Below are positions 1 through 64,000 of a stretch of DNA of 64,000 bases, one piece after another; the first letter of the stretch is position 1; each line of letters starts with the position of its first letter. The notes below the pieces were generated by a model. It made no database searches. It was not told the DNA's origin and saw nothing but the letters and a program-made list of their open reading frames with translations. The translations under genes and the position numbers were made by a program. The stretch is from contig OZ024929.1 in NCBI GenBank assembly GCA_964017235.1, forward strand, positions 115,367,793 through 115,431,792, written 5' to 3'. The DNA comes from Sabellastarte sp. h YS-2021 (lineage: Eukaryota > Annelida > Polychaeta > Sabellida > Sabellidae).

Positions 1-171
1 TCATTAACACATTCCAACAAAATATCTTACAGCAAAAAACTTTAAAATATACATTAACTGCAATAAATGGTACAAATGTTCTTGTTTTATAAGTTTTTTG
101 CAATAGTATACTATAACCACAATAAATTTTGCTTGTTTAAGAATTATGTTAAGAATAATTGTAAATTTAAT

Positions 172-403
172 AACATTTTACCATATAAAGCCAATAGCTG
201 ATGAACAAAACTGGACAAAATAAGATAACAATACTTACATAATTGATGCAGACTTTACCAAGCTGGATAGTGACTGAACAGTCAATTTAACATTTTACCA
301 TATAAAGCCAATAGCTGATGAACAAAACTGGACAAACTAAGATAACAATACTTACATAATTGATGCAGACTTTACCAAGCTGGATAGTGACTGAACAGTC
401 AAT
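172..403. repeat. 117-bp tandem duplication across the TTI1 exon 3 / intron 3 junction
   Basis: Two near-identical copies (172-288 and 289-403) each hold the last ~50 bases of TTI1 exon 3, its splice donor and about 65 bases of intron. The copies differ at only a few positions. On the minus strand the copy at 289-403 is the true exon end, joined to its acceptor at 426-428. The copy at 172-288 is a spare exon tail with a second intact donor (acttac on the plus strand near 233-238) but no full upstream exon. Confidence 0.85.
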
Positions 404-425
404 ATCTTCAGCTCTTCACTGACAT
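356..425 (-). CDS. TTI1: TTI1 coding exon 3 (last one in window)
   Basis: Minus-strand exon of 70 nt, with acceptor TAG at 426-428 and donor GTAAGT at 350-355. It reads DVSEELKILTVQSLSSL then VKSAS. This matches the human TTI1 stretch VSEELK..VIQGLSTLMHSA in spacing and key residues. It enters in phase 1, so the G from exon 2 completes a GAT codon, and it leaves in phase 2. The rest of the gene lies beyond the left edge; no further exon was recognised in bases 1-170. Confidence 0.85.
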
Positions 426-754
426 CTACAAAGTTTTGAATATCAAGTGTGATGTTAAAGATTAAATTATATTAATATGCAGTCATTTTTCATGATATTC
501 TCGGTCATCCAACATGCAAAAAAAAAATAATGAAAAATAATGAAAAAAAATGGGCAAGAAAATAAAACCTATACCATATCATTTCTAAGTAGTTAAACAT
601 TTTCATATTTATTCAGCTACAATATACATGTACATACAGAGATGTTACATTTCAGCAAAAGAGACATTATTAAGTGCATTAAAAGCTCACTTATGCAAGT
701 TCAAATGAAACCCAATTTACATAGAATTAAAACCAATATATTTGGACTGCATAC

Positions 755-894
755 CTCTGACTGGATTACCAGGCAAACTGATAAACATGCAGAGTGAACT
801 AAAAAGGTCTTGGAACATGTCTGCACTCTGCACCTCTGTGTTTTCTAACACTGAACTCATACATTTTAGAATGTCACAGTAAAAATCTTCATTT
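755..894 (-). CDS. TTI1: TTI1 coding exon 2
   Basis: Minus-strand exon of 140 nt. The acceptor is TTTTTCAG, with CAG at 895-897; the donor is GTATGC at 749-754. It encodes NEDFYCDILKCMSSVLENT and, further on, MFQDLFSSL. This fits the human TTI1 pattern of an ECLTFVLSS-like helix followed by LLQELFSEL. It is alpha-helical repeat sequence of the HEAT-like type. The phases join: AA from exon 1 plus A makes AAA, and the terminal G passes to exon 3. Confidence 0.85.
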
Positions 895-1795
895 CTGAAA
901 AATATTGTACTTCTCATTTGGAATTCATAAAATAGTATAAATGTTACAATAACACAAATCTAACATCATGACATCACAATTATTTGGTACACTTAAAACA
1001 CTGATGGTATTTCGATATCATTAAGTATTATTACGACAAAATGTTCATTTACTGCCATTTTGATGATAAAACAAACCAATTAGTAAAGAAATCAAAAACT
1101 TTTTGCCAGTCTCTATGTACACAGATTAGTTATTAGGTACAATATTTGCATAAAATATGGAACATTTTCATTATTTTGTGTAACCATGATATAACAATTT
1201 TCAAATTGCAATCACACTGTCATGATTATTTCAAATGCCTCATGATTCTTATTTTAATTGGACTTTTATAGTGCTTAATCTTTACAAGGAGACTGTAATG
1301 TGTTACATAATAAAAACTGTCAATCAATATCCAGGAAGAGACAGGGATCAAGATGATGATATTAGGAAATCTGATTGATGATGACACTGTAAACACATTT
1401 AGAATTTAAAATGTGAATAACTCACACATTACAGTATCGAAACAAAAATATATCTGTTTGTAAATGGCATATACTTCATACTACACAAAAATAAAATTTT
1501 ACCCACTTTTTAATGAAAAGACTCAACAACAACAATGTGTATCTGCAGTGAAAAAACTTCAATAGAACTCAATAGTCCCTTTTTGGGTCTTCTATATTAC
1601 ACACTTTGTTTATGCAGAAGTATGTTTTTGGTCTCTATAGATTTCACCAAGCAGGGTTCATCTCAATATTTAGATAGAGAAACTGGACACCAAAATGTAA
1701 TAGGATCATAATTAATATTATGTACTGAAAGATTTCTAGATTGTTTGCGCACATACTTGTCATTAGCTTAAGCTGAAATGGTGGTTTTCACTCAC

Positions 1796-1989
1796 TTCAC
1801 TTTGCCCTGCTTTAAAGTAAGACGCAGTGGAAACAATATGTACTCCTGAAGCTTCTGCAGACACTCTGATGGGATGTCATTAACACATGCCTGTAGAGCC
1901 CACACATTGTTTCTGCTGTGGTCTGTTGTGAGTTTTACACATACTGGGCGTAGGACTTGAAATGCATGCCTCATTTGTTCTTCCGTCAT
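1796..1989 (-). CDS. TTI1: TTI1 coding exon 1, N-terminus of TELO2-interacting protein 1
   Basis: TTI1 is a HEAT-repeat protein of the TTT complex (TELO2-TTI1-TTI2). With HSP90 this complex matures and stabilises PIKK kinases such as mTOR, ATM, ATR and DNA-PKcs. The ATG is at 1987-1989 on the minus strand. The first 64 residues include FQVLRPVCVKL and LQEYILFPLRLTLK, which line up with the human N-terminal signatures FGVLRPVCVQL and LQQYILFPLRFTLK at the same distance from the start. The donor is GTGAGT at 1790-1795. A CAG acceptor at 2027-2029 (TTCTATTTCAG) suggests the 5' UTR continues in an upstream exon that I cannot place. The family is named from recognised motifs, not from a search. 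Confidence 0.88.
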
Positions 1990-2029
1990 CAGGAAGCTAT
2001 GTTAACTTTGGCATAGGTACAATGATCTG

Positions 2030-2965
2030 AAATAGAATCAATAATGACATAACTTAGAAGAATGTTTATATTATAAAGATTGTAATATCAGTGTATAAAG
2101 TTCCTACCAAGTATCAACTTCTCACACCTTACGGTTGCCAAGATATAGCCCGGACAAGATTTTATAGGTCAGGGTCACTACAGCAAGATCAAAAGTCAAA
2201 TCAAGGTCACACCATTTTTTTCATATCTTTTTTTTATTCATTCTTTTTTCACGAAAAGAGACTGAATGGTTACCAGGAGGGCGAGAGTGGCAAACCCCCA
2301 ATCGGTAACTTACATAAACTTCAAATGCAGTATGAATAAAAATTTCATTCACATAAATTATAATAATTCACATTTTACATCATTATATAGAATCTTATCA
2401 AACTATTGCATATATTTGACATATGTCATAGATGTACAAATTACATTAAGGTTATTGTAAAAGGTATACAAGTATATGACAAGGTAAACAAAACAAAAAT
2501 AGGAAAAAAATTCATGAAAAAGAGAGCATGACCATTAAGTTCCTAACATTGTTCCTTTTCATTTTTATATATATATAAACCAGTACAAAATATAGCATAC
2601 AACAATGTAATAAATTAATTAATATAATACAAAGTGGACAAAAGAATGCACATTTCTGCCTGACAATCCCAATATCAGCATTATCATTTAAGCTGATAAA
2701 TCAAACTCCATTCACTGACAAATAATACTCAAAATTTTTAATATCATATGTATGTTTTGCCGTTTTGACCTAATTGTTTATATATTATAAATTTTCTATC
2801 TGTTTGCAATTTCACATGTTGTAGGATATTTTTATTTGGACTAGTGGAAATTGATTACTATTGGAAATTGATTTAAATCTGCAAAAATTAAAGTAAAACA
2901 TAATATTATTTGGTCCAAACATATTTACGTAATTTTGTCTGAATATACTCCAATCACCTCCACTA
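2030..2965. other. AT-rich stretch, no gene seen
   Basis: Low-complexity AT-rich DNA upstream of TTI1. The open frames here are short, with no recognisable motif. The only odd bit is a short GC-richer patch near 2270-2300. It may contain the TTI1 promoter and a non-coding first exon, but no TATA box or other decisive signal was recognised. Confidence 0.5.
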
Positions 2966-2969
2966 GTGA

Positions 2970-4295
2970 TTACTTTTTCACCCATGCACCTCTAAAGGCT
3001 CTTATCTGAGATTCAATGTCAACCATTTTCAAGCCACCATCATCTATATCTGCTATTTAAGTATTTATTTTTATTTTATCAGCAGAATTCCAAATGAAAG
3101 AGTACATCAGATTTTCAAGTCTTTTGATACAGCCTTCTGGGAGTAACAAAAAGTGGGCTGGGTACAGAACCTTTGGCACAATCAGTGACTTAATAATTGC
3201 AATTTTGCCAAACAGAGTTAAATTCCGCCTTTTCCAAGAATTTTCCACATTTTTTCAGCTTCTCTCAGCTTTGACCACCAATTAAGATTATCACATGCAA
3301 CTTTGTTTTCCCCTATATATCTCTTTGGCCATTTTATCTTTTCACATTTATATTGACTTTGCTGTACTTTTTGTTTTCCTAACCAAATTCCTTCAGTTTT
3401 ATCTTTGTTGATCATTGGATCAGCTAATATACGAAACTCACTTACTGTATCAATTACTGTAGCCAACTGTTTATCATCTCTCAAGAATACTGCCATATCA
3501 TCTGCATACCGGCTTAGTATTATTTCCTGTTTGGCATCAATATACATTATTCCTTCAATACAGCTGGTTTTTAGTTTATCAGCAAGGACCTCAACAACCA
3601 AGATGAAAAGCAATGCTGACACAGGACATCCTTCGTGTATTCCTCTATTTAAAAAATTTTGTTTGATAACCATCCATTATTTTTAAAGATGGCAAATGGT
3701 TTACAGTAAGTTTGATCCATCCAATGAATTGTTTCCCAAAATTGTAGTGTTTATGTGCTTTAAATATGAAATCCCATTCTACAGTGTCAAAAGATATTTC
3801 AAAATCCAAGAGTAATAAAATACCAGACTTGTCATGTTTTTTCTAAATAATCAATAACATCAAGAGTTTTCCTTTTATTAGAGTTAATAAACCTACCCTT
3901 AATGTAACCAGTCTGATCATGAGATATAAGTTTATCAAGAACACTTTGGAGTCTATTTGCTAACAGGAATGCAAGCATTTTATAGTCTACATTAGCAAGA
4001 CTGATTGGTCTGTAATTTTTTATATTCAAGCGGTTACCCTTTTTAAATATTAAGCTCATAACAACTGTATTCCTCCAGTCTGACAGGGAGCCTCTAGGAA
4101 AGTTTCATTATAGGAATTTGTTAAAGGATCAGAGAGTACATCCCAGAAAGTTCTATAAACCTCTCCAGTTAGCCTATCGAGACCAGGAGACTTATTGGTT
4201 TTCATAGTATTTAAAGCTTTTAGACACTCTTTTTCTGTAGTTAAACCCTCATACTTTTTAGAGTCTTCCTGTGATAGATTCTTATTGACATTTTG
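2970..4295 (-). pseudogene. Broken non-LTR retrotransposon (LINE) reverse transcriptase
   Basis: Four minus-strand frame pieces read in order as one reverse transcriptase. At 4056-4295 there is an N-terminal part with NKSPGLDRLTGEVYRTFW. At 3832-4059 come the palm motifs NYRPISLANVDYKMLA and DQTGYIKGRF. At 3218-3673 come EGCPVSALLFILVVEVLA and the catalytic box YADD (RYADDMAVFL). At 3057-3248 there is a thumb-like part (SWKRRNLTLFGKIAIIKSL). After an in-frame TAA at 3057-3059 the same frame runs on as DGGLKMVDIESQIRAFRGAW to a stop at 2970. Frameshifts separate the other pieces, so it is dead. The endonuclease half is missing; the upstream end abuts element C1 at 4296. The motif style suggests an L1/Tx1-like or related clade, but the clade is not certain. 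Confidence 0.85.
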
Positions 4296-5993
4296 CAAGA
4301 TAACGAGTGCCCATGAACAAGCTCTGTGTCAGCTGACTGCAAATGCCATCTGAAGTAAAGTACCATGTTAACTGTTAAGGAGTAAAATGTAGGTGGAAAA
4401 CATTTAAACAAAATACTGTACATGCAACAGTTTTCAATTTACAACTGATTTACTCAACAGTGAGAATCTTAAAGTATCTATTGCTCAGCTATGGAGCGAG
4501 TTAAAGGGCTGCAATTTTACTATGGTACAGCTGACCCAAACCAAAAGTAGGTGAATAACATATTTAAAGAAAATACTGTAAATACTGCAATAATTTTCAA
4601 GTTACAACCGATTTACTCAACAGTGATAACCTAAAAGTAGCTATTGCTTTGCTATGTAATGAGCTACAGGTCTGAAATTTTACTATGTTAAAGCCGACAG
4701 AAAAGTAGGTGAATAACCTATTGAAAGAAAATACTGTAAATGCAATAGTTTTTAAGCTACAACTGATTTACTCAACAGTGAGAACCTGAACATAGCTATT
4801 ACTGAGCTATGCCATGAGCTACAGGTCTGCAAATTCACTATGTTATAGCTGACCCAAAAGTAGGTGAATAACATATTTAAACAAAATACTCTAAATGCAA
4901 TAGTTTTATAAAGTTATAACTGATTTACTCAAAAGTGAAAGCCTCAAAGTAGCTATTACTCAGCTATGCAATGAGCTACAGCTCTGTAATTTTAATATGT
5001 TATAGTGGACCCAGACGTAGATGAAGAAAATTCTCTAAATGCAAGTTTTCAAGTTATAAGCAATTCACTCAACAGTGAAAACATGAAGGTAGCTATTGCT
5101 CAGTTATGCAATGATCTACATGTCTACAAATTCACTATGTTATAGCTCACCCAAAGAAGTTGAATAACATATTTAAACAAAATTCTCTAAATGCAATAGT
5201 TTTCAAGTTATAACAGATTTAGTCAGCCATGATAACTTCAAAGTCGGCATTACTCAGCTGTGTAATAAGCTACAGGTATGCAATTTCACCATGCTATAGC
5301 TGACAGAAAAGTAGGTGAATAACCTATTTAAAGAAAATACTATAAATGCAAAAGTTTTTAAGCTACAACTGATTTACTCAACAGTGAGAAGCTAAAAATA
5401 GCTATTGCTCAGCTAAGACATGAGCTACAGGTCTGCAATTGTACTATGTTATAGCTGATTCAAAAGTACATGAATAACATACTTAAACAAAGTACTCTTA
5501 ATGTAATACTTTTCGAGTTACAATTTACACAACAATGATAACCTAAAAGTAGCTATTACTAAGGTATATATCTCCCCACCCCCATCCACTTCAATTGGAA
5601 CACTGAAGGGAGCAACCCACAGGCACATATAACACATACAGGCAATTCTTTTCTCTGATGCAGTTTGTGTGGATGAATAGGAGTGAGGGGGGAGTTTCTT
5701 TCTGTACAGATCAGAATTTACTGCAATGTATAATTTTATATGTAGCTGTTACGTAATTGTGCAATGAGCTACAAATCTTAAATTTTACTAAGTTATAGCT
5801 GAAAAAAAATATAGGCGAAAAAACATGTTTAATAAAATGCTCTAAATGCAATACATTTCAAGTTATAAGTGACTTTACTGCATGAACTCATGAATTTTAA
5901 TGCATTAAGATTTTTTTTAAAATTTATAACAAAAAATTAAGAAAGATCCAGGCCTGATACTCACACAAGGGAATCAGTCAGCTGACATAAAAA
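4296..5993 (-). mobile_element. Helitron2/Helentron-like non-autonomous element C1 with tandem array
   Basis: It shares both ends with C2 (9484-13325). One end reads, on the minus strand, CAGCTGACACAGA, then a weak hairpin around GAGC..GGGCACTC, then CTTG. The other end is GTCAGCTGACATAAAAA (5977-5993). Between 4440 and 5880 lie about nine units of ~155-160 bp. The unit phrases are ACTGATTTACTCAACAGTGA, GTAGCTATTACTCAGCTATG and ACTATGTTATAGCTGAC. No protein is coded. The orientation given assumes the hairpin marks the 3' end. Confidence 0.7.
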
Positions 5994-6108
5994 TGGTTTG
6001 TTGATAAAAAAGAGAAAAATAATTTATAACTAGAAATAGGACGCCCTGTTGATAGTAGATGCGAATAGAAACAGGATAGCATAGAAGAACACACATTATC
6101 ATGTGTAA

Positions 6109-7193
6109 TGTCCACCCCATGAACCTTTTGCCAAAATTGTACAGTAGTCTTACAAGACCCTGTTTCATTTGTAAAATATATCAATGACGCTTAAATATTT
6201 ATTAGTGTAGATGTAAATTATTTCAGCTTCATGCCTTTTTGCATTGGTTGGGTTGAAAATTTTGACGAAATCACTCTATCTTGCACGGTTAAGAAGATAG
6301 AAGCAAATTCCTGTTTTTCTATTTTTGGCAAAAATTTGAAAATTCAAAATGGCCGCCATTTTTGGGAAAAGGAAAATTTTTTGAAAATTGCCAAGAGAAC
6401 ATTTCTTAGATACCCTATGGGTCGAAAATTTCAACGAAATAACTCTATTTTGCACGGTTAAGGCCAGTTTGTGTTTTTCAATTTTGGGCAAAAATTCGAA
6501 AATTCAAAATGGCCGCCATTTTTGGGGAGGGGAAATTTTTTTGAAAATTGCAAAGATTACATTCCTTAGATACCCTGTGGGTCGAAAATTTCACTCTATC
6601 TCGCACGGTTAAGGAGATAGAAGCAAATTTGTGTTTTGCCATTTTTGGCAAAAATTCGAAAATTCAAAATGGCCGCCATTTTTGGGGAGGGGAAAATTTT
6701 TTGAAAATTGCAAAGAGTACATTCCTCAGATACCCTGTGGGTCAAAAATTTCGACGAAATCGCTCTATCTCGCACAGTTTAGGAGATATGAGCACATTTG
6801 CCTTTTTCAGTATTCAAAATAGCCAATTACTCATTTATTTAATTAATTACTCACTCATCTATGAAGCAATTCCCCCCAAAAGCAATCCCATACAAGGTAT
6901 TAACCCAATGAACCTCCATACCAAATTTCAGAAAGCTAGGCTCAATAGCATTCCTTAAAATGTCTGGAAACCAAAGAGCTACTTAAAAGTAGCAAAGTAG
7001 CTATTACTCAGTTAGCTATACAGCTATTATCACCAAAAGCAATCCCATACAAGGTATTAACCCAATAAACCTGCATGCCAAATTTGGTAAAGATAGGATA
7101 AGAACTGTTGCCTAAAATGTCTGGAAACCAAGTGGGACGCCGGACGCCGGAAAAAGCAAAAATAATATGTCCACCCCCCAGTGGGGTGGACAT
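6109..7193 (+). mobile_element. Tandem-array element D1 with GTCCACCCC ends
   Basis: It starts near ATGTCCACCCCATG (6111) and ends in a near-perfect hairpin, ATGTCCACCCC..GGGGTGGACAT, around 7167-7193. The inside holds about four units of ~152-169 bp (6230-6790). Each unit carries CTCTATCT.GCACGGTTAAG and the palindrome AAAATGGCCGCCATTTTT. A unique 3' module (6960-7165) holds GGACGCCGGACGCCGG just before the hairpin. The open frames here (for example 6548-6958) are repeat translations, not genes. Confidence 0.65.
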
Positions 7194-8436
7194 AATACTT
7201 TCCTACTACCCTACGGGTCAAAAATTCTGTCCAAATCGCTCTATCTCTTACGGTTTCTGAGATATTAAGATTTTTTCGCTTTTCGTAAAAATTCAAGATG
7301 GCCGCCAAAAGTGGCGAAAATTGAAACTTTTCAATTTTGTATAGAATACTTTCCTACTACCCTACGGGTCAAAAATTCTGTCCAAATCGCTCTATCTCTT
7401 ACGGTTTCTGAGATATTAAGATTTTTTCGTTTTTCGCAAAAATTCAAGATGGCCGCCAAAAGTGGCGAAAATTGAAATTTTTTAATTTTGAACAGAATAC
7501 TTTTCTACTACCCTGTGAGTCAAAAATTCTGTCCAAATCGCTCTATCTCTTACGGTTTCTGAGATATTAAGATTTTTTCGTTTTTCGCAAAAATTCAAGA
7601 TGGCCGCCAAAAGTGGCGAAAATTGAAATTTTTTAATTTTGAACAGAATACTTTTGTACTACCCTGTGAGTCAAAAATTCTGTCCAAATCGCTCTATCTC
7701 TTACGGTTTCTGAGATATTAAGATTTTTTCGTTTTTCGCAAAAATTCAAGATGGCCGCCAAAAGTGGCGAAAATTGAAAATTTTCAATTTTGTACAGAAT
7801 ACTCTTCTACTACCCTGTGAGTCAAAAATTGTGTCGAAATCGCTCTATCTCTTACAGTTTCCGAGATATTAAGATTCTTTCGTTTTTCGCAAAAAATTAA
7901 GATGGCTGCCAAAAGTGGCGAAAATTGAAATTTTTTAAAATTTTGTATAGAATACTTTTCTACTACCCTGTGGGTCAAAAATTCTGTCGAAATCGCTCTA
8001 TCTCTTACAGTTTCTGAGATATTAGCAAATTACTCAAAAGTAGTACTGAAAATACACTATGAAGTACCTAAATGGCTATTACTCATGTACTGACAAAGCT
8101 ATCAGTCCCAAATGCAATACCAAGCGAGCTATGGACATAACAATCTTGTATTCAAAATTGTAGTAAAATATATTTAATTATTTTGGCTTAAATGCACGGA
8201 AACCAATGGGTACTGAAAATAGCTGTACTTGAGTATTACTCAGTAAGCAAAAGAGGTACAACAGCCAAAAGCAATCCCAAGCAAGCTACTGACCCAATAG
8301 GCCTGCATACCAAATTTGGTGACAATAGCTCTAATACTTTTCCTTTAAATGAGCGGAAACCATGCGTGACGCCGGACATCGGACGGCGGAAAAAGCAAAA
8401 ATAATATATCCACCCCCCAGGGGGGTGGACATAATA
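7167..8436 (+). mobile_element. Tandem-array element D2, sister of D1
   Basis: It follows D1 directly and shares the hairpin region with it. About six units of ~150 bp (7200-8030) carry CTCTATCTCTTACGGTTTCT and AAGATGGCCGCCAAAAGTGG. The closing module (8200-8436) is homologous to that of D1 (CCAAAAGCAATCCCA, then GACGCCGGACATCGGACGG) and ends in a second hairpin, ATCCACCCCCCAGGGGGGTGGA. D1 and D2 therefore share termini but carry differently evolved arrays. Confidence 0.65.
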
Positions 8437-8439
8437 ACC

Positions 8440-9012
8440 GTAAATCACACACAATGGGTGCTACAAAAAATACCCAATGAATGCCATTGGCATGACAGAT
8501 AGCCTTGGGATATGTTGGCGTCGAGTCAGCGCAATTTTTTTATACTAAAACAACCACATAAATTCCTGTAGTCTTATTTCTTTTAAGATATTTATAAAAT
8601 TTACAAAATCCTTAACAGTTAATTTATATTTCTTCTTTTGCCACAGCCAATATTGTCATGGTAATGTCATAGGGAAATATCCCGGATGCTTTTTTAGATT
8701 TTACATTTATTAATCTCAATAAAATGTTTATTGTTTAAATAAAATAGGCTAAACTTTGGAGAATGTATGTCTGTTGATTTTTCCAAAAAAAGCTTGTTTT
8801 ATACTTTTAACTTTTAAATATCATTCCCTCTGTAACAAAGGTTTTTGGTACTACTGAAGACCCAATCACTGTCATGGCCCAACCACTGTCACCTAGTGTT
8901 GTAAGCGATATAATGGTATGCAGTATATTGAACCGTAATGGGCTACAAAACGATATACCGTTCATACTATTTTAATCTGGGTTTTCACAATAAGTTCTTG
9001 GCACACTTTAAT
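8440..9012. other. Spacer with a relic of an element-A end
   Basis: No gene is seen. Bases ~8506-8540 (GGGATATGTTGGCGTCGAG) resemble the minus-orientation 3' end of element A found at 9015 and 48522, so an old, otherwise unrecognisable copy probably ended here. Confidence 0.4.
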
Positions 9013-9749
9013 AACTAGATTGGGCCAACTCGGCGCCAACATATCCCCAGACAGGTCATCACTCACGCCACAGGTTTTGATCGGAAATTTTTTAAAACAT
9101 AATTACCCATTATTAGATGAACTTCAGCACATCAATCTACTCTGTTTATATCTCCCCAAGGAAGATGGTGTATCCCCAGACGCCGAATACATAACTCAAA
9201 TTATATTTTCAATCTTCCTGCAATGATAACTCTAAACCTATTTTCAAAGTATTTAAATGATTGACGATTGAATGTCCATTCTAAAATAATAATCCCAAAA
9301 GAGCATATCTGTTTCTATATTTGTTGACAAATAAAATATTATTTTTAACTCAACTCATCATATTTTTCAATCTTCCTTCAAAGTATTTAAATGATTGATG
9401 ATTCAATGTCCATTCTAAAATTCATAATCCCAAAAGCGCATATCTGTTTCTATATTTGTTCACAAATAAAATATTATTTAAAACAAGAGGAGAGTGCCCG
9501 TGAACGGGCACTGTGTCAGCTGACTGAATGTTTTTGATTTGTGATGGTGATAATGAGAGGAAAGCATAATTATCAGGGAAAGGACTGTACAGAAATACAG
9601 TTGTTCGAAAGATATTCCGAAGCTGACAGAAGAAAAGGACAAAAAAGCTGTACCCTGCAAATGGTATTATGAAATAAAGTAACAAGGTAATTGTTTAAGT
9701 GTAAAAAGTAGGTTAAAAATATTTAAAGAAATACTATAAATGCAATATC

Positions 9750-10420
9750 CTCATTCGACCATGAAGAAGGGATCCAAAGGTCAAATCTGACCATACCAAA
9801 AGATTCCCAGCCAAAGAATTTAGGATGGTTTACCATCCCAAACCTCTCGGACCAATAATAAGTGAGTCATAGGCACTTTTTAAGTTTGGCTATCCTTGTT
9901 TGACCTTGACGGACGGGTCTAAGGTCAAATCCGACCACACAAAAAATTCCCAGCCCATGATTTCCTGTAGCTTGTTTACCATCCCAAACCTGTAGGACCA
10001 ATAATAAGCGAGTTATAAGCAATTGTAAGTTTGGCTATCCTCAATTGACCTTGAAGGAGGGGTCCCAGGTCAAATCTGACCACACCAAAAGAATCCCAGC
10101 CCATGATTTCCTATATGTTGGTTTACCATCCCAAACCTCCAAGACCAATAATACGCGAGTTATAAGCACTTTAAGTTTGACTATCTTCGTTTGACCTGGA
10201 AGGAGGGGTCTAAGGTGAAATCCGACCACACCAAAAGATTCCCAGCCCATGATTTTCTATAGGTTGGTTTTCATTCCAAACCTCTAGGACCAATAATAAG
10301 CGAGTTATAAGCACTTTTATGTTTGGCTATCCTCATTTGACCTTGAAGGAGGGTTCCAAGGTCAAATCGGACCATATTAACAGATTCCCAGCCCATGATT
10401 TCCTACAGGTTGGATACAAT
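9750..10420 (-). repeat. E-type satellite array inside C2 (about 4.5 units of ~147 bp)
   Basis: Units contain CCAATAATAAGCGAGTTATA, TTCCCAGCCCATGATTTCC and TTTGACCTTGAAGGAGGGG. These are the reverse complements of phrases in the eight-unit array in element E (36600-37790). Element C1 lacks this array, so C2 gained it or C1 lost it. Confidence 0.8.
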
Positions 10421-12760
10421 GATTTACTCAACAGTGAGAACCTGAAAGAAGCTATTGCTCAGCTATGCCATGACATAGAGGTCTGCAATTTCACTATGTT
10501 ATAGCTGACCAAAACGTCTGTGAATAACATATTTAACAAAATACTCTAAATGTAATAGTTTTAAAGTTACAACTGATTTACTCAAGAGTGAGAACCTCAA
10601 AGTAACTATTACTCAGCTATGCAATGAGCTACATGTCTGAATTTTTGTTCTGTTATAGCTGACCTAAAAGTAGGTGAACAACATATTTAAGCAAAATACT
10701 GTAAATGCAATAGTTTTCAAGTTACAACTGATTTACTCAATAGTGAGAACCTGAAAATAGCTATTGCTCCGCTATGCCATGAGCTATAGGTCTGTAATAT
10801 TATAGCTAACCCAAAAGCTAACCCAAAAGTAGGTGAACAATATATTTTAACAAAATACTCCAAATGCAATATTTTTCAAGTTACAGCCGATTTACTCAAC
10901 AGTCAGTGCCTGAGAATAGCTATTGCTCAGTTGTGCCATGACCTACAGGTCTGTAATTTCACTATGTTATAGCTGACCCAAAAGTAGCTGAATAACATAT
11001 TTGCACAAATTTCTGTAAAGGCAATAGTTTTCCAATTACAACTGATTTACTCAACAGTGAGAACTTCAAAGTAGCTATTACTCAGCTATGCAATGAGCCA
11101 CAGGTCTGGAACTTCACTATGTTATAGCTGACCCCAAAATAGGTGAATAACATATTGCAACAAAATACTCTAAATGCAATAGTTTCCAAGTTATAAGTGA
11201 TTTACTCAACAGTGATAACCTCAAAGTAGCTATTACTCAGCTATGCCATGAGCTACAGGTCTGAAATTTTACTATGTTATAGCTGACACAAAAGTAGCTG
11301 AATAACATATTTATACTAAATTCTCTAAATGCAATAGTTTTCAAATTATAAGTGATTTACTCAACATTGAGAACTTCAAAGTAGCTATTACTCAGCTATG
11401 CAATGAGTCACAGGTCTGGAACTTCACTATGTTATAGCTGACCCCAAAATAGGTGAATAACATATTGAAACAAAATACTCTAAATGCAATAATTTCCAAG
11501 TTATAAGCGATTTACTCAACAGTGATAACCTCAAAGTAGCTATTACTCAGCTATGCCATGAGCTACAGGTCTGAAATTTTACTATGTTATAGCTGACCCA
11601 AAAGTAGGTGAACAACATATTTAAGCAAAATAAGCAGTTGTTTTCAAGTAACAACTGATTTACTCAATAGTGATGACCTAAAAGTAGCTGTTACTCAGCT
11701 ATGCCATGAGCTACAGGTCTGAAATTTTACTATGTTATAGCTGACCCAAAAGTAGGTGAACAACATATTTAAGCAAAATAAGCAGTTGTTTTCAAGTAAC
11801 AACTGATTTACTCAATAGTGATGACCTAAAAGTAGCTGTTACTCAGCTATGCCATGAGCTACAGGTCTGAAATTTTACTATGTTATAGCTGACCCAAAAG
11901 TAGCTGAATAACATATTTAGATTAAATTCTCTAAATGCAATAGTTTTGCAATTACAACTGATTTACTCAATAGTGAGAACCTCAAAGTAGTTATTACTCA
12001 GCTATGCAATGAGCTACAGGTCTGAAATTTTACTATGTTATAGCTGACCCAAAGTAGGTGAACAACATATTTAAGCAAAATACTGTAAATGCAATAGTTT
12101 TGAGGTTACAACTGATTTACTCAATAGTGATGACCTAAAAGTAGCTATTACTCAGCTATGCCATGAGCTACAGGTCTGAAATTTTACTATGTTATAGCTG
12201 GCCCAAAAGTAGTTGAATAACATATTTATACGAAATTCTCTAAATGCAATAGGTTTTAAGTTACAAGTGATTTACTCAATAGTGAGAACTTCAAAGTAGC
12301 TATTACTCAGCTATGCAATGAGCCACAGATCTGAAACTTCACTATGTTATAGCTGATCCCAAAATAGGTGAATAACATATTGAAACAAAATACTGTAAAT
12401 GCAATAGTTTCCAAGTTATAAGCGATTTACTCAACAGTGATAACCTAAAAGTAGCTATTACTCAGCTATGCCATGAGCTACAGGTCTGAAATTTTACTAT
12501 GTTATAGCTGACCCAAAAGTAGCTGAATAACATATTTATACGAAATTCTCTAAATGCAATAGTTTTGAAGTTATAAGCAATTTACTCAACAGTGATAACC
12601 TAAAAGTAGCTATTACTCAGCTATGCCATGAGCTACAGGTCTAAAATTTTACTATGTTATAGCTGACCCAAAAGTAGCTGAATAACATATTTATACGAAA
12701 TTCTGTAAATGCAATAGTTTTTAAGTTACAAGTGATTTTACTCATGATGGAAGTTACTGA
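10420..12760. repeat. C-type satellite array (~155-bp units, about 15 copies)
   Basis: Unit phrases are GATTTACTCAACAGTGA, AAAGTAGCTATTACTCAGCT, ATGAGCTACAGGTCTGAAAT and ACTATGTTATAGCTGACCC. Some neighbouring units (for example near 11600-11900) are almost identical, pointing to recent local duplication. The same unit fills 4440-5880 in C1. Confidence 0.85.
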
Positions 12761-15700
12761 AAAGCCCAAAAGTAGCTATTACTCACTTAGCTATTGAGAC
12801 AGGCACCCAACTTACTCACCATATTGTAGCTATGAAAAAAGTAGCTGAATAACATATTTTAACAAAATGCTCTAAATGCAACACTTTTGAAGTTATAAAT
12901 GATTTTGTGCATGATTTCATGAATTTTAATGCATTAAAAATTATTAAAAAAATTTATTAAAAAAAAAGTAAGACAGATCCAGGTCTCATACTCACACAAG
13001 AGAATCTACCTCTGGCCTAGTACATATATGCAAGATATGAGAGAAATCCCTGCAATAGTCACTGAGAAAATTGTGATTAAGTGTTGAAATTTTCACACTT
13101 TTGGTGGGGGTACCCCCCTTGTAATGTCTCTAGCAAACAGACGAACAGACAGATTTGCATGCCTTGAACAATTTTTCATCCTCGATAGATAAGGTATCTT
13201 TTAAAAAAAACAGCACGTCTCTAGGCCTTGTAGTTTTGGAGAAGAAGTTGTTCACGCGGACGCGGACGCCCACGCCGCAGAGTGACGACATAATGTCAGC
13301 TGAGTGACAAGTCAGCTGACATAAAAAAATTGTTTATATTATTATTTTATTATATTATTTTTAGAATTTGCAAATTGTTTTCAGTTATTCATTTCCTCTG
13401 TACCTATATATGTGGTCCATATATATGCAACCTAAATATGTGACACAATCTCAGTTCTGACTCCCCTTTGTGTTATATGTAATGAAGCCCACCACCTCCC
13501 ACCCCCACCCCTCTCCCCTTCTCCACACCTCTCTCACTATTACACAAGATCTGCAACCCCATTGAGTTCTTTGTTTCTCATCTGATATCATTAAATACCA
13601 TTGTTTATTTAGTGTCACTCAATATAGCTGGAGGTCCCAGAGGTGGGTGGGGGGAATCCGGGTGGGGGATGTGGGTTGAGCATAAATGGTAAACAAACAA
13701 TCTATATAAAAGGGGTACTCAAATACAAAAAGAATTGAGAATTTTAAGTATGTGATTATCAACTGAAATGAGTTCATAACTGTAGGAGCTGTGCCAAAAT
13801 TAACTGAGGCAAGTTGAATAAAACTGGGCTAGTTGAGGGTTAAAAATCCCCTAGTTTTACTACATAAGGATATAATTTCATTAATATTGGGACTTAAAGC
13901 TCACTTAAAGTGTCCATTTTGTCTACTTGAATATGTTTAACCAGTTTCATTTTAAAAAGTGAAAAACTCAGCAAGCAGAGGTATAACACACAAAAATAAG
14001 TTCTTAAAAGACTAAGATAGCCATAACATTATTAATATTCAAAATTTAAATAGACAGGCATTTCCTTTTAAAAATTCAAAGATTTCAGCTCTATACCCCA
14101 CATCGTTTGACAGTTACTGGGCTTTAAAGTGGCATAATATCCATAAATTGGGTTTCTGTGGGCATTTTACAATTGTTAAAGAGACCTTAGCAATTAAACT
14201 ACAGATCTGAAACTTTTTGGGGGACATACATAACAAACAAAAATTATATATAATACAGTTTAAGACTTGTCACACTAAGCATTTCCAAATAACAGGGCAA
14301 AATACGGAAAAAATGTCAAAAAAGGCACTTGGGCGAGTGTCTATGGCCCTCATACACAGGTTAAATGTCTACTAAAAACCTTGATTTTCGGCATATGTAA
14401 AAAGGACATAATAATGCATTCCCAGATGGGATTTCAGCTCCATCAATCACATAGTTTAACAGTTACAGGGCTTAAAGGTGGTAAAAAGTCCAAATATTGG
14501 GTCATTGTGGGCCTTTTAGAGATCTCGATGTGGCTTTCAAATTAAAGCTTCAGACTTAAAATTTGTTACATACTAAGATTACACATAGAATATGTATCTA
14601 ATAAAGTTTGAAACTTCTCAGACTTACCATTTCCAAGTTACAGAGCAAAATATGTGAAAAATGTCTTAAAAGGGTCACTCAGGTGGGTGTTTAAGGTCCT
14701 CATACACAGGTTAAATGTCTACTTGAAGCCTTGATTTTTGGCACATGTAAAAAGAACATAATAATGTATTCCCAGATGAGATTTCAGCTCTATCAGTCAC
14801 ATAGTTTAACAGTCACAGGCCTTAAAATTGGCAAAAAGTCCAAATATTGGGTCTTTATGGGGCCTTCTAGAGACCTAAATGTAGCCTTCAAATTAAAGCT
14901 TCAGACTTAAAATTTGTCACATACTAAGATTACACATAGAATATGCATCTAATACAGTTTGAAACTTCTTAGACTTACCATTTCCAAGTTACAGGGAAAA
15001 ATATGTGAAAAATGTCTAAAAATGGTCACTCGGGTGGGGATTTATGGTCCTCATACACAGGTTAAATGTCTTCTTAAAGCCTTAATTTTTGGCATATATA
15101 AAAATAACATACTAATATCTTCTCAGATAGGATTTGAGCTCTATCAGTCACATAGTTTGACAGTCACAGGGCTTAAAAGTAGCAAAAAGTCCAAATATTG
15201 GGTCTTTGGGAGTCTTTTAGAGACCTCAATTTGACCTTCAAAATTAAAGCTTCAGACTTAAAATCTGTTACATACTAAGATTACACACAGAATATATATC
15301 TAATACAGTTTGAAACTTCTCAGACTTACCATTTCCAAGTTACAGGGAAAAAGATGTGAAAAATGTCTTATAAGGGTCACTCGGGTGGGTGTTTATGGTC
15401 CTGATACACAGGTTAACTGTCTATTAAAGGCCTAAATGTTGGGGCACATATAAGAAAACACATAGATATATTCCCAGATGATATTTAACTTAGATGAGAG
15501 ACATAGTTTGAAAGCTACAGTGCTTGAAAGTGGCAAAAAGTGCATAAATTGGGTCTCTGTGGGCACTTTTGAGACCTTAAGTCGACCCCTTTGGGTAAAC
15601 CTACAGCCCTAAAATTTTCTACAGACAAGGATTACATATCAAAGTTATACCTAGCGCAGTTTGAGACTCATCAGAATTATCACTTCCAAATTATAGGGCA

Positions 15701-16399
15701 AAATATGTGTAAAGTATAGCAAAAAATCCCTAAGTGGGGGTATTTATGGGCCTCAAACACAATTTTCTCCTCAACTTAAAGTCATAATTTTCGGCACATG
15801 TACTAAGAACATATTAATGTGTTGTCAGGTAAAATTTCAGCCAGCTGAGCATCATAGTTTGTGGCCTACAGGGCTCTAAGTGGCCAAAAGTGCAATTTCT
15901 GACCTTAAGGTGGCCATAAGTTCTTTTTTACTGGGAGTTTAAGGTCACCTTAAAATAGGGATCTTCCTTTGGGCACCCTTAACATGTGTACCAAGTTTGA
16001 AAAAAAAATATTAATTTGTTTTTGAGTTATCGCGTCCACAAGGAAATTTCTACGGCGGCGGCGGCGGCGGCGCGACGGACCTGAATCCAATATATCCCCG
16101 ACTTTCGTCTGGGGATATAATTATAAAAATAAGAAATATACTAATAAATACGCATTTATTACCTTTATTTTAGCATAATTCGTGGGGGTTTTTTTTTCAC
16201 AAATCCAGTACACTTTAGGTAAACAGGAAATCATCCGAAATTACATTTTGGTATATACAGTTGTATCCAAAAGTTTAGTAACTCCTGCTTCGGGCGAATT
16301 TCCGTTTTTCAGCCTTGACATTCACTTTTGTCTTGAAAGGGGTTTTCGTATTTTTGGATTGTCTTTGGCAGTGTTTTTGTGTCTTTTTGGTTGTTTAAA

Positions 16400-18840
16400 A
16401 TGGCAGAACAGTTACAAAACAAAGAAATTATTGACTATGATGGTCCTTGGCGCACTAATATTAGCAAAGTGTGGAAATATTTTGGATTTGTTACAGAAGG
16501 GGAAAAAATTAACAGGACACCAACAATATGCAAGATATGCAAAGTTGTCAAACCTTGTAAAGATGGCAATACATCAAATATGGCAGCACACCTGAATAAC
16601 TTTCATGGTGATATTTTCAATGCCCCCAAGGAAGGAATACCAAAGGTCCAGACAAATTGGACATCATTTTTGGGATCTAGCAAGATCTATCGAAAGGATG
16701 GAAAAATACATGAAGATTTGACTCAGTGCATGGCTGAATGGATTGTAAAGGATTTGGTACCATTGAGTACAGTAGAAAGTGAGGAATTTAGAAACTTCAT
16801 CAACAAATTGAATGCCCGGTACGAGGTACCTTGTAGGCAAACCATACGAAATGTAACAATTCCAAAAATGTATGCTGAAACCAAGATCAAGCTAATGCAG
16901 GACATTGAAAAGCACAAAGCTTTTGGGATCACCACAGACTGCTGGACTTCTGTAGCAAACCAAAGCTACATGACAGGTACATTAAAATAAGAATGAACAC
17001 AGTGACGTTTTATTTACTTTATTCCTTCTTGCCTCTGCTTCACTTTCAATACATTGCAATAAATAATACCATAGGTCATACATGACAAGTAGTTCATGGA
17101 GATAAAGCTGGTTAATGATTGATATAAATTATCAATTCTCTGCAGGTCATATCATCAATATTGCACACTATTCCAACCACTACGCTTTCTTTTGTTACAC
17201 TCACTTGATTCCATGTGCATGACCTATCAGTATCATGATAGCCAAGTAGGGGAAGAAAAACTGAACAGGACAGACTAGACCATCAGTATTGCACACTGTG
17301 CCAGCCACTAGGCTTTGTTTTTTTTAGTTACACTCACTTGATTCCATGTGGACGTCCTATCAGGATGGCTAAGTAGGGGGAGAAAAACTATTTTGAACCC
17401 ATTTTTTTTCTTTAAATTTTAGTTACCCTACACTTGGGAAGTGGTTTCTTCTGTTCTCCAAACACGTCTGGTAGTTGAGTCACATACAGCAGCCCATCTT
17501 TCTGAAATTTTCACTGTTAGTTTCCATGGATGGGGTCTCACAGATAAACACATTACAGTCAATACTGATAATGCCAAGAACAGTATAAATGCATGGAAAC
17601 TGATGGACGAAACCACTATTGGTTGCATAGGTCAGGCCTTAAATCTGGCAGCCAGAAAAGCTCTAGAGATAAACTCAGTTTCACAGGTTGTTGGCAGGGT
17701 AAAGCGCCTAGTGAGTAATTTCCATGACTCAACTCAAAGCTCCAATCTTCTGACGGCAAAGCAAGCCTTGCTTAAACTTCCCAAGCGAAAGCTAATACAA
17801 GATGTTGATACCCGCTGGAACTCAATATTTGACATGATACAATCTGTTTTAGAACAACAACTGCCAATCTCTGCTGTTTTAATGGAAGGTCCCTCAAAAT
17901 TGAAAGACTTGAGCCTCGAGTCAAAACAAATTGGCTTATTAGAGAGTTTGGTTGAAGTTTTGATGCCCCTTAAGGAAATAACCGTTCAACTTAGTGGAAG
18001 CCCCTATTGCACAATTTCCATCATTGCCCCAACTATGCATCAACTGATCCATAGGCATTATCAGAAAGATCCAAATGACACCAAGTTTGTGGCAGATGTC
18101 AAGAAAGCTATTTGCAAAGATTTAAGATCACGCTATCAAGAAGCAGATGTCAATCAGTTCATGTTGATCTCATCTGTGTGTGACACAAGATTTTGTAGTA
18201 TTAGCTTTATTGCTCCAGAAAGAAAGTGCCAGATTTACAATTAGTTTAAGAATGAAATGTGCAGATTGTCTGATGGATTGCAACCAGACTCTACTATTCC
18301 ATCATTGATTCATATCAAAAAGGAAATAATCAAGAAGGAAAATACAGGTGATGAATATCCAGTGATCAATGAATCTGATCTTGTAAGTAACTTACCCAGC
18401 ACCTCATGTCAAATGGTCGATGTAGAGATCTCCCAAACTCCCTCCTTGCCTGTCAGTAATTGCCAAGATGAGCCACTTAGGAAGAAGAAAGGGCAATGTT
18501 TGATCTTGGCGACATTATTGGTTCTGGAACTGAAGACCCTGAGGATGAAACTTTGGTAGTAAAGGCAGGGAAAGAGTTTGACAGGTACCTACATCACCCA
18601 ACTGATCCCAAAATGCTCAAAGATGAAAAGTTTGAGCCAATAAAATGGTGGAAAATTAACGATGGGGTGTATCCTCTGGTTTCCAATGTAGCCAGGAAAT
18701 ATCCTTGTGTTACTGCCACATCTACACCACCAGAAAGAATCTTCAGTGCAGCAGGAAATATATTAACCAAAAAGAGGGCCATGCTTGGACATGATCTACT
18801 TGACAAACTCATTTTCCTACATGTTAACTTTAAGAGATAA
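16400..18840 (+). pseudogene. Decayed hAT transposase with BED zinc finger (ZBED1-like)
   Basis: The ATG at 16400 opens MAEQLQNKEIIDYDGPWR. A BED-type finger follows: CKICK, then H..H in MAAHLNNFH. Next come the hAT catalytic-region block GITTDCWTS (ends ~16975), then from 17423 VTTDN-like HITVNTDNAK, CIGQALNLAA, KRLVSNFHDS and LIQDVDTRWNS. The C-terminal dimerisation block is PPERIFSAAGNILTKKR (to 18840). Breaks seen: a 447-bp gap at 16976-17422 with GT..AG ends that could be an intron but does not restore the expected reading; an in-frame TAG at 18242; and a one-base shift near 18495. No terminal inverted repeats were found. It could be an old transposon copy rather than a domesticated gene. 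Confidence 0.85.
17150..17375. repeat. ~125-bp direct duplication inside the hAT gap
   Basis: Two copies share ATTGCACACT, TTACACTCACTTGATTCCAT and AAGTAGGGG.AGAAAAAC. They lie within the segment separating the two halves of the transposase. Confidence 0.75.
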
Positions 18841-19015
18841 AGATGTAGTGAAAACCAAAGTGAACATTTTCAGAAACATGTGCCTAGATAAGTTGTTTTT
18901 TTTTTTGTTGTGTTTTTCCAATGGATCTAATTGACAACCTCATTTTCCTACATGTTAACTTTAAAAAATGTGAACATTTTCAGAAACATGTGCCTAGATA
19001 AGTTTTTTTTTCTTT
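18796..19015. repeat. Direct duplication at the transposase 3' end
   Basis: The end of the coding sequence plus early 3' sequence (CTCATTTTCCTACATGTTAA, then GAACATTTTCAGAAACATGT and a T-run) is repeated once, about 140 bp further on. Confidence 0.75.
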
Positions 19016-19154
19016 TTTTTCAATGGATAGAGGATTTATAGGCATTAACTATGTGCACCTGACACTGATGATGTTATCAAAACAGGTACACAAAAATTTG
19101 GTGTAAAAAAGTTTTTGGTGTAAACTTGTATAAAAGAGTAACTTCTGTGGATAT

Positions 19155-20583
19155 TGTAATGACGACCGTTATTATGGTATTTTGAGTTATGATGAATATC
19201 GGGAGTTTATGGGAATTACGGGCGATATTAAGGGCTTTTGTTATAATTAAAAGGTTTCTTGGGGTTTGGTTGTTGTTTAATGGTATTAAATATTTGTTTT
19301 ACTAACCTGTGGGTATTGTGTGAATTTGGTTTTTATTTATATTTGGGGGACTCACATGTTTTGGTAGCCATGTTTGACCTTGTTTACCATCCTGGTATTT
19401 TGGGTCTATTTTTTATCGAAGTGGCTGGAGTACGGTAAATCACCGCACTCGAGAAGTAATTCTACAGTACGGTAGCATTCATTTGCCGTATTCCAGCAAA
19501 TTCACTTTGAGTGCGGTTCAAGCTGGTAACCTATATATCCCATGGAGTGAAGGAAATATGAGACTACGTACTAGTACACGTGAAGACAATAAGGCATTAT
19601 CAGGCCACGATTGTGCTTCCAGCCATATTTTACAGAGGATCTAGGTAACCAGTCTACTTTTCGTCTGCAAACGTGATTAATTTAATTGACCAATGAAAAC
19701 AATTGTTGCTGAAACTTCACTCCAGACAAAATGGCTAGAAATACCCATCTTAACCTCATATTTCTTTAAGTCTGTGTGTGCAAGTACTACGTAGCATTTG
19801 ATATTCTATTTGTAAAATATTGCTAGAAAACTTCAACAGTAGTTGTGGTAAGAATTACAAATAGGGGGTCTTATAGTATATAGCCAACCAATCTATTTTT
19901 CGTCTGCAAACGTGATTAATCCATTCAATTAACCAATGAAAACAATTGTTACTGAAACCGAACTCAAGACAAACTTCTGGAGTGCGGCAATCCGTACTGC
20001 AGCTTATTTTCTCGGGAACGGTTTTACCATACCGCAGCCACGCCCATTTTTTATAAACAAATCAGGGAACTGGTATTTGGTTCAAGGATGGGGGTCAAAG
20101 GTGACATCAGAAACTTGAGTAGTTCACTTTTGGGGTATATAAGGGGCTGCATTTCCCACATTCTGGGCTGATTTTTTACTGAACACACTGTTCTTGCCAC
20201 TAAGCTCTTAAGCTTTGTCAGCCATGGAGAGGTAACTGAACAACTATGTTCAGTTATAAGCTTAGTTAAGGTCACTGGTTTTAGTGGTTTTAATCCTTGC
20301 TTAATGGGGATGACATTTTAGAAAGAATTTTGATACTTTGAATTAATATCAAATATGTATTAGGTGGGGATGAACTTGGTTGGTGGGGAATATTCTTGGG
20401 GAGTCAGGTTTGGGGAATTGGGTTAAATGATTTTCTTTTTGTTAATTGAATTAATATGTTGACATAATAATTTCTGTTCCATTTTGTTTATCTGTTTGGC
20501 ATAATAAAAGTCATTTGTTTAGAATGGGTTTTAATTAATTGTGTTATTGTGCTTTGATACATAGTTTAGCTCGGGTCGCGACA
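19155..20583 (+). mobile_element. Probable solo LTR (1.43 kb)
   Basis: It begins TGTAATGACGACC and ends GGTCGCGACA, an imperfect TG..CA inverted pair. It is flanked by ATAT on both sides (19151-19154, 20584-20587). Inside are a TATA box (GGGGTATATAAGGGG, ~20133-20147) and further on a poly(A) signal (AATAAAA, ~20502), giving a plausible U3-R-U5 order. The U3-like part contains a repeated ~60-bp block with CCAAT. No coding region or second LTR was found. Boundaries rest on short matches, so the call is tentative. Confidence 0.5.
19650..19960 (+). promoter_or_regulatory. Duplicated CCAAT-bearing block in the putative U3
   Basis: TTTTCGTCTGCAAACGTGAT followed by GACCAATGAAAACAATTGTT occurs near 19655 and again near 19895, about 235 bp apart. 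Repeated blocks with a CCAAT box upstream of a TATA box are typical of LTR enhancers; here the role is inferred. Confidence 0.45.
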
Positions 20584-20762
20584 ATATTTATGTAGCAAGA
20601 ATATTAAACTGCATATTCTTTTGATATTCGTTTACCACAAAAGTCTCCGGTTCCCACATTTGCTCTCAATGCCGAGACTACTGTCACCCCATGTATAGGT
20701 AGCTCTGGTATTTTTGTGTCATTGGAGTTTTCATGGTTGTAGTGATTACTTCCGTTATTAAA

Positions 20763-21092
20763 CCTAGTGGCATTCTACCAGTAAACGCCCATGCAGAAGT
20801 AAATATATTGAATTTAAATTATACAAACAGATTTTTATTTTATTCTTCTTCCACCAGATTGTCAAATGATGTACACAACAATTAATAATTCAGGTGGCTG
20901 TTGCTACATTTGTTTCGAAGCTTTATATTTTAATAATTTAACTCTATTATCGGCCGCTTTTACCGCAAATGGAAATACCAGTGAACGCCCATTTCGTAGA
21001 CTTATAGAAGCATTTGTCCTTGACCTCTAACAAAGATATATAAGGCAGGCGTTCACTGGTAGGCGGGCGTTCACTGGTAGAAAGCCACTAGG
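20763..21092. mobile_element. MITE with ~28-bp inverted ends and TTAA flanks
   Basis: The ends are CCTAGTGGCATTCTACCAGT on the left and its near reverse complement ACTGGTAGAAAGCCACTAGG on the right. The similarity continues through GAACGCCC. TTAA occurs just outside each end (20758-20761, 21095-21098), which would fit a piggyBac-type duplication. There is no coding capacity. Confidence 0.7.
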
Positions 21093-21205
21093 ATTTAACA
21101 CTGGCACTGTCGGAATGTTGTATTTTTTAATGAAGTACGTTTTTAATTATTTTAATTCATATTTCAGTATATATTAAAGTAAAACCAATTTACAAAGTTG
21201 TCAGA

Positions 21206-22775
21206 AATGTTTACTACCACGAAAACCCATGGATCACCATACTCTCCTGCACACTCATTATCGCTCACAACATGATTTTAGGCGTGACAGTACGTACTAG
21301 AGCATATCAAGTTAGAAGTCGAGTTCCCAGTAAGGTTATATATAAAAACCAAGTTATGCATTTAGATCGCCGTGTCTATTTCAATACAATTTTCTTCTTT
21401 TTTCGTGCGTGTATGTGGGTAGACGGGAACCAGCCACCTTAACTATATTGCAGAGTAGGGTCGGCGGAAACCAGACTAGTATGTGGGGGGGGGATATCGT
21501 ACTCTATACCGAACAGTGTTTGCCGAATTATGACACATACCAAACATATTATAGAAACCGAGGATGTGCTTACAAACCCCTTAGTGGCCTTGTGAGTATC
21601 AGGTTAGGCTAATGATCCCTTACATCTAACCTTTGTGTCACTCCAGCCCCTTTAAAAAAAGTGTTTTATCGCAAACAAAAAATAAAAATAGCATTAATTA
21701 TGAAAAACTGCCTAAGCGACATTCAAAATTTCATGTCTGCAAACAAATTAAAACTCAATCCTGAGAAAACTGAGTTTATTCTGATAGGCTCCAAAAATAA
21801 CCGTAAACAACTCCTTCCTCACTTCCCGATCAATATTCTAGGCAATCAGGTCTCACCAGCACAAAGTGTTAGGAACCTCGGAGTGGTGTTCGACTCCAAT
21901 TTCTCATTCTCAGACCATGTGTCACAGGTCATAAAGTCCACCAGAGTTCATGTGAGAGACCTCTATAGAATTCATCCCCTTCTTGACCTTAACAAATCAG
22001 TTCTTTTAGCAAATGCTTTGGTGAGCAGCAGACAGGACTACTGCAATTCCTTATTCTTATCACTTACAGATTTTGAGTTAAGAAGATTGCAGTTAGTCCA
22101 AGACTCACTCTGCAGGGTTGTCACCCGGTCCTCGAAATACTCTCACATTACCCCTCAACTGAAAAAACTCCATTGGCTCCCTATAAAATATAGGATACAC
22201 TTCAAAATTGGTCTCATTACATACAAAATCTTCAAGCAGGGTCAACCAGTCTACCTAAGAGAATTAATTCATCCCTACACCTCTTCCAGGAATACAAGGC
22301 GAAGTACCCCTAAACTCAAGTTCCTTCACACCCCCACTTTCGACAATAAGGTTCATAAATCAGTCAAACTTTTCTCCAATTCTTTCAGTCACTATGCCCC
22401 GGTTCTTTGGAACTCCTTCCCCTTCCAAATAAGAAATAGCCCCTCTGTCGCATCTTTTAGGAAACACCTCAAAACCCACCTCTTTAATTCCAGTTTCCCA
22501 ACTTAGTTTCCTTCCCTCTTGGTCACACCCACAACTCCGGATTACTGACCTTGAACGCCCCTTGACTTTCCTTATGATAATGATTGTGTTAAGTAATCAC
22601 ACTGAGTTCCCCTTTGTGGGGAAGATATTGCGCCTGCAAAGCAGTAGATTAGATTAGAAAAACAGATTTATATATGGCAAATTACAAAGAAAAGAACATT
22701 AAATGTTATGTCATGAATAATATGTAAAAACAAAATACTTTCTAGATATATGGTGATCCATGGGGTTTTCGTGCT
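21206..22775. mobile_element. Inverted-repeat element interrupted by a LINE
   Basis: CACGAAAACCCATGGATCAC (21218 region) faces GTGATCCATGGGGTTTTCGT (22751 region), a ~24-bp inverted pair. The LINE 3' end at 21655-22657 lies between them. Exact ends and target duplication were not resolved. Confidence 0.5.
21655..22657 (+). pseudogene. 5'-truncated CR1/L2-type LINE, reverse transcriptase C-terminus
   Basis: The open frame at 21661-22506 (281 codons) encodes the thumb and C-terminal part of a CR1/L2-like reverse transcriptase. It has NKLKLNPEKTEFILIGS, VRNLGVVFDSNFSFSDHV, LVSSRQDYCNSLF, LHWLPIKYRIHFKI, PVLWNSFPFQIRNS and RKHLKTHLF. The catalytic palm is missing. A short 3' UTR follows (CCCTTTGTGGGGAAGATATT), ending in the repeat ATTAGATTAGA near 22645-22656, a usual CR1/L2 tail style. 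The intact frame suggests a fairly recent insertion. Confidence 0.88.
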
Positions 22776-22786
22776 ATTAAAAAAGT

Positions 22787-24000
22787 CTGATTTGCATAAG
22801 TACTCTTACAAATTAATTTCAAATAGATAACATGTTTAATGAGTAGAAGTTTGTATATATTTCAAAGCTACAGAACAGAAATAAATATTTTTAGTTTTAC
22901 ATAATATTTTGAAGCCCGAAATATTATGAGAATAATTGACAGATAAAAATATTTACTGTGGAGTTTTCGTGTAACATACTAAATAATCAATTTGCAGGTG
23001 CTTTGGATTGTATCTTTGAAAAATATTGCTCATCAAAATGTAATTTATGTTGATTAATATGCTATCCGAATGGCATGGAGTCATGTGGCAACAGCAAAAA
23101 TAAAATTTCCCTATTTAAGTTAAAGCACCCTTTAATCACATGAAAATCAATGTGTCAAACAGCACTTGTCTGTAAAACCTCTGTCTCCAATAATAAAAAT
23201 ACTAATGCAACAAAATTGCAAAATATTACAGTATAATTTATATTAAAACCCATGGAAAACGGGATGCACGAAAACACCATTGACACGAAAATATCACAGA
23301 TGACCATAAATAAAACATTTTATGTAAACTAAAATTATATGAATAAAATTAATAAATGTAAAAAAAAGTAAACTCTTTCACCTGGGAGATCAATCTCAAA
23401 AAAGAAGCTTTTTGAAAAGCTGAGATCAATAAATCAAAATCTATATCAAGACACCTCATGTGTGATTGTATGACAACGCCTATGTGTGTCTCAAGGAGTA
23501 CTGACAAGATACACCCAAGAACTGCACTACATCATTCTCACTTCTCAGAGTAATGAAATTTTATAACTGAAGAGCATAGATTTCCTGCTGTTTTGCCCAA
23601 GTGATTTTTTTTACATTTAAAAATATACTAAGCCTGTATATGAGACCAATGGTTTCAGATAGATTATATAAATATGTATATATACATTACACGCTTATTA
23701 TTTTAATGATCACCAATATCCACCAATATGCAGTTTTTACTTCAGATAAACTATATTTATTATATGTTGTATTCTACTGCACAGTATATTAACAATTAAA
23801 GAATGGATATTCATGTTTGATTCTTATATCTTGAGAGAAGAACTGCAACTGAAATACTGGATGATTTTTTTTTGTATAAGAAATGACAATGTACATTTTT
23901 AACAAATAACTAATAATTTTCTCAGAGTTGTCAGCATTCAGAATTAACATATTCTGGGCATACATTTGTCCATATTCCACAAGTTTTCTGTTGTACTATG
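22787..24000. other. AT-rich spacer, no gene seen
   Basis: Contains scattered short matches to GGAGTTTTCGTG and CACGAAAACACCAT (near 22960 and 23270). These echo the inverted repeats of the 21.2-22.8 kb element. Otherwise no gene or clear repeat was recognised. Confidence 0.45.
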
Positions 24001-24017
24001 ATTACCTTTTCATGACA

Positions 24018-24175
24018 GAACTTAGATTTAGTGTTGAATGAGTGTATATCAATGTGAGGATCAATTTTCAACACTAAATCATTTTTTTCCAAGATCTGTA
24101 CCTGCTGGGAGAGTGCTTTCTCCCTACATCTCCTTAGCATCCCTGGTGTCAGCCTGCTGTGTTTCTGGAATTTGA
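24018..24175 (-). CDS. Candidate minus-strand exon, unknown protein
   Basis: The minus strand has an open stretch between an acceptor-like AAATTCCAG (~24176-24184) and a donor-like GTAATC (~24012-24017). It encodes KHSRLTPGMLRRCREKALSQ followed by QVQILEKNDLVLKIDPH. The amino-acid make-up looks protein-like, with a basic helical start, unlike the shadow frames around it. I do not recognise the family. It lies ~0.8 kb upstream of DNAJC16 and opposite to it, so it could be an exon of a divergent gene, a relic, or chance. Confidence 0.25.
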
Positions 24176-24898
24176 TTTGATTTTTCTTGTGTCATTGTTA
24201 CATACTGTTGTACCTTAGAATTTGCCTTATTTAAAAAATAATAATGTTTTTATGTTGCAAAAGCATTTGTAATATTTCTACCCAGTCTCAAAGTTATCTC
24301 CACAGATAAGACCAAGTTAAGACTAAAACCTCCATTGAAGTAAATCACTAATTTCATAAGTTCCAAAGTTATTGTAAAATTTTGAGATTAGTCTAATACC
24401 TTTCAGGATTATGGCCAAACTTAGGGAATATATATATCTCATAACAGTGGCAGCTGGTGACCAACAACTCGTATCCACAACTTGTACCCAAGATATTTAT
24501 TAACCTTCGACACAAAAACTCCATTCTACATTTCTTTTAAAAATATAAAATACAGTTGACACACCACGGAATTGCATGACCTCATATATCCATACATGAA
24601 TATTAATGAGTCAGAATTTGAAAGAATTTGATTTTCAACTAAATATACGCTCCTACATTAAATAGTCAATCTACAAGCAGTATTTCCATCTATAAAAAAA
24701 TAAATTTTTCATTAATATTACTGAAACTGGTGACAAGTATTTGATATTCAACAGAATTAACTTTTTATCATTGTGGCATATACAATTTTGACTATTGCCC
24801 AGGTTATCGACTCAAATGGTGATGTTCGGTAAAACACTATACTTCCGCAAACAAACCACTGGTCTGGGGGCAATTCTCTGGGGGCTCTGAAGTGAAAT

Positions 24899-25044
24899 AT
24901 GGAGATGTTTTGTCGTCTACTGTTGTTCTTTTGCCTGCTTAATTTATCATTTTGTGAAGAAGATCTTTATAAGGTATTAGGCGTGCGCAAAACTGCATCA
25001 AATCGAGAAATAAAGCAAGCATATAAAAAGCTTGCCAGAGAATG
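24899..25044 (+). CDS. DNAJC16: DNAJC16 exon 1: signal peptide and first half of J domain
   Basis: Residues 1-48. MEMFCRLLLFFCLLNLSFCE is a signal peptide, followed by DLYKVLGVRKTASNREIKQA and YKKLAREW, helices I-II of the J domain. The next in-frame ATG is only two codons in, so the start is 24899 or 24905; the upstream one is preferred. The donor is GTGAGT at 25045, phase 2. Confidence 0.95.
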
Positions 25045-28000
25045 GTGAGTATAATACGTACACAGTGCCGGCCTAACCAGGGTACTGCCTTATTTATCGC
25101 CAAGTACCAATTATCTCCACGAGTAGATAAAATATGTCCACATATTTTAAAAACCTTTTGTTGTGCATTTGTTCCATTCATATTGGAGACACAGAAATGT
25201 TGCCAGACTGTGCGATTGCGAGAAAATCTCACGCGATCTCGAAACTAGGGGTGGGACGAGTACAAATAATTCGGGTCGATTACTCGCGGACCAAAAATCG
25301 ACTCGACATCGAGCACTCGCGAAGTTTAGTATCCACCATTACAGGAACCAACATCCAATATGGCGGCTCCCGTAAACAATAAAAATATAGAGGTAAAAGC
25401 TTTGAATCGCTTGAATTAGCTGATGTCATCATATAATATACTTAATATTATGTTAAAAATGGTGGATTATGCGATTTAATGCTAGCAAGGTATGTTCTTT
25501 AATTTTTATTTCCTAAAAAACGTAACCGCTTCAATAGGTTGTTATGTACTTGTATACATACGAGTAGTCGACTCTTAAAATTGGGATCGAATTTTCGTGA
25601 AATTTGCCTCGCTCGGCGAGTGTCGACTGCTCGGTCGCACCCCTACTCGAAACTACAGCGCGGTGTATTAGTGGTTTACTACACGCAAATGCAGGGACCC
25701 AATGCGTGAAGAGAATAGTTTTAAGCTTACACTACCTTAACATACTGTACACTAAATCTGCTGTATTATCGCTCGATGACACGAAGAGTTGTCAATGCGC
25801 ATGCGTGAACTCAACTGTAAGGAATTTTTCTATTGGTTGAGACGTGACCCCTGTGTTTTCTAATTCTCGTCCAATCATAATCGAGGACACAGACGTCTTC
25901 GGTAGCAGACAAAAATATTGTGGTTATTTGGTAAGTGTTTATAGGATAGATATGGATGCAAACGAAATTAAAATAAATCGGAAGAGACGTTTAGGTAATA
26001 CATCCATTAGTGATTTCTTCAAACCCAAGGTGTGCAACACAGATGGAAACAATAATGCTAGCAGTTCAGTAATCAGTGAGGACTCTGAACAGGGTAAAGG
26101 CAATGGCAGTAACCAATACACTCTGCCTCCAGTTGTCACAACTCCAGATATCCAAACTTCTGTATCTGTTTCCACAACTCCAGATATCCAAACTTCTGCA
26201 TCTGTTTCCAAAGTTCAACATGGCTCCAAAACTGTACCAAAGTACCTACCTCAGTGGGAAGGGACTTATAAGTGGTTATCCTTGGGTGCAAATGGAATGC
26301 TTTGTTCTCTTTGTATGAAAAGTTTGTTAATCTCTGGAAATATTTCCATCAAGGATCGGATCCCCTTTTTATTTTTGAAATCCCCCCTTTTTTAGACCAA
26401 GGGGGGAATTTCCCCCCCTTTCATCAAAATCTGGCAACACCTCTGGAGACAGTTCTTCTTTACGAGAGTGGAGACGACTTCTTGCCAAGTTATATACATA
26501 TGTACATTTTAATTTAACCTGGTAATATTGGAACCCAGCAGTAATTGATAGCAAGTAGTGAAGGGATCATGTATCAATATTTCAATATCAATCGATAGGT
26601 CTTTTTAAATTTCAACATCGATACTAAAAATATCTTTTCCAGCACCCACCAGGAAGAATTTTCAAAATAGTTTTGTAGTTTATCAGTTCCCTGTAGTTTC
26701 ATCTTCACTATTTATGCATTAAAAGACTTACTGTGAGATTTTTCATGAAATTCAATTGCTTTTATAGGCTGCTTGTATTAAATTCATGGTCGGTTTTGTA
26801 TATCTTGTGTGTTAGCAAAATGATTTTGATAACTGAAGAATCAGTAGGTGCAAAATAATAGATTTTACGGCGTGAAATGATATTTCAATATCGATCGATA
26901 TGCATAGGCAAAATAGAGGCAAAATATCAATATTGAAAGTGCATTTCAATCCCTACACTAATAGCAAGTCAGTATATGCAATGCAGTACTTTTACTGTGG
27001 TTTGATTTGGTGAAGTAAGTTCCCATTAAATAAATTCTTTTTTTCATTTCTATGCTATTGTGGAAACATAGAAAGCTTTCCAGACATCTCACCCCGTATG
27101 CAAACTCACTCCAGATTTGAAAAGACAAGTCACCCCATGTCACATTTCACACCATAAGACAAGTCACCCCATAACGATTCATTGAAATAAGTTCAAATAA
27201 ACCAAAATTTATTCCAGGAACAACTTATTAGTGCTAAAGACATATATACATAATGAAAAACCTGTAGCTTGAAATAAAATAAACAATAAAAAGTTTTAAA
27301 AGTGTTCTTTTCATTTTTCCATTTTAAATAACCCTGAACTCTTCTGGCTGGAATTCCTTCTGCAGTGTGGTCACATGCATCTGCTGATGTACAGTCTTCT
27401 TGGCTCCTCATGAATGAAGCATAAAAGAGCTCCCACATGATTCCAACAGTTGTTTTCCCCTATTTCTCTACTGTTGAATTAACCCCCAAAATTGAAATAT
27501 TTACTGTTAAGCTGTCTATATGCCACAACTCAGAGGAATTGTGCCAACAATGTGACATGAGTGCTGAAGAAACTTTTATAAATGACTAATTGAAATCACC
27601 CTTAAAATGGACTTTGATCAGCCCCACCAGTTAATTGATTTGACAACAGAGATGGCTTCTTAATTTGAAGTAGCTTAAACTATACAACTTATATACAATC
27701 CTTTTGAATGAGTCCTTACAAAAAATAAAAAATGTAAATAAGTGTATAGGTGTAAATTTGGCTTTTAATAGGGCTGTGAATGGTTACTCGAGTCTCGATA
27801 GACGAGTCGATCTTGGTTAGTACTCGAGTCGATTTTAAGTACTTGGTTACTCGCGAGGTATTGTATGGTAATGAAACGTTTGTGTAAAATATGCTACATT
27901 TGAGCATTTCTGTCACATAATATCAATTAAAGTTGTTATTTTCACTTGAAAACGTATAATCTACTCCTTATTCTATAATATATGGTGAAATAGAAGATGT

Positions 28001-31000
28001 TTTTCTTCAAAAGTTTCATTTCCGGAATCGACTATTTGTTTACAGAAGACTTCTAATGGTAGGTACTAAATCTTGGTTATTCAAATTCGGGCTGGTTGTC
28101 AGAGGGCGAGTACTCGGTGCCGTTTTTTTTTTTGCACCTGTCCGAGCCCTAGCTTTTAATATACCTTAAATAAAAACAGGATACATTTACTGATAACAAT
28201 GGTACCAAACATGTACAACAATAAGGGGTGAAATTTCACATGGGGTGAGATGGTCTTAAGAAAATATGGGGTGAGTTGGAAATGTGGTGAGTTGTCCTGA
28301 TACCCATGGAAATCGTAGTGGTAGTGGACCAATTCAGATCCATGTACCTATTCGGAACTGAGGAATTTTCACCAATTTGAAGTTTCTCTACAATTTTCAA
28401 ATTTTTCTACATCATTTCGATCTGGCTCACAATAAAAATGCACCATTTCGACATAACATACCAGAATCTACTTGCTTCAGATTGCACACCCTTAATATTG
28501 TGCTCCCTTTCAACACCCTAAATATAATAACTTTTAATATTTAAAGTATATTACAAGGCATTAAATAGTACATTTAGTTATATAGTTTCTAAATGTATTG
28601 GTCAGTAAGAATCCCAATTTTGTTATGAGAAATATAATATGATTGTCATTTGCAACATTCATGAATTTCCTTGAACCATGCAAATTTTATCCCCATAAAC
28701 AAAGCTATTTAAATATTTTGAAGAAGGCAAATACATTTTAACATTTATATATAAAAATTTATTAAAAACCACACAGTATCATTTAATTATCAGTCTTTAT
28801 TTGAAAGCAAGTTTTTTCACCTTAATACAACACTAGTTTAATAACCTTAAATTTGGTGTTGAATGGGCCACACCAGGTGAACGCTGCTATTTATTTTGTT
28901 GGTGTTGATTGCCATTTCCAAACAAATCCTTAATTGTTACAACTTGAAGCAGTTGAATAATGGTGTAAATAATATCATTTCTTATTTACACCTTTTTTCA
29001 CAATATTTTATTTTGAATTTCCAATTAATATAAGGTTTATAATTTATATGTCACAGTTTGTTTCATAATGAATATAAAGAGTGGTAAATTGCTGTATCTA
29101 ATCATTCACACTTTCTTTTCTGGACAGTAAGAACTGGTCAAACAAATATTCTGACTCAAAAATTCTGACTCAAATAGCAAAATTTCAATTTTATGGCGAA
29201 AATTCCAAAATTGTGGTAAAAATTTCAGTCACCCCCATTCACGCCGAAGCCTCAGATTTCTGAAAGATTTATATTTTTTGATGAAAATGTGTTTACCACT
29301 TCAGAGAAAGTTATACATTAGTTATACATTGGTTATGTATTGTGTAACTGTGATTATCTTTCATTATTTAGGGGTAGGCGTGAATTGGTACATGTGTGTC
29401 ACATGGATTGTCACAATACTGTGTGTCTCAAAATATCGTGCATCAATTTAAAAAAACTAATTATGAGAATATCCACAACTAAGAGATAAATATTAACGAA
29501 TTGCACCCACATGTAACACTTGGTTAAATGTTGTGAAGCGAAATGTTGTGAAGCAAAATGTTGCTGAAGTGAATTTTTCACTCAGCCTTGATGGCACTGA
29601 ATAACCAATCAAGTGTTAATGCAATTAACTTTGTTATGAGCAATTGTTCAACAGAGGAATTGGCCTAAAAATATCTCCCTTGTTATGACCAATTTGTCAA
29701 TAGAGGAATTGGCCTAAATAATATCTCCCTTATCATTCTTCCCAGGGGTTTGGAATGTGAGAACAGGTTACAGGAGGTCATGGCCTGTGAATCTTTTCAA
29801 GTGTTGAATTTTACCTTTCACCCCTGCTTTAAGGTCAAGTGGGGTAATCACACTAGAAAGGCCCTATATCGCTTGTTATGGGTCACAGAGCTATGAAATG
29901 TGAAAACAACTTATAGGAAATCATGGCCTGTAAGTCTTTTGAAAGTGTCTAAATTAACCTTTGACCCCTGTTTCTAGGTCGAGTTTGGTCATCATACTGA
30001 AAAGGCCCTGATCAAACACCATCTATACCAATCCCCAGTATGGTATATAATGGTTTCTTACTGAATTTGCATGTTGCTCTCTTTGCTATTTGATATCCTG
30101 TGTTAAATTTTAAAGAAATGTACATATAAAACAATTTTGGATGTTGCATCTGATAATACATGTTGTTACATGGTCTATTGTTGGCAATATTCAATAATGG
30201 ATCACACCATATAAACACACTGTAGTTCTGTGAATGTTTGTTTATTTCCAGTAAAATGTTATATAGTTGAAAATATCTTCCTTCGTCACTATATTTTGCA
30301 CAGGTGTTACAGCAAATATTACTTTCCATGTGGTGAAACAAACTATATGGATTATACAGACAGAAAGTGCAATTTTTTTGTCAGGCAAAATATTTATTTC
30401 TTTCAAAGTGATTTTCGAAAAAAAATATTTGCATCACTTCCATTAAGAACTCACTTTATGACAAATTACTTCTTTTTGGAATCGGTTACCGAAAAGTAAT
30501 AAATTTAGAATAATATATTTAAAATTTATGTCATGTACTGACTGAATTGGTACCCGCACTACACTGTTAAAGTCCAAGTGTTAATTTTCCTGACTTTCAA
30601 ACGTAGGTATCCAATTATACATTTAAAATTTGCCAAATAGTTTTTTTTTATATTTTAATATTTATTCTCTTAACTGTCTCTTAAAATTAATAACTTTCAG
30701 CATAACATTTCAGCCATAGTCTTTGTTAGAATACAATTCAGCAATTATTACTAAAAAAATTCCCTGTATAATGTATTTTCTAAAAATTCCAGTCTTGTAT
30801 TGTAACTCTGTCTACCACCTTTTCAAGCTATATATTTGTGTGAACTGTGAATCAGGCTTTTGCTTTAAATTTGTCTGAAACATAAATAAAAATGATGTGC
30901 TTGTCTTTAATATTTAGGCATCCAGATAAAAATCCAGACCCATCTGCCAATGAGCGTTTTATGAAAATAAATGAAGCTTATGAGGTAGGTAGCTAAATAA

Positions 31001-34000
31001 TCAATAAGACGTTAGAATCACTGGGTGACACTGGCAGAAATTCTTAAGTTTAAATATAATTACATATTGTTTTAGTTGCATTATGCATTGATTTTTTAAA
31101 CTCGGTTTTCTCAGTGTGGTGTACTATTAAGACTTTACGACAAATTAAGTAATTATTGCAGTGATTTATATTTTATTTCTTAGTTACAATTATTTGAGAA
31201 GGCATATATGGTCTAGTTGCATCTCAGTTCATCAGAATTTAAGTGAATCTAAATAATTAATTTCTTAAAGTTTGAAAATAAATTTTTCATATGAAAAAAA
31301 ATAATAGTAATATTGTGAGTAATAAAATTAGCTGTATTTTTTAGTTTTCAAATCATAGTATATACTGCACGTACTTCAGACACTTGGGGATGAAGAGGCC
31401 AGAAGAAAATATGACACGTTTGGCAAAACTAGTGCAGACATGGGACAAAACCAGCCGAGAGGACAGCCATTTCACTTTAAGTCTTTCTTTGGAGGGGGTG
31501 GATTCAGATTCCAGTTTGATGATAGTGGGGGAAATGATGAACTCATTGAGAAATACAATATTAACATCAGGTGAGCATAAATACACCCATATATATGTAA
31601 CCTAAATGCTTTAAGGTTATGATGACAGAAACTAAGATCAAATGATTTCATTAGAGAAGAGCAAGTTTTGTCAACAGATCTCAGTCCCCAGTGTTGTGAA
31701 TTAAGCCTTATTGGAAAAAGGCAGTCTCATTGGTGGTACTGACTCTGTAACCGTTAGGCGGATTCTTTTCAAATTTGGCAGGTTTAGGCAGTAGCCTTGG
31801 GGAATTTTTTTGAATATGCTGCAGTGACATTTCAACCAATCAGAGAGGTCACATGACCAAAAATGTCTTTTTTCGATGGGGAAGCTTGTCCGGATGATAA
31901 CTTGAAAGGAATTTTATCAATTCACCTGAAACTTGGCAAATACATTCATTCTATTAAAATCTGGAAATCATTAGATTTTGGCATTGATTGATCAAGAAAT
32001 GGCCGAGTAATTAATGATTAATTAATCATTACGAATTTTCCAAATAAGGAAAACACAAAAGTGCTTATATCTCGAAAACCGTGCTAGATAGAGCGATTTC
32101 GATGAAAAAATTGGCCCGCAGGGTGTCTCTGCAGAGTAGTTATCCCAATTTTGAAAAAATTTTTGTCTCGCCAAAAATGGCGGCCATTTTGAATTTTCGA
32201 ATTTTTCGCAAAAATTGCAAAACATAAAAATGCTTATATCTCGAAAACCCTGCAAGATAGAGCGATTTCGACGAAATTTTTGACCCACAGGGTATATCTG
32301 CAGAGTAGCCATGCCAATTTTCAAAAAAATTTAGTCTCGCCAAAAATGGCGGCCATTTTGAATTTTCGAATTTTTCGCAAAAATTGCAAAATATAAAAAT
32401 GCTTATATCTCGAAAACCCTGCTAGATAGAGCGATTTCTACGAAATTTTTGACCCGCAGGGTACCTCTGCAGAGTAGTTATCCCAATTTTGAAAAAATTT
32501 TTCTCTCGCCAAAAATGGCGGCCATTTTGAATTTTCGAATTTTTCGCAAAAATTGCAAAACATAAAAATGCTTATATCGCGAAAACTCTGCTAGATAGAG
32601 CGATTTCGACGAAATTTTTGACCCACAGGGTATCTCTGCAGAGTAGCCATGCCAATTTTCAAACAAAACATTTCTCGCAAAAAATGGCGGCCATTTTGAA
32701 TTTTCGAATTTTTCGCAAAATTGCAAAACACAAAAATGCTTTTTATATCTCGAAAACCCTGCTAGATAGAGCGATTTCGACGAAATTTTTGACCCACAGG
32801 GTATCTCTGCAGAGTAGCCATGCCAATTTTCAAAAAAATTTTATCTTGCCAAAAATGGCGGCCATTTTGAATTTTCGAATTTTTGCGCAAAAATTGCAAA
32901 ACACAAAAATGCTAATATTTCGAAAACCGTGTTACATAGAGCGATTTCGACGAAATTTTTTATCTTCAGGGTATCTCTGCAGAGCAGCTATCCCAAAGAG
33001 CTTTCACTTGGTGAAGTTTCAGACCCATAGCTAATTGCTCACCTACTCAAAAAGAGTAAATGCGAATTACCTCTAAAAGTATTGCAGATGGCCAATTTTT
33101 CTCAAATAACTCATTCACCTACTTTTGGAAGAGCTTTCACTTGGTGAAGTTTCAGACCCGTAGCTAATTACTCACCTACTCAAAATGAGTAAATGCTAAT
33201 TATCTCAAAAACTATTGCGGATACCCAATTTTTATCAAATGACTCATTCATGTACTTTTGGGAGAGCTTTCACATGGTGAAGTTTCAGACCCGTAGATGA
33301 TTACTCACCTACTCAAAATGAGTAAATGCGAATTATCTCTTAAAAGTATTGCAGATAGCCAATTTTTCTCAAATAACTCATTCACCTACTTTTGGAAGAG
33401 CTTTCACATGGTGAAGTTTCAGACCCGTAGATGATTACTCACCTACTCAAAATGAGTAAATGCGAATTATCTCTTAAAAGTATTGCAGATAGCCAATTTT
33501 TCTCAAATAACTCATTCACCTACTTTTGGAAGAGCTTTCACATGGTGAAGTTTCAGACCCATAGCTAATTACTCACCTACTCAAAATGAGTAAATGCGAA
33601 TTATCTCTAAAAGTATTGCAGATAGCCAATTTTTGTCAAATTAATCATTCACCTACTTTTGGGAGAGCTTTCACTCGGTGAAGTTTCAGACCCATAGCTA
33701 ATTACTCACCTACTCAAAATGAGTAAATGCGAATTATCTCTAAAAGTATTGCAGATAGCCAATTTTTCTCAAATAACTCATTCACCTACTTTTGGCAGAG
33801 CTTTCACTTGGTGAAGTTTCAGACCCATAGCTAATTATTCACCTACTCAAAATGAGTAAATGTGAATTATCTCTAAAAGTATTGCAGATAGCCATTTTTT
33901 CTCAAATAACTCATTCACCTACTTTTGGGAGAGCTTTCACTCTGTGAAGTTTCAGACCCATAGCTATTTATTCACCTACTCAAAATGAGTAAATGCTAAT

Positions 34001-37000
34001 TATCTGTAAAAGTATTGCAGATAGCCAATTTTTATCAAATACTCATTCATCTACTTGTGGGAGAGCTTTCACATGGTGAAGTTTCAGACCCATAGCTAAT
34101 TACTCACCTACTCAAAATGAGTAAATGCGAATTATCTCTAAAAGTATTGCAGATAGCCAATTTTTCTCAAATAACTCATTCACCTACTTTTGGGAGAGCT
34201 TTCACTTGGTGAAGTTTCAGACCCATAGATAATTATTCACCTACTCAAAATGAGTAAATGTAAATTATCTCTAAAAGTATTGCAGATAGCCAATTTTTCT
34301 CAAATAACTCATTCACCTACTTTTGGGAGAGCTTTCACTCTGTGAAGTTTCAGACCCATAGCTATTTATTCACCTACTCAAAATGAGTAAATGCTAATTA
34401 TCTGTAAAAGTATTGTGGATACCCAATTTTTATCAAATACTCATTCATCTACTTGTGGGAGAGCTTTCACATGGTGAAGTTTCAGACCCATAGCTAATTA
34501 CTCACCTACTCAAAATGAGTAAATGCGAATTATCTCTAAAAGTATTGCAGATAGCCAATTTTTCTCAAATAACTCATTCACCTACTTTTGGGAGAGCTTT
34601 CACTTGGTGAAGTTTCAGACCCATAGATAATTATTCACCTACTTAAAATGAGTAAATGTGAATTATCTCTTAATAGTATTGCAGATAGCCAATTTTTCTC
34701 AAATAACTCATTCACCTACTTTTGGAAGAGCTTTCATACACGAAAATGAAAAATTGTGAATATCTCGGAAAAGCTATTTCTTCTGCTTTAATGCTCGGCG
34801 GGAGATACACACTGCGGCAGTGGTCTTGACAAAAATTTTTGTCTCCCCAAAAATGGTGGCCATTTTGAATTTTCAAAGTTTTTGCAAAACACAAAAATGC
34901 TTATATCTCGAAAACCGTGCTATATGGAGCGAACTGAACAAAATTTTGGACCTGCTGGGTATCTCTGCATAGTAGCCATGCCAATTTTCAAAATATTTTT
35001 GTCTCGCCAAATATAGCGGACATTTTTAATTTTTTTATTTTTTGCAAAACACAAAAATGCTTATATCTTGAAAACCGTGCTAGATAGAGCAGACTGCGCT
35101 GACTTTGGTTGCCACAACAGTATAAGGCTAGAAACGAAGCATTTTCTTAATACTTTAGCACTCACCTTTATATCCTTTTCGGGACGCTTTGTTTTTGCTA
35201 TGCAAAAACATTATCTTTTTTTTTGCGAGCGATCCTCTAGTTATTTTTTGTGTCACATTAAATACAAGTATCTCATGTCTGTGGGAATTAAGTATAACAT
35301 TGTCAATTAATTGTATCCACCGGAGGCATCCGGTGATACTTTGGTTTAGCGTTCGCTACGCTGCCACCGCGTGTAGAGAGATTTTCAGTGTTAAAGCTCT
35401 AAGAGAAAAAATACATCAGCTAGGTTCACCAAATTTGCATGATATCTTCATTGGGGGGTAAGCTTCTCCGGGAATTAGGAAATTAGCCTCATTCTGAAAA
35501 ACAAGATGGCCGCCACGGGCATTTCTTTGAAAATAATCTACATTTTTCTACTGGCTGTTTCTCATAGGTAGAAGGTTGAATGTCTTCATAGGTGATATGT
35601 ATAACAGATATCAGGGTTGAGATGAAAAACCCGCCCAGGTATTACCCGCCTGGGAAAACCCGGGAAATCCCGGGCTGGGCAATACTCCAAAAGTGGGCAA
35701 TACTGGGCAATACTATTTTTTAACCCAAATCTGGGGAAAAACCAATGATGAACTTTATTTAAGCTTCATAATACTCTAAACATGTGCAAGGATTTATTAT
35801 AAGTAATATATAACATATAAATGACAGTACATGAATACAATATTTAAATGGAATGAAATATATCAGCACTGAATGAGTACATAAATACAATTGTACATAA
35901 CAACTTTGGCATTGGGGTCATTTGAGGATTAGAATAGCTTCTACTTATTTCTATCCACTCATTGCCAGTGAAGCCATACTGTTAGTGCAGTGTCTCAAAA
36001 CCTTATTACTGACAAGCCAGAGTTAAGCTGTCAAGCCAGAGTTTATACTACCTGATGATAGCCCTAGAATAGTGGGGTAAATAGTTTAGTTGCAATTATG
36101 AAAGGGACAAGTATAAATCCCTCTTTTTGGTATTATACTTGAAAGTGACACCAGTAGCAAACATGTTTGATTGTTTATATATTCTAATGTATACAGTTTT
36201 AATTCTGTCCAGTGTGTCCACTGATTTAAGTGAAACCAATTCATACTTTGCAGTGTGTATAAAAATAGCCAAAGAGATTACCCAGTATTGCCCAGTAATG
36301 GCCATTATTACCCAGTTAGGAGAAATTTTTATATGTGACACTTCTTAAAGTATTACCCAGTAAGAACAAGTTTTTAAGACGTGACAATATTATCAGATAA
36401 TTTAATAACACTAGTGCTTTCTATAGAGTAGTTAAAATCTGTCTTTTTGTGTAATAAACCTATTAAGTCCAGTATTACCCGGTATTGCCCAGTAACACCC
36501 GGGAAAACCCGGTTTTTCTCAACCCTGACAGATATATATGTCCTCTACAACCTTGCAGACATTTGACCTTGAAGCTGTTAATTCAAGGTCATCCACAGAG
36601 TGCCAAAGTAACCCACATAGCGGACTTTAAAAGTGCTTATATCTCCCTCATTATTGGTCCTAGAGGTTTGCAATGTGAAACCAACCTATAGGAAATCATG
36701 TGCTGCGAATCTTTTGATGTGGTCAGATTTGACCTTCGACCCCTCCTTCAAGGTCATACAAGGATAGCCAAAATTAAAAGTGCTTATAACTTACTTATTA
36801 TTGGTCCAAGAGGTTTGGGATGGTAAACCAACTTATATGAAATCATAGACTGGGAATCTTTTGGTGTGGTCGGTTTTGACCTTGAACCCCTCCTTCAAGG
36901 TCAAATGAGGATAGACAAACTTAAAAGTGCTTATAACTCACTTATTATTGGTCCTGGAGTTTTGGGATGGTAAACCAACCTATAGGAAATCATGGGCTGG

Positions 37001-40000
37001 GAATCTTCTGGTGTGGTCAGATTTGACCTTGGGCCCCTCCTTCAGGGTCAAACGAGGATAGCCAAACTTAAAAGTGCTTATAACTCACTTATTATTGGTC
37101 CTAGAGGTTTGGGATGGCAAAGCAACTAATAGGAAATCATGGGCTGGGAATCTTTTGATGTGGTCAGATTTGACCTTCGACCCCTCCTTCAAGGTCATAC
37201 GAGGATAGCCAAAGTTAAATGTGCTTACAACTCGCTTATTATTGGTCCAAGAGGTTTGGGATGGTAAACCAACCTATAGGAAATCATGAACTGGGAATCT
37301 TCTGGTGTGGTCAGGTTTGACCTTGGGCCCCTCGTTCAAGGTCAAATGAGGATAGCCAAAGTTAAAAGTGCTTATAACTCACTTATTATTGGTTCAAGAT
37401 GTTTGGGATGGTAAACCAACCTATAGGAAATCATGGGCTGGGAATCTTCTGGTGTGGTCGGATTTGACCTTGGGCCCCTCCTTCAGGGTCAAACGAGGAT
37501 AGCCAAACTTAAAAGAGCTTATAACTCGCTTATTATTGGTCCTAGAGGTTTGCAATGTGAAATCAACTCATAGGAAATCATGGACTGGGAATCTTTTGAT
37601 GTGGTCAGATTTAACCTTGGACCCCTCCTTCAAGGTCATGCGAGGATAGCCAAACTTAAAAGTGCTTATAACTTGCTTATTATTGGTCCTAGAGGTTTGC
37701 AATGTGAAACCACCTTATAGGAAATCATGGGCTGGGAATCTTCTGATGTCAGATTTGACCTTTGGCCTCTCCTTCAAGATCAAATAATGGTTCACTGCCT
37801 TTGGTGAGTTGTCTTTCCGGTGGATACAGATTTGCATCGGTTCTCCGATGCGTAGGTCTAGTTGTGAATAAACCTATGTTGTTGTTGTTTTTTTTTTGGT
37901 TTTTTCTTATCAAAGGTTGTACAATACCCCCAGAAATACAATAACTGGGTTTTATTAGAAACATCAATTATTTGACACCTGTTGCAAAAGTTTTACTGTT
38001 ATGAATCAGGTGTCCCATTTCCTGACCATCTGTTTTGTTTGCATAATCCTTTGTCTTGGTAAAGCTTTGCAATACTGCCAACATTTGGACATTGTAAATA
38101 TAATAGGAAAACTTCCCGAATGATATATACAGAAAAAATATATCACAAATGAAGGTAATAATATCATACGAGTGCGCAGCACGAGTATTATATTGTTAAT
38201 CTTCATGAGTGGTATATTTTTTCTGTATATGTCCAATGGGGGGATGTTTTACTTTTATTATCCACCATTTTGTACAATTTATGGGTTAAATAACATGAAT
38301 GTTTAATGAGAGAATGTGAAAAGGCTGTCAAAATGCACAGGCTATAGTGAATATGAAAAACTTCAATTTTTAACTTGCAATAGCGCCTTTATTTCTGCAT
38401 GGATTTTTGTGCAACAGACATGAACAGAAGTGCTGTAAATTGACATTTCTAATGATATATAATATATATTGATGTAGGTAACATAGTTTTCAAGATATTA
38501 GTGAAATAACGGAAGTTATTGACGCTAGTTTTCCATGGTACGGAAGTGCTGTTGTATACAAATAAAATATATCCCACTCCATATACCCCAGTATACGGGT
38601 CAAATATGTCACGCGGTGGATAATAAATTATTTTGCCACAATAGAGATCAATGTAACTGCTCTGTATTTCTTCATTGGTGTTAGTAATTAATTGTTTGTG
38701 TATGGGAGACCTTCAGGCTCCGGCAGCTCCGCATTTTGTTTTCCTTATAACTCTGTAACCGTTAGGCGGATTCTTTTCAAATTTGGCAGGTTTATGCAGT
38801 AGCCTTGGGGAATTTTTTTGAATATGCTGCAGTGACATTTCAACCAATCAGAGAGGTCACATGACCAAAAATGTCTTTTTTCGATGGGGAAGCTTGTCCG
38901 GATGATAACTTGAAAGGGTTTTTATCGATTCATCTGAAACTTGGCAAATACATTCATTCTATTAAAATCTGGAAATCATTAGATTTTGGCATTGATTGGT
39001 TAAGAAATGGCCGAGTAATTAATGATTAATTAATCATTATGAATTTTCCAAATAAGGAAAACACACAAATGCTTATAACTCGAAAACCGTGCTAGATAGA
39101 GCAATTTCGACAAAATTTTTGACCCACAGGGTATCTCTGCAGAGTAGCCATGCCAATTTTCAAAAAATTTTGACTCACCAAAAATGGCGGCCATTTTGAA
39201 TTTTCGAATTTTTCGCAAAAATTGCAAAACACAAAAATGCTAATATTTCGAAAACTGTGCTAGATGGCGAATTATCTCTTAAAAGTATTGCAGATAGCCA
39301 GTTTTTCTCAAATAATTCATTCGCCTACTTTTGGAAGAGCTTTCACATGGTGAAGTTTCAGACCCATAGCTAATTACTCACCTACTCAAAATGAGTAAAT
39401 GCGAATTATCTCTAAAAGTATTGGAGATACCCAAATTTTCTCAAATAACTCATTCATCTACTTTTGGGAGAGCTTTCACATGGTGAAGTTTCAGACCCGT
39501 AGATATTTACTCACCTACTCAAAATGAGTAAATGCGAATTATCTCATAAAAGTATTGCAGATAGCCAATTTTTCTCAAATAACTCATTCACCTACTTTTG
39601 GGAGAGCTTTCACTCTGTGAAGTTTCAGACCCATAGCTAATTACTCACCTACTCAAAATGAGTAAATGCGAATTATCTCTAAAAGTATTGCAGATAGCCA
39701 ATTTTTCTTTAGTAACTCATTCACCTACTTTTGGGAGAGCTTTCACTTGGTGAAGTTTCAGACCCATAACTAATTACTCACCTACTGAAAATGAGTAAAT
39801 GCAAATTATCTCTAAAAGTATTGCAGATAGCCAATTTTTCTCAAATAACTCATTCACCTACTTTTGGGAGAGCTTTCACTTGGTGAAGTTTCAGACCCAT
39901 AGCTAATTACTCACCTACTCAAAATGAGTAAATGCTAATTATCTGTAAAAGTATTGCGGATACCCAATTTTTATCAAATAACTCATTCATCTACTTGTGG

Positions 40001-43000
40001 GAGAGCTTTCACTTGGTGAAGTTTCAGACCCATAACTAATTACTCACCTACTGAAAATGAGTAAATGCGAATTATCTCTAAAAGTATTGCAGATAGCCAA
40101 TTTTTATCAAATAACTCATTCATGTACTTTTGGGAGAGCTTTCACATGGTGAAGTTTCAGACCCGTAGATGATTACTCACCTACTCAAAATGAGTAAATG
40201 CGAATTATCTCTTAAAAGTATTGCAGATAGCCAATTTTTCTCAAATAACTCATTCACCTACTTTTGGGAGAGCTTTCACTTGGTGAAGTTTCAGACCCAT
40301 AGCTAATTACTCACCTACTCAAAATGAGTAAATGCGAATTATCTCTAAAAGTATTGCAGATAGCCAATTTTTGTCAAATTAATCATTCACCTACTTTTGG
40401 GAGAGCTTTCACTTGGTGAAGTTTCAGACCCATAGCTAATTACTCACCTACTCAAAATGAGTAAATGTGAATTATCTCTAAAAGTATTGCAGATAGCCAA
40501 TTTTTCTCAAATAACTCATTCATCTACTTTTGGGAGAGCTTTCACATGGTGAAGTTCCAGACCCGCAGGTAATTATTCACCTACTCAAAATGAGTAAATG
40601 CTAATTATCTCTAGAAGTATTGCAGATAGCCAATTTCTCTCAAATAACTCATTCATCTACTTTTGGGAGAGCTTTCACATGGTGAAGTTTCAGACCCATA
40701 GCTAATTACTCACCTACTCAAAATGAGTAAATGCGAATTACCTCTAAAAGTATAGAAGATAGCCAATTTTTATCAAATAACTTATTCATCTACTTTTGGA
40801 AGAGCTTTCACATGGTGAAGTTTCAGACCCGTAGATAATTACTCACCTACACAAAATGAGTAAATGCTAATTATCTCTTAAAAGTATTGCACATAGCCAA
40901 TTTTTCTCAAATAACTCATTCATCTACTTTTGGAAGAGCTTTCACATGGTGAAGTTTCAGACCCATAGCTAATTACTCACCTACTCAAAATGAGTAAATG
41001 CTAATTATCTCTAAAAGTATTGCAGATAGCCAATTTTTCTCAAATAACTCATTCATCTACTTTTGGGAGAGCTTTCACTCGGTGAAGTTTCAGACCTGTA
41101 GCTAATTACTCACCTACTCAAAATGAGTAAATGCTAATTATCTGTAAAAGTATTGCGGATACCCAATTTTTATCAAATAACTCATTCATCTACTTGTGGG
41201 AGAGCTTTCACATGGTGAAGTTTCAGACCCGTAGATAATTACTCCCCTACTCAAAATGAGTAAATGCTAATTATCTCTAAAAGTATTGCAGATAGCCAAT
41301 TTTTGTCAAATAACTCATTCACCTACTTTTAGAAGAGCTTCCACATAGTGAAGTTTCAGACCCATAGCTAATTACTCACCTACTCAAAATGAGTAAATGC
41401 GAATTATCTCTAAAAGTATTGCAGATAGCCAATTTTTCTCAAATAACTCATTCACCTACTTTTGGGAGAGCTTTCACTTGGTGAAGTTTCAGACCCATAG
41501 CTAATTATTCACCTACTCAAAATGAGTAAATGCTAATTATCTCTAAAAGTATTGTGGATAGTGGATACCCAATTTTTATCAAATAACTCATTCATCTACT
41601 TTTGGGAAAAAAATGCGAATTATCTCTTAAAAGTATTGCAGATAGCCAATTTTTCTCAAATAACTCATTCACCTACGTTTGGAAGAGCTTTCACACACGA
41701 AAATGAAAAATTGTGAATATCTTGGAAAAGCTATTTCTTCTCCTTTAATGCTCGGCGGGAGATACACACCGCGGCAGTGGTCTTGTTTTCAAAAATTTTT
41801 GTCTCCCCAAAAATGGTGGCGATTTTGAATTTTCGAAGTTTTTGCAAAACACAAAAATGCTTATATCTCGAAAACTGTGCTAGATGGAGCAAATTCAACA
41901 AAATTTTTGACCTGCTGGATATCTCTGCAGAGTACCCATGCCAAAATATTTTTGTCTCGCCAAATATAACAGCCATTTTGAATTTTTGGCAAAAATTGCA
42001 AAACACAAAAATGCTTATATCTTGAAAACCGTGCTACAAAATGCTGCAAATGCACGTTTTTGTCTTCATTTGAGACTTATTATTTAAACCATTTTACCAA
42101 ATAGTTTTAAAGAGAGTTAAATGGGTAAACATTGTATAGTATTAGATTTATATGTCCTTTACTGTGTATTAGATGGGCTAAATATTATACACATAATGAG
42201 AAAATGGAGATGGAATACCATGCATTATTATAATTTTGCTGTAACTTTGTAGGAGTTTCAAAAAGAAACAAAATGCGATTAAAACACCAAAGGACAATTA
42301 ATTTAGCCTTTGCACTTTCAGTAACTCAGGCCCTATAGACACAGGGACACAAAGACAATGAACTAGGTATAACTAAATGTGGCTGCTTTTGTTTTTGAAA
42401 GGATGTGACTGAAAAGTTTCACTTTAACACAGGCTTCATCACCAGTCAATAATAACACAAAAATAACCCAAATTGTGTCAGTACACCTCAGATTTTCTGT
42501 CATACTTTTGTCATTTGTTATTTTGTAATCTGTAGATCTTATAATGACAAGATACTGCCTGGATCCCATGAAAAGCCTTATCTCCTCTATGCATATACAG
42601 AGTTCTGCTTCAACTGCATGCAGGTAGAGATGATATGGGAGAAAATTGTCAGTGACCTAGAAAATATAGGTAAGCTGTACCATTAATATCAATCAAAACC
42701 TTTAATAGCTAGAATAAAGTATCACATATCATAGGAAAATTACCAGAGTGGTATATATTTTTTTTAAATCTATTACTTCAGGACACATATTAATACAAGT
42801 CCCATCCTATGGACCAAGAGTGTATAGCTTAGTCACTCCTTGTGATAAAAGTTTTAAAAATATGCATCGTAAGGACTGCTTTACTTTATTATCCACCACT
42901 GTTCTTCATTATTAAGTAAAATTATTCAATATTCAATTACAAAAAAAAAAATCAGTAATTAAACATATTGATAATAAGAGGCACCAGTGGATATAAAAAT

Positions 43001-46000
43001 TTTGGTGCAAAGGTACCTTTCAGGTGATGTATACAACATATTGTATATTGTACAGTTTTTAAAACGTTTTTAAAATCAGCACCTGTGAATGTGATATGGT
43101 AAAAAAAATGTTTCAATAATAAGGGCTGTCCGTACAGGTTAAAATTTTGCAATAGTCCGTAAATCCTGTTATGTGGGTCAGATATAGCATGTGACAAACA
43201 TAAATTTAAATTGGTTGAAACTTTTAAGCTGGCTGAGCTTCTTTATAGAGAGTTGCTTATTTTTTCTCTTGGTTAATTAATCTACTTTATCAACCAATAA
43301 TAAACCAATGCCAACTCGTTGCTTGTTACATGAAGGTATTCTACTGGATACAGCTGTTATGAAAATTTAATGTTATCCTGTGAATTTTCAACTCACAGGT
43401 ATGGGTGTGGGAACCGTACATGCTCAGTTTCAGCGTGCTCTAGTGCACAGGCTGCGTGTCACATCAGTGCCCGCCATCGTGGTGGTGATAGATGGAAAAG
43501 TGAGACACTACACAGGAAAATTGGCCATTCCAGAACTCAGGAAGTACTTCAGGACTCTGGTGCCAGCTTCACTCATTACTCAGGTTGGTAGTTTGCAATT
43601 GAAGTGTTTTGTATCTGTGTATCATTATATTTTTTAAGTGTATAAAGTTCCTCATTCAGAAAATTAGTATTTTAGAAAAGCATTCAACATTGTGGATCAG
43701 TAACCAGTTAGGCATCATGTGTGACTAGTTACTGTGAGGATTGGCCATTATAACATAAAGTCACATATTATGGATCTCTGTTGTCTGGTATTACACGCCT
43801 TAGAGTCTGTCAGTACATGGAGATTAAGCACTATAAAAGTACTTTGAGAATTAGAATTAAGTGTCTCTATAGCTGATGCTCATACCAATCTTCATTTTGG
43901 TGCTATACAAAGTTCAGCAGTTTACTCATAATATGGCCTAGCACAATAGGTAATGTAACACATTAAACACCTCTTGTTTCCCACAAGAAACCTACAATAT
44001 TACCAGCTTAGATGACTTTTCCAGAATGTTTTATGAATATTCATTAAGGACGTATGATTTAATATTGGATTGTTTTGCTTTGCTGCATATAGAATCGGTA
44101 GGATTGAGATTCACCACCACCCATGGAATCTGATTAGATTGCTACCCACTGGCATTTGACAGTAAAAGGTCAAAACCTGAAACAAATAGAACACAAATTT
44201 GTGTACAAATTAAAAAAGTTCTGTTTTTTCAATTTTTTCTATGTACTTGGTTATCATACAGCCTATCCAGGTCATCAAGCAAAATACTGTATAAGTGGTT
44301 ATTTTCGCGGGTACTTAAGTTCGCGAATGTACACTGTAGGCCTGCTTCGCGAGAATTTATTTTCGCGGTGAAATATATTCAATTATCGCCCAAACTAACA
44401 ACATGTTCAAATTAAAATATTACGCGGACTTCTGCTGGTTTGATTGGAAATGCATAGTTAACGTCTTTTCTTTTATACACGTTGTCAGTGTGTGAACCTA
44501 CTCTGGGAGATTATAAATTTACGAAACCCAATCGAACACACTTTCATTGACCGGCACATTATCAAAGAAGTTGTGTAGCGGGGTCGTGTAATTGAATTAA
44601 TCCCTCCCTATTGGTGATAAAGATCAAAGAAGTTAGGCGTTTCTGTGAATGGTACATTTGATTTGTTTCCGTGACAGTGTTAAATATTGTATCTTGCATA
44701 ATCTTGTATTACCGCTCACGCTAGACTGGTTCTACTGGATATAAATATTGGCTAGAAGTTATTTTCGCGTTTTGTAGTCACTCGCGAATATAGCGAAAAT
44801 TAATTCCACGCGAAAATAACCACTTATACAGTATGCTGTTAGTTTGCATTGTGCGGAAGTCCTACTTACACAAAATGTACTGTATATGGATCATTACAGA
44901 TTAAATAAATGACGTAAATGTTTACACATCAAATTTATTGTACTTTTAACACATAGCTCACAGACAGCAACTTTCAGCAGTTCCTTGACGGTTGGGATGA
45001 CAATCACGTTAGGATGATATTCTGTGATACGAAAGAGGAGCCTTCCCTGAGATATATCATGCCAGCCTTTGCATACAGGCGCTTTGTTGTGGCTGGATTT
45101 GTTAACACACTGAGGTAAAGATGGGAGGTGAACCTTCATTAAATAGCTGATTAAACTGTAAATAATGAGTGGACTATTATAATTAGAGCATAAGAGTGTC
45201 TTCATTTTATAGAAGTAGTTGGATTTGTTTAATTATATCCCCAGACGAAAGTCGGGGATATATTGGATTCAGGTCCGTCGCGCCGCCGCCGCCGCCGTAG
45301 GAAATTTCCTTGTGGACGCGATAACTCAAAAACAAATTAATATTTTTTTTCAAACTTGGTACACATGTTAAGGGTGCCCAAAGGAAGATCCCTATTTTAA
45401 GGTGACCTTAAACTCCCAGTAAAAAAGAACTTATGGCCACCTTAAGGTCAGAAATTAGACTTTTAGCCACTTAGAGCCCTGTAGGTCATAAACTATGATG
45501 CTCAGCTGGCTGAAATTTTACCTGACAACACATTAATATGTTCTTAGTACATGTGCCGAAAATCACGACTTTAAGTTGAGGAGAAAATTGTGTTTGAGGC
45601 CCATAAATACCCCCACTTAGGGATTTTTTGCTATACTTTTCACATATTTTGCCCTATAATTTGGAAGTGGTAATTCTGATGAGTCTCAAACTGCACTAGG
45701 TATAACTTTGATATGTAATCCTTGTCTGTAGAAAATTTTAGGGCTGTAGGTTTACCCAAAGGGGTCGACTTAAGGTCTCAAAAGTGCCCACAGAGACCCA
45801 ATTTATGCACTTTTTGCCACTTTCAAGCACTGTAGCTTTCAAACTATGTCTCTCGTCTAAGTTAAATATCATCTGGGAATATATCTATGTGTTTTCTTAT
45901 ATGTGCCCCAACATTTAGGCCTTTAATAGACAGTTAACCTGTGTATCAGGACCATAAACACCCACCCGAGTGACCCTTATAAGACATTTTTCACATCTGT

Positions 46001-49000
46001 TTCCCTGTAACTTGGAAATGGTAAGTCTGAGAAGTTTCAAACTGTATTAGATATATATTCTGTGTGTAATCTTAGTATGTAACAGATTTTAAGTCTGAAG
46101 CTTTAATTTGAAGGTCAAATTGAGGTCTCTGACGGGTTCCAAAGACCCAATATATGGACTTTTTGCCACCTTTAAGCCCTGTGACTGTTACACTATGTTA
46201 TTGATGGAGCTGAAATCCCATCTGGGAATGCATTATTATGTCCTTTTTACATGTGCCGAAAATCAAGGCTTTAAGTAGACATTTAACCTGTGTTTGAGGA
46301 CCATAAATATCCACCCGAGTGACCCTTTTTAGACATTTTTCACATATTTTGCCCTGTAACTTGGAAATGGTAAGTCTGAGAAGTTTCAAACTGTATTAGA
46401 TACATATTCTATGTGTAATCTTAGTATGTGACAAATTTTAAGTCTGAAGCTTTAATTTGAAGGCCACATTGAGGTCTCTAAAAGGCCCCATAGAGACCCA
46501 CTATTTGGACTTTTTGCCAGTTTTAAGGCCCATGACTGTTAAACTATGTGATTGATAGAGTTGAAATCTCATCTGGGAATACATTATTATGTTCTTTTTA
46601 CATGTGCCAAAAATCAAGGCTTCAAGTAGACATTTAAACTGTGTATGAGGACCATTAACACCCACCCGAGTGACCGTTTTAAGACATTTTTCACATATTT
46701 TGCTCTGTAACTTGGAAATGGTGAGTCTGAGAAGTTTCAAACTTTATTATTAGATACATATTCTATGTGTAGTCTTAGTATGTAGCAGATTTTAAGTCTG
46801 ATGCTTTAATTTGAAGGCCACATCGAGATCTCTAAAAGGCCCACAGAGACCCAATATTTGGACTTTTTGCCACCGTTAAGCCCTGTGACTGTTAAACTAT
46901 GTGATTGATTGAGCTGAAATCCCATCTGGGAATGCATTATTATGTCCTTTTCACATGTGCCGAAAATCAAGGCTTTTAGTAGACATTTAACCTGTGTATG
47001 AGGGCCATAGACACTTGCCCAAGTGACCTTTTTTGACATTTTTTTCTGTATTTTGCCCTGTTATTTGGAAATGCTTAGTGTGACAAGTCTTAAACTGTAT
47101 GATATATAATTTTTGTTTGTTATGTATGTCCCCCAAAAAGTTTCAGATCTGTAGTTTAATTGCTAAGGTCTCTTTAACAATTGTAAAATGCCCACAGAAA
47201 CCCAATTTATGGACATTATGCCACTTTAAAGCCCAGTAACTGTCAAACTATGTGGGTTATAGAGCTGAAATCTTTGAATTTTTAAAAGGAAATGCCTGTC
47301 TATTTAAATTTTGAATATTAATAATGTTATGGCTATCTTAGTCTTTTAAGAACTTATTTTTGTGTGTTATACCTCTGCTTGCTGAGTTTTTAACTTTTTA
47401 AAATGAAACTGGTTAAACATATTCAAGTAGACAAAATGGACACTTTAAGTGAGCTTTAAGTCCCAATATTAATGAAATTATATCCATATGTAGTAAAACT
47501 AGGGGATTTTTAACCCTCAACTAGCCCAGTTTTATTCAACTTGCCTCAGTTAATTTTGACACAGCTCCTACAGTTATGAACTCATTTCAGTTGATAATCA
47601 CATACTTAAAATTCTCAATTCTTTTTGTATTTGAGTACCCCTTTTATATAGATTGTTTGTTTACCATTTATGCTGTAGCACTTCATCTCTTTGTAGTCCC
47701 AACCCACATCCCCCACCCGGATTCCCCCCACCCACCTCTGGGACCTCCAGCTATATTGAGTGACACTAAATAAACAAAGGTATTTAATGATATCAGATGA
47801 GAAACAAAGAACTCAATGGGGTTGCAGATCTTGTGTAATAGTGAGAGAGGTGTGGAGAAGGGGAGAGGGGTGGGGGTGGGAGGTGGTGGGCTTCATTACA
47901 TATAACACAAAGGGGAGTCAGAACTGAGATTGTGTCACATATTTAGGTTGCATATATATGGACCACATATATAGGTATAGAGGAAATGAATAACTGAAAA
48001 CAATTTGCAAATTCTAAAAATAATATAATAAAATAATAATATAAATAATTTTTTTTTAAATAATATTTTATTTGTGAACAAATATAGAAACAGATACGCG
48101 CTTTCGGGATTATGAATTTTAGAATGGACATTGAATCATCAATCATTTAAATACTTTGAAGGAAGATTGAAAAGTATGATGAGTTGAGTTAAAAATAATA
48201 TTTTATTTGTCAACAAATATAGAAACAGATATGCTCTTTTGGGATTATTATTTTAGAATGGACATTCAATCATCAATCATTTAAATACTTTGAAAATAGG
48301 TTTAGAGTTATCATTGCAGGAAGATTGAAAATATAATTTGAGTTATGTATTCGGCGTCTGGGGATACACCATCTTCCTTGGGAAGATATAAATAGAGTAG
48401 ATTGATGTGCTGAAGTTCATATAATAATGGGTAATTATGTTTTAAAAAATTCCCGATCAAAACCTGTGGCGTGAGTGATGACCTGTCTGGGGATATGTTG
48501 GCGCCGAGTTGGCCCAATCTAGTTACCATTTTTGTTGTCTACAAAATAGTTCAGTAGAGTTTGACTGATTTGAGTGGATGAGTGCATTATAAATCTGATT
48601 ACTGCCCTGTTTTTGGATTAAAACACTATCTGCCTGTATATATTTAGACAAACAGTTGCTTCAGTGTTTTTCTTATGTAATGAAAAGTACTTAAAATTAC
48701 TGAAGAATTTGAAAACAGGTTTAAAGGTCATAGTAGGCCTGTTAAATAAAAAAGGTAAAATTTATGTATTTACAAGACATAATACTGCTGTGCAAAAATC
48801 ACCATACAAGGCTGTCATCTATTAGCTGACAGTCATGACATTGAAGAATACACTCTGTTCAGCAACTGCTCATTGACAGGTGAGGCTTTTTAAGGGGATC
48901 AAATATTGTACATGTATTTTGACAGAGTCAAATTGCTTTTACATTGTACATAACACTGTATATTATTCATTCAGCATAGCTCAATTTATTCTTTAGTTCA

Positions 49001-52000
49001 AAGACATCCCAAATAAGAAAAAAGTATGGCATCAAGAATAGCGGAGAAACATTGTTGATGTTTAATGAAAATTCACAACCATCTGCCCAAGTTGCAGTAA
49101 GTAGACATTGCAAAATATACTTCTCACATATGTTCTAGGAAGGTTTTCTTTTGTCGTCTCCTATAATATTGTAACTTTGATACAAATTAGACAGTTTATG
49201 TCAAGTTTAGATGTACATGGAACCCTCTTTTAAGGCCTGAACATGTTATAAAATATATTTATGAAAATAGCTGTAATTTTGCAGGTAGTATAAGTGGAAA
49301 TTAGTTGTGACTTTAACAAAATGTTTGTTGAACGTATTGTCATACATAATCCACCGTATATTGTAATGGAGGTATTTTAAGTGACTTACCAGGGGGCTCG
49401 GTAGTTCAGCGGTTAGAGTTCTCGCCTTCAACCACTGAGGTCGCCGGTTCGAATCTCGGCTGGGGCACTTCATGATGGAAAGTTGATAGTTACTTGCCAA
49501 CGCCCGGTGGTTAACAGTGCAGAATCTTGACCAACTAGTATGCACTGGTTCCTTCACCCGTAAACTACCCATTGCAATATGACCCTGGGTGTTGAACGCA
49601 ACATAAAACAAAAAATAAAACAAAAAAAAAATCTGACTTACCTGGCATAAATACTCATTGTCTCAGTATTGAGTATATTTCTTTGTACAGATGCAGTTAC
49701 TACCAAGAGGTACAATGGATGATGTGATAGAAACTAACAAATACTTGATTCTTCCTAGACTCTCCTCACAACACATGTTCAATGAATTGTGTCCTGCCTA
49801 CTCCAACATAAAAAAGAAGAGGTGAGTCATTCATGTTCAAAAACTTTATTTTGGCGATTGAACTATTGATTTTATATATGTAATAGTTCAAAATTAAATT
49901 GTTATAGTTTATCAGTTTTACTGATTGGTTTAAATATTTCCAGTAATTTTTAAGCATGGTGTACATTTTGTTGTGTCTGTATATAAAATAAGTTTTGTCT
50001 TAAGTGCGGACAATATAACTGAACTAGCCTTTGATTAATACAAATTAAGTCATAGCACATCTTGATGAAGGAGGCATATGCCTAATACTATGTGCCTGGC
50101 ATAAAGTTAGCACATTTATTCACTGAATTTAATCTGTATAGTGGAATTTTTAATATTTCTTTGTTCCAGTTATTATGGTTTGAGTCACCAAAGCTGTGTC
50201 CAAACCCATTTAGTGATTGTAAATTCCACTCCTTTATTGATAAATACAACATTTTTTAGTTAAGCTAACTCAATGTAGTGCAATTTTTACAGTGTGGGGA
50301 TAATATTTCTGTATTGAGGAAGTCTCTCCTAGGTGTAGTGTGACATTTATGCTTTCCAGTTTGTGCGTGGTGCTAATCACAAAAGCCATACCAGAGCACA
50401 AGTCCTTCAGGGACTCATTCCGAGACTATGTGTACAAACAGTCTGATGAAGAGCAGCGTGTGCGTTATGCTTATGTGTATGCGGATACTCAGAAACATTT
50501 TGTCGACAGACTCACCAGAGGGCAGGACGTGACTAACACCACATCAGGGGCATTAAAGGTACAGTAAAGAATGTGAAATTCACCACATTTTTAAAAATTT
50601 GCTAGTGAGGAAAATTGACTTGTCAAATTGTTGAAAAGTCTCACAGATTTGTGATTTTTCTGACAACTTTAGGCCCTTAATCCATTGATGAAAAATTTCT
50701 GGTAATATTGATTATTCTGTTTTATTTTTAAAGTGTGCTCCTTGTGGGAATTTCACATACTGTGATGAATTTTATTAATTTTGGTGCCCCTTTTTCATCA
50801 TAATATGACTTATTCTAAATTGAACACCAAACCCTAATGTTCAAAGGTGGATCAAAGAGGTTTGGAGGCTTCGCCCAGTTTATAACCCTTTGAGAATTTT
50901 ACACGTGATTTGTGTCCTTTAAGGTATGGTCACAACTGCAATTGTACCGGAATACCAGATGTATGTGTCTAAAATGCTGGGTTATTCAATCTTCAGAGAT
51001 TTTCAATATTTTTACTTCATGTAACATCTGTGGAGTTTTGGCTTAAATTTGCAAAATATTTCTAAGAGCAAGTCCATGTGTTAGGAAGTATCCTGTCAAA
51101 TATTACACCATTTAATAGCATAAAAAGTTGGGTAACCCCAAATTATTCTTTGGGAAATCCACACTATGGTATTTCTTATATCCCAAATTAGTTTTGACTC
51201 AGTAGCTCTCTTGATGGTTATTGATGCTGCTACATAGCACTTTCTTCTTTCACATTATGTTACCTTATGTCTATATATGCTGTCACAACAGCACTGTGCA
51301 TGGATTAGCCTGGCTCTGTCTAGTTTAACTTAACTTGACATAAACAGTTAATGAATATTGGCTATGGTATCTGCTCTTACAAATGACAGCAGCAGTAGTT
51401 GGAATTTAAGGTCAGAGCTTTTCTTTACACCCCAAGCCAGATACTTGACAATGAATGAATTAAATAGAAAACTAATGGCTTCCTTTAGCAATACAGACTA
51501 ATTCAGGATGGTTAGAAGGAGTCAGATGAAATATAATATTTTATATGGTTTGAGACAAAATGCCTGGCTATTCTTTTCATATATTGTGAAATGAGTTTTT
51601 ACATTTCTACTTAATAGGTAGCACTAATCTGGAGGAAAGAGCCTAATCATATCCAGTTTGACTTATTAGAAGAAGGTTGGCATGCCTCCAGACCTGAAGT
51701 ATCACTGAGTCAGGGTCGCTTGGAGGAACATGTGAAGCAGCTGCTCACTAGTAAATCTGTACTGCCATACTACATCAGCATGTTTGAAGAGTTGGTGGAT
51801 GAGCACAAGGATGTAAGTTATAGTATATATGAAACAAATAAATAACCTGACATTGCATTTAAGTGTGAGATATATATTTACAGGCTTACAGAATAAAATT
51901 CTGAAAATCTGGATGTACATAAAGTCAAGTGATCTTATTCAATCTCTTCTATTGCAGCTTTGGATGTAAAGGTTTTTGTGTGTGATTGTCATTCCAGGTA

Positions 52001-55000
52001 CCAGATGTTTTGGTTTAAACTGAATCTGCCTTGTGGTTTAGTTTAGCTTGTGTTTTCATGTTAGTAAGGTGAGGGATGAATCTGACCTCAGCTTCAGTCC
52101 TACTGAAAATATACCAGATAAACGATTAAATGAATACAGAATATCTATCTAACCTGTCATTTAAGCAATACCCAGGAGCACATGTGTCACACATTTAGTT
52201 GTTTCATAAAATACCTGTGGCTGGTTTCAGGAAGCCTCCTTAAGACAAAGGTCACCTTAAATTCAAGGATTTCCTTGAATTTCTCCCTCCTTTAACAAAT
52301 CTCAGTTTCACAAAGCCTCCATCCTTAAAGGAGACCTTGAAAACTCCCTTGAATTTCAGGGAAGCTAAGGACCTACCTTAGATTTAAGGAAGTGTCATTC
52401 AAGGGGTATTTGCTCCCTCCTTAAGTTTTAAGGAAGCCCTTTGGAAAGGAGAGTTAAAGGAGGCTTTGTGAAATGGAGATTTTAAGTGGCCTTACCAAAG
52501 GAATAAAAATGACCTTCCTTTACTAAAGAGGGTCCTTTCCAAAAGGAGGCTTCGTGAAACCAGCCTCTGGGTCTAAAAAAATATTTTTTTCACAAAAAAG
52601 CCATATTTTTAAGCATTTTAACTGAAAGTAACACATTTTCACTTGTAAGATCATTTGGAAGATATGTTTAATAAGTTGGATTGTCTAAATTTATGTTTTC
52701 CCTACAGATAGATTAACTTACAGTTGAATATCATTCAGTAGAACTTTGCCACATGGGTTTCTGTTTTTAATTAAGATTTACTGTGTTGTCAGGAATTCAT
52801 GGTAAAGTTAAAACATTTCTATGCTGCTTTGTGATTTGTCATAATAGGGTTTAACTGCTGTTCAGAATCATGAAAAATATGTCTGTGACAGATGATAAAT
52901 TGTTTGAAGTTTTACAGTATACATTTCAAGTTTTGTTACTGAATGGCAAAACAATCACTTGCCCATTAAGTGCATGGGCTACTTTTTCCTTTACCGGTAC
53001 GAGATTTGGGCTGTAATATAATTAATATTTTTAGCGATTCCATCCTTTTATTTTTATTGTAATACACAGGAATACTATTAATGGGGGTTGGGGGCTTGCC
53101 TCCATTTATACATCTGTTAATTTAATTTCATATTTCCTTGACAATTTCCTGCAATTAGCAAATATGGCGGATCCCGTACCGGTAAAGTAAAATTGACCCA
53201 GTGCATGGTTTAGAGATTTTTTCTCAGTAGACTCTTACTTACTTGGTACATATTATCAGACTGTTGTAACTGATAGTGGTATTTACCCTATCCTTCACAA
53301 GAGGATATAGTGTAATGACAGGTGACCTGCTCCTTTCCCACCCCTGACCCTGTGGGTTCAAATCCTGACCACAAACATAAGTGGCAGAAGTTGACAACTA
53401 TTTTGTCAATGCCCGGTGGTTTATAGAGTATTATCTCAGCTGATCAGTGTGCATCTATTCTCACATCTCCCCACTCTGATATTATCTATACTGTGGGTTT
53501 AAAATAACATAAACCTTAAACCAATCTGTCTGTAAGTTGTTAGGGTAACACTATTTTACACGACCTTGGCTTTTAAAGTAATTAAGTTTTTATCTTTTTA
53601 TCAAATGGTTTGTTTTTCAGAGTCTCCTGTATAGAATTATTCTGAGATTGTCAGAGTGGTGTGACCAAGCTTACGAGACAATCAATAGGTAACTAGCAGT
53701 TGTTACTTGTTGGGTATCTGTATTGTGAGGACTGACTAGAATCCGGGTTATCAGGTTTTAGTATGAACCAAATGGAATTACTTACCAGTGAAGTAAATAT
53801 GGTGACAACAGAAAACTGTTAAAAGTGTAAATATTTGTGAATAATGGGAAAAGTACGTTGAAAAAGTAAACATTAGGTGGAAAAAAATTGGTTTGTTTTT
53901 TTGCACTTGATTTAAATATGGAGACCTTTCATAGTCCTAAGAGACCCCATAAAAATTTCATCTAGATAATAACATTTTTTTTGTTAATTTTACAGTGATG
54001 AATTTTATCAGAGACATTGTGCATTTAAGAGCAGGAAATATTAGACTTGAGTGTGTAAATTGTGTTTGTAAAATTTGATCATTATACAGATATAAAAAAT
54101 TGCAACATTTTTTTTTTTATTTTTTTTTTTTTTATTTTTTTTTTTTTATTTGCACATTATATGTTGTACATTACATGTCTACATTATTGTATTTAAAGTA
54201 AATCATAGAGAACTAAAATTGCAACATTTGCTTCAGTAAGGATTAACATGGGGAGTCATACTTTTTAACACGAGGAAATTGTGTTCTAAAATTTTTATAA
54301 TTGGATATATAGAATCTCTTAAACTTCAATATTTTGACAAGTAAAGCTTTTGCTTTGTTTCAACATGGATAAACTTTTATAGAAGAGATATTTTCCTTTG
54401 ATCCCAAGATAAATTTTAATTGATATGAGCAAGTCAGTTTGTGTTTGAAAATCTGAAGATTTAAAAAGGCGAATTTTTAAAGTTATGCATTTTAGATATA
54501 CATGATTTTTAAAGTTATGCATTTTAGATATACACAATTTTTAAAGTTATGCATTTTAGATATACACGATTTTGCTTGGTTTTAGCATGGATGAGATTAC
54601 AGTGATTACGGTGGTGAGCACCTCAGTGTGTCTGCTGCTGGTCTTCTGTCTCTTCAAATCAGTGGTAGATGAACCTAGATCTCAGCAGGGCAACAGGAGG
54701 GGGCAGAGGCAGGCCAGACAAAATGACTGGGTCAGTGACAGGATGTCACAGCAACCTGATAGGTATGGCATACTTAGTACAGTACTGATTATATTATTGT
54801 TCTGAAAAATGGCCATAGCAGTAATTTAAACAAGATGTAAAGCAAACTTGCAATATACATATTGTGCTAATTAGGGAAGGATGTTAAATTGTTGATTGGA
54901 ATCCTAGGTTAAGTAATGATGTTGATTCTGAATATACTATATTGTTATCGAAAGAGGCTTCCGAGTTTTTGGACAAATTTGGTCTGCTACCCGAAGTCCT

Positions 55001-58000
55001 GACATTTTGTATGTGCTGAATTTAGTCACTTCCTGTAAATATGATGACAAACATAAACAGAAAATTGTGACCGATTCGTCATTTTGATAGAAACATACTG
55101 TATGAAGTAATTTTAAGGCTTTTAGATATATATTTATAGAGAGATAAGATGTAGGATGAATTATTTGACACTTAAAAGAATCAGTGACTACCCAAGGAAT
55201 TGTCCTCCCAATTAATTGAAGTAAACTTATACAGAGGAAGATATATTAGTAATGCCAAAAATAGTGCTTGATTCCTGCTCTAATGCTAACATTTGTAATA
55301 AAGGACTTCTGCACCTCATGCCACCTCTCTTCTTAAACTCAGTGGCCCGTAACTGTTTATATTTGATAACGCAGCTTTACAAAAGATAGTTTTTACCTTT
55401 AAGAGTTCTACACATGATATGAAATCCTACTTGGCGGTGCAATATCTCCTTGATATAGGAATCAAAATGCTATTTTACGTATCGCTACTACAAAAAACCT
55501 ACCTGTACACCAAAGTATATACACCTTTGTCTTAATTATCACCTGGCATTCTCTGTGGTGCTTCACCTGTTTCCTATCCCTGGATACTGAAATTGGTTAC
55601 TGTTTTTGGCGCCTTAGAGTCCTCTTTGTAAAGGTGAGATTAAGTGCTATAAAAAAATGTCCATAGCCTAGGCTATTGTGGCTTGCTTTCTCCTAACTAG
55701 AAGACGGTAGCTTATGTCAGTTATTTGATTGCATTGAACTAGTCATCTATCTTATTGTCATGTGCAACTTCGAGATTTTAGACAGCTTTGTCTATTTTTC
55801 TCACATATGAGGATTCTTGGCTAGTGCTCTTGTTAGTAGTCACTTGGACTACTGCAATTAACTTTTCTGGAGTCTTTCCATATCCAGTCCACTCAAGCTG
55901 CAATGTAGTCAAAAGAATGCTGCCAGAAGTGTGTCACAAGATGACATACAAGAAAAATTCCTGTTCTCAATAAATTGCATTGCATACCTATTGAATATCA
56001 CTGTGTTACAAACTGCTTCGTTTCTGTACAGGTTTCTTCAGAACGGTTATCCTAAGCATTTTGATGTATATCTTTCTCCTTATTTTAGTCTATTCAATAC
56101 TAGGCAGTGTAGAGGAGAGGGTAATCTTCTTTTGGTTCCACAATTTGTTCATCCTTTCATAAATCAGTAATATAATTAAGCATCCCTGAAAGGGCGCTTA
56201 TTTGTTTTCGCCTCAGTTTCCTTGCCACCGCCACCGCCGCCGCCGCATTATGGTCTCCCTTGAATATCTCCCTTATTATTAGAAGGTTTCAAACCATATT
56301 TGGCAGTTATATACATTAGGCGTAGGAATATTTTTCTACATGCTTAAATTTGACCTTTGACCTTTATGAAGGTCACATGATCAAAAACAATTTTTTGAAG
56401 TACACCCCCCGTCATCGCAGTTCAGGAAAAACTACTTGCTACACAGCCTTATAATTTGACACACCTGTTCATACTATTGAAAGTGCGAGCTGATTAGATT
56501 TTGGGAGCAATCCCTTGAAAAATGTCTCATTTATGAGTGATTTTCTGACACCTTCCAATCTGAAAGCCTTAAATTTAGGTCAACCCCCCCTATTATCTTC
56601 TTAAGTATTGCATTTAGAGCCATAAAATGTACTGGGAGGTCATAGGAAACCATATGTGGAGAGTCTAAATAGCCGGTCAGTTTTACCCCACGGCCTCCCC
56701 TTATGGGTCAAACTGGGGTCATAAAATAGCTGATTTTGAGTTTTTCCCTTATATCTCCTTTATTGTTGCTTTTATACCTTCAGAATGTATTAACAGGTAT
56801 TGGGAAAGCATATGTGGAGAGTCTAAATAGCCGGTCGGTTTCACCCCCCGACCCCCCCTTATGGGCCAAACTGGGGTCATAAATAGCTGCTTTGGAGTTT
56901 TTGCCTTATATCTCCTTTATCGTTGCTTTTATAGCTTCAGAATGTATTAAGAGGTAGTAGGAAAGCATATGTGGAGAAGCTAAATAGCCAGTCAGTTTTA
57001 TCCCCCGACCCCCCCTTATGGGTCAAACTGGGGTCATAAAATAGTTGCTTTGGAGTTTTGCCTTATATCTCCTTTATTGTTGCTTTTATAGCTTCAGAAT
57101 GTATTAAGAGGTATTGGGAAAGCATATGTGGAGAGTCTAAATAGCCAGTCAGTTTTACCCCCCGACCCCCCCTTATGGGCCAAACTGGGGTCATAAATAG
57201 CTGCTTTGGAGTTTTTGCCTTATATCTCCTTTATCGTTGCTTTTATAGCTTCAGAATGTATTAAGAGGTAGTAGGAAAGCATATGTGGAGAATCTAAATA
57301 GCCAGTCAGTTTTATCCCCCGACCCCCCCTTATGGGTCAAACTGGGGTCATAAAATAGTTGCTTTAGAGTTTTGCCTTATATCTCCTTTATTGTTGCTTT
57401 TATACCTTCAGAATGTATTAAGAGGTATTGGGAAAGCATATGTGGAGAGTCTAAATAGCCGGTCAGTTTTACCCCCCCCGACCCCCCCTTATGGGCCAAA
57501 CTGGGGTCATAAATAGCTGATTTTGAGTTTTTGCCTTATATCTCCTTTACCGTTGCTTTTATAGCTTCAGAATGAATTAAGAGGTATTGGGAAAGCATAC
57601 GGCGCAGCTTTGTGCATTCTTAGCTTTACAGCATGCTTATTAAAACCACAAAGCATTTTAAACTTTCAGGGATGCTTCGCTTTTGTTAGCAAAAGCATTC
57701 CTCTAGTTTAGTTTCAGTTTAACTTTTGATACACCTACAGTTTGGAATGAGTTGCTTGGTGAGATTTCTGCTCCTCTTTTGTTGCCTCCTTCATAGAGAA
57801 ACTTAAGTCTTGTTTGCTTCTTAAAATATATCCCCCAATAGCCTCTATGGGAAACCCTCTATGAATTCTGTGTCTTTGTCATCCTGACATTTTTTCTTAT
57901 ATATTAAGCACTATAAAAGTTGTTTAAAATTAGAATTAGTTCATCCTTACAACTACCTGTTATAACATGATTTGACTCTTGGCCCTCACCTTAAAGTGAG

Positions 58001-61000
58001 AAAGGTAACAGTTACTTGTTGATGTTGTTAAACGCAGAATATTTATGAAGGAGTATGCACTGACATGATAGAGGAAGTCATAAGACTCACCTTTTTTGCC
58101 CTACAGCTTATCTGCTTGGTCTTAATATAAAACAAATTTAATTGGAACCTCTCATTTCAAATGCCCCACCTTTTTTGCCTATAATGTGTTGGAGTGTGAC
58201 ACTAACCTGCAAATTAATCAATAAATCCACATTATCCTCTATCCTTTCTTTGTTTTTAGGGCACAGGTAGATGTCTTTCAGTTAAGTGCCATCACATTTG
58301 AAAAGTTTGTTTTGAAAACTGAACCAGGAGTGAGGACTCTTGTGATTCTAGTCAACCAAGAAAGCAAGAGTAAATTGGTCCACCAATTTGGTCAAACAAT
58401 GGTGACCTATGCCAGGTATGTTGACACAGTAGCTAAGTTTCTTGTATTTTATCAAACGATTTGCATTAAATTTCTACATACATTGTCTAATTAGTTTCAA
58501 TTATGTACAGTATATTAGTTTTAACATTGTTTTCACCCATGGTGTCCGGATGGGCGGGCGAGCGGGCGGGCGGGTGGGCGGGCGGGCGGCGGGAAATAGT
58601 TTGTCCGGGCTGTATCTCAGAAACCGTAAGGTGTAGGAAGTTGATACTTGGTAGGGACATTGGTTAGGGGGTGTAGGTGTGCAGCGTCATGGTCTGACCT
58701 TGATTTGACCTTTGACCTTGCCGTAGTGACCTTGAGTTTGAAAATCTTGTCCGGGCTGTATCTCAGAAACCGTAAGGTGTAGGAAGTTGATACGTGGTAG
58801 GGACATTGGTTAGGGGGTGTAGTTGTGCAACGTCATGGTCTGACCTTGATTTGACCTTTGACCTTGCCGTAGTGACCTTGAGTTTGAAAATCTTGTCCGG
58901 GCTGTATCTCGGAAACCGTAAGGTGTAGGAAGTTGATACTTGGTAGGGACATTGGTTAGGGGGTGTAGTTGTGCAACGTCATGGTCTGACCTTGATTTGA
59001 CCTTTGACCTTGCCGTTATGACCTTGACCTATAAAATCTTGTCCGGGCTATATCTCGGAAACCGTAAGGTGTAGGAAGTTGATACTTGGTAGGGACATTG
59101 GTTAGGGGGTGTAGTTGTGCAACGTCATGGTCTGACCTTGATTTTACCTTTGACCTTGCCGTAGTGACCTTGACCTATAAATTCTTGTCCAGGCTATATC
59201 TCGGAAACTGTAAGGTATAGGAAGTTGATATTTGGTAGGGACATTGGTTAGGGGGTGTAGGTGTGCAACGTCATGGTGTGACCTTGATTTGACCTTTGAC
59301 CTTGCCGTAGTGACCTTGACCTATAAAATCTTGTCCAGGCTATATCTCAGAAACCGTCAGGTGTAGGAAGTTAATACTTGGTAGGGATATTGGTTAGGGG
59401 GTGTAGGTGTGCAACGTCATGGTCTGACCTTGATTTGACCTTTGACCTTGCCATAGTGGCCTTGACCTATAAAATCTTGTTCGGGCTATATCTCGGAAAC
59501 CGTAAGGTGTAGGAAGTTGATATTTGGTAGGGACATTTGCTAGGGGGTGTAGGTGTGCAGTATCATGGTCTGACCTTGATTTGACCTTTGACCTTGCCGT
59601 AGTGGCCTTGACCTATAAAATCTTGTCCGGGCTATATCTCAGAAACCGTAAGGTGTAGGAAGTTGATACTTGGTAGGGATATTGGTTAGGGGGTGTAGGT
59701 GTGCAATGTCATGGTCTGACCTTGATTTGACCTTTGACCTTGCCATAGTGACCTTGACCTATAAAATGTTGTCCGGGCTATATCTCGGAAACCGTAAGGT
59801 GTAGGAAGTTGGTACTTGGTAGGGACATTGGTTAGGGTGTGTAGGTGTGCAACGTCATGGTCTGACCAGGATTTGACCTTGCCATAGTGACCTTGAGTTT
59901 AAAAATATTGTCTGGGCTATATCTCGGAAACTGTAAGGTTTAGGAAGTTGATACTTGGTAGGGACATTGGTTAGGGGATATAGTTGTGCAACGTCATGGT
60001 CTGACCTTGATTTGACCTTTGACCTTGGCGTAGTGACCTTGACCTATAAAATCTTGTCTGGGCTATATCTTGGAAACCGTAGGGTTGAGGAAGTTGATAC
60101 TTGGTAGGGACATTGGTTAGGGGCTGTAGGTGTGTATTATCATGGTGTCACCTTAATTTGACCTTTGACCTTGTCCTAGTGACCTTGACCTATAAAATCT
60201 TGTTGCACCTTTGGGTCTCTCTTTTGATGCAGATTAAGCACTGTTAAAGTCATATTAGAATTTATTAAGAATTTTACTTTCATAACTTCCCATTGTAAGA
60301 GATAGAATTTCATCAAGTGAGCCACAGATTTTGCTCCAACACCACACATAAGCATTCATTAAATGTATTACCACTTCTATATGCATGGTAATATTCAAAC
60401 CATCTAAACCATAATTTGGCCATGCAGATGTAGATAAAGAAGGTTGAATTTTAGTTTGCTGATTAATGCTGTCATCTTGTTATTGAATTATCTTGTTTTA
60501 ATACTTCATCTTTATATGCATGATCTTTCTTTTAAACATTATTTGGACCTTTATATAACTGACAGTGCTCTGAAAGTATCCTAAAGTTTATACTGATACA
60601 GTACTTCTGTATCTCATGGTGTTGAAAATACTTCCCTAGGCTGTGGGGTACGGGCATCTCTGATGCTATTTTTTCTTGACTGCATAAGTAAAGTTTCTAT
60701 TTTCAGTAACCTGAAGTAACTAATTGACCATGATTTATTTTCTCAATTATTCTTATATTAATCATTGGTTCAGTTATCTACCTCTCTAGTTTGACAACTG
60801 TCTTGATACATGAGTAACACGATTACCTCAACAGTAAATCCTCTCTCGTCAATCTTCAGTGGTGAGAATAGGTTGCATACATACCAGTTCTTGGGGAGAA
60901 AACCATTGCGGAACAACTTTACACTAAAATTTGATTGAAGCTGATTAATACTTTTAAAACTCCTGTCAAAAACTACCTCTTCAACGTGTTTGGAGAACTG

Positions 61001-61700
61001 AGAACAAAGCTTCTACTGTACCTGTTTTTATTTATTTTTATTTTATTTCTTTTTTTTTTTTTCTTTTTTTTTGCAGATCCAGGGTATTGCAGGATGTTTT
61101 ATTACTCTGCCTTTCCTTTCTTTGCAGATCCAGGGCATTTCAGTTTGCTTTCTTAAATTCTTATTGTGGCTGTTTCTTCTTTTGCAGATCCAAGGCATTT
61201 CAGTTTGCTAGCTTACTCTTCCTGTCTCTTCTTGCAAATCCGGTGCAGTTCAGTTTGTGATTTTACTGTACCTGTTTTGTAGATCCAAGGCATTTCAGTT
61301 TGCTTTCTTACAACTGGAAGATGATATTGGGTGGTTCACAAGGTTACTTCAGCAAGCCACAGGCAGAGACTTGAATCACATTAACCCCACGAACTGCCTG
61401 GGTACAGTTCTTGCCATCAATGGTCCTCGTAATTACTTTAGCATTTACCATGCACATGAGGAGCAGCAGCGTGCCAAACGCCTGGCCAAATCCAGGGCAC
61501 AGAGAAGTGGTGATTTCATAGGCCTGGATGATAGCAATAGTGAAGAGATGGAGGAGGAGGAGGAGGAGAGCAGGGAGGAACAAGTACTGTTTATTGCAGA
61601 TCTGTTAGCTGGACTTAATATGTGGATGGAGAAATTATGTGAAGGAGTCATAGCGAGACTCAGAGTGGAAAGCTGGCCACCAATGGGAGAGGTTGACTAA
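24899..61700 (+). CDS. DNAJC16: DNAJC16 (ERdj8), complete gene, 14 coding exons
   Basis: An ER membrane J-protein: the J domain stimulates HSP70/BiP, and thioredoxin-like domains follow in the lumen. In mammals (ERdj8) it has been linked to autophagosome size. Coding exons: 24899-25044, 30918-30984, 31380-31570, 42536-42669, 43399-43583, 44957-45114, 48997-49096, 49691-49821, 50360-50558, 51618-51812, 53621-53688, 54586-54762, 58260-58415, 61283-61700. All introns are GT-AG and all phases join, giving 2325 nt or 774 residues (human about 782). Landmarks: signal peptide 1-19, HPD at 50-52, CFNC at 159-162, membrane segment ~529-548, acidic run 718-735. Codons and order match the human protein throughout. 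Introns total about 34 kb and are loaded with mobile elements. Confidence 0.95.
25246..25645. mobile_element. hAT MITE in DNAJC16 intron 1
   Basis: 400 bp, ends TAGGGGTGGGACGAG and CTCGGTCGCACCCCTA (inverted), flanked by the exact 8-bp duplication CTCGAAAC at 25238-25245 and 25646-25653. The 8-bp target and the TAGGGGTG end are typical of hAT. Non-coding. Confidence 0.92.
25952..26395 (+). pseudogene. Fragment of a hAT-derived ZNF862/KIAA1586-like gene
   Basis: The ATG at 25952 starts a frame with a basic N-terminus (NRKRRLGNTSISDFFKPKV) and a Ser/Thr-rich linker. The linker contains a tandem duplication, TTPDIQTSVSVS / TTPDIQTSASVS. Then comes YLPQWEGTYKWLSLGANGML and CSLCMKSL. The W..Y.WL......CSLC layout is that of the TTF/zinc-finger entry in ZNF862-like hAT-derived proteins. 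After CMKSL the frame runs into low-complexity sequence and ends at 26393-26395, so the protein is truncated. It may be the 5' part of a transposon or a dead copy. Confidence 0.6.
26556..26960. mobile_element. hAT MITE in DNAJC16 intron 1
   Basis: 405 bp, ends TAGTGAAGGGATCATG and AATCCCTACACTA (inverted, imperfect), flanked by the exact 8-bp duplication ATAGCAAG (26548-26555, 26961-26968). The interior is rich in ATATCGATCGATA-like palindromes. Confidence 0.88.
27769..28151. mobile_element. hAT MITE in DNAJC16 intron 1
   Basis: 383 bp, ends TAGGGCTGTGAATGG and CTGTCCGAGCCCTA, flanked by the exact 8-bp duplication GCTTTTAA (27761-27768, 28152-28159). Several CTCGAGT/ACTCGAG motifs sit near the left end. 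Confidence 0.9.
28320..29640. other. Intron 1 sequence, nothing recognised
   Basis: AT-rich intronic DNA. Open frames are short and show no protein-like make-up. No clear inverted or tandem repeats were noticed. Confidence 0.4.
29650..30010. repeat. Two diverged ~150-bp satellite-like units
   Basis: Two units share ATATCTCCCTT-like openings, GAATGTGA/GAAATGTGA, ATGGCCTGT.A.TCTTTT and TTGACCCCTG..T..GGTC. The wording parallels the E-type satellite at 36.6 kb (GGAAATCATG, ATCTTTTG, TTTGACC), so these look like old relatives of it. Confidence 0.5.
30918..30984 (+). CDS. DNAJC16: DNAJC16 exon 2: HPD loop and helix III of the J domain
   Basis: Residues 49-71, WHPDKNPDPSANERFMKINE then AYE. The HPD tripeptide needed to stimulate HSP70 ATPase is intact. 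Acceptor TATTTAG, donor GTAGGT, leaving in phase 0. Confidence 0.96.
31380..31570 (+). CDS. DNAJC16: DNAJC16 exon 3: J-domain end and Gly/Phe-rich linker
   Basis: Residues 72-134. LGDEEARRKYDTFG finishes the J domain. A short Gln/Gly/Phe-rich linker (FHFKSFFGGGGFRFQFDDSG) leads to the first luminal thioredoxin-like part. Donor GTGAGC, phase 2. Confidence 0.95.
32040..32990. repeat. ~169-bp satellite with GGCGGCC palindrome (about 5-6 units)
   Basis: Each unit holds GCTTATATCTCGAAAACC, GATAGAGCGATTTCGACGAA, ACCCACAGGGTATCTCTGCA and AAAATGGCGGCCATTTTGAA. The phrases are close to those of arrays D1 and D2, read on the other strand. Confidence 0.88.
33030..34735. repeat. ~133-bp satellite array (about 13 units)
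   Basis: Unit phrases are GAGCTTTCACTTGGTGAAGT, TTCAGACCCATAGCTAATTA, CTCACCTACTCAAAATGAGT and AAAAGTATTGCAGATAGCCA. Each unit contains the small palindrome TACTCAAAATGAGTA. The same unit fills 39268-41690 in B2. Confidence 0.9.
35612..36527. mobile_element. hAT MITE nested in element E
   Basis: 916 bp with inverted ends CAGGGTTGAGA and TCTCAACCCTG, flanked by the exact 8-bp duplication ACAGATAT (35604-35611, 36528-36535). The subterminal parts are rich in CCCGGGAAAACCCGG and TTGCCCAGTA motifs. Confidence 0.93.
36600..37790. repeat. E-type satellite, eight ~147-bp units
   Basis: Units share AAAGTGCTTATAACTCACTT, ATTATTGGTCCTAGAGGTTT, GGAAATCATGGGCTGGGAAT and GATTTGACC..GGCCCCTCC..CAAGGTCAA. 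Each unit has TTTGACC and AAGGTCA half-sites facing each other. Confidence 0.9.
38116..38232. repeat. Foldback hairpin of ~110 bp
   Basis: ATATACAGAAAAAATATATC on the left is the near reverse complement of GGTATATTTTTTCTGTATAT on the right, and the arms continue through CACGAGTATTAT. A small MITE-like palindrome. Confidence 0.7.
38254..38627. mobile_element. MITE-like element with TTTATTATCCACC ends
   Basis: A perfect 13-bp inverted pair, TTTATTATCCACC and GGTGGATAATAAA, bounds 374 bp of non-coding DNA. A single TTTATTATCCACC also occurs near 42890. The target duplication was not resolved. Confidence 0.5.
38750..42036 (+). mobile_element. Helentron-like element B, copy 2, in DNAJC16 intron 3
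   Basis: Same orientation as B1. The first ~300 bp match B1 closely. Then there is about one ~169-bp GGCGGCC unit (to ~39260), an array of ~133-bp units (39268-41690, about 18 copies) and a 3' part like 34740-35090 of B1. It stops at ~42036 without the CTAG end, so it is 3'-truncated or rearranged. Confidence 0.7.
39268..41690. repeat. ~133-bp satellite array (about 18 units) in B2
   Basis: Same unit as 33030-34735. Variants such as ATAGCTAATTA versus GTAGATGATTA recur in both arrays, so the arrays share history beyond the unit itself. Confidence 0.9.
42536..42669 (+). CDS. DNAJC16: DNAJC16 exon 4: thioredoxin-like domain with CxxC
   Basis: Residues 135-179, including KPYLLYAYTEFCFNCMQVEM and IWEKIVSDLENI. 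CFNC (159-162) stands where human has CFSC. Acceptor CTGTAG, donor GTAAGC, phase 1. Confidence 0.96.
43399..43583 (+). CDS. DNAJC16: DNAJC16 exon 5: rest of first thioredoxin fold
   Basis: Residues 180-241. GMGVGTVHAQFQRALVHRLR then VTSVPAIVVVIDGKV. The cis-Pro loop (SVPAIV) typical of thioredoxin folds is present. Donor GTTGGT, leaving in phase 0. Confidence 0.95.
43795..43862 (+). repeat. CR1-type LINE 3' tail fragment
   Basis: CCTTAGAGTCTGT, then GATTAAGCACTATAAAAGTA and TTAGAATTAA. The same tail occurs near 55615, 57900 and 60225. Confidence 0.55.
44287..44831. mobile_element. TA-flanked MITE in DNAJC16 intron 5
   Basis: Perfect inverted ends starting CTGTATAAGTGGTTATTTTC and closing with its reverse complement, with a TA on each side (44285-44286, 44832-44833). 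This fits a Tc1/mariner-like non-autonomous element. TTTTCGCG and CGCGAA motifs recur inside the ends. Confidence 0.88.
44957..45114 (+). CDS. DNAJC16: DNAJC16 exon 6: second luminal fold
   Basis: Residues 242-293, LTDSNFQQFLDGWDDNHVRM, then AFAYRRFVVAGFVNTL, matching human FLSGWQ..AFAYKDYLSFGYV. Acceptor CACATAG, donor GTAAAG, phase 2. Confidence 0.95.
45234..48522 (+). mobile_element. Helitron2/Helentron-like element A, copy 2, in DNAJC16 intron 6
   Basis: The 5' end is TTATATCCCCAGACGAAAG. The 3' end has GTCTGGGGATATG, a bulged hairpin and TCTAG at 48522, followed by TT. It lacks the C2 insertion found in A1. It contains ~350-bp units (45960-47040) with GACATTTAACCTGTGT and TGGTAAGTCTGAGAAGTTTC. 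The GCC-repeat block is at 45280-45298. It is inverted relative to A1, 30-39 kb away. Confidence 0.78.
48997..49096 (+). CDS. DNAJC16: DNAJC16 exon 7
   Basis: Residues 294-327, SKTSQIRKKYGIKNSGETLL then MFNEN, the counterpart of human RRYNINIYAPTLLVFKE. Acceptor CTTTAG, donor GTAAGT, phase 0. Confidence 0.94.
49391..49633 (+). mobile_element. tRNA-derived SINE in DNAJC16 intron 7
   Basis: The head resembles a tRNA gene, with a box A-like TAGTTCAGCGGTTAGAGT and box B GGTTCGAATC. A central body (CGCCCGGTGGTTAACAGTG) and an A-rich tail follow. It is flanked by the 9-bp duplication TGACTTACC (49382-49390, 49634-49642). The tail and duplication show a retroposed SINE, not a working tRNA gene. Confidence 0.9.
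49691..49821 (+). CDS. DNAJC16: DNAJC16 exon 8
   Basis: Residues 328-370. MQLLPRGTMDDVIETNKYLI then LPRLSSQHMFNELCP, matching human NKYLLAARLTSQKLFHELCP. Acceptor TACAG, donor GTGAGT, phase 2. Confidence 0.96.
50360..50558 (+). CDS. DNAJC16: DNAJC16 exon 9
   Basis: Residues 371-437, beginning SLCVVLITKAIPEHKSFRDS, the counterpart of human KYCVVLLTAETTKLSKPFEA. Then VRYAYVYADTQKHFVDRL. Acceptor TTCCAG, donor GTACAG, phase 0. Confidence 0.95.
50575..51600. other. DNAJC16 intron 9, nothing recognised
   Basis: AT-rich intronic DNA without clear tandem or inverted repeats and without protein-like frames. Confidence 0.45.
51618..51812 (+). CDS. DNAJC16: DNAJC16 exon 10
   Basis: Residues 438-502, VALIWRKEPNHIQFDLLEEG then LEEHVKQLL, matching human SILERRNTAGRVVYKTLEDPW in place. 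Phase 0 on both sides. Donor GTAAGT. Confidence 0.94.
52219..52555. mobile_element. Foldback MITE in DNAJC16 intron 10
   Basis: GGCTGGTTTCAGGAAGCCTC faces AGGAGGCTTCGTGAAACCAG. A second inner pair (TTTCACAAAGCCTCC and GGAGGCTTTGTGAAA) makes most of the element self-complementary. Confidence 0.75.
52977..53199. mobile_element. Short MITE with 8-bp target duplication
   Basis: 223 bp flanked by AGTGCATG (52969-52976, 53200-53207). Subterminal inverted pair TTTACCGGTACGAGAT and ATCCCGTACCGGTAAA. The 8-bp flank fits hAT; the outermost ends match poorly. Confidence 0.65.
53280..53520 (+). mobile_element. Old diverged SINE in DNAJC16 intron 10
   Basis: It has a degenerate box B (GGGTTCAAATCC) followed by the same body as the SINE at 49391: GAAGTTGACAACTATTTTGT then CAATGCCCGGTGGTTTA. 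It ends in AT-rich sequence near CATAAACC. The first half is much decayed. Confidence 0.65.
53621..53688 (+). CDS. DNAJC16: DNAJC16 exon 11
   Basis: Residues 503-524, SLLYRIILRLSEWCDQAYET then IN. This is the short region before the membrane segment, like human FLLRWFYSASDYISDCWDSI. Acceptor TTTTTCAG, donor GTAACT, phase 2. Confidence 0.93.
54107..54152. repeat. Poly-T tract
   Basis: Runs of T broken by single A residues in intron 11; simple low complexity. Confidence 0.9.
54476..54572. repeat. Three copies of a ~34-bp unit just before DNAJC16 exon 12
   Basis: The unit TTTAAAGTTATGCATTTTAG-ATATACA..ATTTT is repeated three times. Its last copy ends within ~15 bases of the exon 12 acceptor region, and each copy carries a TTTTAG that looks like an acceptor core. 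Confidence 0.85.
54586..54762 (+). CDS. DNAJC16: DNAJC16 exon 12: membrane segment
   Basis: Residues 525-583. ITVITVVSTSVCLLLVFCLF (529-548) is the single hydrophobic segment. A basic, Gln/Arg-rich cytosolic stretch follows (QQGNRRGQRQARQN). Acceptor TTTTAG, donor GTATGG, phase 2. Confidence 0.95.
55605..57940 (+). pseudogene. Degraded CR1-type LINE split by element F
   Basis: From ~55820 the fragments LVVTWTTAINFSGVF (for LVSSHLDYCNSL) and LLNITVLQTASFLYRFLQNG, and before 56177 GNLLLVPQFVHPFI, follow the C-terminal CR1 reverse transcriptase order. After element F (57707 on), SLTFDTPTVWNELLGEI continues it, then the tail TTAAGCACTATAAAAGT (~57905). Several frameshifts. An earlier tail-like piece lies near 55605-55665. 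Confidence 0.65.
56177..57706 (+). mobile_element. Helentron-like element F in DNAJC16 intron 12
   Basis: The 5' end is AAGCATCCCTGAAAG. Its inverse CTTTCAGGGATGCTT lies near the 3' end, followed by hairpin GCTTTTG-ttag-CAAAAGC, then ATTCCTCTAG at 57706 and TT. About six ~156-bp units (56740-57600) carry TATATCTCCTTTATTGTTGC, GAATGTATTAAGAGGTA and CCTTATGGGTCAAACTGGGG. A CCGCCGCC block lies near the 5' end. Confidence 0.85.
58260..58415 (+). CDS. DNAJC16: DNAJC16 exon 13: cytosolic domain
   Basis: Residues 584-635. VDVFQLSAITFEKFVLKTEP then RTLVILVNQESKSKLVHQFG, matching human VEVTELTDVTYTSNLVRLRPG and VVLILSNSTKTSLLQKF. Acceptor TTTTTAG, donor GTATGT, phase 2. Confidence 0.95.
58545..60200 (+). 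repeat. ~147-bp satellite array (about 11 units) in DNAJC16 intron 13
   Basis: Unit phrases are CTTGTCCGGGCTGTATCTCA, GAAACCGTAAGGTGTAGGAA, GATACTTGGTAGGGACATTG and TGGTCTGACCTTGATTTGAC, then CTTTGACCTTGCCGTAGTGA. It is preceded by a G-rich block (58553-58592). It is probably the core of another tandem-array element, but its ends were not resolved. Confidence 0.88.
61070..61282 (+). repeat. DNAJC16: Tandem copies of the exon 14 splice acceptor
   Basis: Four upstream imperfect repeats (near 61072, 61120, 61181 and 61233) of pyrimidine tract + TTTGCAGATCC + AGGGCATTTCAGTTTGC precede the real acceptor at 61281-61282. The spacing is about 46-61 bp. At least three carry an intact CAG acceptor followed by an exon-like start. 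Confidence 0.85.
61283..61700 (+). CDS. DNAJC16: DNAJC16 exon 14: C-terminus and stop
   Basis: Residues 636-774. SKAFQFAFLQLEDDIGWFTR, then GTVLAINGPRNYFSIY (human GYVLALNGHKKYFCLF), an acidic run at 718-735, and LNMWMEKLCEGVIARLRVES then WPPMGEVD before TAA (61698-61700). Human ends LSLWMERLLEGSLQRFYIPSWPELD, so the end is complete. Confidence 0.97.
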
Positions 61701-62360
61701 GAGAAATAGAGGGGAGTTCTGTGTTTGGCTCCAGTTTTTGTTGGATACATCATGCATACTTAGGGCTGTTAAGGACTACTCAACTACTTATTCAAGTTAA
61801 AAATTATTTTGAGTGGAGAATGTAGAAAAGAGCAAAAATTTACACAAAAAATGGTTAATTGCAGTTACCTTGCAATGAAAACTGGCATAGTTTTGTCCGT
61901 TTTAAGCCTCTAGAAACAGTGTACTAGTTGACTCATGACAACCCTACATACACTGTAGTTTTGTAATGGATATCTGAATAAGATGGTAAAGGTGTCCAGG
62001 TACTTAAAAATGTGTCAACTGTTTTCTGCATCTGCATACAACAGCATTTGTCGACGTAACGAAAACTGTGGGAACCCGATTCAGTCAAGAATTTCCATCT
62101 CAAGCTCTTTTTTCCAATATTTCAGACCTATCTCACCATTACTTTTATGGACAGGTGAAATTAAAATATTGAAAATAGTGATACGGTTACAGTATTACTG
62201 ATGAATATTATAACAGTTAATACCATGTTTGTGTATATTTTTCTCATAAAGGAAAGCGTTTCTTATTGGATTTGGAATATTTTAGTTTATGTTGCTTCAT
62301 ATATTTGATCGAAGTTTAATATTATAGTCTTTTTCTACCATAATAAAAAGAAATAATGGT
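61701..62360 (+). other. DNAJC16: DNAJC16 3' UTR with poly(A) signal
   Basis: The first AATAAA after the stop is at 62342-62347, which would give a ~0.65 kb 3' UTR. A further AATAAA at ~63464 could serve a longer form. No protein-like frame lies between. Confidence 0.5.
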
Positions 62361-63655
62361 TGAAAAATTTGGTATGATTTCATCTGAGAGTTATGGGTAG
62401 AAATACAGTAGTATGAAGGGCTGATATTACTCACCGCAAAATGATGAGCTCATTTGTGACTGTGAAACTCCAAATGCTCGACATTATGGGGGTACAGTAG
62501 GCAGAAGGTCACAGGTTGAGATTAGTGCAATTTGAACCAAATCTTTGTGATAACAGCTATACAATAAGGATTAAAGTTTACCTTTAGGGATAAATGTGAT
62601 GAGTTAAATTGCTTACAAGAAAGTCAAGACAGTATCCATCACGTATGTTGTGTTTTAATATTTCAGTTGTAACTATAGGAATGTACCAGACTGAAGGTTG
62701 TGTTAAAAGCTCATCAATGGGTTCTTATTGTATTTATATTGAGTGGAAGCTGCAAGAATCTCATACAGTCTATATCACTATGTAATCTTATGTAAAGAAA
62801 GTTGTAGTGTTTATGATGCACAATGTATGTTTTTGCTCATGATATATAATTGCAGATTTGAGGTTTTTTTTATTGTTTTTATTTTTGAATCAGAAAATTA
62901 TCAAAATTGTTTATTTTCATATCCACTTGTATGCAAAAAATAACCTATAGCTTTGTTTCTGATATGTTGGCTATCTGTAGAATTACAGCTTTTTATGTGT
63001 AGGTGAATTGTCAAAAAGTGAAATGATGATCAGCCTTACATTTGGAAATTTATTTGCCACTGTAAATACATGCAATAAGCAGTTATGCAAATTTACTGAA
63101 AGTTTCAGTAACTGTATTCAGTTAATATGTGTAATCCCTTTAAAGTTCAGTAATTTTTTAGTATGTACATATTTCACTTATTTACTGTGACATATGTATA
63201 AATTTTTGAGCACTCAGTCGGTGAACTGTTTAGCTGCTCTTGCCATTGCTGTTTGGTATTTTTGAGGCACAGAAAAAAAACTTTGGGAAAACTGAACATC
63301 AAAATAAGTATAGTGTTTGAATTTTGAAGAGCTTTCAAGAAAAAAAAATGTTATTAAAACAGTGATAATGACAGTGACACAGCCAAATTTTTTTTTGATT
63401 GTTACAATGATTTACAATGAGATACAATGATTTTGAATCAGAGTATGACTTCAATTAGATATTAATAAAGTACACAAATTTCACACAGTAACAGTCACAG
63501 ACCATTTCTCTGCGACATAAAGCAGCAAATTTTTCATCTCTGGCAATTAATTAATTAGCTTAAAAAGGTTATTTTCAAACACACCTTATATATGTTTTTG
63601 CATGTGCCCTTATTTGTCTCCATAATTAGTATTAAAACTGTTTAAAGGGGTTTCA
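62360..63655. other. AT-rich sequence downstream of DNAJC16
   Basis: No gene or clear repeat. It could be an extended 3' UTR, given the second AATAAA near 63464. Confidence 0.4.
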
Positions 63656-63661
63656 GTCTAC

Positions 63662-63795
63662 TAGCGCGAGCCACAAAGCCATCAGAGACACGAGTAGTCC
63701 ACTGAAGCGGTCACCCATCCCAGTAGTACTAACGTAGCCCATTGCTGCTTAACTTCAGTGTAGAGACAGATACTCATCACGCTTCGCCACAATTC
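63662..63795 (-). pseudogene. 5S rRNA-derived sequence
   Basis: The minus strand contains CACTGAAGTTAAGCAGCA, then GGGCTACGTTAGTACTACTG and GGGATGGGTGACCGC. These match the internal A box and C box region of 5S rRNA in order and spacing. The first third and the last 40 bases diverge from a normal 5S gene, so it is a pseudogene or the head of a 5S-derived SINE, not a working gene. Confidence 0.75.
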
Positions 63796-64000
63796 ATGAA
63801 AGTCCGGAGACAAAAAAAAAATGATCTCTAGAAGCATGAGCCTCGCTAGAGCTCACACTTAAACATTTCCAGAACTAAAAACAGGACAAATATAATATTT
63901 GGCCTTGATATATTATGAAAAGTTTGTGCACGTTTATAATATTTAAATGTAACATATTCCACATGGTAAGTGCTTCCATTTAGGACAAGAAATGAGATTG

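Follow-up and report, generated by a model that had tools for sequence, protein, structure and literature searches.

The window analysed here is a 64-kb stretch of DNA (C3:115367793-115431792) from an assembly of 1.786 Gb in 647 contigs. Bodies built around tandem arrays lie along it; the arrays were detected with Tandem Repeats Finder (TRF), and the ends of the bodies were found by motif and delimited by script. The refined coordinates exclude the flanking TTs, which are present on both sides of five delimited copies (A twice, C2, E and F). Below, a caret marks a boundary or an insertion point, and "HINE-type" denotes likeness to the non-autonomous Helentron-type elements (HINEs) discussed later.

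9015..16118, minus strand: A copy 1, HINE-type, 351-bp satellite; split by C2, 3,265 nt without C2
9015..9052, minus strand: 3' end of A copy 1, with subterminal inverse motif, hairpin and CAATCTAG^TT
9484..13322, minus strand: C2, HINE-type, 155-bp and 146-bp arrays; nested in A copy 1
9484..9522, minus strand: 3' end of C2, with motif CAGCTGACACA, GTGCCCG hairpin and CTCCTCTTG^TT
13293..13322, minus strand: 5' end of C2, with ATGTCAGCTGAC inside the 5' terminal hairpin
16092..16118, minus strand: 5' end of A copy 1, with ATATCCCCAGAC inside the 5' terminal hairpin
31701..35240, plus strand: B1, 169-bp and 133-bp arrays; 3' boundary at 35240 firm, 5' boundary a candidate placed by eye
35313..37861, plus strand: E, HINE-type, 147-bp satellite related to the 146-bp array of C2
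45235..48522, plus strand: A copy 2, HINE-type, 351-bp satellite; empty site for C2
56178..57706, plus strand: F, HINE-type, 157-bp satellite, 15-nt motif AAGCATCCCTGAAAG

Other features share the window with these bodies. Pieces of a hAT-type transposase lie at 16337-18840 (plus strand), with a BED zinc finger (PF02892) and a hAT dimerisation region (PF05699) in separate frames, and reverse-transcriptase fragments (PF00078) were seen at 3218-3676 (minus strand) and 21616-22506 (plus strand), the second below the Pfam cut-off. An exon-like peptide picked by eye near 31.5 kb had no Pfam match. At 58552-60203 (plus strand), a GGGC microsatellite and then eleven 146-bp units follow TTTTCACCCATGGTGTCCGG; this stretch may be one more element of the HINE kind.

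The five 3' ends (A, C2, E, F and B1) were located where an initial annotation of this DNA had placed them. A motif of 12-15 nt, which differs from family to family, opens A, E and F and, set 1 nt in from the 5' terminus, occupies nt 2-13 of C2. Its inverse lies 26-34 nt from the 3' end of A, C2, E and F and is followed by the 3' hairpin and TCT[A/T]G^TT; a palindrome after the 3' motif is present in all four, and a stem in B1 was recognized by inspection. The 5' motif forms one arm of a hairpin in A, C2, E and F; folded with the following bases, using RNA energy parameters, this hairpin is strong in A, C2 and E (-16 to -19 kcal/mol) and weak in F (-7.1 kcal/mol). In C2, the inverse motif at the 5' end sits in an 11-bp hairpin. 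The initial annotation had described the matching 5' motif in A, E and F, which is correct, but had limited it to those three; the C2 motif was missing from its account, as were the 5' hairpins of A, C2, E and F. For B1, exact searches with three words taken from the inverse motif hit only the B1 3' end itself.

The combination of motif and end is unusual, unlike the bare word CTCTAGTT, which was rejected as a signal since it was found 3 times in the window against 2.12 expected. Among 2,000 random 70-mers from the window, none equalled the true 3' end of F in matching the 5' motif, and 7, 3 and 2 did so for A, C2 and E, respectively, in a control that can include real ends. A strict de novo scan that required perfect stems recovered E and C2 but neither A nor F; as controls, both strands of the reversed window gave 0 hits, and 10 Markov shuffles together gave 2.

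The genome-wide search for these ends that the initial annotation had proposed returned between 3,351 and 12,186 matches per family. The 3' end of C2 was matched 12,186 times with up to 1 mismatch; with up to 3 mismatches, there were 11,055 matches for B1, 8,717 for A, 4,391 for E and 3,351 for F, and the reversed pattern gave 0 in every case. We fetched 105 copies of 3' ends (30 C2, 30 A, 20 E, 10 F, 9 B1 and 6 of a further family, G), all of them exact matches to the query and hence biased to well-kept ends. TCT[A/T]G^TT is present in 101 of these 105 exact matches (C2, 29/30; A, 29/30; E, 18/20; F, 10/10; B1, 9/9; G, 6/6) and absent from four (L018, L075, L088 and L094). The right flanks, compared for C2, A, E, F and B1, vary among copies, except for one common to L061 and L062. 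The 5' end of A has 10,752 matches in the genome and is preceded by TT in all 20 fetched copies. Among 100 A 3' ends listed, 92 have a listed same-strand A 5' end within 20 kb upstream, and 56 have one at a distance of 3.0 to 3.4 kb, compared with 2 in the wrong-strand control. Helitrons make up 8.7 to 12.6% of oyster genomes, according to the part of the source available (PMC11136912), so the abundance found here is, by itself, not surprising.

Filled and empty sites could be aligned for two insertions. Inside the window, A copy 1 holds C2 at a point where C2 is missing from A copy 2; the filled site has 7 and 4 Ts flanking the insert, and the empty site has 9 uninterrupted Ts. Elsewhere in the genome, an A element interrupts the Rep gene of L034 (GTTTATT, then A, then TTTTGGATAG), and the Rep gene of L037 is uninterrupted at the empty site GTTTATTTTGGATAG. 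In both pairs, the insertion is clean: the filled site has two more Ts than the empty one, and a long duplication is absent; A and C2 were thus inserted as single events. The gain of two Ts fits equally the entry of putative T-ended elements into T^T and a TT duplication, and a similar ambiguity over border Ts has been described for Helentrons (PMC4067079, available text). In L034, a noncoding carrier disrupts a possible helper gene, that of a Helentron Rep.

The genome also holds coding elements of the kind expected to move such carriers. Rep (PF14214) is matched in at least 24 places, and several diverged Rep lineages are present. L034, L036, L037 and L039 belong to one family, with about 99% identity. 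L037 and L125 have frames with matches to Helitron_like_N and PIF1 and, C-terminally, to Exo_endo_phos, the last at 23.6 bits, just below the Pfam cut-off of 24.5; an endonuclease fused to the Rep-helicase protein (RepHel) is the mark of Helentrons (PMC4067079, available text). Upstream of Rep, the L037-family Helentron has a match to a Ulp1-like peptidase (PF02902; L128:3057-4100), and a 63/126-bp coding tandem repeat lies between this match and the Rep domain (L128:3057-4100, L037:1-450). Its 3' end is CCTCTTG^TT: two compared copies diverge at the base after CCCTCTTG^TT, a point that their BLAST alignment overruns by six bases. For another Helentron (L032/L038), L136 contains a PIF1 helicase frame with a reverse-transcriptase frame after it.

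The initial annotation had also proposed a search for an autonomous Rep/helicase element with the same ends. For A, C2, E, F and B1, no such end of a coding element was found within 1.5 kb of the 24 Rep matches, a weak test because most ends lie outside these stretches. The clear A and C2 matches near Rep proved to be insertions, one of A in L034 and one of C2 at L051; isolated resemblances to F or to the core word in the 24 stretches were read as chance. For family G, the sixth family, it is the 3' end that is shared with a coding element. The 38-nt 3' end of the L037-family Helentron has 2,585 matches in the genome (control, 0), compared with the at least 24 places that match Rep. Three of the six fetched G copies (L130, L131 and L133) are identical to the Helentron 3' end over 160 to 161 nt, TT included, and have a motif at 187-bp spacing directly before the identical stretch, with two units seen; TRF, run on L130, L133 and L135, gave only 10- to 16-bp units and no 187-bp array in these stretches of just 458 nt. 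The other copies share 130 identical nt (L135), 160 nt at 99.4% (L134, immediately preceded by a C2 3' end) and 64 nt (L132, with an A 3' end upstream). As far as these sequences indicate, the coding Helentron and family G are probably linked, and it is the 3' end that supports this.

We read L135 as showing a candidate G 5' end, TT^AGGCGGGTTGCG..., the inverse of 3' CGCAACCCGCCT; the inverted motif, as judged by eye from L135 and the 3' end of L125, is 12 nt long, and the predicted 3' fold is imperfect and overlaps the motif. This 28-nt 5' end has 4,547 matches in the genome (control, 0). Among 100 G 5' ends listed, all on C1, there are 21 same-strand neighbour pairs within 1.5 kb and 0 on opposite strands; of 28 G 3' ends listed in the same C1 range, 25 are preceded by a 5' end at no more than 8 kb, and 1 has a 5' end on the wrong side.

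Taken together, the data make it very probable that A, C2, E and F, and B1 as judged by its 3' end, are non-autonomous Helentron-type rolling-circle transposons (HINEs) with satellite arrays as cargo. The Helitron2/Helentron design, already proposed in the initial annotation, is indicated by the asymmetric inverted motifs, the two hairpins, the TT target and the lack of a long target duplication, and by a Rep-helicase-endonuclease element of this genome whose 3' end, TCTTG^TT, recurs at thousands of sites. The data thus support the class of machinery. A canonical Helitron (Helitron1, with 5'-TC, CTRR-3', an A^T target and no 5' hairpin) does not agree with the TT target and the 5' hairpins; CTAG alone would fit CTRR. 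By the mechanism proposed here, the Rep-helicase-endonuclease of autonomous Helentrons would nick the 5' end beside TT, and one strand would be copied by rolling-circle replication up to the 3' signal; there, pairing between the inverse motif and the 5' motif could undo the 5' hairpin, as in the model proposed for Helitron2 (PMC3627910, in the text available). The copied strand would then be joined into another TT. Read-through past the 3' end would give head-to-tail 5'-5'-3' structures such as those of family G, for which recombination is another possible source; whole Helitrons in tandem, with inner copies truncated at the 3' end, are mentioned in the accessible text of the oyster study (PMC7492417).

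The initial annotation had further suggested that one replication-type machinery moves many different carriers. A single machine for all of them is not supported: the only coding Helentron followed to its 3' end matches the sixth family, G, rather than A, C2, E, F or B1, and the motifs vary from family to family. It is nevertheless worth considering that one Helentron RepHel moves all families in trans through a core (3' hairpin plus TCT[A/T]G^TT) and ignores the family motif: the core word is common to all six families, CCTCTTG^TT terminates both C2 and the L037 Helentron, and related satellites lie behind different ends in C2 and E. We consider this unlikely, however, as the motif is family specific and conserved in the fetched copies (which were picked by exact match to it), the Rep lineages are several and diverged, and G copies have 64 to 161 nt of Helentron 3' sequence, more than the core. 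It is similarly doubtful that a single enzyme reading a minimal 3' code (that hairpin and TCT[A/T]G^TT) mobilises tens of thousands of satellite carriers whose ends are otherwise unrelated, with arrays and end modules freely exchanged. Given the several diverged Rep lineages in the genome, a separate cognate Helentron for each family is no less likely than a shared machine.

Two explanations dispense with rolling-circle transposition altogether. Satellites could spread by unequal exchange or circular DNA, with the common ends as coincidental flanks, and the array units of 133 to 351 bp have lengths that are usual for satellites; this is hardly credible here, since fetched copies with differing flanks are alike only up to the ends, the 5' and 3' ends of A pair at a preferred distance, and the empty sites of A and C2 contradict it for both. 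DNA transposons with terminal inverted repeats, a cut-and-paste transposase and a 2-bp TT target duplication would account for the exactly two Ts that separate filled from empty sites in both pairs. This, too, is very improbable: inverted repeats would be expected at both extreme ends, but the motif is terminal at the 5' end and 26 to 34 nt inside at the 3' end, where there is a separate hairpin; the enzyme gene with a common end encodes a Rep-helicase-endonuclease; and variable numbers of Ts are described at Helentron borders (PMC4067079, available text).

On the reading as Helentron-type HINEs, the cargo deserves comment. The initial annotation had called the satellites unrelated, which is too strong: the arrays of C2 and E reach 86% identity in the same orientation, and B1 and C2 show a distant likeness of 63 to 78%. 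Since the 146/147-bp satellites of C2 and E are related and their ends are not, it appears, to judge from these alignments, that satellite modules pass from one end type to another. At 1.79 Gb, the genome illustrates probable rolling-circle transposons as carriers of dispersed satellite arrays.

The closest known system is Cg_HINE of the Pacific oyster (Vojvoda Zeljko et al. 2020, PMC7492417), and the comparisons that follow refer to the text of each source that was available. As here, Cg_HINE elements have a 5' subTIR with a complementary inverted repeat, central tandem repeats (consensus, 138 to 181 bp), a 3' subTIR followed by a palindrome and a preference for TT, and they form several families with different or related repeats that insert into other repeats. 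The satellite-carrying HINE design is thus already known from the oyster. The worm elements differ in belonging to another genome, in including a 351-bp unit and in showing a gain of two Ts in two filled/empty pairs, whereas no sign of target duplication is described for Cg_HINE. Helentrons and HINEs/DINE-1 (Thomas et al. 2014, PMC4067079) likewise combine a RepHel-endonuclease fusion, subTIRs, a 3' palindrome, TT preference, border Ts and more non-autonomous than coding copies; those are other species and families, with OTU proteases and RPA in place of the Ulp1-like PF02902 match found here upstream of Rep. Helitron2 (PMC3627910, 2013) has a 5' ATIR in a 5' hairpin and a 3' ATIR just before the 3' hairpin, as here, but its RepHel lacks the endonuclease domain, as stated in PMC4067079. 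PMC5148889 and PMC7992393 were also consulted.

Coding partners of HINEs have been reported in other animals (PMC4067079). In the oyster, 10 autonomous elements were described, none of which could be related to Cg_HINE, and the authors left open which coding Helentron belongs to which satellite carrier (PMC7492417, available text). For this question, the worm genome supplies a specific pairing: a RepHel Helentron, and the 2,585 sites at which its 3' end recurs; should the single-enzyme reading be true, family G would be the direct link between coding Helentron and satellite carriers that was sought in vain in the oyster. The present work adds a filled/empty pair inside one window, genome-wide counts of ends and a link, through the 3' end, of family G to a coding Helentron; it is this link that, within a non-exhaustive literature search, goes beyond the available text of the oyster paper.
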